From contig JAMYGW020000011.1 in assembly GCA_025617375.2 (NCBI GenBank), positions 868,001 through 932,000 on the forward strand: a stretch of 64,000 bases of DNA. The letters run 5' to 3'. Source of the DNA: Acarospora socialis. Lineage: Eukaryota; Ascomycota; Lecanoromycetes; Acarosporales; Acarosporaceae. Within the stretch, counting starts at the first letter, position 1, and each line of letters opens with the position of its first letter. Below, one piece after another: positions 1-64,000 of this stretch. The position numbers and the translations under genes are program-made. The notes beneath the pieces were generated by a model. It was not told the origin of the DNA, searched no databases, and was given only the letters and a program-made list of their open reading frames with translations.

Positions 1-3000
1 TGGTGTATTTGATTATCTATGCTTTCCCATCTCAAACGAGCGTGTGGTGTTTGCGGATCACCTGGAAGGATGTAAGCACACCTCGAGAGATGGACGGAGA
101 ACTCGCACCAGTAAGGAAACGTGGAACGAAACAGTGTGCACTGCGGTCCAGTAGATTACACTCTCTTGCCACGCTGATTGCAGTCAAGATATTGTCTCCA
201 GTACACATGACATTGCGAATTCCGGCCTCGTTGAGCTCGTGTATTACCCCAGCTGTGGTATGTTTGAGCTTGTTCTCGAAAATAAAGAAGCCAACGAAGT
301 CAAGGTCAGATTCAGCTTCGACGCGAGTCATCTTCTGCGTCTTGAGCCAGCTTATTTTAGGAAGACATTTGGTAGCGCAAGCAATGACTCGAAAGCCTCT
401 ATGAGTGTAGTACCCTAGCAACTCGTCATAGTCAACCGGGACTACTCGGATGCTGTCAGTTTCTCAACAGAATCCAAATTGGGATGGAATGACACACAGC
501 TCCCGGCGCGACATATGTCCTTCATGCACTCTGGTGCACCTTTAACATACACATCCACTCCCTGCGCTCCAAATTGCCGTACAAGGACGCTAGCTCGACG
601 GAGCTGTGAGACGAATTCGAATGATCGTAGCACACCTAACTCGATTGGTAGTGTCTATACCCCAGATTAGCTCAGACAAGAAGCCTTTTGCGTTCAGCGT
701 ACAGTGGTATTGTCACTGCTGGCGTCAATGTCGAAGTCGAATCCCGCCGGAGGCCTCGCAACCGACGGAGAGAGCTTTGTCTGTTCCTCGACTTCACCAC
801 TGCCCTGCTTTTGTTCACCTTCCTCGAAGGACCAGCCCGTGAACTCGAACATCTTCAAGTCTAGCGGATCGCCAAGAAGCTCACCGTTGACCGCACGCAA
901 AGAATGGCAAGTAGCCATCGTATACAGAGCTGCTTTATGAAGCCGGTAGTCAATTGTAGGATCTCGTTCATAGCTTGGGCCCGGCAGCAGCGATGCTGAG
1001 TCGTTGAGGATATCACTGAACCTAAGGTTCCATCAATTGCTTGCTCATGGTGCGTCCCACGGAGTGGTCGCGTTTCCGTACCTCATGCCCGGTCGGTGTA
1101 CTACTCGAACGCCGAGAACATCCAGCCCTTCGTCTGTCAATGTTCCCGTTTTGTCGAAGCAAACTATATCGAGTTTTCCACCCACATTGACTCTGAGCAG
1201 ATTTAGTTGCGCGTCCCTAAGTCGTCGGAGTGGAGAGTTACCTTTGAGGACTAATGCAGAAGATTTGCACCTTTTTGAGGCGAGACAATGCAAAGTTTGT
1301 CCCAATGGTCAGAGTGGCTGGCAATGCAGGAGGGACTACGATAGTGATCAGATCAAGTGCGCGAACAATGATAAGATGCCAAGCAAGCTGGTTTGATGTC
1401 AGCCCAAGTCAACAGACAGCCATAGATCTCTGCTTTACCTTCAGGCGAACAAAATTAATGAACGATGCGACAAAGCCCAGGACGGCAATCACTCCCATGA
1501 CGGATATGTAGCGGAACGAGTCCCTGTAGAACTTGAAACCCGAGGGTTTTGGAAACAGCATAGAGCGAACCAAAGCCCCCTTAGTGGTATTGAAGCCAGT
1601 CCGTACCACGATTGCCAGAGCGACAGCCTCGTCATCTTGATCGTCCTGTGGGCGCCTTGCTCGAATTATCTTCGTGCCGGAAAAGAGGAAATGTTTCGCG
1701 ACATCCGGAAGCATTGAGGATGCGCTTAGATCGAGCAAAGCCAAGGACTCATTTGTCGCTGGTATTTTCGACACCGGGACGGATTCACCTAGAACATGAG
1801 TATTGCCCGTCTATCGGTGTTGGATAGGTTTATTACCTGTGAGCATGCTCTCGTTGACTATGCAGTCTCCAGCCAACAACAAGCTATCACATGGAAATTG
1901 TGTTAGGGAAGGGTCGGAAATTTCGTATACATCACCAGGGACCAACTCGCTGGAAGTTATATACCGCCCTAAGATTGGTAAGCAGACATCGTGGTTGAAG
2001 AGATAGATACTAACAGAACCGGTTCCGCAAGACTCGCACATCGCAATCATATCTTGACAGCTCCCGAAGACGTCGCATGGTCTACGAATCAGCGAAACAC
2101 AAGCGTACGTAGGAATGAGCTCACCGAGCGTGTCTCGAGCAATGTAGTCGTAATGCTGGCAACAGATATGATGAAGATGCAGACCGCATAGTAATAATAT
2201 TGATCGAGGGACCACAGGATTAAGCTGGCAACTTGAAACACGTAGAAAGGATGAAAGGCCTTTCCTTGGTAAGCAATGTGGCGTTGAGAGGCCTGGTGAG
2301 AACCTACTTCGTCCACCAGCAGCTGAGGCACAGATTTCTCTTTAATGGATATAATATTCTTTCCGAAAAGTCTCTGCCGGCTCTCCTTTTTTTCGCCATC
2401 CAGGCCGGCTCTTATAGACCTGACATCCGTCCAGGTCGGATCCTTCCAACTATTGCAGAGTACGAATATGTCTTTCAAAGGATGGAACGAGAACCTGATG
2501 TATCGATAATCTACAAAGCGTAAGTGGTTCATGACAGGATCATCGTCTTCGTCGTAGTACCGCAATCCCCCCTTCTCATTGGAACCGAAGACGGTCGATA
2601 AGGCTTGCCCATACTGTTGATTGGTGACATCGTGAACAGTGAACTCGCCCCATTGGTTCTGCCGGATTTTAACAAATGATCTCGATCTAAGGCGGTCAGA
2701 TGATAAACTTACCTCGATAACAACCCAGGGACATTCGCGCAACGGAGTTGGAGAGCCTATCAGTCGTACTCGCCACTTGGGTAGCCATCGCAATAGCAGG
2801 TAGCCCAACCCTAAAGTTATGCCGCATAGAAATACATAAATAGCCAATCCAACGACACTCGTGCGGAACCCCGCAACCACGATGGTCAGGTCCTCCGTCA
2901 AGATATAGATCTTCTGAGTAACACGACCTCCGTGGCCATAGCCACTGCTCCCTGTCTTAGACGAGTCTTGGCGAAGAAGAGGGTTCTCAGCCGAAATTCT

Positions 3001-3288
3001 AGAGGACCTTGACGAGCCTTGGCGTGAAGATCGTGGTTGATTGGACTCGAGATCGTCCTCAGGCCACTCTCCATAGCCGGCTTCGTCGTCGCTTTCCTCT
3101 ACCACCGCCTCGTCCGCATTCCACTCTTCCGGCTGCTCATTTTCCTGAAAGTATGTGAAGCTAGTTGTCGAGTTTGCGCGAGACCGCCGGTGTGCAAAGG
3201 AAGTGATACTCGACGGTATGCTCTCAGACATCGGACCAGCAAAGACCTCCAACAGGTCAGCGCGGGATACGACGAGAGGCGGGCACAA
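1..3288 (-). CDS. YPK9: P5B-type cation-transporting ATPase (Ypk9/ATP13A family), C-terminal part outside window
   Basis: Vacuolar/lysosomal P5B ATPase; family members export polyamines from the vacuole and affect metal tolerance. Read on the minus strand from ATG 3288 (an in-frame Met at 3231, MSESIPSS, is an alternative start). An acidic and Ser-rich N-terminus is followed by the P5-specific membrane hairpin (around 2780-2900), the FHPFYVFQ membrane entry (around 2235), the actuator stretch ending in NESMLTG (around 1840), the P5 signature PPALP (around 1335), the phosphorylation motif DKTGTLT (around 1140), KGAPE in the nucleotide-binding domain (around 530) and CTGDN (around 200). The hinge GDGxND motif must lie beyond position 1. 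Several short introns interrupt it, e.g. one at about 2660-2715 where GTAAGT..CAG separates VVIE from NQWGEF. Frame changes between blocks fit introns, though I did not resolve every one. It diverges from NAP1 across a 0.9-kb spacer. Confidence 0.93.
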
Positions 3289-4187
3289 CAGGAGTTATAC
3301 CTCGTCGTGTGCCATCTCCACGTCAGAAACAAAACTTGCACTAACCCTAACATTAGAGAGGGTAAGAGGTTCTGCACATGCATACTGACTTGCTAATGTT
3401 CGAGTCCCGCCTATATGGCGATGAATTGTAGCTTGAAGGCGGGACTCGGTCGGGACGCGAATGACTCCGCCGCGGGTGGATGGGCAGTGACTCAAATCCA
3501 GCCATGTCGAAAGAGGAACCTAAGACAGTGTCTTCTCCGGCAAGCTATGGACGTTGCTCATGGGTATGCTGATCATTACTCGCACCGCAGCGGAAAGCAT
3601 TGAAGCTGTGCACGGCATGTGCCGCTGCATACAAGGGGTATATTTCGGTTGGTGGGGTTCTAGCTAAAGACAGGAGGGACAAGTACTCGTACCCTATAAG
3701 GTATGGCTACACACGGGACATACATGGTTTGTTCTCAGATACCTCTGCAATCACGAACACTGCTATGTCTCTGCATACATTGTCACCGTAGTGGCAGCTT
3801 TCCCAAGTGCAGAGGGAAACTCGTGTCATCGCCCCAGTACTCAAGGAATCCAAACGTGTTGGCTTATGAGTACCTAAGGGAGGATGTATACCTTAGTCGT
3901 AGTTCATGATACCCCCACCGTACGAGTCAGTGCGGAAACTGAGCGCTAGCGCGGTCAACAGCGAGAAGACTTCACTTTAACTTGCCTTAAGTAAGGTTCT
4001 CATAAATTCATCCTTGGTACTAGGTAGTAACTCACTCACTCACTCACTTACTACCTTACTACTCATACTTGATGATTCTTCAAGTTCAACTACTGTAACA
4101 CACCTTCACCCAAAATCCCAATCTTTGCTCCGAGCAACCTTTGCTGCATATCACCTTGATATCCCGACTCCTCTCAATACTCTGATC
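3289..4187. other. Divergent intergenic region between YPK9 and NAP1
   Basis: About 900 bases with no ORF resembling a known protein; presumably holds both promoters. Contains a short ACTC tandem array at about 4029-4050, just upstream of NAP1. A TTCGAGTCCC stretch at about 3399 resembles a tRNA B box, but no A box or acceptor pairing was found. Confidence 0.6.
4029..4050. repeat. (ACTC)n microsatellite in the NAP1 5' region
   Basis: About five tandem CTCA units, about 140 bases ahead of the NAP1 start codon. Pyrimidine-rich tracts of this kind are common in fungal promoters and 5' UTRs; no further function can be read from it. Confidence 0.8.
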
Positions 4188-5635
4188 ATGTCCGAACCAA
4201 TTCGAAACAAGAAGCTCGATATTACCGCACCGTAAGTCCTGCCCTTTCTGATCTCGTAACCTTACTTGATGAGCACTCACACCAACTTGATTCAGAACTC
4301 CACAAAATACTCCTGCGAACAATGCACCAATCTCTTCGCACGCTCAACAGCCCGGAGTGACCAGCATCAAAGAAGGTTCGCTTTGAATACCTCAACTCTT
4401 ACCGTCTTGTTCAACTGACCGCTTTTTCATGCAGAGGATCTCGATCGGGCCGCGGCTGCCTCAATATTCGCTCAAAACCCGAAGTTGGTCTCCATGATTC
4501 AGGGCAAGCTTGGCTCCTTGGTGGGACGCTCTTCCGGGTACATCGAATCTCTCCCTGCTCCAGTTCGTCGTCGTGTTGCTGGTCTCAAGGGCGTACAGAA
4601 AGAGCACTCCAAACTTGAGGCTGAGTTTCAAGAGGAAGTGCTACAGCTGGAGAAGAAGTACTTTGCCAAGTTCACCCCATTATATCAGAAACGCGCCAAG
4701 ATTGTCAACGGAGCTGCTGAACCAGCGGAGGAAGAGGTCAAGGCCGGCGAGCCGGAAGAAGAGGAGGACGAAGATGACGAGGCCGGGAAGGCAGACACAG
4801 AGAGTCAGGAGAAGAAGGACGATGATGTCACCGGAATTCCCGAATTCTGGCTTTCAGCAATGAAGAACCAAGTCTCACTGGCGGAGATGATCACCGACCG
4901 GGATGAGGCCGCTCTCAAGTCTCTCACGGATGTGCGGATGGAATACCTCGATCGTCCTGGGTTCCGACTCATCTTCGAGTTTGCTGAGAACGAGTACTTC
5001 ACGAACACCACCATCACCAAAACCTACTTCTACCAAGAAGAGAGTGGTTACGGCGGAGATTTCATCTATGACCACGCTGAAGGCGACAAGATTGACTGGA
5101 AATCCGGTAAAGATCTCACGGTAAGGGTTGAGAGCAAGAAGCAACGAAACAAGAGTGAGTGAAGTAAACCCCCAAACAAGCTCTTGCCGGAACTAAATTC
5201 ACCCTGTTAGATACAAAGCAAACACGCGTTGTGAAGAAGACCGTGCCGACAGAATCATTCTTCAACTTCTTCTCGCCGCCGAAACCACCGACAGACGACG
5301 ATGATGACGCCGCATCTGATATCGAAGAACGTCTTGAATTAGATTATCAGCTCGGAGAGGATATCAAGGAGAAGCTGATTCCCCGTGCGATCGACTGGTT
5401 CACTGGCGAAGCATTGCAGTTCGAAGAACTCGAAGACGATTTGGAAGCGGGCGACTTTGAAGACGAGGATGACGAAGAGGACGACGACCTTAGTGATGAC
5501 AAAGATGATGAAGATGAGTCAGAAGAAGAGGTAGGCAATATGCCTTCATTCTCCTTGCAGGTCATTTGACTGACGGGAACGAAGGATGACAACTCGAAGC
5601 CCAAGCAAGAGACTGCCGAGTGCAAGCAGAGCTAG
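4188..5635 (+). CDS. NAP1: Nucleosome assembly protein Nap1
   Basis: Histone chaperone for H2A-H2B that shuttles between nucleus and cytoplasm. Exon model 4188-4231, 4296-4375, 4435-5154, 5211-5530, 5585-5635 totals 1,215 nt (404 aa). The NAP fold is clear: the long dimerisation helix ([17 protein letters not shown], from about 4615), the acidic insert, [12 protein letters not shown] (about 4838), the beta-sheet core with [11 protein letters not shown] (about 4995), and SFFNFFSPP (about 5258) followed by [17 protein letters not shown]. The C-terminus is an acidic Asp/Glu tail, then a terminal CKQS, comparable to the CaaX-like ending of other Nap1 proteins, so farnesylation is plausible. Reading through the last intron would give an alternative end at 5569; splicing is preferred because it yields the conserved Lys-Gln-rich, Cys-containing end. 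Confidence 0.95.
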
Positions 5636-6481
5636 TGGAGCGAACACAGTCACACAGGCTTCCGTTAAAGGTCAGTCTATGCTACTGGCTTACGCGTTGA
5701 CTATCATGGGCTGATCGTCCTTCACAACCAGAGGTGTTACACCCGCCAGTCTGATGTTCTATCGAGTTTTATTTTTGAGGATGTTCTCGGTGTTGCTTCC
5801 CACTTGATGCTTGACGATCTCCTTCCCATTCACTAGAATCCTAGTTTAGTAAATGCGTACTCTCCGCAACTCACTGTAAGCGCCATCAGTGGGGCTAAAG
5901 GAAAAACCTCCTACCGGGCGACTGGCGTGGAGAACATCTCATGGTAAAACAAAAGCGTGTATCACTCAATAGTACCTTAGTACCAACCAAACCGTCATTG
6001 CGCCGAGTGTGGGAATGAAATTTGAGATGTGAGCAAAAGGCATCAGGAGCAAACTCTTAGGCAGAGCAGCAGGTGTTCCCCTGGTTACACATCTTGTGTT
6101 ATTGCGTCGGACCCGGGCTGATAAAGTCGGAAATGCATGTGACGGTCCCATATGGAGCAATAACAGTAATTTGTTCGTAACTCGCCTCTCAATACGAGTA
6201 GTCCAGTTCGTAAGGATACCCAAGAGAATTCCGATCACAACGGATGACCTTGAGTCACATAATCCATCAAAGATCTTGATTGAAGAGTCGACGATTATCG
6301 CCTGAGGTAGGATACTGTTTCAGTATCGAAACGGCAGGAAAGTCCCGATCCTTGGCGCAAATTCTTGGCTTATATATATCCTAGCATATCGTTATTATTG
6401 TATAACTGTACTCTCGATGAGAACGAACTTCGAATTGGATAGTTGTATTTGAATCATCTGTCGTTTTACAGACCCACGGCG
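5636..6481. other. Intergenic region, nothing recognised
   Basis: About 850 bases between the NAP1 stop and the phosphoglycerate dehydrogenase start. ORFs here are short (under 95 codons) and resemble no known family. A short TAGTACCTTAGTACC stretch near 5970 belongs to the TACC/GGTA motif class seen elsewhere in the window. Confidence 0.5.
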
Positions 6482-8227
6482 ATGAAGTCAGCTGCGCGAG
6501 ATATAGAGCCGAATGTCAATGGCCTCTCCAGACAGGTCTCTAATAGCCTGAGTCTGTCGACGTCGCCGACAGCATTTCTCCACTCTCCTCCGTCAAGCTA
6601 CGGTGGAGCACAGCTGTCCAGATCAACCACAGGAGCTTTCACGAAGCAGCTGAAGCCGTTTGCGACACAAGACATCAAGATCCTGCTGCTTGAGAACGTG
6701 AACCAGACAGGTCGTGACATCTTGTCTAGACAGGGCTATCAAGTGGAATTTTTAAGGTCGTCTCTTGCCGAAGAGGAGTTGATCGAAAAGATCCGGTATG
6801 CGGTGACGGGTCTCTAGTGATTTCTTTGGCTGAAATATGTAGCAAGAGACGTTCATGTCATTGGCATCCGTTCCAAGACTAAGCTCACTGCTCGAGTATT
6901 GAAAGAAGCCAAGAACCTCATCGTGATAGGCTGTTTCTGCATTGGTACCAACCAGGTAGATCTACGATATGCAGCACGGCACGGGATCGCAGTCTTCAAT
7001 TCACCATTTAGCAACTCCAGGAGTGTTGCGGAGCTTGTCATTGCTGAGATTATCTCCCTTGCTCGCCAACTTGGAGATCGTTCCATGGAGATGCATAGAG
7101 GCACATGGAACAAGGTCAGCAACAAGTGCTGGGAGATACGGGGAAAGACCCTTGGTAGCATTTCTCCACCTGAGAAGGCGACTTCTCTCTGACAGGTGAC
7201 CGTAGGCATTATCGGGTATGGCCACATCGGATCCCAGTTGTCAGTCCTTGCCGAAGCCTTTGGGATGTCGGTGATCTACTATGACACGATCAACTTGATG
7301 GCCTTAGGTTCTGCAAAACAAGTTCCCACTTTGGAAGCTCTTCTCACTGCCGCCGACTTCGTTACGTGCCATGTGCCTGAACTACCAGAGACTATGAACA
7401 TGATCGGTCACACACAGTTCGAACAAATGAAGCAGGGCAGTTATCTGATCAATGCCAGCCGTGGAAGCGTCGTGGACATCCCGGCCCTCATCAATCATAT
7501 GCGGTCCGGGAAGATCGCCGGCGCCGCTTTGGACGTTTACCCCAGCGAACCTGGCGGCAATGGGGATTATTTCCAGAAGGATCTGAACCGCTGGGCTGAG
7601 GATCTACGTAGTCTGAAGAACATCATACTAACACCACACATCGGTGGAAGCACGGAGGAAGCTCAAAGCGCGATTGGTGTCGAGGTTAGCGAAGCTTTGG
7701 TTCGGTACGTCAACGAAGGAGCCACATTGGGAGCGGTCAACATGCCCGAAGTTAACCTGCGCTCCTTGACCATGGACGAGCCAAATCACGTGCGGGTGAG
7801 TTGTTCCTGTACCACTATTCGAAATTGGAGCAGCTGACGGCTGGTGTAGGTCATATATATTCATCACAATGTCCCTGGTGTCTTACGGAGAGGTGCTTCG
7901 CGAGTCATCTCTTGTTGTCTGCGAGCTAATCATCCTAGTTAACGAGATTCTGGGCGATCATAATGTTGATAAGCAAATGACCGATAACAAAGGCGAGGTC
8001 GGTTGCTCTTTGAGTTTCCAACAAGGGATGTGTCCGATCTTATGACATGTATTCAGGTTGCCTACCTCATGGCCGATATCAGTAATGTCAACGTGCACGA
8101 GATCAAGGACCTGTATGAGAGCTTGGAAGGGTTAAGCTGTGAGTCAGCCGCTGCTACCAAGTCCTGCAGTATCAATCCCAGGATCTGACACTCCACAGCT
8201 CGAATCATGACCCGGGTTCTATACTAG
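6482..8227 (+). CDS. SER3: D-3-phosphoglycerate dehydrogenase (serine biosynthesis)
   Basis: Oxidises 3-phosphoglycerate with NAD+, the first step of cytosolic serine synthesis. Exons 6482-6795, 6847-7154, 7206-7795, 7850-7892, 7939-7997, 8057-8138 and 8199-8227 sum to 1,425 nt (474 aa), close to yeast Ser3/Ser33. The catalytic half has the Rossmann motif GYGHIGSQ (about 7217), the Arg-containing NASRGS substrate/NAD region (about 7452) and the catalytic His in TPHIGGSTEEAQ (about 7633). The C-terminal ACT domain reads VPGVLRRVNEILGDHNVD across two small exons and ends in SRIMTRVLY; in this family ACT domains mediate serine feedback. Start at 6482 is chosen over an in-frame Met at 6443 because it matches the usual N-terminal length. 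Exon skipping or retention would break the ACT domain. Confidence 0.95.
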
Positions 8228-8981
8228 TCCAGCCTCTCTCGAAGCGGCTCCTTCTTTCGTTACGTTTGCATTTGAAGACGTAGAGGGAAGCTGTACCCTA
8301 TAGGCTACAAAGGAACATTGACTGAGAAGGTTCACGTTATCCCGGTCAAGCCCAGTTCAACCTGGATTCCACATGATTGTGGGAACGGCGCATTTCTAGG
8401 TCTCCAGCACACTACAGCCATTGATATGCCCGATCCATGCTGCTGTTCCTCTGCATATTTGATTACGTTTCGTATCTCCAACCACACACCGACAAAGGTT
8501 GTCAAGCCCACAGGTGTAGGTTGACGTGCTCTTAACAACTACTCGAGTACTCTCCATGCTCAACATCGGAGGAATCGTGAAGTGAGGGAGCGCTTGCTAT
8601 GCACAAAGCGGTCTGTCCTGAATCGTAAACTCTCTGGCAACAGATGCCAATGGCCACACGGCGGCGTGAATTATTTTATATATGATTACCCCAGTAAGCA
8701 ACCATGCCTTAACCGACTTCGCATTTGTGGTACGTGCACTTCACCCCCTTTCGCGTCATGGCTAGCGGCATTTCCCGTTCAGTCCATGTCTCAACAATAA
8801 ACATTTTATGGCCACGAACATTCAAAGCCGCTTTTTAGGCTTTCGCCTCCATCTACTGAATGCCTTGAAAGCTTGCAATCGATAGCACCTCGTGTGCTCT
8901 CTGCCGAGACTGAGGTGTTCTCATTTCAGTAGCTGTCCGCTAACAGTCCGGAATTCACCCCTACAGGGGCACTCGTCCCTT
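8228..8981. other. Intergenic region upstream of the myosin V gene
   Basis: About 750 bases; short ORFs only, none recognisable. Probably the 3' UTR of the dehydrogenase and the promoter and 5' UTR of the myosin gene. Confidence 0.5.
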
Positions 8982-11900
8982 ATGGCACATAGCTATGATG
9001 TCGGGACTTGCGCCTGGCAGCCCGATCCTACGGAAGGCTGGATCGCCTCGGAGGTCGAGAAGAAGACTGTGGAAGGGGACAGGGTCAAGTTGCTGTTCCG
9101 GCTGGCGAACGACGAGGTAATGCTTAAGGACTTTGATAGCATTCTCTTCAGGGCTAACGGTTGACTGTTGTTGAATAGTCGAAATGGATAGAGACGACGG
9201 TGTCTGCACTGCAAGATGAACGGAATACTACCCTTCCTCCCCTCATGAATCCTTCCATGCTAGAAGCCAGCGATGACCTTACCAGCTTGTCCCATCTCAA
9301 TGAGCCAGCGGGTATGTCCATGGCTGCTTTCGTGGTTGACCCGTCTGCTGACGATCCTCAGTCCTGCAAGCGATTAAGTTACGATATCTACAGAAAGAGA
9401 TTTACACATACAGTGGCATTGTGTTGATAGCCACAAATCCATTTGCTCGGGTTGATTCCTTATACGTTCCGGGAATGGTACAGGTCTACGCTGGCAAGCA
9501 ACGGGCTTCGCAGGCACCACATCTTTTCGCCATCGCGGAGGAGGCGTTTACGTGAGAATCCTGTGCAAAGACGGCTAGTTACCGGAGCTAACACCGTCCA
9601 GGGATATGCTTCGTGACAACAACAACCAAACGATCGTGGTGTCTGGAGAATCTGGAGCGGGAAAAACAGTGAGCGCCAAATATATCATGCGATACTTTGC
9701 GACACGCGAGTCACCTGAACAGCCGGGTAAACGTTCCAAAGGGAGGGCGGATGCGATGAGCGAAACCGAAGAGCAGATCCTTGCGACCAATCCAATTATG
9801 GAGGCTTTCGGAAACGCAAAGACTACGAGGAACGACAATTCATCAAGGTTCGGGAAATATATTGAGATAATGTTCGACAAGCAACAAGAGATCATCGGAG
9901 CGAAGATACGGACTTATCTGCTTGAACGGTCACGGCTCGTATTCCAGCCTCTGAAGGAAAGGAATTATCACATCTTTTACCAACTCATTGGGGGGGCCAC
10001 GGACAGTGAACGGGAAAGTTTAGGACTCCTACCAGTCGAACACTTCGATTATTTGAACCAAGGGGGATCTCCTGTCATTGGAGGCATTGATGATAACCTA
10101 GAATTTGACGCTACCAGGAAGTCCCTAACTACCATCGGCGTGAAAGAAGAGAAGCAAGCCGAGATCTTTCGCATTCTCGCCGCGTTGTTGCACCTGGGGA
10201 ACGTCAAGATCACCGCCACACGCACAGATTCTGTGCTCGCTTCGTCAGAACCATCACTGGTTCGAGCCTGCCAGATGCTTGGAGTTGATCCCGGTGAATT
10301 CGCCAAATGGACAGTCAAGAAGCAGCTGATAACCAGAGGCGAGAAGATCATGTCAAATCTGACGCAGCAACAGGCCCTCGTGGTCAGAGACTCTGTTGCA
10401 AAATTCATCTACTCCAGCCTGTTTGACTGGCTTGTCGAGAATATCAATCATGGTCTTGCAACGGAAGAAGTGTTAAGCCGCGCCAATTCCTTCATCGGCG
10501 TTTTAGATATTTACGGATTCGAACATTTCGCAAAGAATTCGTTCGAGCAATTCTGTATAAATTATGCTAACGAGAAACTGCAGCAAGAGTTCAACCAGCA
10601 CGTCTTTAAACTCGAGCAAGAAGAGTATCTCAGAGAACAGATTGATTGGACTTTCATAGATTTCTCAGATAATCAGCCCTGCATCGATTTGATCGAAGGG
10701 AAGCTCGGCATTCTGTCCCTTTTGGACGAAGAATCCCGCCTTCCCATGGGATCCGATGAGCAATTTGTGACGAAACTTCATCACAACTTTGCAGGAGATA
10801 AACAGGATTTCTACAGGAAGCCCAGGTTTGGCAAGTCTGCTTTCACAGTCTGCCATTACGCTATCGACGTCACCTACGAATCTGACGGCTTCATCGAAAA
10901 GAACCGGGATACTGTTCCCGACGAGCATATGGAGGTCTTGAGACGATCGACGAACACATTCCTGGCCGATGTCCTCGAAGCTGCGTCCGCTGTTCGCGAG
11001 AAGGATTCGGCCGCGGCTAGTTCACGACAAATACCGGCTCCTGGTCGGAGGATGGGTGTCGCTGTCAACCGAAAGCCTACCCTTGGTGGCATCTTTAAGT
11101 CCTCTCTCATTGAACTGATGAGCACTATCAACTCCACTGATGTACATTATATCCGGTGTATAAAACCCAATGAGGGCAAGGAAGCTTGGAAGTTCGAGGG
11201 GCCAATGGTTCTTAGCCAACTGAGGGCCTGTGGCGTCCTTGAGACGGTAAGAATCAGCTGCGCAGGATATCCGACGCGATGGACGTACGAAGAATTTGCA
11301 CTGCGCTACTACATGCTCGTGCCCTCGCAATCCTGGTCTTCCGAGATTCGCCAGATGGCCAACGCCATTCTGAAGAAAGCGCTCGGTGCCGGCAATGTTC
11401 CTGGTCTTAACAAGTACCAGCTGGGTCTTACCAAAATTTTCTTCCGAGCAGGAATGCTGGCTTTTCTCGAGAACCTGAGAACGTCCAGGTTGAATGAGTG
11501 CGCTATCATGATCCAGAAAAACCTTCGCTGCAAGTATTACCGTCGCAAGTATGTGGAGGCAAGGGAATCTATCATGATGTTCCAGGCATTGAGCAGAGGT
11601 CATAGCGCCAGGCTCCGGGCACAGGATGGTCGCCGTAACAAGGCCGCGACAGTAATTCAACGGGTCTTCCGGGGTCACAAAGAGAGGATAAAGTTCAATA
11701 AGATTCGGAATAACATTATCCTGCTACAAGCGATTCTCAAAGGCTATCTCTGCAGAAGGTCTATCATGGATACGAGGATTGGGAACGCCGCAAAGACGAT
11801 CCAGCGCTCATGGCGCTCGCGACAGCAGATGCGTTCATGGAGGCAATATCGCAAGAAGGTCGTTCTTCTTCAGAGTCTTTGGAGAGGCAGGACCGCCCGT

Positions 11901-13937
11901 CGTGGGTATAAAACTCTACGGGAAGAAGCCCGGGACCTGAAGCAGATATCCTACAAGCTCGAGAACAAGGTCGTCGAGCTGACGCAGTCATTACGAGGGA
12001 TGAAGCAAGAAAATAAAACTCTTGCCGGTTACGTTGAGAACTACGAAAACCAATTGAAATCGTGGAAGAACCGGCATAATGCTTTGGAGATTCGCTCGAA
12101 GGAGCTTCAGGCCGAAGCCAACCAAGCCGGTATCAATGCAGCTCGTCTCACTGCAATGGAAGCGGATATGAGAAGACTGCAGCACACATACGACGAGTCA
12201 TCCGTAAATATGAAACGACTACAAGAGGAAGAAAAGGCGCTCCGAGAATCTCTGCGGATCACGCAAATCGAGCTGGAGAAAGCAAGGCAATCGAGCAGCG
12301 ACCATGAGAAGGAGAAGACGTCTCTTCGCCAGCAACTGGCTGACTTACAGGATCAACTTGAATTGGCCAAGCGAGTCGCACCGCTCAACGGCGAGCTGCA
12401 CAATGGGAACGCGACACAGCCGCCTGTGAACGGCTTGATCAACTTAGTGTCCTCGAAGAAGCCCAAGAGGCGAAGTGCTGGCGCCGAACGGATCGATATG
12501 GAACGGTTCAGTGGAGCCTACAATCCCCGGCCGGTTTCGATGGCCATGGCTGGCTCCGCCATACATCGTCAGAATCTATCCGGGTCGACGTTTAGCCCTG
12601 GTTCGGATACCGTCGAAGGCGAGCTAGAGAACCTGCTCAGCGATGAGGAGGGTCTCAACGATGAAGTCGCTATGGGCCTGATCCGTAACCTTAAGATACC
12701 CGGGCCAGGCACAACACCGCCTCCAACAGACAAAGAGGTTCTGTTCCCAGCCTACCTGATAAATCTAGTGACGTCAGAGATGTGGAATAATGGGTTCGTC
12801 AAGGAGTCTGAACGCTTCCTCGCAAACGTGATGCAATCGATTCAGCAAGAAGTAATGCAGCATGATGGAGAGGAAGCGATCAACCCCGGAGCCTTCTGGT
12901 TATCGAATGTTCACGAGATGCTATCGTTTGTCTTTCTTGCAGAGGACTGGTACGAAGCCCAGAAGACTGACAACTACGAGTACGATCGACTTCTGGAGAT
13001 TGTGAAACACGATCTTGAGAGCCTTGAGTTCAACATCTATCATACATGGATGAAGGTGCTGAAAAAGAAGCTCCAAAAGATGATCGTCCCTGCGATCATC
13101 GAATCGCAGTCTCTTCCTGGGTTCGTGACCAGCGAGAGTAGCCGCTTCCTAGGCAAGCTTCTTCCGTCAAACAATACACCTGCTTTCAGCATGGACAACC
13201 TACTCAGCTTACTGAACAATGTCTTCAAGGCAATGAAGGCATACTATCTCGAGGATACCATCATCACACAGACGGTCACCGAGCTTCTCAGACTTGTGGG
13301 TGTAACAGCTTTCAACGATTTGCTCATGCGCCGAAACTTTCTGTCTTGGAAACGCGGCCTACAGATAAATTACAACATCACCCGGATCGAGGAATGGTGT
13401 AAGAGTCACGATATGCCAGAGGGAACGTTGCAGCTGGAGCATTTGATGCAAGCCACTAAACTTCTTCAATTAAAGAAGGCCACATTGAATGATATCGAGA
13501 TCATTCAGGACATCTGCTGGATGCTGTCCCCCAATCAGATTCAGAAACTTCTCAATCAATATCTCGTTGCAGACTACGAGCAGCCCATAAATGGCGAGAT
13601 CATGAAAGCGGTCGCCTCCCGCGTGACGGAAAAGAGCGATGTACTTCTCCTTACCGCGGTTGACATGGAAGATAGTGGACCGTATGAGATTGCGGAGCCT
13701 AGGGTCATCACCGCTCTTGAGACCTACACCCCTTCTTGTGAGTATCCTCAATGGATCCATGTCTCCTTTGTGCGTACTGACTCGGCTTAAGGGCTGCAAA
13801 CTCCACGTCTCAAACGCTTGGCCGAGATCGTCTCCGCCCAAGCGATGGCGCAGCAGGAGAAGCTTGATTATGAATCGCCCGGCCACGTCACGGAGGATGG
13901 CCAGGGTCTTGCGATTAGCCACCTCGATGGGGTTTGA
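8982..13937 (+). CDS. MYO2: Class V myosin heavy chain
   Basis: Actin-based motor that carries secretory vesicles and organelles to growing hyphal tips. Exons 8982-9116, 9179-9311, 9362-9551, 9602-13737 and 13792-13937 give 4,740 nt (1,579 aa), the usual size for fungal Myo2/MyoE. In order: N-terminal SH3-like segment (VGTCAWQPDP), motor head with P-loop GESGAGKT (residues 168-175), switch I NDNSSRFGK, switch II DIYGFE, actin-binding HYIRCIKPNE, converter, then a lever arm of about six IQ motifs (about 11500-11925), coiled coil (about 11925-12380), a linker, and the globular DIL cargo-binding tail (about 12730-13650) containing the SMDNLLSLLN-type core. The start Met is the one directly before the SH3-like segment; the first three introns are 50-62 nt. 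Confidence 0.97.
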
Positions 13938-14932
13938 TGTCGGAACAGTAATGCCTGCCAGCAATTCTAGTGCAATTTGGCATCGCGAGGTCATGTTCGG
14001 CCTGATCTGTATCTTTCTCAGCTTTATGGACACCAGCTACGACGTGCGCATGTCTGAACTCCTTTTGCCCAGTTATTGGCATGTACGTCTTTTCTCATGT
14101 AAAGAGATTGTTTTGTCAATGCGTCCTAGGGAGGCACATCTCTTCCGCTTGAAATATCTTCGTTGCTCTTTGCGGCATTGTATATTAGGCCTGGTGTTCC
14201 CTTTCCTTCTTGATTAGCTGGGACCGGCGTTTGGGCGGCTGTGGCATCACCTCCTTTACTTCTGAAGGGTGGCTGATGGCTCCGAAGGTTTCTGTTAGGT
14301 ACTCTACATGTCAGACCCTGGGTAGTTCAGTCGCAGCTGGATGACGGGTAGTCGAACGATGATCACAACCCGATATCCACTTCCTTCAAGCAAGGCAACT
14401 CTGAGGACGTCCATGCTGCTTACCATTTCTTCCGTTAATCTCGCAGAAACGTTACCTGATGTGACACTTCCTCCGTCCCTCTGATCCTCTTCCCGTCTGC
14501 AACCTGTCACGGCGCGTCACTTACAAGCTGCGAACAGTTTCCCGCTACCTGACATGCCTGGCAAGTCTCACAGGGTTTGTCCGCCGTTCCTGTGACCTAC
14601 ACGTTGATGTTCATGACTTGTCCGTGGTCCAAGTGCGCAATCTGAACGGCGGAGACGGGAGCATCTCTCACGTTTGGGTTGGGTTTTTGATTCATCTACG
14701 CATGTATCCCTACAAACCAGGTTTTGGATCTATTGGCGCACTCAATAGTGTCGCAATGACAAAGATATTTGGTCAATCGTTGCTACTGCAATGTCAGCCT
14801 TGTCTGTGGCGCTAGCATCTCGCTTCCAGTTCGTTGTTCATTCGACTCCTGGAGGGTCCCTTAGAAGTCGGTCTACCAAGTCTAAAGCGGTGCCTCTTCA
14901 CCCGCAATTGACCGTTGTACAAGTGCTACGTC
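13938..14932. other. Intergenic region, nothing recognised
   Basis: About 1 kb between the myosin stop and HAM1 start. The open frames are short or out-of-frame extensions of the myosin tail. No RNA gene, repeat or domain was seen. Confidence 0.5.
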
Positions 14933-15711
14933 ATGCCTCCCAAAGAATTGAATTTCATCACAGGCAATAAGAACAAGTTATCAGAAGTGAAGGCGATCCT
15001 GGGTGACATCATCATCGTGCGGAGTCAGTCCTTGGATTTGCTCGAGATTCAAGGCACCATCGAAGCAATCTCCTCAGACAAGTGTCGCCGAGCTGCTGAA
15101 CAGGTTGCTACGCACCTTCACCGAAGCTTCAGATGCATGCTAAGGGTCTTGCAGGTGCGAGGTCCGGTGCTGGTGGAAGATACATGTCTTTGCTTCAACG
15201 CACTTCAAGAGCTTCCCGGTCCTTACATGTATGTAACGATCCATGTAGATGGTGCAAGAGGGGTTGTCAAGTGACCAGAGAAATGTCAATCGCAGCAAGT
15301 GGTTCCTCGATAAGCTCGGACATGAAGGTCTGAATAATCTCCTGATGGCATATGACGATAAATCCGCCCAAGCTGTGTGTACCTTTGCTTACTCACCTGG
15401 CCCGGGTAACGATCCCATTATCTTCCAGGGCAGGACGACGGTAAGATGCAGACCGCCAGTCGACCGACCATTGATTTTGATCGATCCGGTAGGGGAAGAT
15501 CGTCCCGGCTCGCGGCCCTACCAGCTTTGGTCAGTCATACCGTGAACAGTGGTTCCCGAACGCTACGTATTGACCTTGCTTAGGCTGGGATCCTATCTTC
15601 GAGTACGAGGGCAAGACGTTCGCCGAGATGGACAAGGTCGCAAAAAACAAAATCTCTCATCGCTTCAAGGCCCTAGAAAAGCTCAAGGGATGGCTCGCCG
15701 ACTGCACCTGA
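14933..15711 (+). CDS. HAM1: Inosine triphosphate pyrophosphatase (Ham1/ITPA family)
   Basis: House-cleaning enzyme that hydrolyses ITP, XTP and dITP to the monophosphates, keeping deaminated purines out of nucleic acids. Exons 14933-15103, 15155-15228, 15296-15440, 15493-15529 and 15584-15711 sum to 555 nt (184 aa), the standard family length. Visible motifs: [12 protein letters not shown] at the N-terminus (substrate-binding T/SGNxxK), [10 protein letters not shown] (the catalytic acidic pair), GPYIKWFL across the second intron, CTFAYSPG, the FQGRT strand, and GWDPIFE plus the C-terminal [11 protein letters not shown] helix. Five exons with three introns of 50-67 nt and one of 54 nt. Its stop lies only 33 bases from the FAP7 stop on the opposite strand, so the two 3' UTRs very likely overlap. 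Confidence 0.95.
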
Positions 15712-15744
15712 CGGCGATGCAAACGTATGATAGTCTTGGTACTA

Positions 15745-16397
15745 TCACGTCCGTTTGGAGTCGTGTGAGTTGTTACGTTGCCAATCCGTAATCCACGCTT
15801 CGATGCGCTCAACGTTGCTCTCAATGTCTTCCGTGGCATCGCTCGCCAGTTCTACCACTATGTCCTCATCATATGACTCTCGAGCCTCCTCCAACAAAAC
15901 CTGCATGATCTCCGAGTCTAGGTTCTCTTGCAGCTTACGCTGAGGGTAGTTCCTGTATCATGATGTCAATGCCACGCTTGTCCCTTGGCTGCTTTGGCCA
16001 CCGACCGCGAAGAAAGTCGATCGTAGAGCAAAGTGGAATCCGTCCGCAAGACCACCACCAGGTCAATCCAGTTTTGTGGGAACATCTCGCACGCATGCCA
16101 ATCGATGATTTGCCCTCCTTCCTTGATTTCAGCTTCGATTGTATCGAGCAGCTTCCAAGATCCACTGGTCAGTGTGTCGTACAAGTAGCCATCAGAGATT
16201 CTCCTCCTTACTTTGTCCTCATCAACAACCCAGCTCTCCAATTCACTATCCCATCCCTGGTGACAGTCGTTTTCCTTGACGATCCAATTGATGGACATAT
16301 GTTTCAAACCGGTATTTTGCGCCAAGAGCTCGCAATGGCTGCTTTTTCCCACGCCGGGAGTGCCGGTGATGATGATATTCGGTTTTTGTCTTGCCAT
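15745..16397 (-). CDS. FAP7: Fap7/adenylate kinase 6 (ribosome assembly ATPase)
   Basis: Nuclear adenylate kinase-like ATPase required for late 40S maturation (18S processing at site D), acting with uS11. Exons complement(16006-16397) and complement(15952-15745) total 600 nt (199 aa). The Walker A motif GTPGVGKSS is at residues 12-20; it is followed by the NMP-binding segment, IIDWHACEMFP and a LID-region segment LYDRLSSR, where the single 53-nt intron falls. The second exon reads RNYPQRKLQEN and carries the acidic helix EIMQVLLEEARESYDE. The N-terminal MARQKPNIIITGTPGVGKS leaves no doubt about the start. It is convergent with HAM1; its promoter lies in 16398-16560, squeezed against the AT-rich island. 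Confidence 0.95.
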
Positions 16398-16560
16398 GGC
16401 CTAGAGGCACTGAATAGTCGGCAGTGGTGCTCCAGGCAGTAGTCTGACACAGCTGATTCCTTTTCTCTTAAAAGGCGCCACTTTTATACGAGTACAAGGG
16501 TAATCCGTACAAAGTACATCTATATTGTACTCGTACTGTTGCAATTTTCAAAAGTCTGGT

Positions 16561-17466
16561 CGTTTCGCGATTTTGTCGCAAAAAAGCACACCAATTTTCT
16601 AGAAGAACTGACACATATAGAAATGCACCACAACCTCACCTATTTCAGACATTCTCAATAAGCAGATTTGTAAAATGTAAAGAGATCTCTCAAAGGAACC
16701 AAACATCATTGAGGATGATCAGTATGACAAAAGTTGTTGTACAATTACTGTGTTGATGGTGGGGTAGCTTTATTTGTGTCAAAGTTGCACTGAATTTATA
16801 TGTAAAAACGGCAGAATCTGTTGATCACTTTTATACTTAAGCACTTAATATTATATGTATGAAAAGATATATACTCATTTAACAGTTCTGTATACTCAGA
16901 ATTTTCAAAAATACTGTATCTGTTACTGGTTTTGCTGTGCTTACAGTTCTATGTCAAAAGTCTTCACAAGTGGGGTTACCCTACCACAACTCTCATTATT
17001 ATATTATGTATAACTTTACAACAACTTACTGAAGAGTCTTGTAGTTTTGCATAGTAATTAACATTATATAGTACTTAAAATTCTCAATCTCAGTTTCTAA
17101 CTAATATCAAGTGTATCAGTTCTTCACCTCAATAACTGCTTTTACTCTCAATTTCATGCTCTCTATTAACATAGTTAATAACTCATCATTAAGTCTTAAT
17201 CAGACTTTCTTCAAGATCTCAAACAAGATTTTCTGAATCTTCTTGTCATCATTATGTATTTGTTCTATGTTAAAATGAACTTTGTAGATCATTTTCTTGA
17301 GATAAAATCAGAAATATTCAATAGAATTTAGATCAGAACTGTAGAAAGATTGTTTTATAAAAATAATGTTATGCTCTTCAAGTCACAGCTTCACAACATC
17401 AACATTATGAATCAAAACATTGTCATGCATAAAAGTTAAATCAGAAGTTCAGATTTTAAGTAGATT
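16561..17466 (-). mobile_element. Tc1/mariner-type DNA transposon, 3' half (interrupted by Gypsy insertion)
   Basis: Minus-strand remains of a DDE transposase of the Tc1/IS630 superfamily. Just left of the Gypsy insertion the minus strand encodes LTFMHDN (second Asp, about 17420) and SSDLNSIEY (about 17311-17341), matching the family's HDN...SPDLNPIE block with the catalytic Glu, then a helical C-terminal segment down to about 17110. Several in-frame TGA codons break it. Left of this lies a long degenerate inverted repeat (about 16561-17000) that pairs with 25625-25928: shared blocks include CGTTTCGCGATTT, GTGGGGTAG, AAGTTGCACT and TCAAAAGTCTT. Together with the right part the element is about 1.9 kb without the nested insertion, normal for the superfamily. 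Exact ends and TA target sites are uncertain; an inner end at 16759 (GTGGGGTAG) is the alternative. Confidence 0.82.
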
Positions 17467-17666
17467 TGTTATGAATCAGATTAGTCTTGATCTCAGTCTT
17501 GCTTTTGAATGTGTTTCATCAGATTACTTTGCAATCTCACTGATGTCATGAACTTAATGAACTAATTATTAAATATGAAAGACACTCATGAGAGACTTAT
17601 ATGCAGACTTTTTCATAGATAACTTTTAGCAATTACATCTTTCATGAACTCAAATAAATTCTAATA
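17467..17666 (+). repeat. 5' LTR of the Gypsy fossil
   Basis: 200-bp direct repeat partner of 24669-24868, beginning TGTTATGAATCAG and ending TTCTAATA. The 5-bp flank AGATT just upstream recurs after the 3' LTR. Confidence 0.9.
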
Positions 17667-20600
17667 ATTTGATAGCATCAACTTGTACAAATCATTGAGT
17701 CTACAATCATTGATTCATGTCTCAAAATCAGTTATCTTCATACAACATCATGACTTCATCATCAACATCATCAACAGTCAGATTTCTACCTAGTCATCAT
17801 CATCAGTTTCTTCAACATATCAGTTCATCAGTCTCATCAAGACTCAGCTTCTGTTGTCTGTTCAATAACAATGATGATTTTATTGATTAACATCATCATA
17901 TTGTCTCACTTTTCTATTCACTGCTGACATTATCTTACTTGTTCATTCTTATCTATCTCACTTTCTCTCATTACAAACTCATCACTTTCACAGCTTCTGT
18001 TCATAAGTCATTAATTTGATGAAGTTTTCAACAGATTTATCAGCAAACTTATTAGCAAATTCATCAGCAGATTCTAGCACTGTTGTATTAAGTCAAAATT
18101 TATTCTGTCTATCAGACTGTTGTGTATTAGCTGTTTATCAGTTAAAACAGTTTGAATTCATGAATCATCAGTATGTCTTGCTCATATCAAATGACATTGT
18201 TGATTTAGTTCACAGTATCATCACTCTATATTCTACTTCACTGAGATATCAGTTCATTAAGTTGTTCAAAACATATTAAATTTGTGTTAACATCAGTTAG
18301 TCAGATTTGAGTTATTTCACTAGCTGATCACTCATCAAAAGCAGTTTTATCAAGACTATTTATTGTTTCAAGAACAACACAGTATTCATATTGAATCATT
18401 CAGTGTTGCTAATGTAAATCTCATTTCAATTTATTAACAACTTTACTGAGTCAGATCAACTCAATTTCTTCAAAATTGAGTAAAAACTTCACTGATTTCT
18501 ATCTGTGTCAAATCAGTCAGATAAATCTGAATTCACAATATTATCATCACTTCAACTCACATCATCACATGAACAGTCATCTTCAATTATTCATTTCTCT
18601 TCATCAGAATCTTGTTCTCAGACATTTATCTCTGTAAACAAAAGCATTCAGTGTGATTTGTCTCTGCTCTGCAATATGATCAATAATGACAACAATGATA
18701 GTTAACATGATAGTGCTTTTATCATTGACTTTATTTTTTTGAAAACTCAGATGCAAATGCTTTGCAGAATGATTGCACAGACTAAAATAAATGATTGAGT
18801 TAAAAATTGTACTGAAACAGTTAATTTAACAGATTCTCATCAAATATCAAATCTATCTCATCACTCTGAACAGTATTCAGATAGAAGAGATCTATTTTAA
18901 CAATGTTAATACAATTTTAATAACTTTAATGACTCTGATGATTCAACAGATGACTCAGTCTTAAATATATTGAATATGTTCTGTAAATGTCATCTAACTA
19001 ACAAGAATAATTGCTTTTGATCTGAGAAAGTAGAATTCTTTAATTTACATCTTAATATCAAGAACTATAAAACTGAAAATATTGTCAATATTGACAGAAA
19101 GATCTACTTTTGTGATGTTTATCTATTTATTGACTCATTCAAAGATGTTGCTTGCATCAAGACTGATGAAGTTGTACATTAAAATTTGAATAAATGTCTT
19201 TGCAACATCACTCAGAATTGATATATTGAACAGTTCTTCTTCATAGAGAAAGAATATATTCAGAAAGATTAAAAGATTGAATGATGAGAGAAGATGTTGT
19301 TTTGTCATTTTAAATGAACTCAGTCAAATGCAATGAAAGCATTTAAAATGAAGTGTTATACTATTCAGAACATTCAAAACAATCATGAATTGTTGAGCTT
19401 TGTACTGAATGTTATTCAGCATGCAAAGAATACTGAAATAATTAATGTTTCAGTTCAGCTAACATGAATCTGAAATCATCTTGATTTTAGTCTTCATGAA
19501 AGTATTTGATGATTTAATGTCATGATGATGATATCTTCATTTATTAAAGACATGAAGAATATAAAGAAGATGTAGTTTAACAAGTACAATCATTATATTA
19601 AATCTATCAGATCATCTTCATCACAGAATTAATTACAGTGATGATAACAAAATAACAATTTTAATAATTGCTCATTTCATCTGTACAATCAATTTCAAGA
19701 ATTTCAATTTTCTTATCAATTCTATCAGAATAATGCTTACAATCATTCATATCAGTTATATCAATCATATTTATCATATTCATACAACATCAACATAAAC
19801 ATATCATCAACATCTTCACCACAGCAGATTCTCTATCATCAGTCTTTGCAAATCATCTTCAACAATGTTAACTACTCACAAAATAAGTACACTAAGTATA
19901 ATCAAAACAGTCAGAATAATCAATGTTTTTCATATCAGTTTAACTGTTCATATCAATCTGCTCAATTTCAGTCAATATATTACAATAAACTGACTCAGTT
20001 CAAATCTGATGAAGACTTCACTGAAGAAGAATACAATGAAGTAGAATACAATGAGAAATATATTGATGAATATAATTATAATTATAAAGAGAATATTTAT
20101 CAAGCAAATACAAAGAAAGATATGTTTTATGAACAGATCAATCATGTTCATGATGATACTGCTGCTACAAATGAAGTCTTAAACTTATTTAAAGAAATTT
20201 ATTACATCAATACATTTTATACTCATTCTATCACATTTTACACATACAGAATGTGCAAAAATCTTTTTTTCTTCAACAATAAGCTGCATCAGCACATTCA
20301 ATCAACTCATAACAACTTTAAGAACAAGATCAGAGTTAAGCAACTTAGTTTTATCATCTTAAGCATTGATTTTAAGCTTAAGTCAATTTCTGTATTTCTC
20401 TTAACAATAGCTTATGTGAATGTTTATGTTATTGATGTTATTAAATTGAACACAATCAATGTAATTGATGAATCTAACTGCAGTTTTCACAACTGATATT
20501 ACATGATGATATTGTTTCAATTTAAGCTTAATAAAGACTTCAACAAATCTGCATGTCTCAATACAAAATGCATTATGTCATTGCTTGACAGAATTTTTCT

Positions 20601-23600
20601 TCAAAAATATCTATTTAATGTTATTATTATGAAAATGATCAGCAAGATAACAGTATAAAACATTAACAGTTATACACACAAATATCAAAAGTATATTTAT
20701 CTGAGTCTCTATTTATCAGATGTCTTGAAGAAAAAGATTATTATGATTTATATTATGCAGAATATTCATCTTGTTGACAATCTTCAAACTAATCTTTTTA
20801 TCAACATGAATATCATAAAGTCAAAGTGCATAAACATCAATATTCTATTGCAGAAAGTCATTATAGAAGAATGTCAGAACATGTTAGTGAATTTGAGCAT
20901 TACATTATGAAAAAGTTATACTCACTGCATTGTTAAATTCTTCATTAAAATCATGATATCATCTCAATCAGTATAACAAATTGTGATCAAAACTGACAAT
21001 CAGTTTCTTTTTAAAGATAGAAATCTAGAATTTTGTCTGTCTTATTCTGAGACTTTTGAACATATAGTTGACACTAATATGTTTTTTGTTTATGTTCAAA
21101 ATGATCTTTCAAGTTCAATAATACTATCTTAACACATCAGACTAGACATCATCATCAAATACAAAAAAGAAGATTGTTACACAAACAGTATTAAGAATCT
21201 TGAATTTGCAGCTTTGCACAAATCTAAGTTCATTATCAATATATCTGAAACACATCTATCTAATAGCATTATGATCAATGATAATAAGTCTGATGAAGTT
21301 GCTGCACTTACTATTGTCACAAAGACTTATTTAGATCTATGACATGACTGTAGAAAAATGATAAATATATTGAAATCAGACTATCTTCAGATTTCACTCA
21401 AACACAATTAAGAAGACATTAAATTATTAAAACAAGTGTATTCACTCAGCAATGAAGTACATCATCTAGTCAACAAGAAATTCAATAAATTACATGCACA
21501 GAGACAAATGAATTGATTAACTCAATCTATCTCATTTGATTTCTCAGTTTTCATAATCTGAAAGACAGTCATATCTGATGACTTATTCAAATGAAAAGAG
21601 TGCATCATCATGAATATATGTGATCTTAATCACATATCTCAGTCTGATATCTACTCACTGTCATTACAGACTGATATTACATTGACTGTTTAAAAATGTC
21701 ACTATATATTCACAGTGAATTGTGTCTTCTTCTTTTATCAATGACTAGTTAATTCAGTGAATTGCTTTAAGTTTACAGTGATTTTGCATCATGATCAAGA
21801 GTACTTTAATATCACTGTTATGAACTATCAAAACTCATCTCTCTACATACAACAGTAAATGAATAGAATACTCTGTGCTTTTTGTGAATTTGTATGTAAC
21901 TATGTTGACAATATTGTTGTGTTTTCAAAAACACTGAATAAACATGTCAGTTATTTGCATCAAATCTTTCAGTTATTTCAGAAACTGAGCATTAGTCTTG
22001 AATCTAAGAAGTTCTTTCTAAATTACTTTATTATCATACTTTTAAATCAATGAGTAGACACTTTAGAACTTATGACTGTCTTTAAGAAAATTTAGACAAT
22101 AGTGAATCTTCAGTTTTTGACAATACTCAAGATTCTTAAAACTTATCTCAGTCTTATTGACTGATTACAATTCTATATACTTTATTATATTCAAATCACA
22201 GCTTTTCTTCAGACAAGAAAGACAACTTTGATGAAGACTTTGTCAGCAAAGAATAACATCTGAAAACAGCATACTGATCATGTTTTGATTGATATTTTTA
22301 CAAAAAAAAATACAGACTTTTAAGATCTTACAGAATTTATTCACAACTTCTATCTTTCTTGCTCACTTCAACTTTAGTCAGCAGTTATATATAGATGTAA
22401 ATGTGTTCAAGCAGTATGATTTTGATGTCATCATATATCATATTCAAGACAATTCAGATTCAAATTCAGTCTCAGTGAATGCAAAAGTTATGAAATTCTC
22501 ATGTCACAAAATACAGTCTATACTCTTCTTAAGTAAGCTGCTTATATTGACAGAAAGAAATTACTGATTTACTGAGATGAAAATGATCAAATTAGTATGA
22601 ATAATGTATAAAATAAGACATTTAATCAAATCAGCATCTGAAAGCATCATAGTTTTTATGAATCACTTAGTGACAATATTAATTACTCATCAAACTCAAC
22701 TAACTATCATTATCAATATGAACAAATTGAATCTATGACTTGTTCAGATCTCACAATATCTCAGTTAATTTAATTTAAATGTATAACATTATTCAGAAAG
22801 AATTCACCTTATATTAAATGCATTGTTATGACTCTTAGATAATATGAACAATAAGAAAGATAGTATTGACACTTTTAATGATCTAGCTATAAAATTGTAT
22901 TATATCATTCTGATAGAATTAGCAGATGATTTCAAGTAATGACTAAAGAATGTGTACAAAAATGACTCATAATGAAAGTGAATACTGAATATAATTAAAC
23001 TGATGAAGCTATCTTGTCAAAATATCTCAAACACAGCTCATAACAAAGATATCATGAATAAATCAATCAGATTACACTTCACTTATTGAAATGATCTGAT
23101 TTACTACATTAACAATATCAACAGTCATGAGTATTTATACATATCAGTCTGTTTTGAGAAAAAGATATTTAAATTAATGCATGATCAGCAACATCATGAA
23201 GACTTTTATTACACTTATAACTGAATTTCAGTTTCACTTTATTTAAAACAGTTGTTCAAACAACTAAAGATCTATATTGTTCATTGTCTGAATTGTCAGC
23301 TAAATCAGATGAAACAATATACTTTATATAATATCTTACAATCTATATTGACACTGTCAATCTTATTTCATACAATAATTATGAATTTCATACTGACATT
23401 GTCATCAAATAATAAGAGTCTTAATAATCTTCTCATCATCACAGATAAGTTTATCAAATATGTGTTGCTTCTTTCTGAGAAGTTCACATATACTGCAAAG
23501 AACTAAGTAAATACTTTGCTTTTAGATCTCATAAAACATGATTGAAGTATATTTTATCAAATTATCAACAATCACAACAGAAAATTTCTCTCATTCTTCT

Positions 23601-24668
23601 GACATATAATCTTCAAGTATTCAGAAATTAAGTTATTCACTTCAACAACATATCATTCTCAAACAGATGATCAGTTCAAACAAACAAATCAAATAGTTAA
23701 AATTGTTCTGCATTACTATTTTATCTTAAATTCTGATGAAGACTTCATCACAGTGATTTTATATATTTAAGATCATCTCAACAATAGTTAAAATGTCTTC
23801 ACAGATTATGTGTCTAATGAATTGATCTACAAATTCTGCACAAATGACACAATAAGTGCATTGATGAACTTATTTTCTAAGAATTACAGCAAACTTCATC
23901 AAGTTTACTGTGAAGATGCAGAGCAAGCAGTTGTCTTTATAAATGCAATCTTCAAATTTTATTACAACATGAATTACAGATTCATTATCATGAAATCAGA
24001 TTCAATGATTTATTTATATCTATTTTATAAATACATTATATTAGATTTTATAAATCAAAAACTCTCAAATCAATGTGTTGACTCATTTCAAATACTTGAA
24101 CAAATAGATCAGCTAGTTTATCAACTTAAATTATTATTTACTATGTGCATTCATTTCATCATGTTGATCATGCAACTCAAATCTGCTCTGCACAAAAAAG
24201 ACTTTTATAATTATTGATTAGATAAAAATTCATCTTTCATTAAAAATGATGAAATCATCAATAAAATTGAGAACATTGATTCAGTGCTTACTTACAAGAT
24301 CAAATGTCTATTAGATAAATGTATCACACATTACAGATATGATCAATCTATGATGAAATATTTAGTGAAGTGAAAGAACTATAATCATAGTCACAATGTA
24401 TGATATGATGTGAAAGATCTGACTGAGACAAAGAAATTGATAGCTGATTATGAGCAAAGAACAACAACAACATTTATTTAGTTATCACTACAGTCACTGC
24501 ATCATCTATCTGCTATTATTATTGCTCAAAATGATTGAGTTTTGAGCTTTTTATTGAAGACTTCATTATATTTTCTCTTGCTATGTGTTTTTCTTTAGAT
24601 CTCATCAGTGAAGAACTCAGCACAATATTACTCAATAAAATCATCAGTTTTTTCAGAAGAAGACAGAT

Positions 24669-24868
24669 TGTTATAAATCAGATTAGTTTTGATCTCAGTC
24701 TTGCTTTTGAATATGTCTCACTGAGTCACTTTGCAATCTCACTGATGTCATAAACTTAATGAATTAATTATTAAATATGAAAAACACTTATGAGAGACTT
24801 ATATGCAGACTTTTTCATAGATAGCTTTTAGCAATTACATCTTTCATGAACTCAAATAGATTCTAATA
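24669..24868 (+). repeat. 3' LTR of the Gypsy fossil
   Basis: 200-bp partner of 17467-17666. About fifteen substitutions separate the two copies and all that I aligned are transitions. Confidence 0.9.
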
Positions 24869-25928
24869 AGATTATTTCTCAAAATTTTAACATAGAATTT
24901 CATTGAGTATCTCTTCTTCTTAGTCAATGAATTTCTTTTTATTTTGTTCAAGTTTGATCTCTCTTCTTTTCAGAAAGTTTCTTACATCATTACAGACATA
25001 TTCTTGTTCTTAAAAACAGTCTGAATGTTCTTTCTCTTTTACTTATTCACTGAGATGTAAAACATTCATATTCTACTCTTATTCATGTCTCACTTCACAG
25101 AACACTCATCTATTCAGATCACTTTTGTTTAGTTATTAGAAATTTAATTCTTTTGTTTTTTTGTTCAGACAAATCTCTTAACTGCATTTTTCTTCTGTAG
25201 AAGTGAATGTTTTTTTATAAGTTAATTGATGAGTTTATACTTCTTGAGTATTCAATATATTGTTGACTTTAAACAATTAACTCTCATCATCTTGATGAAA
25301 TCTTAATAAATGATTTTAAACTTGATCTGAGCTGTGCATATAATATGTTGTTATTCACAAATAGAACAAGACTTTGAATGATTACTTTGAGACTTGCTGA
25401 CACTGTGATCAAGTTGAAAGATCTGCAAAATTGTTGATTTAATTGTCAATTTGAGCACTAAAAACTTCTTTCAAATTTCTGCAGTACTTGCATCTTCAGA
25501 ATTGTGACTTACAATTAGTTCTCACTTATATGGGGTCAATTTCTTACAATGAGAGAAATTGCTCAATATGAATGTCAATGGGATGCATGACATGATTGTG
25601 GATGGGGAGTAAAGACAGTCACTTCATAATTAATCATGTTGTGAAAGGGTAATTTTGGCTAATTTGCAAAGACTTTTGATGCATGACTGTACATACAACT
25701 TGAGTGCAACTTCAGTGCAGTCAGTCTACCCCACTATGATACAGAAATTCTATGATAACTTTGAATTTTGTTGATCATTTCTGATGAATTTTGATTTTGT
25801 TGAAAGATCTTTTTACACTTGTCAAATCTGTCAACTCAGAAATCTGAACTTATGTGTTGTTGTGGTGTGGTTCTAAAAGTGGGAGTTATTCAGAAAAGTG
25901 GTTTGATTCTAAAAGAAATCGCGAAACG
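24869..25928 (-). mobile_element. Tc1/mariner-type DNA transposon, 5' half
   Basis: Right-hand part of the element split by the Gypsy fossil; on the minus strand it is the N-terminal side of the transposase. Around 25100-25120 the minus strand reads IDECSV, the block holding the first catalytic Asp in fungal Tc1-like transposases. Reading across the removed insertion, the minus-strand frame runs naturally from this part into the LTFMHDN block, which supports a simple nested insertion. From about 25625 to 25928 lies the right inverted repeat, ending in GCGAAACG, the complement of the left end. TGA codons interrupt the frame. The outer inverted-repeat tip keeps its CG dinucleotides while the coding part has lost them. 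Confidence 0.8.
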
Positions 25929-26603
25929 GCTGATGAAACAAGGCTGAACAACTCTCATTTTTCAGCAGGCATGAAACTCAGGAGTCTTGCAAGTAGCCTG
26001 AGCCATCATGTACAACCCTGTCCTACAGTAGCTCCCCAAGAGAAGCTGCTCCTAACATACGGAGTACAACCACATACCTACGGCACAGACTTAGAGATGC
26101 AATCTGAACAATCTGTTAATTTTCAGGGCAGAATCTCAGAGTGTCACAACCCTGGGTTTCAACCCCTCGCCGTCTCATCACGCATCATTCGCCATCAGTC
26201 TACATAGACCATCAAAGGGTCTCTATATCGTTCTATAGCCTGACACAATGTAGGATTTTGGCGTGAAAACAAGAGTCTTACTCAGACATCCATTAGAGAT
26301 CCAGGAGTCAATACAACTGGCTATCTCTTCATAAAAGCATTGACTTTAATATTCGTCTACCATTGTTGGTCCAGTTTTGCACAGCAGAGTGTTCATGCAG
26401 CTGGAGTATGTGGTACGAGGTATAGCATTTCGGCACTGGATAACCTAGGCACCGATCGACAATAATGTTCGAGACCGATTGGATTAGATCATACCAGATC
26501 AACTGAGATTCGTGAGCACAAGTCAGGGAATCAGGTAGAAGTTTTTATGTTATTACTAGTTCTGATATTATTACTAGGACAGGTTCAGGACACCGCAAGG
26601 TTG
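25929..26603. other. Transition from AT-rich island to genes
   Basis: About 670 bases of more balanced composition between the transposon end and the peptidase stop codon. No protein family, RNA gene or repeat recognised. Confidence 0.5.
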
Positions 26604-28304
26604 TTAGTCTGCAGGCTGAGGGATGGTGGGTTGAGCGTGTGCTGACAGTCTGAGCGTCTCAAAGTTTTTATACCGCCGTAAATATGACCTACATCGGCGG
26701 TAGGCTTTCAACAAACGCTCGGGACCTAATGCGGTGAAATTGGTGCCTATCAGACGCTGAATGCCGGGTGACGGTTTGAACATCGGATCGAAGACGAGCA
26801 GATTTCTCGTACCATTTATCCTCTTTTCAAAGCCGACAATGGTCAAAGAATGCCCTAGAGCAGTCAGTAGGAGCGGCATGGACACATAGACCGCCCCAGG
26901 CCATGCTCACCAGGATGTTGAAAGTAGATAGGCGGCAAGGAGGTCCGGCACACCCGTTGAGTAGGAGCTTCGGTTGTTGGCACAAAGTACTGTTCCACCG
27001 CATCTAACAGACGCTCATACGCGAAAGTCTCGCCGATTTGCCCGAAAGCATTTGCCTCGCATCTATATAGGATCTTAGCGTCTTCTGTCGATACGTGTTT
27101 TGCGGTACAATTTACCCTATGCCAAGACTCAAGAACAGAGCTTGGGCCTTACCAAGTCAGCATTTGTCTTGTTGAAGCGGATTGAGAATCTCATCACCTC
27201 TGGCGTGCCTATATACTTCCTGGTCCCTCTTATACCGCCAGTCTCGATCCTGCCAGCACTGTTAATGCCTTGATCCCATGCCAACTCGATCAGGTCTTGA
27301 AGCCGCAGAATAGAAGGGATCCTGCCCGTGAAGTGCTCAAAACCCTGAGACTGCGTAGCTTGAATGAAAGAAACCATCATTTGAATATTGCGATAACCAC
27401 AAAACCCGCCCTCCCGCGACATCTTGACCACATGTTGCACGCTGACATGACAGAGGAAGGCTCGCTCAACAGAAGGATCTTGCTCGCATAGCTGACCAAG
27501 GACGGGGATGATATCGCGAGTTTCGTTTGCTATCGTTTCGACCCTAACCAAGCTTCCGTCCGAACTGATTGTGTTACGAGACGTAACCTTCGCGCCTTGT
27601 TCGAGCTGCTTCCGCAACCATGCGGGCATCCTCTCCTCATGCGCGTGTGGCCCAAGCTCGGCTTTCTGCAAGGACATTAGCCCTCAGACCGACGGCCGTA
27701 GGGCACAGGGGCTACTTGCCCCAAGTCGACGAACAGCGGCATGTTTTGCTTTCGCCGATCTGTGTTTTGACTTAGAACCGCTTGAGCCAAGCAGCAGCTT
27801 TCTCCAGTCGGGCAGGTCGCGTTTATTCTGGCTGTGACGGTGCGTCTGATTATGGCCTTCAGGTGGGCCTTCATAGTTCCGCAGCGGTTTAGGCAGGAAC
27901 GTATCAAAGCGAGTCTCAAACTGACGATCTAACATCCTGTCATTGCGAACCTGAAGATCATCCTTGTCATCATCCGCATGGGTCACCTCATTCCCATCGA
28001 AGGCCATGCCCTCAGCGAAGTGCATCTCCATGTGATTGGGCAGCTCAGCGATAGTGACAGTTTCTCCGCACCGCCGCGGACAGATCATGTATGCTTCATC
28101 TGCGTCATCGATGGTGAGTGAATCCGTCGGGCAACCGGTGTCACTCTCATCTATTCGTGCGTGTTGGGGCGCTACCTCATCTTTGACGAGGAACGGTGAC
28201 ACGCCATTTTCTGGGTGGCAGAGCTCGACATGTTGCAAGAGAAAGTAAGAGTCGCGGTCGGAAAAGTCACAAAAAGGACACAGTAAGTGTTCCGGCTGCT
28301 CCAT
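26604..28304 (-). CDS. ZUFSP/Zup1-family cysteine peptidase (C78) with N-terminal zinc fingers
   Basis: The family cleaves ubiquitin chains (K63-selective in animals and fission yeast Mug105) or UFM1; the fungal substrate is most likely ubiquitin. Start at 28304 (MEQPEHLLCPFCDF) is chosen because it directly precedes the first C2H2 finger CPFC...H...H; a second finger-like unit CPRRCGE...HMEMH follows. The peptidase domain carries the catalytic Cys in REGGFCGYRN (about 27410), then GFEHFTG and LIELAWDQGI, an insert with YERLLDAVEQYF (about 27000), and the catalytic His in GHSLTIVGFE (about 26845), with DPM downstream. At least three exons; one intron (about 26866-26910) separates YFQHP from GHSLTIVG. 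The C-terminal RLLKAYRRCRSYLRRYKNFETL helix matches the family. Exact intron borders near 27680 and 27120 are approximate. Confidence 0.88.
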
Positions 28305-28738
28305 GCTCGAGGCTAGAGTTGTGGAATATACAGCTTGGTAAAGTCGGAAGTTCAAGTCAAGGCGAAGAAGGACAGCCCGCGGGCGGGACAGTGTCGGGCG
28401 GCGAAATCGATGTTTGGCCACTGCGTGTACCTACAACATCATCAAGATCAAATATTATCATCGCGCTCACACGCCAAGCTGTCATTAACGACACACAGAC
28501 TGTAAATGCAACTGATGATGCGTCGTTGATTACAAGAACTACATGTACTTCGTACCTTACGGCAAACTTCTCAGTACGGTACCGAACAGATGCATGAAGT
28601 GCGGTTATGCCACCTTGCTTGTGGGGTAAGGGGACCCGCATTTAACTTTGCCTCTTCCTACAAGGCACATGGCTGATATTCCGAAAGATGACACATGAGC
28701 ATCTACATACGTTTATTGCAGAGAATGGACGATTCTGT
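28305..28738. other. Short intergenic region between two minus-strand genes
   Basis: About 430 bases containing the peptidase gene promoter and the seryl-tRNA synthetase 3' end; nothing else recognised. Confidence 0.5.
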
Positions 28739-30505
<1,767 letters not shown>

Positions 30506-31181
30506 GATGGCGGATTAAGCAATAACGTTCTTGGAGGCAAATTGTTATTAAATTTCTGCCAATGCGGAGTTTCATCAGTACGAAGCGTAAATGGCAACAA
30601 ATATTATTGTATGAATTTGACTCAGAGGTGAGAGCCAATCCAAGGGCTGCCAGCACAAGAGAGCTACTAACTAATACTGTACTAGCTGAAACAGTAGTCG
30701 CCAAAGGGTACCTTATAAGGTAGGTAAGGTAAGGTACGCTAAGCTAGCCGGAGATCCCCTGAGCTTGTCGATAAAGGAAGGGTACGTGGTTACGAGGTAG
30801 ATTAGCTCGGTATGGTGGAACTTTGAACGGATCCTTACACTGTACCTTACTCTCCCGCGAAGAGACGAAGACACGATCAGTATATGTACTTGGGTATAAC
30901 TTTATGATCGGGAAGAAGTCTTTGCTGACGTTGCAAATTCATTGACCTGATGCTTTCCTCAAAACGTAAATCTATCAAACCTGCTCCTTGAGCCCAGGAA
31001 ATTCCCACTCACCGAACGTACGCCATGATGTTGAGAATGTATCCAGCCGCGAGGTAAACCACCCGAAGTGCTCGGTGCAGGAGACAACAGCCACAACCGA
31101 GAGCGAGGTGAGAGTCCTCGTCCTCCAACATCACCAGGGTCACCCAACCCGTGCCGTAGAAGTCCATGGACAGAATTTGGC
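30506..31181. other. Intergenic region with GGTA/TACC motif cluster
   Basis: About 680 bases between the SES1 start and Rheb stop. A run of AGGTAAGGTAAGGTACG-type units lies at about 30714-30740, close to the SES1 promoter. No coding potential recognised. Confidence 0.55.
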
Positions 31182-31963
31182 CTACATCATGCAGCACTTG
31201 CCGTCCCCCGTCGGCTGGGCCGGGTTCTGTGACTTTTCCACCTCCGCGATCATCAGCTCAAAAGCTCGGGCCACGTTGACGTCCAATCGAGCGCTCGCTT
31301 CGGTCCACCCGCAATGGAACTCTTCTGCGATCTTCCTACCCTCCTCGGCCGAGACCTGACGCTGTTCTGCCTTCAGGTCGCTCTTGTTGCCGACGACCAC
31401 GATCGGCACCCACTCCGTACTCTACTCCACATCAGGAGGGCAAAAACTCTCGGGGTCCCGTCGGCGCGGCAGGCGGACTTACGAGATGGTTCAAGATCTT
31501 ATCTCGGATGATTCGAATCATCTCGAAGGACTGTCTCGACGCGACCGAATACACCAGCATGTATCCATGAATGCCGATGAAGTACTTGGAATTCAGTTGG
31601 CTGTAATCGTCCTACAGCACGTGCACACCGAGTCAGAAACCTGTGGAAGGCGAAGTGCTGACGCTCTCGATCCGGGCCAGCGTGACTCTCACCTGGCCGG
31701 CGGTATCGACAATCTCCGTCGCGAACTCCTGCCCCTTGTACTTGATCACCTCGCTGAACGTGTTCTCAATGGTCGGATAATAGCTTTCGACAAAGTGCCC
31801 TTCGACGAATTGGACGGTGAGCGACGATTTGCCTGTGACCGTGTTAACTGCCGGACCTCTAAGGTGTACGCCTCGCAACGTGGTGGCCGCGGACGGCATG
31901 AAGCCTACCGACAGCTCGACTACCAACAATGGCTATCTTCCGTTGTTTAGGATGAGCCGGCAT
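31182..31963 (-). CDS. RHB1: Rheb-type small GTPase
   Basis: Ras-superfamily GTPase; family members activate TORC1 and influence arginine uptake. Start MPAHPKQRKIAIVGS at 31963. G1 is GSRAVGKSS, split by an intron after the codon for AVG; the effector loop is YYPTIENTF and G3 DTAGQ, with a second intron right after it. A third exon reads DDYSQLNSKYFIGIHGYMLV...KILNHL, then an intron, then STEWVPIVVVGNKSDL (G4 NKSD) and TEASA (G5). The C-terminus CCMM is a CaaX box, predicting farnesylation and membrane attachment. The combination GSRAVGKS with PTIENTF is diagnostic for Rheb rather than Ras or Rab. The unusual Rheb Arg in G1 (Ras has Gly12 here) is present. Confidence 0.95.
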
Positions 31964-32549
31964 CTTGCAACTTGTACTGTTTCTTCTCTGTTCAAATTCC
32001 TGCGATGTTGATCTTGGCAAAAGCTGGTCACATTTAGACCGGCGCACAATTACGTAAATTAATTCCTCCTGTTGCTCAGGCTGGGCGCCGGAACGGAGTG
32101 TTGCACTTGACGACGGACAAAATACTGCCCAAGGGGTCGTTCAGTCAAGGACAAGCGTTGGATCGGGGTAAGGGAAGTTCATGGTCGCAGCTCATTGTGG
32201 AGCGGATGCTGGATAAGAGCGGAAGGTGAGGTCAATAATAATAATAATAGAGTAGGTAGGACCGTTGGCTAATATAACGTTTGACGTTAAACAGGACTGG
32301 GAAGGGAGAGTGGGATTAGAAGACCTGAATAACTAGAGTTACCTTATGATTACCTCTGTACTGTACCTTGGGTACCTTACCTACGGAGTAGGTACCTACT
32401 CGTACAACGCTACCTAGGGTATACGAAAGGTTAATTCAAGAGAGATCTAACCAAAAGTATGCACGCTACAAACATGATACTTCACATATGCGCCATCGGA
32501 AGGGCTAAAATCAAACGGTGTGCCCGCATGTTAAGACGACGTCAGTGAT
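31964..32549. other. Intergenic region with TACC/GGTA cluster and short AAT repeat
   Basis: About 590 bases. Holds an (AAT)n run at about 32235-32250 and a dense GGTACCTTACCTACGGAGTAGGTACC-class cluster (about 32361-32400). No coding potential recognised. Confidence 0.55.
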
Positions 32550-35500
32550 TCAAGGATCCGTTGCATCCCTGAGCTGTGAGATCATGTCTTCTACCCGTCG
32601 CACAAAGGCTGGACGGCCTTCTTCCTCTCCTTCGCCCCGGTGCAGTTGATCGTCAACTTTCTGATGGTAGACGACGAACTCCTCGACGGCCTCGAGGAGG
32701 GGCTCAAGCGTTTGTCCCTGTAATTCGTCCCGCACTCGTGCGCGAACGCGACTGTTGATGCACAGGCTACTCAAAAGCACGGATAGATACCCAAAAGGTA
32801 CGTTGCACTGGCTGCCTTCGACCGAATCCACCTGGTACGGTCAATTGGAGCGCTCCAGTGCGGGAGTGGGGTCCACTTGCCTTTGGAGCCAGCTCGACTC
32901 GATCCAAGAACACCTGCAACAGTCGTTCAAGCATGCTGCGACCATCAGACTGTGCAGTGAAGACGGCCACCCTGGCGGCATCGCTGCATTCCACGACGTT
33001 GATCAGAGATCCAAGTGATAGAATGAGATTATCGAGCAGGAGGTTCCTATCTTCCCGTGCCGTTCCCTGAGACAGGGCGTGGAAGTGTGAATCGATGATA
33101 TCGAAGATTGCAGTGATTACTTTCGATTTCGAGAATGTCTCGCATAGAGAAGGGTCGTTGTTGGTCACGTTGAGGTACAGGCGCAGGACCAGGTTCCGAG
33201 ACTCCGCAGCATCCCCTCCGAAAGAACCCGAAGTGGGCGGGAGTAAGTCTAACACCTTCGCAAAAAATTCGCGACTCCACAAGGTTTCGTTTATTTCAGA
33301 ACGACTTGCCATGGTACAGGCACCCAGGATGGATAATGCAAGCCTGCCAGTAGCGTCGCCGCATTCCAAGTTCTCCGAACTTCCCGACTCGCTGCGTTGC
33401 AGCTGCGAGATTTCAACAAGCTGCTCAAGAGTGTTCCTTGAAAGCAATTCAGTCCGGTCGCCAGCTTCTCGGAGTTTAGGAACTATCGTCTCAAGCACAG
33501 TAAGGGCAACCAGCTGTGAAGAGACCTTGACAGGCGGCTTGTACTTCCAAACTGGCGACCGCTCCAGCAAAGTTCTAAAAGCGAGCAATTCTGAATGTGA
33601 GACTCTTGACGTGTTGTTACGGCGGTCCCACGCAAGTGTGGTGACATCGTCATCCGCCTTCAGCAGGGCTACAAGGAAATCCTTAGCACACGCATATTGG
33701 AGTCGAGATATCGGTGATTTGGAAAATCGGTTGCACAAAAGAAACATGATTGCGGAGGCGAGTAGAAACGCCCCGATCGCGTCATTCTCGGATCGCCCAA
33801 GGTCGAACAGACGCTGTTCGAGGCCACACTCGGTGAACCGAAGGGCACATCCTGGCACGGCAAGTTTCGTGGCAAGGGTGAGCAAGGTGCTGCGCTTGTG
33901 TGACAACGAACAGCTCTCGTTGTTTTCGAGATCGTCGAGAAGACTTTCGATGCCGTGCACGAACTTATGCTTTTCTCCTGCTTCCCGCAGTTCGTGGATG
34001 CTCCTAATGCCACCACCAGACGACCCGCCAACACCACTCTCTTTCTCCTGTGAGACGAGCAGCGGCGATATTACGGGCCGCACGCTTCGTTCACCTCTCC
34101 GTCTCCGCCCCTGCCCGCAGTCTGACTCAAAGTCAATGGGCATATTCAAATCTTCATTGCCTCCCAATGCATCCTCCGTGAGATACGACCGCTGGCGGGC
34201 ATAAGTAATCTTTGGCCCAGGATCTTGCGATGAAGCTGTTGCCTGAGACTGTACAGGAATCATTCCCTGACTATGCTCTTGATCTGTTGATTGGGTGCTG
34301 CTCAACGCTGCCACTTCTAACGTGGTGAGCCCCGCTTGAGACGGACTTTCAGTGTCCAACCCACCGATTTCTCGGCGCTGATTCTGTATATTCCACTGCA
34401 ATCTGCTTAACTGCCGAGCTTGCGAGGTGTGATGCTGCTTCATCGCATGGACAAGCTTCGTAAATCCTTCCCGCACAGGCGGGGCCTGCTCCATGTCCTC
34501 CTGGAGACGCCTTTCCCCAAATCCATCTCTAGTTCTAACGCCGACCATTAGTTCATCGTAGGATACATCCTGCTCGCTTTCGGACGCCGCATCTTTGTCA
34601 GCACCAGAAGGTCGATTCGACAGATGACCTTGGCTTGTCGCGATAGGCGACTTTGTGCGCCGCGCCGTACGGGTGTGGGTATGGAGATGTGGATTGTCAT
34701 TCACCATATCTTGACGAGTGACGTTCCTAGTGGTCTGGATCGCCTGAAGAGGAGCCGATGTGGTCGATAGTTTAGGCGTATGGTGACATTGAATGATAGA
34801 TTCACTGTCCTCAATTTTGCTCTGGAACGGCCAAAGATCAACCGGCACCACATTTTGCTTTTCTAATTTCGGGATATCGCTTTGCACTTGTGCATCATGC
34901 ATCGGTGAATCATCTCTACGAGAAAGTTGCCGTTCAGACTGAACGTCTCCATGTGAGACATAGGTTACTGATGCAAGGTGTCGATGGGTCTTCGGAGGAC
35001 TTGTGCCATGGACCCTATTGAGATGGGTTCGAGATGTTCTTGTGGTTTTCTTGGTGTCCTTTCTCGGGTTGAGTTTCTCCGGTGTAATGATCGCAGCTTG
35101 ACGGGTCCGACAGGCATAATGTTGGTCCAGACTCCCGTTCATGGGATTGTGCGACTGCAGACTGTTCACATCGGAGATCGACGCTCTTGGGCCATCTGCT
35201 GCTCGAGTAGTTCTTTTCCGCTTCCTTGACGTTATAGTTTCGGAATGTGGTCTATTAGAATCCTCGGAGTTATCCGAAGGGAATTCGAATATGGCCAAGT
35301 CGTCCAGCCCCACGGATGGTGTCAGCTGCCGGACAGTGGAAGGGTAGGCAGTCCCGACCTCCGTAGCGACCGCTGCCTTGGGCGGGACGGGTGTCTTACT
35401 CGGATGTTTGACCTTGTTGTGTAATGAAGTTGTGTGGTATATCAGTTTAGTATGTGTATCAAGGTCCTCCTCTTCACCGTACTTTGTGTCCTCGTCTGGA

Positions 35501-35682
35501 GATGTCTCCCAGCGGCCCAAACCCAACCGAGTGCTTCTTTCACCGTCTAAGACCAACTCCGTAAACTGAGTTTGGCTATGAGAGGATTTCCTTGGTTTCT
35601 CATAATCAATTGCATATCTTCGTGATGCCTTGCCATAAGTAAGTGGCTTACGGCGTGACTTGTTTGCGTTGAGGGCAGCCAT
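32550..35682 (-). CDS. WPL1: Wapl cohesin-release factor (Wpl1/Rad61 family)
   Basis: Releases cohesin from chromatin by opening the Smc3-kleisin gate, acting with Pds5. Exons complement(32877-35682) and complement(32550-32815) total 3,072 nt (1,023 aa). The first about 500 residues are disordered, basic and Ser/Thr-rich (MAALNANKSRRKPLTYGKASRRY start). The conserved WAPL helical-repeat domain begins near REAGEKHKFVHGIESLLDDLE (about 33960) and runs to VEEFVVYHQKVDDQL at the end. Characteristic segments: SHKRSTLLTLATKLAVPGCALRF, NRNLLLDNLILSLGSLINVVE-type helix and FGYLSVLLSSLCIN. The intron near the 3' end is placed GTGGAC..GAAG because this keeps the frame into SQCNVPFGYLS. It shares a 600-bp divergent region with the uracil phosphoribosyltransferase gene. 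Confidence 0.93.
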
Positions 35683-36277
35683 CCCGAATGATGAGGACCT
35701 CCGCTATCAGCAGTAAGAGCCAATTGCCAAGGTTGAAAAATTATCCAAAGTGCTCAGGCTCGGTTGATTGAACCATTGTGTTTCCTGGGTGTGATGATGG
35801 GTGTCGATCTGTCGTGCCAACTGGCGAGTAGGCGAAGTCAGTGAATAGCAAGGAAGTGAGCTTGAGAGGAAGTGAAGGTTCAACTGAGTGACTTGTGCGA
35901 CTGTGCATAAAGCGAGTGGCATTCGCAATGGTGGCTCCTTGCAGTCTCCCCTTCCGTAAGGTAATCAACAGTAGAGAACTTACATCGTGGCTATTATTAT
36001 TGTTATCATAAGGTAAGTAAAACAAAGAGGTCTTGCAGGTTTACCTAAGCAGATAAGGTTTGGTCTAACGTTCAAGGTTCAGGTAGGTACCTCCGTACCG
36101 GCTTGATTACCTTATGCACAATCTAAGTTCAGATTCCGGTAGCGAACGAACGGGAACTATAGCCACATGCCCCCGCAATCACGTGGCTGAGAGACTTGAC
36201 CTTCGATCTACACCTTAGTTGTCGAGATAGAAGGGGACATACCTACTTATATACTGCTTGTCATACAGTGTCTTGAG
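35683..36277. promoter_or_regulatory. Divergent promoter region WPL1 / FUR1
   Basis: About 600 bases between two divergently read start codons; presumably a bidirectional promoter. Includes a GGTAGGTACC motif at about 36078-36100. No convincing ORF. Confidence 0.5.
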
Positions 36278-37185
<908 letters not shown>

Positions 37186-37586
37186 CGCTTGTGTCAGGAT
37201 ACACCTAGTCACCGCCGAGCATCGTTGGCAACGTCAGAGGGCTATGAGACTTCCTAGTCCTATCCTTGTTGGTGAGATTCCCATGCATTGACTGACATCA
37301 TCTCTGCAAACTTTCTCAGGCCCAGATATCTCCAGGTATGTCTGTAGCATTGCGAGTAGCCCAGGTGGTCTGAGGCCTTTGAACATTTGTAACCAGATTC
37401 GCAGAGACTGTATGGCACAGTAGGTCCATAAACAGACTTGCCCACTCCATTGCTGCCATACAAAAGCCGCATCTGCCCATGCTCCGTAACGCCAAACCAC
37501 CCAACCTTCAGTAACGTTCGTTAGGTTATTTTTTGTTTACAAGCCCACTCATGCGCCACTAATCTCATCCTCCCGTTGAGAGGAAC
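37186..37586. other. Convergent intergenic region FUR1 / ELF1
   Basis: About 400 bases between two converging genes, likely overlapping 3' UTRs. Nothing else recognised. Confidence 0.5.
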
Positions 37587-38196
37587 TCAAGCATCCCCAT
37601 ACGCCGCATCATCATCGTCATCCACCACGTCAACCAGATGCCGGTCTATGTCCATGTCTGAGTTCCGCCGCGCGCCGGCACCTGTCGCTAAGCTCGCGTA
37701 TGATGACGGTGCAGGTGGTTGGTCTGCTTCTGCAGCTTCCTTCGCGACCGTATCACAAGCGTCGATCCAGTCCGAGTAAATATCTACGGCAGCTGAGAGA
37801 TCTGAACACGAGCGGATCAGCATTATTTTGTGGGTTATTCTGCACCGGCAGTGGACGACCTCTGCAATCTTGCGACTCACAATTGATGCCCGTTTGGAAA
37901 GACTGCCCACACACTTTACACGAAAGCTCGCCGGTACCCGCCTTCTTATCCATCTTGACCGAGACGGACTTCTCATGGTTGCAGAATAGGCATGGAAAAG
38001 TGGTCGGGAGCGGTTCCTTCTGGAGCCGGTGTGAGACAAACAAGCCAAGTGAGGGAGCAGCCCTCTGAGTCGATGATATACTGACCTTCTTCGGGCCTTG
38101 CGGCTTCCGTGACGACTTCTTACGTTTCCCCTAATACCTCACAACTGAGTTCCATTTTTCCCGTCCCAATTGCCACCCCCAAGACAAACTCACCAT
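37587..38196 (-). CDS. ELF1: Transcription elongation factor Elf1
   Basis: Small zinc-ribbon protein that travels with RNA polymerase II and helps it pass nucleosomes. Exons complement(38194-38196, 38086-38130, 37881-38019, 37587-37801) sum to 402 nt (133 aa). The first coding exon is only the ATG: a canonical GTGAGT intron of 63 nt follows directly, then [15 protein letters not shown]. The zinc ribbon is CLFCNHEKS...CKVCGQSF; then [18 protein letters not shown], joined correctly by the third intron, and an acidic Asp-rich tail ([15 protein letters not shown]). The basic N-terminus and acidic tail are typical of filamentous-fungal Elf1, longer than the yeast tail. Without the ATG-only exon there would be no start codon before the basic segment in this frame, which supports the model. 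Confidence 0.93.
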
Positions 38197-38545
38197 CTCC
38201 GTAAGCTCTATTATCCTTGTTGACGGTGATTGGAACCCTCAAAGGCGATATATAAAGTAGAGCCCGTCGACGGACAAGGGTCTTCCTCATAAGGTCGCTT
38301 GACGTTGGAAGTTACCTACCTGACTTGCCTTATTTATTACATTTTGTAATATACCCTACCTAGGTAGGTACTACCTAGGTAGCCAGAGGCGCTGGCTTTA
38401 CCCAAGGTTAAGGTACGGTAAGGTATCCTCCGGTATCGTTCAGCTCACACCACACCAGTAGTACCTAACAATACCTTATGTTTACCAGTTATCATATGTA
38501 CCTGTGTTACTTCTAGGAAGTCTAATATAAATATAGAAGCATGAT
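38197..38545. promoter_or_regulatory. Divergent region ELF1 / URC1 with TACCTAGGTA cluster
   Basis: About 350 bases between divergent starts. Contains CTACCTAGGTAGGTACTACC-type palindromic units at about 38355-38384 and GGTACGGTAAGGTATCC at about 38411-38428. These are candidate promoter elements or mobile short repeats. Confidence 0.5.
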
Positions 38546-40709
38546 TTGGGCACGAAACTGATATCGAGCAACGAGGAGGTTACTTCTTTAGATTTGGCCT
38601 CTCCTCTCATTGGTCCGTTCCCGTACCGCTCATTGTTAGTGATGGCTTCCGCCCAGGACCTGCTACTTGACCAGCGTGTGCCCCTCAATGAGTTGCTTTT
38701 GACCCTAAAAGCCCTGAAATTGGGACATCAAGAACTTTTCGCAGCAGTGAATTCCATCAATGGTCGACTCAACACACTGGCAGGTGTGCAGAGTGTTAAA
38801 GACATTGCTGATTTTCGAAATGAGGCTGTCAAAACTAGGTACAATCTTGGGAAGAGGAGCCAACTGAATCACGATCGAGAGACTTATGACCTTGCTATGG
38901 AAATCCCGGTGTCGCCGTCTCCGCCGGTGGATGACGACCATACTCATGACACACGCCCTTCGGCGCTGAGCATCAGTACTGCCAGAAGACCAATATCGAC
39001 GTCGCGGATATTATTGACTACCTACCCGGGGCAGTCAGGTATTGATCCACTCACTATGAGCTGGGGCCATGAAGACCCCGCGCAAAGAGGTCCGGTAGCC
39101 ATCTCCCGCAGTCCAAGTACGATAAGGAGACGCACCGATAGGCTGAGCAGACCGCCCTTTTCTCATGAGTGCTGTGGTTGAGTATCCTCTTATACTAATT
39201 GGTGCGCATGGTGGCTCCTATTCTATCAATCGCGCACTTGCAGTTGCAAACAGGATCTTGACGTCGACCATAGGCCCGATTTCACCAACACAGAACCGGC
39301 TGCGAACATTGGGCCGTTCCCTCAATGGGCTGATGCCAAGAAGATTGTTTATGGATCCCTTAGGGCATCTCGCTCCGGTGGTCTTCAGGGACGTAATCGC
39401 CCGGGAGAATCTGGATATTAGACCGATCATTGCGATTACAAAGACGCATATGAAGCTTCCCGAGCTTGAACCCAGTGTTAAGACAGGTCGTCTCGTATTG
39501 GATAGTCGGATCTGCCTCAATGAAACCGGCGAGCTTGCTGTTGCCAAGTCCGCGGTGGAACCGGTCTGGTATCTACCAGGAGTTGCCGAGCGGTTCGGGG
39601 TCGGTATGTCTTAATCACAATCATTAGTCATGTGTTGCAGTCCACTTCACTGCCCTTGAGACTTCACATATTGATAGATTCACCATCGTACCATCAGATG
39701 AAGGTACTCTATGGAGGTCGCTCCTCGAGGATACTTGGGAATCGTTCGCAGAACGTATAACCAGGGGGCGATATCAAACTTTCCCTGTGGCGGTCTACTG
39801 CTTTGGAGACCCCGCGAGAATGTCCGACGCCCATTCCCGACTGCATCTCTGTATACACGATGAGTGCAACGGAAGCGATGTCTGGGAGGCTCGGATATCT
39901 GTACCTGCCGTCCATACCTAATCCTTGGCGTCGAGGAGGCAGTTAAGGAGGCGCAGAAAGGTGGTAGTAGCGTTGTCACATATTCCGCAAGGAGGGTCGA
40001 GTTCTGGGAGAAGTCACGAAATACCTAGTGTATAATGCGCGTAAGTGGATGGCTCGCCATTCCATTGGCGTGCCGCAGAAGAGACTAAATGATTCTCGCA
40101 AGGAAAACGTGGCACAGGTTGTATGTCACCAGTTGTCTCACTCGTCTAACAGAGCTAAATCCACCTCAGGGGCGAGCGAGTATTTTCAAAGGACTGAGAA
40201 TATCGCTGGGGTCAAGGTAGGTTACCAGGCCACAGTCATCAGCCCACGCTAATTCTCGATCGTGCAGGACATGCGCTTTCGAGCTCTGATGCCGGATGTA
40301 AGAAGTAGCCCTGTAGCATCTTGACCTTTTGACGATCGTTTTGAGCACAGTTGACCCTGTCACATCTCAGATTAGCACTGGATTGGCATTGTCAAAATTG
40401 ATCAGATGCTTATCATGTCAAAGTGCGTCGCCAGCTCTTATCCCGCCGCATATAGAGGCTTAGAGCACCGATGCAAGACCCCAGGCTAATGGAACCATAG
40501 CATGAAACAGGACGCTATTGTCGAGCAAGGCATACCTATTTCTTGAACGAGTTCCAATACCCGATGACTTAATTCTAGAAGATAGCAGAGTGGAGATAGA
40601 CGCCCAAATACATGCCGGTTACTGTAAGCACTGCTCGTCGACATCTCATTCAACTCAGACGCACAGATCACACGTCATGACTCTTGATCATCTACTAACT
40701 ACCCTATAA
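38546..40709 (+). pseudogene. URC1: URC1-type GTP cyclohydrolase II-like protein, decayed
   Basis: Homologue of the fungal uracil-catabolism protein Urc1 (GTP cyclohydrolase II fold). Family landmarks appear in order: LLTTYPGQSGIDPL (about 39010), GPVAISRSPSTIRRR (about 39090), LIGAHGGSYSI (about 39200), DIRPIIAITKTHMKLPEL (about 39415), CLNETGELAV...YLPGVAERFGV (about 39510-39600), YCFGDPARMSD (about 39800), IHDECNGSDV (about 39860), the zinc ligands CTC (about 39905), RKEGR (about 39990), EYFQRTENIAGVK, RALMPD, ERVPIPDD and IHAGY (about 40535-40625). Several introns still have good GT..AG sites. The frame nevertheless shifts by one base at three places where no intron fits: near 39885, near 39988 (between VVTYS and RKEGR) and near 40536 (before ERVPIPDD); a fourth shift is likely near 39140. 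Start is uncertain: Mets at 38546, 38642 and 38897 are in frame. Assembly error cannot be excluded from sequence alone. Confidence 0.75.
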
Positions 40710-42708
40710 GTTACAATCGAAAAAGTGTTGAGTACAAGTGAGCTGTCAAACGTGCAGGGCCGTGCTTGAGATGATGTTGATGTGAGTTGATCTTTACCTT
40801 AGCCAGCACTGATGAGGAGTAAGACGAAGGAGCAACTAATGTATACCTCCAACCAGGACTGACAAAATAATCACTGCTCCTCTCGATTTCCACTATGCTA
40901 CTACGCAGTTACTCACCCATAATCAGAATTCTCTAGTCTGCTCGGGTGTGGCAGCATCGTACCAGGATCACAATCCCCGGCCTTTCTCCACTAGGTAAAC
41001 TTCTGCGAGGCTGTCGTGGTCCTGATCGTTGCTTTGGTATTCTATTGGCAGCGTTCCACCCCCAAGTGAAGCTAGTTTTTGAGGAATAACTATTCCGTAT
41101 GGCAACTTCGTCCTCGACTACATTCGGGCATTGCTACAGTAAGGTAGGGCCAGACATGCATGACGGTCTGATCTACTCGTGTCAAGAAAGGCAGAGCACA
41201 GTATGTGTGCTACACACGTGTCTGTCCTCCATTTGCATTCCGTTAGGTACCGAAGGCTGGTGCTTTGTGTGACTTGGTACGACAGAAAGCAACCTGAAGT
41301 GCTCCCTGGACGTTTGCGAAGCTGTGACTAAGCTAGCGGCGTCATGTCCAATGTGGTAGCAGCAAACCCCACAATCAAGATGGAAGAGGCAGGATTGATA
41401 TTGTTTATACATTACTCCGAAACCATCTCACGAAGCCCCGGTTCCCGGTCGCTACTACATATACATACATGAATGATACACGATATTTCCATGAATGGTA
41501 ATCACCGTAGACATCGGGCGTTGAATTAGGGTTTCTTGTAGTAGCTTCGTAAACTGTCTGATAATAATATGTATCAAACAGCCCTCCACAGACGGCGTTC
41601 CCATGGACGCCTCGAGCATAAATTCCTTTGGAAATCAGCACCCGTAAGTACACGTCTACTGAGTACGAGGAACTAAGAACGCTGAGGCGATTATGACGAA
41701 AGGATGTTTATCGCGATACCGAAGAACGAGTTGAGGACCTCCCTACGAGGTCTTCAGCTTACGCCATCCACCACCTGTCCGCCCCGCTTGAACACAGGCA
41801 GCTCAACGGCGAACAAAGAATGGTCCCGGGCCCAATCGGTCAAAGCTACGACGATGTTGAATAAGGTAGTCTCTCAACCAGCGTCACCTCGAAGTCAGCC
41901 CCCGGCGACAAGCAACGCACAAGGCAATCGATCCTCGGATTACTTCAGTTCCCAAGCTTGCACTTCCCAAGACCATAGCCTTGCCGCACGAGGAGACGCG
42001 CAGCAGCAAACCCCCGCGAAATGCGAAAAAAGCCGTTAGCCAACACTGTGGCCACAACCTTTCATGCGAGTGCTAACCAGCCCAGGGGAGTATTTCAGTT
42101 TTCCAGATTTCGAGAACTTCGCCGAACAAGAAGCAGCAACGGACCTCAAGGACGGCGAGCCCTAGAGCATTTGGAAAAGCGAGAAGGCGTGATCTCTGCG
42201 ACAGTAGGCCTACCATAAAGGATGCCGACGTGTGATGGGCTGCTGTGAGTCTGGAAGAATACTGTTGAGGTGCTAGTGTGTGTTGCGCTCTATGTTGTTT
42301 TGTACCTTGCCTCTGCTCTCCGGCTTCTATTTCTGAAAGGGTAGAAGGGTAGTTGGAGCAAAATAACAGATTGATCTCCTTGATGAACTCTTAACACTAT
42401 CGCACCAACGCAGCGATTGATTGATGATGAGAAAGGATTTCCATGGCAATTCTGCAAACGATATCAGTTGATCATATCCACGCTCCGTCTTGCATTTGAA
42501 AGTCGAGATTAGTCCCGTAACGAGCGTGATGAACTTCTACCTAGGTAGGCTAAGGTGCTCGCTTCACAGTCATGTGACACGCTAGCCTAACAGTCCTAGC
42601 AACCCTAATTCGAACATTCGCTAAACGAGAGTTGTGCGAATCCTTGCAATACTGAGATACCAAACACTTGTCTCTCAACAACACTCGAGCCCGTGAACGT
42701 ATCGCAAG
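40710..42708. other. Two-kilobase stretch without recognisable gene
   Basis: Composition is like the genic regions, but the only frames are short: 41404-41653 (-), 41704-42039 (+), 42021-42218 (+). None shows a known motif, and I could not connect them with convincing splice sites. It may contain a lineage-specific gene, a noncoding transcript or a relic. A CTACCTAGGTAGGC motif sits at about 42538-42552, about 160 bases before eS1. Confidence 0.4.
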
Positions 42709-43715
42709 ATGGCGGTCGGCAAGTAAGTATCAAATGCTCTGGGGAACGGCCATAGGTATGTACCGAAATGTTTAGCTTACCTGACCGGCTTTAGGAACAA
42801 GCGATTGTCAAAAGGCAAAAAGGGCCTTAAGAAGAGAACGCAGGACCCTTTCACACGGAAGGACTGGTATTCAGTGAAGGTCAGATTATCTCCCAAGGGC
42901 TACCCTGGATTTTGCTGACTACCGCCTAGGCGCCGTCTACCTTCCAGATCCGAGAGTATGAGAAACGCCTGACACCGACTCCGTTCGAAGCTAACAATAC
43001 TGCAGTGTGGGGAAGACTCTCGTCAATCGGACGACAGGTCTTAAAAATGCCAACGATGCACTGAAAGGGAGAATCTTCGAAGTGTCATTGGCTGATCTGC
43101 AGAAGGACGAAGACCACGCATTTCGAAAGGTCAAGCTTAGGGTGGATGAGGTGCAGGGCAAGAACTGCCTCACAAACTTCCACGGTCTTGACTTCACATC
43201 CGATAAACTACGGTCCCTGGTCCGAAAATGGCAAACTCTGATCGAAGCCAACATTACGGTCAAGACCACTGATGACTACCTTCTTCGCCTATTTGCCATT
43301 GCCTTCACCAAACGCCGACCCAACCAGATCAAGAAGACCACCTACGCGGCATCGTCCCAGATTCGTGCCATTCGCCGAAAGATGGTCGAAATCATACAGC
43401 GCGAAGCTTCAAGCTGTACTCTATCGCAACTGACAACGAAGTTGATTCCTGAGGTTATTGGGCGCGAGATAGAGAAGGCAACGCAGGGCATATATCCTCT
43501 TCAGAACGTTAGTTATCCCCGTCGTATTCTTGTCTCATCAACCGCTAACCGTATTTACTGAACCGCCACAGGTTCACATCCGCAAAGTGAAACTACTGAA
43601 ATCTCCGAAATTTGACCTGGGCGCTTTACTGAATCTGCATGGCGAGTCAAATACGGATGAGCAAGGTCAAAAGGTGGAGAGGGAGTTCAAGGAAACGGTC
43701 CTGGAGAGTGTATGA
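42709..43715 (+). CDS. RPS1: 40S ribosomal protein eS1 (RPS1/S3aE)
   Basis: Small-subunit ribosomal protein near the mRNA exit site. Exons 42709-42722, 42795-42879, 42930-42955, 43006-43507 and 43572-43715 total 771 nt (256 aa), as expected. The sequence reads [51 protein letters not shown] and so on to [20 protein letters not shown] and ends ETVLESV. The 14-nt first exon and 26-nt third exon are small but give exact frame and near-perfect family sequence. An intron directly after the start region is a common feature of ribosomal protein genes, where it is often regulatory. Confidence 0.98.
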
Positions 43716-44848
43716 GCTGGCAGTTTCACGTCAGGAGGATGTGTTGTCGTTTGCATCCACCTTAAGGAGTATGATGGACCGTAACACAACTCATTAAGTG
43801 CTCAGCTCATGAGCTTGAGAAATAACAGACCACTTCAATCAGATTCTGAGCAAGAATAATTCAGACAAGTTCACGGAGTCGACCTTAGTAACCATAAGCA
43901 TAGTAGCATAGTTCGGACTCTCTCAGCAGCTTCTTCCATCGGCTTCATTACCAGGCTTTGTTGCATCGACAGCGGTCCATATGGTATCCGATGAGTTTGA
44001 TCCTAGGCTCAATGTAATCCTTATCAAGGCCTTCGGTGCTCGTACGCGCCACAGTGCACATTGAGATTCACTCAAATGTCAAACATAAAGTGACTAACCC
44101 TATACCAATCTAAAACTCTAATAAGATACTGCAATGCTCCCTTCGATTTAGTGTCAAACAGCGCAACTATCGGGTTGATTTTGATATATCCTGCGCGCCG
44201 CTTCCTCAAATGACTCCTCGGAAACCACTACCGCGTCCCCTATCGGCTGAATCTCCTTGACACAGCTGCGTAAGGCACATTTCGATACAGGCCCCAACCA
44301 TGCAGCGTTCTGAGATAGCACAGCGTGAATGCCAGCACTGCAGATCAGCTACTAACGCGGCGTTCTCGGTGTCATTGTCGTCTTTGAGCTGTCCAGTCGG
44401 GAGCTTCCAGAGTATGGACCGCTAGTTCGAAGCAGCGTGAGATTAACGCCCTCCGCAGAACGGTCAGACATCCTTTGTGAATAAATCTGCACACTCTGGT
44501 AAGCTGAAGCCCTTGCCACCGTGAGTAGGTTGGAACGGAGTTGAATCGAAGGACCCAATGAGCTGTGTGTATCAGCGAAGCGAAGTCAACTCGAAGCCTT
44601 ACCAGAACTTATCACAGTCCGTTCGTCAAGGTAGTCGACATAATTGTCAACAACCCTCAGCTCATGGCCTCTATAAAGTTGCAGCAATGCGCCCACCTAT
44701 CAGAACGGCAAGGGGATGAGGTTAAATTTATTTTATAGTTGCCATGTCCATGGTTGCGGGTTAGGCTTGTCATAGACACTGACTGAATTGCGCATCTGAA
44801 CGCATGGCTGCTGAGCAATATGTACATGAAGCACCCCGCCCGTGACCT
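43716..44848. other. Intergenic region, nothing recognised
   Basis: About 1.1 kb at a convergent gene pair. Short unassignable frames only (e.g. 44352-44558, minus). No repeat or RNA gene seen. Confidence 0.45.
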
Positions 44849-46025
44849 CTAAGGGTCGTTGTTCTGCAAGAACTCGACCACAGCTGGCAGTGGTCTTTGT
44901 CAGTAACACAGAGCCAATTCGAGCGGGCGAGCTTACCCGTCCTGAACTCCTCCGGCTTTTCCGAGATCACCCAATGACCTGATACAATATCTCTCAGTTC
45001 GAATCTCGGGAAAAATCTTCCAATCAACGGAAGGACATCATCCGCTACGTACGGACTCTCCGTTCCTCGGATGAAAAGAGCTGGCTTTTCAAACCGTGCC
45101 TCTTCGGGATCCCGAAAGGGAAAGTCTCCCATATTGCCAAGCGCTCCGGCGAGAACCGCGATTGGGATTCGAAATCGAAGGAAGTTGGAGTTTGGTGGCC
45201 GGATTAGATTGGTCAGAAGAAACTGGCGTATGGGCAAAGACTTAGAGGATGGTGAGATTACATGTCAGCAAATTGGCGAAGGTATTCTCAGGATGCGCAT
45301 ACACTTTCGTACTGCTTCATGATATCTTCTGCCTCGGTCTGTTTGGTGATTCGTGCATCTTCGATCCTCTTCATGCCTCGGATATAATTTGGGAAGTCGC
45401 TCTTCAGTGTCGCATCCACGGGAGCATTATCGACCGATATCAGAACCCCAACTGTGTCCGGTGATCGCAAAGCTACGGTCATGGCGGTTTTTGCACCCCT
45501 GATTAGTCAGCCTCTGTTGTGCACGTGAGCTGGCTGCAAGGACAAACATCGAGTGCCCAATCAAGACAGGCTCTCGCAATCCATGTCTTTCAATAAACGC
45601 CACGACATCGTCGGCCATGGCACCGTAATCGTGCCTCGGGCTGTGAGGAGAGTCGCCATGGTTCCGTAGATCCTACCACTCGATGAGCGCCCATGTCCGG
45701 CATCTCAGACTCGCAACGACTGACAAGGGCATACACCGGCTTTCGCAGATCCCTCGACAAGACTCTGATGCGCCCGTAGTGAGCAACTGGTGACATTCAT
45801 CCCAGCATGATAATCGTACTTACTAATGCTCCGATTGTTCCTCTTGGAGCCGAATAAGCCATGCATGAAAATGATTGACCCGGTATCTGCTGCGGTCAAG
45901 GTATTCGGCGGTTCGTAGAGGTCGTACACAAGAGGAACATGGCATCGTGCATGCGATGTCGAAACTACCCTCACGCTGGAACGCAAAGGCCTCATCCATT
46001 GCGGAGCACCACCAGCGGCAAGCAT
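44849..46025 (-). CDS. IMO32: Mitochondrial alpha/beta hydrolase, Imo32/ABHD11 type
   Basis: Member of the ABHD11 branch of serine hydrolases, a mitochondrial enzyme in yeast and animals. Start at 46025 gives a basic, acid-free leader (MLAAGGAPQWMRPLRSSVRVVSTSHA), fitting a mitochondrial presequence. Core motifs: PLVYDLYEPP, IIFMHGLFGSKRNNRSISK (oxyanion-hole HGLFGS), DLRKPVYAL, intron, DLRNHGDSPHSPRHDYGAMADDV, then GHSM just before an intron that resumes with KTAMTVALRSPD (the nucleophile elbow GHSMG spans the splice), SVDNAPVD, FPFRDPEEARFEKPALFIRGTESPYV (acid residue region) and the catalytic His in SGHWVISEKPEEF. Ends VEFLQNNDP. About five exons. The catalytic triad appears complete. It is divergent from the GPI-type gene. 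Confidence 0.9.
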
Positions 46026-46452
46026 GAGGTGTGGTGCGTCGGCGGTAGGTTAATGCAGCCTACAAACATTGGATGTCTTTGAAATAAGATTGAGGGCGTC
46101 TTCGCCGGCACGCCCCAGAGCGAGGAAATGGTGGAGCAGGAAGGCCACAACGGCAAATACACGCTAAACCTCAACTGGAACGACTTACCGGAAATCGGGA
46201 ACCGGGAAACGGCGCGCTGTACCCGGATTTCTTCACCAACCTCGAAAGAGTTGCGTCTAGATTGCGGAGTGACCGGGTAGAGCCTCAGCCAGGCCAAAAG
46301 GAGAAACCTTCGAAGAGTTGCGGGCATTATGGTCTTTATAAAGAAGTCAGTCTCGTCCACATTTGTAACCAATTGCCACTTTGCCAATCACCATATCAAT
46401 TCCAACCATCCGCACAATATAGCTTGCTGATTTCTTCCATTGCACTCAAACG
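46026..46452. promoter_or_regulatory. Divergent promoter region IMO32 / secreted protein
   Basis: About 430 bases between divergent starts. A 131-codon minus-strand frame extends upstream of the IMO32 Met but has no family resemblance and is more likely untranslated leader. Confidence 0.4.
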
Positions 46453-47295
46453 ATGAAGTTCCTCTCCACCCTCTCCGCGCTCTTTGTAGCTACCACCACA
46501 GCAACCTACATGTGTCCCGTCTCGCCCTCGTCAGCCGATGCGGCCGCCATCGCCTTCGGGTTATCCGTCCAAAACCTCCTCTCAACCTATTACGCAGCCA
46601 TTCCGATCAACGCCACGTTTTTCTCAACCCTTTCTGCCCAGACAATGACCGACTTCCTCGCCAATACAATGGGCCTAGCTGTCCAAGCCAAGCTCGGTGT
46701 CGTAGCTCTACAGCAGCTGGCCACTTCCACCTCTGTCCCTGTCCAGATGCCGATGTGCAGCTACAGTCTTCCGCCCGTTACTGATGCGCAGTCGCATCTG
46801 ATGAATGCCTATGTCTTGGAAGCGACCATGTGCGGCGCCTTCATCGGGCTGGCCGACTATGTGCAATCTCCCCAGGCGGCTTTTCTGATGGCACGTCTGG
46901 CTGCAGAACATGGAATTCACGCCTCCTACATCGGTAGCCACATGCAGCCGGTGGTTTTCCCCACGAACAGCACCATGCTCACGCCAGCTTTCACTCCCCA
47001 GATGGTTAGCATGACTGGCATGGGGGTTGGATATCTGGGTGCCTACCTGAACAACTGCGTCATGCCGCCAGCGGCACCTTGTGGCGGGAATGTCAATATT
47101 GGGCCTTTGGGGGTCACATTGACTGGTCAGGGGAGCATGAATGTCATGAATGGGAGTGGGGCTGCCACGGGGACCGGGGGGTTGATGTCACCCACAACAA
47201 GTCCAGTACCTTTCACTGGCAAGGCGAGCAGTATGTTAAAGGGAATGGGCGGAGTGGTCGCCGCGGCAGGGTTGGCGGCTGTCTATTTGATGTGA
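46453..47295 (+). CDS. Secreted, probably GPI-anchored protein with ferritin-like helices
   Basis: Intronless, 280 aa. Residues 1-18 (MKFLSTLSALFVATTTAT) form a signal peptide. The body is helical: SADAAAIAFGLSVQNLLSTYYAAIP, TMTDFLANTMGLAVQAKLGVVALQQL, NAYVLEATMCGAFIGLADYV, AAFLMARLAAEHGIHASYIG. This layout resembles the secreted ferritin-like proteins common in Pezizomycotina, with Glu123 and a Glu152/His156 pair; the usual ExxH spacing is not exact, so metal binding is uncertain. A Gly/Ser/Thr-rich linker leads to GKASS and a hydrophobic end (GVVAAAGLAAVYLM), the layout of a GPI attachment signal. Four to five Cys and two Asn-X-Ser/Thr sites (NAT, NST) fit a cell-wall protein. Function unknown. 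Confidence 0.8.
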   Translation: MKFLSTLSALFVATTTATYMCPVSPSSADAAAIAFGLSVQNLLSTYYAAIPINATFFSTLSAQTMTDFLANTMGLAVQAKLGVVALQQLATSTSVPVQMPMCSYSLPPVTDAQSHLMNAYVLEATMCGAFIGLADYVQSPQAAFLMARLAAEHGIHASYIGSHMQPVVFPTNSTMLTPAFTPQMVSMTGMGVGYLGAYLNNCVMPPAAPCGGNVNIGPLGVTLTGQGSMNVMNGSGAATGTGGLMSPTTSPVPFTGKASSMLKGMGGVVAAAGLAAVYLM

Positions 47296-48145
47296 GGTAT
47301 AGAAGTGGTCGTCGAGGAGTAAATATATTGAGACCTTGTCCATACTTATCAATATAATTCCAAAGTAAACCTTGGAAACACAGACCCATTTGCGGTTCAC
47401 TCTGGGTCTATTGAGCTAGATGTGACTCAATAATTCCAAGGGGACGCAGAGATCCTGTTCGATCCCTTCAGAACTCAAGTGTATAATGCAGCATTTATTG
47501 CAGTGCAGGCTTGTCGTATGCGTTGATTTCTCCAGTATCCTGTTATCCCCCTGCACCAACAGACCCCACCTCATTATTATAAGGGGTAAAAGACTTTGGT
47601 ATACCATGCGCCCACATAAAAGACTCAGATAAACAGCAATTCAAAGGACTTGCTACTGTCTACAGACACTGTAAGTCCCAATACCTATCATCAAGAATAG
47701 ATTACTAGAATAGATTTATGACAGTGTGAGATATGACAATGCACAAACTGTTTAATTATTCATCGGCAAGTTGGGAGACAGCTCAGCTATTTTGACTCAG
47801 AAAAAAGTGAAAAAGCAGCTCAGAGCTAGATTTTAGCTGTGTATACTTGCTCTGAGTGCTTTGAGCTGACTCTGAGCTGCTTAGTAAGCTTATAAAATAT
47901 ATATTTTATTTATATTGTATATTACATCATATATTACAAATTACTAAAATTATAATTCAGCTATACACTAAGCTTTATTCTTAATTGCTTAGTGTAAAAA
48001 CAACACTAATGCTCTAATTAATGAGTCATCAACACTAGTGCATTTATAATTTCAATTTTTTTTTTTAAAAACAACCACATACAAGAACAAGCACTTTTGA
48101 AATTCAGAAGATAATTCAGAATATAAAGCACTTTAAATATCTATT
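47296..48145. other. Boundary into the second AT-rich island
   Basis: GC falls from about 47640 on. Contains AGCTCA/TGAGCT-rich sequence (about 47775-47885), a perfect 9-bp inverted repeat ACACTAAGC..GCTTAGTGT (47965-47995, 13-base loop) and two direct copies of AACACTARTGC (48002-48012, 48031-48041). Possibly a degraded small DNA element; no coding potential. Confidence 0.5.
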
Positions 48146-48159
48146 TACACATTAGACAG

Positions 48160-48646
48160 GGGTGGTCAAGTGGTATAGTGAATGTATATTGCTTGGGTGA
48201 CCTAAGAAATTAAGCAAAAAACTAGGAAAGTAGTGACCCCACTAGTATATCACTTAATTTCAAAGGTCATGAGTTCAAATCCTGCACCACTCACCAAAAA
48301 CTCAATCATCAGGTCATTCAGTTGTATAAAAAAAACAAGTGATGAAAATTCTACAGATCATAGTTGTCTATAAAAAGACACTATACACACAATCATTTAT
48401 CTATTATTTAGACACCAAACCTCAAATTTTCTTAACTATTGATCACTGAGACCCACAAACAGGTTCACTACTCAGAAGTGATCAATAAGTAATCAGAATT
48501 ATCAGAATAAATCTGTAATTCATATATTACACATATGAATTTGTCAGAATAAATCTGCATATTTTCAACAAATACTCTAACACAAGTCTGTCATAATGTA
48601 TATTGTTGAATATAGACTATAAAATGAAGAATAAATAAATATATAA
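48160..48646 (+). mobile_element. tRNA-derived SINE with LINE-like 3' end
   Basis: A 487-bp insert bounded by a perfect 14-bp target duplication TACACATTAGACAG (48146-48159 and 48647-48660). The head has a polymerase III A box TGGTCAAGTGG (48163-48173) and B-box-like AGTTCAAATCC (48272-48282). The first seven bases GGGTGGT can pair with ACCACTC (48286-48292), which is followed by ACCA, like a mature tRNA end. The A-B spacing of about 100 is longer than in a simple tRNA, so an insert or intron is present and the head is not a functional tRNA gene. The last about 185 bases (48461-48646) resemble the 3' end of the LINE at 61381-61536, including CAGAAGTGATCAA and the 17-base tail ATGAAGAATAAATAAAT. 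The SINE retains GG and CC, so it landed after the surrounding sequence was mutated. Confidence 0.78.
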
Positions 48647-48828
48647 TACACATTAGACAGCAATTCTCAAACTATTTAATGATTAAACTCATAATAATGA
48701 TTATAAAGAAGACTGTTGAAGCATAAATAATATATTATTAAGATATAACTCACACAACAACTCAGAAAAATCAAGTTAAAATTACACTAAATTAACTCAT
48801 TAAAACATCTCATCACATTACAGAAGAT

Positions 48829-49006
48829 ATTACAATCTATTTGAGTCTATGAAAGATGTAATTGCTAAAAATCTATCTATGAGAAATTCTGACTATATAT
48901 CTATAGAGATTTCTTTTATATTTAGCACTTTAACTCATAAGCTCATAATGACAACAAGATTACTAAGTGATCTGAAATCTGTAATCTAATGAAAAGTGAT
49001 ATTGCA
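48829..49006 (-). mobile_element. Solo or truncated LTR remnant, same family as the 17.5-kb Gypsy LTR
   Basis: The plus strand reads TATTACAATCTATTTGAGTC.. and AAAGATGTAATTGCTAAAA, the reverse complement of the end of the 200-bp LTR at 17467-17666. Similarity extends about 170 bases and fades near ATATTGCA. It is strongly diverged and truncated on one side. It lies in opposite orientation to the Gypsy fossil on its right, so it is not that element's LTR. Confidence 0.65.
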
Positions 49007-49320
49007 CAGAATCACAATCAAATCAGCTATCAAAATTCTGAATAGAGCAAATTCTTGCTTTCATTCACTTCTATAAATTACCTTCAGTCAAAAACTCAAA
49101 ACAACATTTCAGACATCAACATCACCACAATCAATGCATTTTTGAAAAATCTGAATTGACAGTTTTCTTTGCCTTGATCTCTTCTAAAATTCATACTATT
49201 ACTGCTTTTTGATATCTTCATTGCTCACAAAGTTGTTGAACTGTTTAGTTGTACCCCTTAGTATCTAGATTTTTGAAGTTCACAAATTTTCACTTAATTT
49301 TCTTAACTTGCTTGTTACAA
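49003..49320 (+). repeat. Mutated copy of the LINE-associated segment at 54537-54923
   Basis: Direct repeat, about 310 bp here against about 385 bp there; the right copy has about 75 extra bases after ATAAATT. Shared blocks include GCTATCAAAATTCTGAATAG and TGTACCCCTTAGTATCTAG. Many differences are CC to TC, CG to TG/CA or GG to GA, all lost in this left copy. Probably a fragment of LINE untranslated sequence; an LTR relationship was considered and judged less likely. Confidence 0.65.
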
Positions 49321-49329
49321 CCATATCTA

Positions 49330-52300
49330 AAGAGAAAGAAACTCACAGATTTATGATCAGAAATTCACTCAAAGTGCATACAAAGAGAACTGCTAGACAG
49401 CAGTCACATGACAGCACAATGACTCAACAGCAAGCAGATGAGCTGAGAGCTCAACTTCTCAATGTTGAGACATCAAAACACTGAGAGTGCTCAACACAGA
49501 GACATTGAGCACATTCTATATAGTAGAGTCATTTCTCTTATGAAAACAATCATGTTCAACTTAAATAATCATCTAAGAGTTAAAGATCAGAACTGTTTCA
49601 GATCAGTCATTATATTAATAAGCACAAACTCTTAGTTCTACATATCTGAGAAATCTCAGATTAGAATGTTACACTTTGAACATTCTTACAATATAACAAG
49701 TATGATGTCTGACACACAGAAGAACATCTCAACTTCATTTTTGAGATAAACTCAGACAAATTCATCTCTATCATCTACTCTGAATAGAATGATGACACAA
49801 TCAGTGATGTCAGTCTCAATGATACAACTACTCTCAAGTGCATCAAAGATACAGATATCAGATATCTTTGATGAAGAGAGAGAGAAGTTGCAAGTTTTTG
49901 TGATTAAGCTCAATCTGTATATTGAATTCAATCAATTAAAGTTTCAAATCAATCAAGAGAAGATATTGTTTGCAACAATCTATCTAGTGAATGCAGTCTT
50001 TGATTGAGTCAATTTTAAGTTGCATGAGTTTCTAGAAAAGAAATACAAAGAACACAATGCAGACATGAAGTCTATGTTCAATGACTATGTATGATTTAAG
50101 AAAGAATTAAGAAAAGTCTTCAAAGTAATTGATGAGAAAAGAACAGCAAAGAAACAAGTTTACATCTTGTGACAGAGTGAATCAGCAGCAGTATATGTCA
50201 CAAAGTTTCAACAGTTAGCAACACTTATCAGATGAGACAATGAAGCACTCATCTATCAGTACTATTGTGAGTTGAGAAAGTTCATCAAAGACAAGATAGT
50301 CTGAGCAGAACAATCAGACAATCTTCAGAAAATGATTAATCTGAGTATCAACATTGACAGTCATCAATGAAAGTGACAGATGAAACAAAAAAAGTATTGA
50401 ATGTCATCTATGATAGAAGATCAAGAAGAAAGCTTTCAACTGTGAATGAAGCAATACATTTCATCAATAAGACATAGAGAAACAGACTCTATAAATCTCA
50501 ATACAATTAAGAAGTGTCATCAGAAGTCATGAAAGACTAAATAAACAGAGCATGAATGTCAGTCAGAGCAGTTCACTAAGTCTTAGATGACATCACAAAA
50601 CAAAATATGAATGTATTACAACTGCAGAAAATTCAGACATCTTGCTTGAGAGTGTAACAGATCTCAGATGAAAAGAAAAAACATTGCAGTGATAGTTAAA
50701 AAGAATACATGCATAGTGCATGACACTCTCAGCTGAACAGTCTGTTACAATGACATGTGCAGAGTACACATGAGCACAAAAAATAAAGTCAAATAATATC
50801 TTCAGAGACTACACAAAGACATGAAGAACTGATATGACATGATGAGTTGATCAATCTATGAAAAAGAATTAGCTACTCTTATCAAGAAAAAAGTTCTTGA
50901 TGCTGAGAAAGAAGACAATGTTCTCAAAGATGACATCAAAAAAACTGATGATCATGAATTTCAGATTGATGAATCTTGAATATTCTTCAATAGCAACACA
51001 CTTACAAAAAAAAGTTCAAACAATGCTGAGACAGAACTCTTGAGAGAGTATTAAGCAAAGATTAAGAGAGATCTAAGTGTTCAGAGAGAAATGACACAAG
51101 ATTGCAATACAACACAAAAAAACAAGCAAGAAACTCAAAATCAGAAAGCAGAAGTATGCAAAGAATTTAATAATCTAATAAGAAATGTACAGACAGTCAT
51201 GAGAGAATCAATATCAGAATCTCTTGTGTGAAAAATCAAGAGTCACAAGATTGAGATATGCTTATCTGAAGAGTATATCATGCAGAATGAAGACAGATGA
51301 ATCTTCAGTGAGAAATATATATCATCTGAATTTCTGCAAAGAGTAAGAGTCTTTGAGAGTTAGTTGCAGATAAAATACAATCAATATGAACTCTGACTAC
51401 ATTCAGAAAGACACATTGAGCAATACAGTCTAAAGTATGTGAATTTTATGATCAGAAGAAAATCAAGATGATTTTAAGAACTTTGAAGATAAGCTGAATG
51501 ATCAAGTGAGTCAAAAAACAAAAAGCTTTCTTGATGAGACTAGAGAACAAGAAGCTAGTGACATCTCAAAGACAAGACAATAATTATTGAATATGAATCA
51601 AAATTATGATCAACAAACATCAGATCAATACATTAATGAATTTTGAAGTGAACAGTAACATTATGAATCAAAAAATAATCAACATGTTGAAATTAGAGAC
51701 ACAGTAAGTGCACTGTTCATTCAACATACAAATGATGAATGAAGTCATCAAAAGAATTGATGAGAAAATCTGTGTGAAAGTCTCAATTCTTGAAAACTCA
51801 CAAGAAATAACATTTAATGTTATGAAGTCAATTGAATACAACATGATACTAGAAATGCTCTGATTGCACAGAAGAAATTTAAGAATCAATTGAGTTATAA
51901 AAGAGATATGTGCAATCAAAGACACATATAAAATCTCTAAACAATCAGAGATGAGCTTATCAGAGTATAAGTCATGAGATCATGAAATATCACTATTGAA
52001 TGAAAAGCAATCTAAGTGAATGTCATTATACTCAATGAGTGAGAATCAACTCAAGAAAGTTAGAACTTATCTTGATGAGAATCTTAAGAGAGAATTCATA
52101 AAATCATTAAAGTCATCAGCAGAATATTTGATTCTGTTTATGTCAAAGAAGAATGACAAAAAATGATTATGTGTTGACTACAGACAACTCAACAAGATAA
52201 CTCATCAAGATAATTATTTTCTATCACTGATAGAAGAGTTACAAGATTAATTAAACAAGACTAAGTAGTTCACAAGCTTAGATCTGAAGAACATTTACTA

Positions 52301-53722
52301 TCAAGTCAGAATGAAAGAAGATAAAGAATGAAAGACAGCATTCTGAATAAGATACAGACACTATAAATACACTGTCATGTTATTTAAACTAAAAAATGCT
52401 TCAGTCATCTTTCAGAGATTGATCAATGATATATTAAGAGAATATCTCAATGATTTTGTGATCACATATCTTAATGATATTCTGATATACTCAGAAGATC
52501 TTGAAGAGTACTGCAAGCATGTACACAAGATATTGACAAAGCTCAACAAGAGAGTCTTGTACATGAAAAAGTCAAAAAGCAGGTTCAAAATCAAGAAAAT
52601 TGAATTTCTAAACTATGTAATTCAATCTGAACAGATCAAGAAAAATTCAAAGAAGATAAAAGCAGTCAAAAACTGATCAACATCAAAATAAATCAAGAAA
52701 GTACAAGTCTTTCTAGAGTTGACAAACTATTATTGAAAGTTTGTATCAAATTATGCAAGAATTGCAAAATCACTGATGTGTTTGATGCACAAAAGCAAAA
52801 AATAACATTGAAATCAGAAGCAGAAGAATGCATTTTATGTATTAAAGAGAAGTTTTAGTGAAACAGTACATCTGAGAATACTCAACTCAGCATGCAAGAA
52901 GACACTGAAAACTGATGCTTCAAATTTCACAGTAAAAGCATGTTTATATCAGATCAAAAATGAGTAACAGAAATTTATAGTGTATCAATTTAGAAAGCTA
53001 TCAGAACTCAAGAAAAGATATGAGATTCATGATAAGAAACTTCTTGTAATAGTAAAAGCACTACAAGATTGAAGATCTTATCTCACAGAAACAAACAAAT
53101 CAATTCAGATCTATACAGATCACAAGAATCTGAGAAACTTCACAATGATAAAGCAACTCAATTGACAACAGATTTGTTGAATAAAGCAGTTGACAGATTA
53201 TGAATTTCAGATTCATTACAAGAAAAATAATAAGAATAATGAAGCAGATGTCTTGAGCAGACAGTTTAATCACAAGAGTATACAGACAATACACATCAGA
53301 ATTCTCAGCAAAGACAACAACAAAATTCTCACAAAAAACTTAGCAGCAACATACAAGATGAAGTAAGCTCTCTTGACAGACAAAGAACTTATTGAAATGT
53401 GTCACTACAGCAGAGTCAGAGAACACTTAGAAGTTAAATGCATCAAAGATTTAATGTAAAGAAGACACAATATCAGCAATTTTAGAAATTGAATCATCAA
53501 AATGATCACTGTGTGCAATTCATGTCAAAGAAACAAGATCAGTCAAGATAGACAGTATGATGAAGTAACATGACTAGATGCATTGAATGCATCATGAGAG
53601 TCAGTTACTATGAACTTCATTATGAAGTTATCACTGTCAAAGAACTCAGCATGAAAAGTGAGATTCAACAGTATATTGATCATAGTGAATAGATTAATCA
53701 AGTACACAATGTTCATTTTGAT
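49330..53722 (+). mobile_element. Second Ty3/Gypsy retrotransposon fossil, truncated
   Basis: Plus-strand remains of gag with a zinc-knuckle-like cluster (about 50.61-50.67 kb), a protease region, reverse transcriptase (about 52.05-52.68 kb), RNase H (about 52.88-53.25 kb) and the zinc-binding and first core part of integrase (about 53.39-53.72 kb). It stops abruptly at 53723, where LINE sequence begins, so the 3' end is missing. It belongs to a different Gypsy lineage from the 17.5-kb element, judged by its reverse transcriptase and gag. Terminal repeats were not identified with confidence. It is broken in very many places and nearly free of GG, CC and CG, so it is an old insertion. Confidence 0.88.
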
Positions 53723-54502
53723 AATGCTGAATTGTTTGGAATTTCACAGTCTTTGAAGTTAAGTCTCAAAGAAATCATGAAATATCAAAGAATCAAAGAC
53801 ATATGGATCTTTTCAGACAATCAAGCAGCTATACAAAGAATTCAAACCACAAATCAAGGATCTGAACAGCATCTAGCTATTAAATGTCAAGAAACTCTTC
53901 AAAAACTCATAGATTATGAAGTTACACCTCATATTCATTGGGTCCCTGGACATGAGAACATTAAAGGCAATGAAATAGCAGATAAAGCTGCAAAATCAGG
54001 TGCAAAGCAGTCAATTTCATCAGATATTGATAGATTTACATCTATTAGCTATATCAAACACAAAATCAAGGCCAAAGCACTGGAAAACTGAACCACCCAC
54101 TGGAAAAAGACAACTCAAGAAAGATACTATGCTCAGTTTGATCAAACACCTAGTTTTCACATCAAAGAAGATCTGAAAAGTGCAGACAGACTTTCATTTG
54201 CTACTTTTACACAAATGAAACTAGGTCATGGCTATTTCAAAGCATATCTGCATAGATTACCAGACTATAATAGCAAGAAATGCAATGGTGCATGCAACAA
54301 AGATCAAACCCCAGAGCATTTGTTGACAGCCTGTCAATATAACAAAAAGGAGCAAACTGAGTTGAAAAATCAGCTCAGAAACATCAATTTGCCATATACA
54401 GCAAAGGTGCTGTTTACTATCAAGAAAGGAATCAAAGCTACTTTGCTGTTTTTGAAGAAAACCAAAGTAGCTACTAGAAAATGGTTATTAGGAGAAGTTG
54501 AG
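53723..54502 (+). mobile_element. 5'-truncated Tad1-like LINE copy A (RNase H to C-terminus of ORF2)
   Basis: Begins with DAELFGISQSLKLS inside the RNase H domain and matches copy B 60551-61331 closely. RNase H motifs: IFSDNQAAIQ, WVPGHENIKGNEIADKAA; then the conserved zinc-finger-like tail CNGACNKDQTPEHLLTACQ. One TGA (54089) breaks the frame and is shared with copy B. Copy A keeps TGG at three to four places where copy B has GA-type changes, so it preserves the older state. After 54502 the frame continues 36 codons into sequence not found at the end of copy B (to 54610). The 5' truncation is typical of target-primed reverse transcription. Confidence 0.85.
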
Positions 54503-55844
54503 AGGACACAAATTGTTCAGCAAAAAGCTAAGAAAAACCACAGAACCACAACCAAACCAGCTATCAAAATTCTGAATAGAGCAAATTCTTCATCTCATTC
54601 ACTCTCATAAATTCTCAAAACAGCTTATCTTCATCATCAATACTGGTGGTGAGGGACCTCAATTACCATTCTTCCAAAAATTTTCGCATACCTCCTCCCA
54701 AAAAACCAAAACAACATTTCGGACATCAACATCGCCACAACCAACGCGTCTTCAAAAATTCTGAATCAACAGTTTTCTTCACCTTGATCTCTTCTAAAAT
54801 TCATACTATTACTGCTTTTTGATATCTTTATTGCTCACAAAGTTGTTGGACTGTTTAGTTGTACCCCTTAGTATCTAGTTTTTGAAGTTCACAAATTTTC
54901 ACTTAATTTTCCTAGCTTGCTTGGCAGAACTTCTGCGCACCAAGCATCACCAGATACCTCAACTAAGCCTCACTCACACCAAAACACCAAAAACACCAAA
55001 ACAACCAAGAAAACACCAAAAACACCACTTTTACGCCAACTACGCAGCAATTCCAGCCTATACACACCAAGTCACATCAATTCACACATCATACAACATA
55101 CCTACATAGCTCCACCATCAAAACAAGCTATTTTATCAACAAAATTGACTACTTTTCAGCTATTTTCACCCAAAAATCAGCGTTTCAGGTCGAATTTCTA
55201 AGCGTTACAGGCTGAATTACATCAAATCGCTCAATTCCAGCAACTGCACGCAGTTTCCGCAAAAACTAGCCGCAAAATAGCCATTTCTTGACGGATTTAG
55301 CTGGAATTTGAGCATTTCTTCTGTCAATTGATTAGCGTTTTGCATGCAGAAAGAACCTACCAGTGAAGACATACTCTACACTAGAAGCATCTCACAAAGA
55401 CCTAGTGAAGGGTATAAGCAGGTAGCTATTTTCTAGCCTTACCTGCTGGTAAAAGCTCAGACTGGCAAACAATGTTGTCTGAGTAGTTGAGATATAAATA
55501 TGAGGCTCCATGTGGAAATCTTGCCCTAGATGCATCTGCCCCAAGACCTAGTGGTTGAGTGACTTATAGTATAGTCTTGCTTATAGTAGAGCTGGTAAAA
55601 GCCTATTGTAGAGTTTATCTACTTTAGGTGAATTGGGATATTAAGCAACATCTGGATTAGGCAATTGGGTACAGTCTATTCTAGATGAAATAAGAATTCA
55701 AAGCTTCTATAATCTAGAACCTCAGGAAAATCTAGTTTTTATCTTCAAAAACTAGATAATTACTGCTAGACATAGATCTTCTGGATCTGGATTTGAATAG
55801 GATTTTGGATTTGGACAGGATGGACCCCAAAAACACCTCATATC

Positions 55845-57434
55845 ATGACTTTTGCACTGGATTTCAGCAACTTCATGCAAGATTTCAACCTAGAAAATCC
55901 AAAAACACCTACAAAACAACAAAAATCATCAAAAACAGCACTTCCACAACTCTTTATAAGTTCACCAGACCTGTTGGGATCACAAATCACCATGAAATCT
56001 TCTCAAAAGACTATTCTAAAGTCTAAAAAGAGAAGAGTCATTGCCAGTTCAGTGCTAGAAGCTATTTCTTCTGATGAAGAATCAAATCAGCATGAAACTC
56101 ATCATGCAAACTGCACAAACCTACACCCAAAAAGTCAAAATGGTGACAAACTACTTCAACAAGCCAGAAACTACCTCAAGCAAGCTATTCAGCAATTCAC
56201 AAACCCCATAGTTCAACAAGAACTAGAAACTAGCATCAAGACACTGGATCAAGCAAGACAAAATGCAAATCTAGACTCACTCAAACAGTTAGATGAGACA
56301 TTTCATCAGAAACTAGATGTTCAACAACAACTAGACAGCTTCAAAGATGAAGTCAACATCAAACTAGACAAAATTCTTCACACAATGTCTAAAACAAAGT
56401 CAGAAATCACAGAGAAACCAGCATTTGTCTTTCAGACAAACAAAACAAACCCTATCAACTTTGTACAGACAAACAAAACCAGCTTTGGACAGCCAACATC
56501 AACAAAAACAGTGAAATCAGCAACATATGCATCAATTGCAAGCAGCAAAGACCAAAATGCTCAAAACTCATGGACAACTGTTCAAAAAAAAGCACCAAAG
56601 TCAAAAGTAGTGGATAAACCCATTACTTTCAGAGAAAGACGTCTAGTTATAAAGTCAAAAACACCCACAACTACTATCAATGCCATAGACATGCGCAACA
56701 AAATCAACAATGCACTTAAAACAGCAAAAATAGACAATTTGCTGGTTTCCACAGTTGCTATTTCACAATCCAAAGCTAGTATAGTGCTCACAACCAGTGA
56801 AGGCACAGCAGAAGACTTGCTAAAACATCAACAAATCTGGAATTCATCATCTGAATTCATAGAAATCAAAAAGGATGAAAAGTGGTACAAAATAGTAGCA
56901 CATGGAATTCCCACAGCTATTTTCAACAGCAAAGAAGACATGCAACTAGTCAAAGATGAAGTAGAAACCTTCAACAAAGATATCAAACTAGCTATTTTAC
57001 CACGCTGACTTACTTCAGAAGAAGCCAGACAGGAAAAACAGCATGCATCTATTGTCTTGACAGTCAAATCAGAACAAGAAGCTCAAAAAGCACTCAGAAA
57101 CAGACTGATAATTGCTGGAACATCAGTTAGAACTGCAGTCTACAACACTTGCAAACCAACAGATCAATGCAGAAAGTGTCAAAAGTTTGAACATACTCAA
57201 AAAGTATGTAAAAATCAAGACACATGTCAATTCTGTGCGGAAAACCACAATACTAGAGAACATGGCTGTTTTCTTTGTCCCACACAGTCAAAAGGAACCA
57301 CTTGCGCACATATAGTCTATAAATGCAGCAATTGTGGTGAGAAACATCAAGCAAATAGTGCAGAATGCAGTGTTTTCAAAGCACTACAGCCTATTTCTTC
57401 AACAGCAGATCCACTATCTATGAAAATGTCATGA
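55845..57434 (+). pseudogene. LINE ORF1 (nucleic-acid-binding Gag-like protein)
   Basis: 529 codons with one TGA at 57006-57008, where the neighbouring sequence (LPR-stop-LTSEEA) suggests a former Trp TGG. N-terminal half polar and Gln/Lys-rich with coiled-coil character (around 56150-56400). C-terminal half holds three cysteine knuckles: CRKCQKFEHTQKVC (about 57172), CQFCAENHNTREHGC (about 57228) and CSNCGEKHQANSAEC (about 57324), the pattern of Tad1/I-type LINE ORF1 proteins, which bind the element RNA. The stop codon TGA (57432-57434) overlaps the ORF2 start. Confidence 0.85.
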
Positions 57435-60400
57435 ATAACACAACAAATTCATCACAAATCACCATTCTACAACACAACTGCACAAGATCTATGAATGTCA
57501 TGTACTCATGTCTGAATTCAGCTACAAAAACTGCAGACATAGTTCTTCTTCAAGAATCATGGGTTGCAAGAGACAACAAAACCACTATTTCACATTCATC
57601 TTTTACTAGTTTGATACCCACATCTAATCTAGATATTAGACCTAGAACTATGGCATTTGTGTCTAAAACTAAACAAGATTTAGTGTGTATACCAAGACCT
57701 GACTTGTCAAAAGACTCAGATTTGCAAATACTCAGTATTTCAGCAAATGGAATTTCTAGTATACTGTTACTTAACATATACAATGAAAAGTCACAGCAAA
57801 TCAACAATGATCAATGGACCATAGACAGATGTTTAACAGCAATTCAACTACCACAAAGAGCTATTATCTGTGGGGATTTTAATGCACATCATGCATGGTG
57901 AAATTCATCAATAGAAAACTCTATAAGAGCTACTTCTTTAATAAAGTGGTTGAAAATTCACAACTGTGAGCTATTAAATACACCAGACATAAACACCTAT
58001 ACACATCACTCAGGAAATGTCACATCAGTGATTGATTTGACTTTTGCAACACCCTTACTTTGCAATTTCATCAGAAATTGGCAAGTAAATCAAGACATGG
58101 AGTCTGGATCAGACCATGAAGTTATTCAGTTTCAAATAACTGCAAATGAGTCTGAATGGGTTGAAAGTCCACTGAGTGCATCATACAATATAGACAAAGC
58201 AGACTGGGTTAAATTTGCAGAAACTCTGCAAATAAACTCAGTACAAACCAGTGTTCAAATTCAAAGCTTAATGCAACATCTATCAGATCAAAATCTAGAA
58301 GAAATGACTATTTCTCTCAGAAATCTGATAGCAAATGCAGCAGATCAGCATATACCAAAGAGAAAACTCTGCTCAAAAGCTAAAGTATGGTGGTCTGAAT
58401 CATTATCAGTACTTAGAACTGAAATGAGTGGTTTTAGAAGATACTGAAAACATCACAAATCACAAGAAAACTGAAATCAATTCAGAAATGCAAGAAATAG
58501 ATACTTTCACGCAATTCAGAAAGCCAAACATACCTCATGGACTACTTTTCTGCAAGGTGCAGCTGGAAAAGATGTTTTTACAGCATATCATTACACTAAA
58601 CCACGAAAAATAGAGAAAACACCTCCTATAAAGCATGAAAACAAAGTGGGACTCATATTTAAAGACAAATGTGACTTGTTCCTTGAAGCTATGTTTCCAA
58701 AACCACCTCAAACAAGTCCAGTTGAGCTAGAATGTGATAATAGTCTCACAAAACCATGGTTTTCAGTTATTTCTAAGGAAATAAAACAAGCTATTATGAC
58801 TTCATCAACAAAGAAAGCACCTGGGCCAGATGGATTGTCCTTTTTGATAATTCAACATGCATATCAAGCTATATCTGAGTTATTTCACACTGTTTATTCA
58901 GTTTTAATAAATCAAGGCTATCATCCAGTATGCTGGCGTCAAGAAACTGGTGCAATTCTAAGAAAAGAAGACAAAGCAGACTATTCAATACCCAAAGCAT
59001 ATAGATCAATCACTCTACTAAATTGCTTGGGCAAAATATCTGAAAAGATAATGGCAACAAGACTTTCCTATTGGGCTGAAACCACAGACTTGCTATATCA
59101 TGAGCAAATGAGTGGTAGAAAGCAAAGATCAGCTGTGGATGCAGCTATGTGTTTAACACATGACATTCAACAAGCAATCAATAACAACAAAGTCTTGACA
59201 GCTTTATTCTTGGATGTTAAGGGTGCATTTAACTATGTGTCTTTAAATCAACTGCTAAAAGTCATGAAAAGACTACATTTACCACAAACTGTACTAAAAT
59301 GGGTGCAATGCTTTCTTACAAATAGAACAATTGCTTTAGCTTTTGATGGTGAAAAAAATCATTCACAAAGTGTCAATTCTGGAATTCCACAAGAATCACC
59401 TATATCATCAATGCTATTTTTGATCTATATGCGATTTCTATTCACAAAAATCAACAATAAACACACTCAACTAAAGCTACCAAGCTATATTGATGATGTG
59501 GCTATTATTGTGGAAGGAAAAACAGCTGCAGACAACAGCAAAACACTAGAATCAGTCACAAAAACTGCATTTCAATGGGCTGAAGAAAATGCAGTTATAT
59601 TTGATGACAGCAAGTCAGAACTCATTCATTTTCAGAAAGGAAATCAAGCTATATCAACAGTAAAACTACCAAATAACACTGTTATACATCCTTCTAAAGT
59701 TGTACGCTGGCTAGGTGTTTGATTTGACACTAAAATGTCTTTTAAGACACATGTGCAAAAGAAAATAGCTTCTGCAACTAGAACATTGCATTTACTGCAT
59801 AGACTGATGAATTCTGAATGGGGTTTATCAACATCAGCTGGAAAACAGCTGTACACAGCCTGCATCACATCTATAAGTGACTATGGAAGCCCAGTATGGT
59901 GAAAACAACAAAAGAATTTTGAAAAGCTGTTTCAAAAACTTCAAAATTCAGCAACTAGAAAAATTCTAGGTGCATTTAGGTCTTCACCATCAGCTGCTAT
60001 GGAGCTAGAATCAGCTATATTACCACCCAGATTTAGACTTGATCAAAAAACAGAGCTATATGCTTTAAGAATAGCTACTTTGTCAGAAAATCATCCAATT
60101 AGACAAAGAACTCCATACACCTACCCACCAGGACTTGGAACTGGATGTGATATTGATGAAAATCATTATCTTGACTGGAATCAACATTCAAACTCTCTCA
60201 TTAAGAAGAAACACCCAACTCAGTTGATTAAAGTGCTATATAGCATTTGCAAATATCTACCAGAAACACTAAATTTGGAGGTTTCAACTCAAAATGAGTT
60301 ATGCTGTGCACCTTGGAGTGTTTCACCAAACATAGACATTCAAATCAGCAAATCTGACAAGAAACTGGCTACTTTGGAACATCTAAAGAGACTAGAAACA

Positions 60401-61348
60401 CTTTTCTCTAAGGAAATCAAGTTTAAAAATGCTGTTTTGTACACAGATGAGTCAAAACTAGATGAAAATCTAGGTGCAGATCTTTGCTACATGTATAAAG
60501 ATATTATACATTAACAATCTTGAAATCTAGAAATCACCATGGAAGTCTATGATGCTGAATTGTTTGGAATTTCACAGTTTTTGAAGTTAAGTCTCAAAGA
60601 AATCATGAAATATCAAAGAATCAAAGACATATGAATCTTTTCAGACAATCAAGCAGCTATACAAAGAATTCAAACCACAAATCAAGAATCTGAACAGCAT
60701 CTAGCTATTAAATGTCAAGAAACTCTTCAAAAACTCATAGAGTATGAAGTTACACCTCATATTCATTGGATCTCTGAACATGAGAACATTAAAGGCAATG
60801 AAATAGCAGATAAAGCTGCAAAATCAGGTGCAAAGCAGTCAATTTCATCAGATATTGATAGATTTACATCTATTAGCTATATCAAACACAAAATCAAGGC
60901 CAAAGCACTGGAAAACTGAACCACCCACTGGAAAAAGACAACTCAAGAAAGATACTATGCTCAGTTTGATCAAACACCTAGTTTTCACATCAAAGAAGAT
61001 CTGAAAAGTGCAGACAGACTTTTATTTGCTACTTTTACACAAATGAAACTAGGTCATGACTATTTCAAAGCATATCTGCATAGATTACCAGACTATAATA
61101 GCAAGAAATGCAATGGTGCATGCAACAAAGATCAAACCCCAGAGCATTTGTTGACAGCCTGTCAATATAACAAAAAGGAGCAAACTGAGCTGAAAAATCA
61201 GCTCAGAAACATCAATTTGCCATATACAGCAAAGGTGCTGTTTACTATCAAGGAAGGAATCAAAGCTACTTTGCTGTTTTTGAAGAAAACCAAAGTAGCT
61301 ACTAGAAAATGGTTATTAGAAGAAGTTGAGGGTGAAGATGAGATTTAG
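57431..61348 (+). pseudogene. LINE ORF2 (endonuclease, reverse transcriptase, RNase H)
   Basis: 1,306 codons in one frame. An APE-type endonuclease (LQHNCTRS, LLQESWV, GDFNAHH, SGSDHEVI; about 57450-58130) is followed by the reverse transcriptase (KKAPGPDGLS, AYRSITLLNCLGKISEK, FLDVKGAFNYV, GIPQESPISSMLF, YIDDVAI; about 58740-59560), RNase H (LYTDESKLD, IFSDNQAAI, GNEIADKAA; about 60440-60870) and the CCHC-like tail (about 61110). Nonsense codons: TGA at 57899, 58445, 58472, 59720, 59900, 60521, 60632 and 60917, TAA at 60512. Most TGAs stand where relatives have Trp (e.g. HAW-stop-NSS). Copy A has TGG at the position matching 60632. RNase H plus this domain order points to the Tad1 clade. Confidence 0.87.
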
Positions 61349-61536
61349 AAAAGAAAAAATATTGATTGACAATCAGCATCAGGTTGACTGAACAGAAGTG
61401 ATCAAAAAGCATTCAGATTGATTATTCACATGTACAAGATTTTGAGTTTTGTTTTGTGTCTACATCTTTCACTATATGTCTATTAACTGCCATAGCTTTT
61501 ATAGCTGCATGCATAGAATGAAGAATAAATAAATAA
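61349..61536 (+). other. LINE 3' UTR and (AAAT)-type tail
   Basis: About 190 bases after the ORF2 TAG. The segment 61381-61536 is similar to the SINE 3' end at 48461-48646. It ends in GAATAAATAAATAAAT and then joins directly to inverted copy C. Also the main part of the loop (61074-61536) of the large inverted repeat. Confidence 0.75.
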
Positions 61537-64000
61537 ATGCTTTGAAATAGCCATGACCTAGTTTCATTTGTGTAAAAGTAGCAAATAAAAGTCTGTCTGC
61601 ACTTTTCAGATCTTCTTTGATGTGAAAACTAGGTGTTTGATCAAACTGAGCATAGTATCTTTCTTGAGTTGTCTTTTTCCAGTGGGTGGTTCAGTTTTCC
61701 AGTGCTTTGGCCTTGATTTTGTGTTTGATATAGCTAATAGATGTAAATCTATCAATATCTGATGAAATTGACTGCTTTGCACCTGATTTTGCAGCTTTAT
61801 CTGCTATTTCATTGCCTTTAATGTTCTCATGTTCAGAGACCCAATGAATATGAGGTGTAACTTCATACTCTATGAGTTTTTGAAGAGTTTCTTGACATTT
61901 AATAGCTAGATGCTGTTCAGATTCTTGATTTGTGGTTTGAATTCTTTGTATAGCTGCTTGATTGTCTGAAAAGATTCATATGTCTTTGATTCTTTGATAT
62001 TTCATGATTTCTTTGAGACTTAACTTCAAAAACTGTGAAATTCCAAACAATTCAGCATCATAGACTTCCATGGTGATTTCTAGATTTCAAGATTGTTAAT
62101 GTATAATATCTTTATACATGTAGCAAAGATCTGCACCTAGATTTTCATCTAGTTTTGACTCATCTGTGTACAAAACAGCATTTTTAAACTTGATTTCCTT
62201 AGAGAAAAGTGTTTCTAGTCTCTTTAGATGTTCCAAAGTAGCCAGTTTCTTGTCAGATTTGCTGATTTGAATGTCTATGTTTGGTGAAACACTCCAAGGT
62301 GCACAGCATAACTCATTTTGAGTTGAAACCTCCAAATTTAGTGTTTCTGGTAGATATTTGCAAATGCTATATAGCACTTTAATCAACTGAGTTGGGTGTT
62401 TCTTCTTAATGAGAGAGTTTGAATGTTGATTCCAGTCAAGATAATGATTTTCATCAATATCACATCCAGTTCCAAGTCCTGGTGGGTAGGTGTATGGAGT
62501 TCTTTGTCTAATTGGATGATTTTCTGACAAAGTAGCTATTCTTAAAGCATATAGCTCTGTTTTTTGATCAAGTCTAAATCTGGGTGGTAATATAGCTGAT
62601 TCTAGCTCCATAGCAGCTGATGATGAAGACCTAAATGCACCTAGAATTTTTCTAGTTGCTGAATTTTGAAGTTTTTGAAACAGCTTTTCAAAATTCTTTT
62701 GTTGTTTTCACCATACTGGGCTTCCATAGTCACTTATAGATGTGATGCAGGCTGTGTACAGCTGTTTTCCAGCTGATGTTGATAAACCCCATTCAGAATT
62801 CATCAGTCTATGCAGTAAATGCAATGTTCTAGTTGCAGAAGCTATTTTCTTTTGCACATGTGTCTTAAAAGACATTTTAGTGTCAAATCAAACACCTAGC
62901 CAGCGTACAACTTTAGAAGGATGTATAACAGTGTTATTTGGTAGTTTTACTGTTGATATAGCTTGATTTCCTTTCTGAAAATGAATGAGTTCTGACTTGC
63001 TGTCATCAAATATAACTGCATTTTCTTCAGCCCATTGAAATGCAGTTTTTGTGACTGATTCTAGTGTTTTGCTGTTGTCTGCAGCTGTTTTTCCTTCCAC
63101 AATAATAGCCACATCATCAATATAGCTTGGTAGCTTTAGTTGAGTGTGTTTATTGTTGATTTTTGTGAATAGAAATCGCATATAGATCAAAAATAGCATT
63201 GATGATATAGGTGATTCTTGTGGAATTCCAGAATTGACACTTTGTGAATGATTTTTTTCACCATCAAAAGCTAAAGCAATTGTTCTATTTGTAAGAAAGC
63301 ATTGCACCCATTTTAGTACAGTTTGTGGTAAATGTAGTCTTTTCATGACTTTTAGCAGTTGATTTAAAGACACATAGTTAAATGCACCCTTAACATCCAA
63401 GAATAAAGCTGTCAAGACTTTGTTGTTATTGATTGCTTGTTGAATGTCATGTGTTAAACACATAGCTGCATCCACAGCTGATCTTTGCTTTCTACCACTC
63501 ATTTGCTCATGATATAGCAAGTCTGTGGTTTCAGCCCAATAGGAAAGTCTTGTTGCCATTATCTTTTCAGATATTTTGCCCAAGCAATTTAGTAGAGTGA
63601 TTGATCTATATGCTTTGGGTATTGAATAGTCTGCTTTGTCTTCTTTTCTTAGAATTGCACCAGTTTCTTGACGCCAGCATACTGAATGATAGCCTTGATT
63701 TATTAAAACTGAATAAACAGTGTGAAATAACTCAGATATAGCTTGATATGCATGTTGAATTATCAAAAAGGACAATTCATCTGGCCCAGGTGCTTTCTTT
63801 GTTGATGAAGTCATAATAGCTTGTTTTATTTCCTTAGAAATAACTGAAAACCATGGTTTTGTGAGACTATTATCACATTCTAGCTCAACTGGACTTGTTT
63901 GAGGTGGTTTTGGAAACATAGCTTCAAGGAACAAGTCACATTTGTCTTTAAATATGAGTCCCACTTTGTTTTCATGCTTTATAGGAGGTGTTTTCTCTAT
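61537..64000 (-). mobile_element. Tad1-like LINE copy C, inverted, continuing beyond the window
   Basis: Reverse complement of copy B 58610-61073, 2,464 bases in both arms with no net insertion or deletion. Encodes on the minus strand the reverse transcriptase (from at least 63964 down) and RNase H regions. It shares the nonsense codons of copy B in this part (for example the one after RWLGV and the TAA after YKDIIH). The few differences seen are of the GG/GA or CC/TC type: GPDG versus GPDE, NQGYHP versus NQGYHS, GGGTCT versus GGATCT, GGCT versus GACT. Copy C lacks the last about 280 bases of ORF2 and the 3' UTR at its junction with B; its 5' end lies beyond 64000. Confidence 0.9.

What the first reader, a model, noticed from the sequence alone, without database searches (positions are those of the whole stretch)
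16561..53722. Unusual hypermutation signature: GG/CC and CG eliminated, CA/TG spared
In the old repeats (16.6-25.9 kb and 48.8-53.7 kb) the dinucleotides GG, CC and CG are almost absent: I read no instance in 17161-17760, and only a few per kilobase around it. CA, TG, CT and AG remain abundant (runs of TCATCATCAACATCATC). Classical RIP targets CpA and produces TpA, so it would remove exactly what is kept here. The data fit C to T where the next base is C or G. CpG-biased RIP-like decay has been described in some fungi, but a joint CpC plus CpG preference is not a pattern I know as standard. It would imply a cytosine deaminase or methyltransferase pathway with a different context. Genes flanking the islands, less than 200 bp away at FAP7, look unaffected.
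Basis: partly seen in the sequence, partly recalled or inferred. Interest (0 to 1): 0.88.

Follow-up and report, generated by a model that had tools for sequence, protein, structure and literature searches.

The report
Transposons stripped of CC and CG
In this fungal DNA the old transposons have lost almost every CC, GG and CG pair while nearby genes keep theirs, which points to a repeat-targeted mutation process with an unusual but previously reported preference, one that standard detection indices miss.

Summary
Three zones (17128-25531, 48463-49004, 49322-53737; 13,362 bp) hold 4 CC/GG/CG dinucleotides where base composition predicts about 812. CA/TG is enriched, TpA is not, and gene blocks are near normal. 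Copies show recent action: between the youngest LINE copies, C/T differences fall at 11 of 129 CC sites, 2 of 449 CA and 2 of 363 CT (Fisher 1.7e-7). The first C of CC changes, so the 3' neighbour sets the target. Less decayed DNA has lost more CpG than CpC. The host is a filamentous ascomycete. Best reading: RIP-like mutation of repeats with order CpG > CpC >> CpA, CpT. CpC comes last in Neurospora and Trichoderma. There is a precedent: a 2022 Coccidioides review reports repeat-induced mutation "especially affecting CpG and CpC". The species is unidentified and no genome is held, so RID/DIM-2 could not be tested. Measured here: near-total erasure, survival only after a 5' A, loss of every Pro, Gly and Trp codon from one pol frame, and blindness of TpA-based RIP indices.

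The parts
17128..25531 (.). Exhausted zone 1: 8,404 bp with 3 CC, 0 GG, 0 CG. Covers an LTR retrotransposon plus 338 bp (left) and 662 bp (right) of the DNA it sits in
17466..17667 (.). LTR, left copy (92% identical to the right copy; no CC, GG or CG)
24668..24869 (.). LTR, right copy
21859..22050 (+). Stop-free piece resembling reverse transcriptase (Pfam RVT_1 E 3.9e-4, below the curated cut-off)
16561..16573 (+). Outer edge of island 1: 13-bp terminal inverted repeat that still holds CG
25916..25928 (-). Matching 13-bp terminal inverted repeat at the other edge
16561..17127 (.). Partly decayed outer part of island 1 (CC O/E 0.65, CG 0.34)
25532..25930 (.). Partly decayed outer part of island 1 (CC 0.85, CG 0.24)
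15969..16397 (-).
47640..48462 (.). Partly decayed block (CC 0.72, CG 0.05)
48463..49004 (.). Exhausted zone 2: 0 CC, GG or CG in 542 bp
49005..49321 (.). Partly decayed copy of 54539-54930 (CC 0.41, CG 0)
49322..53737 (+). Exhausted zone 3: Ty3/Gypsy element remnant, 1 GG and 0 CC or CG in 4,416 bp (its last 17 bp already match the LINE copies)
52020..53735 (+). pol reading frame, 572 codons: no Pro, Gly or Trp codon; 20 in-frame stops (13 TGA, 6 TAA, 1 TAG)
52347..52673 (+). Reverse transcriptase piece (Pfam RVT_1 E 5.4e-12; PDB Ty3 RT 4ol8 E 6.7e-15)
52812..52964 (+). RNase H-like piece (RT_RNaseH_2 E 1.5e-6, just below the curated cut-off)
53738..54538 (+). LINE RNase H fragment next to the Gypsy remnant: CG 0, CC 0.74
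54539..55400 (.). Less decayed copy of 49005-49321 followed by further sequence (CC 0.85, CG 0.54)
57365..61351 (+). LINE ORF2 frame: 1,329 codons, 10 in-frame stops (8 TGA, 1 TAA, 1 TAG near the end that may be the natural stop); RVT_1 E 2.1e-28 in its 58646-59719 piece
58610..61086 (+). LINE copy A, arm of the inverted pair
61524..64000 (-). LINE copy B, inverted arm; 11 differences in 2,473 aligned positions, 6 of them transitions, 5 of these CC/TC; the sixth and the 5 transversions sit at the frayed end
17789..17790 (+). Surviving CC (context ACCT)
19819..19820 (+). Surviving CC (context ACCA)
22807..22808 (+). Surviving CC (context ACCT)
52582..52583 (-). Surviving GG, read as ACCT on the minus strand

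Best explanation
The islands are dead transposable elements in a filamentous ascomycete, decayed by a RIP-like process. A repeat-directed activity turns C into T on either strand when the next base 3' is G or C. CpG goes first, CpC second, and CpA and CpT far less, until almost no CpS site is left. Shown here: the context, both strands, the first C of CC as target, sparing of the genes in the window, the deeper loss of CpG than of CpC, and recent action at CpC. Inferred: that it is directed at repeats as such, that a RID/Masc1- or DIM-2-type cytosine methyltransferase provides the 3'-neighbour recognition, and that the process runs around mating.
For: Erasure: 4 CC/GG/CG in 13,362 bp against 812 expected; genes spared. 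Recent copies: CC 11 of 129 sites changed, CA 2 of 449, CT 2 of 363, CG 0 of 6, Fisher p 1.7e-7 for CC against the rest. Direction: of the 15 C/T differences pooled, 11 have C on the 3' side and none is a C preceded by C with A, T or G after it; in the older 49k/54k pair 1 of 27 is such a CC-to-CT change. Order: in 10 of 10 zones that are not exhausted, CG O/E is below CC O/E. Simulation: running 'C followed by C or G' to exhaustion on gene-block DNA gives CA 1.74, GA 1.62, AG 1.32, GC 0.99, close to island 1 (1.59, 1.46, 1.16, 0.89), whereas five rival rules misplace at least one dinucleotide badly. The LTR pair differs by 16 transitions and 0 transversions in 198 aligned positions, so the loss was not slow general decay. 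The two LTRs read TCAGA and CTGAG at one place, two alternative end states of the same rule. Of 20 stops in the pol frame 13 are TGA, and Pro, Gly and Trp codons are gone from it. Precedent for CpG plus CpC in Coccidioides.
Against: No enzyme gene, mating context, copy number in the genome or methylation could be examined. The simulation leaves TpA too low (0.41 against 0.54-0.67) and GC too high (0.347 against 0.272-0.310), so some CpA/CpT loss or an AT-richer start is needed; started from LINE DNA, which already lacks CG, it cannot tell the CpS rule from CpC alone. The exhausted LTR pair differs at CA and CT sites (7 and 9) and 6 of 20 stops in the pol frame are TAA, so the preference is not absolute. 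CpG loss could be a separate, older process: the 6 CpG in the recent LINE pair are unchanged. Only five pairings of a few copies in one window were compared.
Confidence: 0.72

Rival explanations
1. Two separate processes: CpG methylation followed by deamination of 5-methylcytosine over long times, plus a distinct repeat-directed process acting on CpC.
For: The LINE block has CG O/E 0.04-0.12 but CC about 0.74; between recent LINE copies CC sites change most often, and the 6 CG present are untouched. Amselem 2015 assigns CpG signatures to a Masc2-like methylation route (PMC4352252, passages).
Against: Partly decayed zones form a graded series with CG always below CC (10 of 10), which one enzyme with a graded preference also gives. 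0 of 6 CG changed cannot be told from the CC rate of 11 of 129.
Confidence: 0.2
2. An AID/APOBEC-type deaminase acting on single-stranded DNA or cDNA.
For: CC is a known APOBEC3G context (recalled); C to T with few transversions fits any deaminase.
Against: The changed base is the first C of CC, so the 3' neighbour matters; APOBEC3G changes the second C (recalled). Simulating second-C loss plus CG gives AG 1.73, GA 1.22, GC 1.57, unlike the islands. CC and GG are both erased, so it is not confined to one cDNA strand.
Confidence: 0.03
3. Classical CpA RIP.
For: Decay of repeats beside intact genes and the fungal host fit RIP in general.
Against: CA is enriched (1.58-1.61), TA is not raised, and composite RIP indices are -1.03 and -1.12. 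Simulated CA loss gives TA 1.80.
Confidence: 0.01
4. Not mutation: AT-rich foreign or naturally CC/CG-poor elements, or a sequencing artefact.
For: The islands are AT-rich (GC 0.27-0.31).
Against: A copy of the same sequence in the window still holds CC and CG at sites where the older copy has TC, TG or CA. A pol frame with no Pro, Gly or Trp codons and 20 stops cannot be working DNA. The edge of island 1 keeps CG.
Confidence: 0.02
5. Exactly the process already reported for Coccidioides, because the window comes from that genus or a close relative (not exclusive of the best explanation).
For: Same dinucleotides (PMC9409882). TE GC of 28-39% is reported there (PMC5872316); here 27-36%. Filamentous ascomycete host.
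Against: No test of the genus was possible: the PDB hits only place the host nearer to two filamentous ascomycetes than to the yeasts with solved ribosomes (organisms recalled). Gene-block GC of 0.50 against the 46% whole-genome average quoted for Coccidioides is not informative.
Confidence: 0.45

Closest known systems
CpG/CpC repeat-induced mutation in Coccidioides (PMC9409882, passages and section 18 part 1 seen; the original study, looked up under a recalled DOI, was not held)
   Same: Repeats, mostly Gypsy, mutated especially at CpG and CpC
   Different: The passage is one sentence. Completeness, order, 5' effect and direction are measured here; whether the species is the same is unknown
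Canonical RIP of Neurospora crassa (RID-dependent, premeiotic)
   Same: C to T on both strands, repeats decayed, genes spared
   Different: Target order CpA>CpT>CpG>CpC there (PMC5496416, passages); here CpG>CpC>>CpA, CpT
RIP in Trichoderma reesei
   Same: CpG strongly used
   Different: CpA about equal to CpG, and CpC last (PMC5496416, passages)
CpG-type TE mutation in Tuber and in basidiomycetes (Microbotryum TpCpG)
   Same: CpG loss in TEs
   Different: No CpC among the signatures listed (CpA, CpT, CpG; PMC4352252, passages)
Hypermutation in Rhizoctonia solani AG8
   Same: C/T changes at CpG; its Table 2 gives the shortest spacing for CpC (214 bp in the whole genome)
   Different: Genes and repeats affected alike; the authors describe it as CpG-biased (PMC4014442, section 10 read)

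Membership tests
RIP (repeat-induced point mutation) | C:G to T:A transitions on both strands | tested here: met
   LTR pair: 16 transitions, 0 transversions; CC and GG both erased
RIP (repeat-induced point mutation) | Confined to repeated DNA, genes spared | tested here: inconclusive
   Met within this window: gene blocks CC 0.89-0.93, CG 0.92-0.94. Copy number in the genome not testable
RIP (repeat-induced point mutation) | CpA as preferred target (usual, not universal) | tested here: not met
   CA enriched, TA not; CA changed at 2 of 449 sites
RIP (repeat-induced point mutation) | Depends on RID, acts in the sexual cycle | not testable with these tools
   No genome held
CpG/CpC repeat mutation as in Coccidioides | CpG and CpC especially affected in repeats | tested here: met
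   against PMC9409882
CpG/CpC repeat mutation as in Coccidioides | Host is Coccidioides or kin | not testable with these tools
   Only filamentous ascomycete could be supported
CpG methylation and deamination alone | CpG lost, CpC kept | tested here: not met
   CpC O/E 0.00-0.01 in exhausted zones; the simulated CG-only rule leaves CC 1.02
APOBEC3G-like deamination | Second C of CC changed (recalled) | tested here: not met
   Changes are CC to TC in the LINE pairs; 1 of 27 in the older pair is CC to CT; poor simulation fit

The most novel reading that the evidence does not exclude
A RIP enzyme that reads a strong (C or G) base 3' of its target, with a 5' brake at A, so that its preference is close to the reverse of Neurospora RIP. 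It runs nearly to exhaustion and deletes Pro, Gly and Trp codons from invaders. Genomes that use it score as RIP-free by TpA-based indices, so such decay may be widely overlooked.
Probability: 0.35. Interest if true: 0.7.

Novelty: new member of a known kind. Interest (0 to 1): 0.48.

Why it matters
What sets the dinucleotide choice of RIP is an open question. A fungus whose order is CpG > CpC >> CpA, CpT, with CpC second where Neurospora and Trichoderma put it last, gives a natural contrast for locating the specificity in the methyltransferase. In practice, the composite RIP index is more negative in these islands (-1.03, -1.12) than in genes (-0.54, -0.43), so surveys based on TpA would call the most heavily mutated DNA here unmutated. 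A CpC index, (CC+GG)/(TC+GA), separates them: 0.0025 and 0.0014 in the islands against 0.72 and 0.83 in genes.

Tried and rejected
Genome-wide test: no genome is held for the window. Relatives of the LINE RT and the Gypsy RT piece in viral contigs: none confirmed. Rfam: 0 matches at gathering score. Identifying the species: the RPS1-like protein is nearest 7r81, then 5oql, among 54 PDB sequences at E up to 1e-40 (that these are N. crassa and C. thermophilum is recalled, not printed by the call); myosin and UPRT hits were not informative. TIR pair as a further mutation record: the arms beyond 13 bp are degenerate (87 transitions and 93 transversions in a forced alignment of 417 positions), so they were not used. 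A Tc1/mariner-like transposase in the outer part of island 1 was suspected by eye from the minus strand at about 17160-17400; no profile search was made of it, and it is left as a suspicion. Integrase-like pieces 23225-23503 and 23603-23767 had no meaningful Pfam match. LINE pieces 55845-57005, 57057-57431, 59999-60511 and 61043-61345 had no Pfam match.

Literature: all 10 paper searches used; one search listed one paper with the phrase 'CpG and CpC'. Passages of PMC5602860, PMC13297926, PMC3828140, PMC5555474, PMC3017866, PMC7862722 and PMC3248453 were seen and named no CpC preference; PMC3828140 does report that CpA is not reduced in repeats of one nematode-trapping fungus. Clutterbuck 2011 and two papers tried by recalled DOI are not held, so earlier mention of CpC there cannot be excluded.

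Rows dropped before counts: the pooled rates use 53721-54500/60549-61328 and 58610-60548/62062-64000 only, to avoid counting the RNase H stretch twice; columns next to gaps are skipped, and unchanged C sites whose 3' neighbour differs between copies are left out of the denominators. In the 49k/54k pair 8 or 9 changes are transversions and the ends are uncertain; three sites that read TG in one copy and CA in the other are counted under CA (6 of its 9).
Full report
OBSERVATION. In 17467-24868 there are 3 CC/GG and 0 CG; in 49330-53722 there are 1 and 0. Gene blocks stand at CC 0.89-0.93 and CG 0.92-0.94 of expectation. Together they hold 4 CC/GG/CG in 13,362 bp against about 812 expected from base composition. 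The longest distance between two such pairs is 3,261 bp. TpA, the product of classical RIP, is not raised (0.53-0.68 against 0.66-0.76 in the gene blocks), while CA/TG (about 1.6) and TC/GA (about 1.5) are.

ANATOMY. Island 1 (16561-25930) has a 13-bp inverted repeat at its edges (16561-16573 and 25916-25928). Inside it lies an LTR element with 202-bp LTRs 92% alike and a weak reverse transcriptase match below the curated cut-off. The second island holds a Ty3/Gypsy pol remnant; its RT piece matches Pfam RVT_1 (E 5.4e-12) and the Ty3 RT structure (E 6.7e-15). From about 53721 on there are LINE sequences (RVT_1 E 2.1e-28 in 58646-59719), including an inverted pair of 2,477-bp arms. The exhausted DNA changes abruptly there: no CC/GG/CG lies between 52582 and 53738, and many follow. 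That is as expected if the LINE DNA arrived later. Between the two islands, genes with ordinary composition are present: UPRT, WAPL, ribosomal S3Ae, peptidase C78 and others. The FAP7-like exon begins 163 bp from island 1, and that spacer is little depleted (19 against 23.7 expected).

CHANGE BY CHANGE. Pairs of copies in the window give the direction. In the LINE RNase H pair and the inverted arms, the CC differences read CC against TC, so the first C is the one that changes. Pooled without overlap, C/T differences fall at 11 of 129 CC sites, 2 of 449 CA sites, 2 of 363 CT sites and 0 of 6 CG sites (Fisher for CC against the rest, 1.7e-7). In the older pair 49003-49322 / 54537-54931, CC differs at 8 and is unchanged at 6; CG differs at 4 and is unchanged at none; CA and CT differ at 9 and 6 and are unchanged at 40 and 31. 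Three sites read TG in one copy and CA in the other, as expected where a CG was lost on opposite strands, and they account for 6 of the 9 CA entries. One of the 27 changes is CC to CT. The LTR pair shows 16 transitions and no transversion in 198 aligned positions, all at CA or CT as counted (7 and 9). Part of these are alternative end states of lost CC/CG runs, such as TCAGA against CTGAG, and part are plain CA or CT loss. That is a minor component against a pure CpS rule.

ORDER AND 5' EFFECT. Across the 10 zones that are not exhausted, CG O/E (0-0.54) is below CC O/E (0.23-0.85) in every one. In the LINE, the chance that an NC is followed by C, relative to genes, is 0.72 after A, 0.75 after C, 0.35 after G and 0.48 after T; in the partly decayed zones it is 0.53, 1.68, 0.20 and 0.20. 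All 4 survivors in the exhausted zones have A before the CC, three of them ACCT. By 5' neighbour over all 3' contexts, the recent LINE differences are TC 10 of 324, AC 2 of 271, CC 1 of 129, GC 2 of 223. So a 5' A goes with survival and a 5' T with change in both kinds of data; a 5' G looks favoured in composition but not in the recent copies.

MODEL TEST. Letting 'C followed by C or G' run to exhaustion on gene-block DNA gives CA 1.74, GA 1.62, AG 1.32, AT 1.00, GC 0.99. Island 1 has 1.59, 1.46, 1.16, 1.02, 0.89. CG-only leaves CC at 1.02; CC-only leaves CG at 1.50; second-C-of-CC plus CG gives AG 1.73 and GC 1.57; a 5'-neighbour rule removes GC; CA-only gives TA 1.80. The model is not perfect: it leaves TpA at 0.41 (observed 0.54-0.67) and GC at 0.347 (observed 0.272-0.310), so some extra CA/CT loss or a more AT-rich start is implied. 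Started from LINE DNA, which already lacks CG, the CpS and CpC-only rules give nearly the same table.

CONSEQUENCE FOR CODING. The rule hits CCN, GGN, CGN and TGG codons. In the 572-codon pol frame 52020-53735 there is no Pro, Gly or Trp residue, and 13 of 20 in-frame stops are TGA (6 TAA, 1 TAG), yet the RT piece is still recognised by profile. LINE ORF2 has 10 in-frame stops in 1,329 codons, 8 of them TGA; the last, a TAG, may be the natural stop. The six in-frame stops that copy B carries in its ORF2 frame all have a counterpart with the same neighbouring codons in copy A, so those probably arose before the two arms separated, and CC changes went on afterwards.

MECHANISM. A target set by the 3' neighbour on both strands, in repeats beside spared genes, is what cytosine methyltransferase-linked RIP produces. 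APOBEC-type enzymes read the 5' side (recalled). I therefore commit to a RIP-like process with preference CpG > CpC >> CpA, CpT, most likely through a RID/Masc1- or DIM-2-type enzyme (inferred, untested). The main rival is two processes, older CpG methylation decay plus a CpC process; the untouched 6 CG in the young LINE pair leave it open.

LITERATURE. Passages seen unless stated: RIPCAL defines CpC to TpC as one of four possible types, and finds CpA dominant in Stagonospora nodorum (PMC2621366). N. crassa CpA>CpT>CpG>CpC and T. reesei CpA~CpG, CpT>CpC (PMC5496416). Amselem 2015 lists only CpA, CpT and CpG signatures in ten genomes (PMC4352252). R. solani AG8 Table 2 has the shortest spacing at CpC, although the authors speak of CpG (PMC4014442, section 10 read). 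The decisive find is PMC9409882 (passages; [quoted passage not shown] The original was not held (recalled DOI), nor was Clutterbuck 2011. The context is therefore not new to science. What is added is its measured completeness, order, direction, 5' effect and coding effect, and the failure of TpA-based indices.

SPECIES. The RPS1-like protein is closest to 7r81 and then 5oql among 54 PDB sequences; that these are N. crassa and C. thermophilum is recalled. This supports a filamentous ascomycete and no more. If it is Coccidioides or kin, the finding is already known in outline; otherwise it is another member of that kind.

Noticed in passing
58610-61086 and 61524-64000: Two LINE stretches in inverted orientation, 2,477 bp and 99.6% alike with 437 bp between, running to the window end; copy A carries a counterpart of each of the six in-frame stops of copy B, suggesting DNA-level duplication (or an assembly fold-back) rather than two insertions.
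   Followed up: partly
16561-16573 and 25916-25928: Terminal inverted repeat keeps CG sites although the interior has lost every one; the outer 400-570 bp of the island are only partly decayed.
   Followed up: partly
17160-17400 (minus): Looks by eye like the end of a Tc1/mariner-type transposase; no profile search was made of it.
   Followed up: no
54539-55400: Stretch with CG O/E 0.54, the highest of the repeat zones measured, next to LINE sequence at 0.00-0.07.
   Followed up: no
48447-48644 and 61367-61538: Short matches (56 bp at 73%, 26 bp at 92%) suggest a second LINE tail at 48.4-48.6 kb.
   Followed up: no
46453-47295 (+): Gene with a Ferritin_2 domain beside the second island.
   Followed up: no
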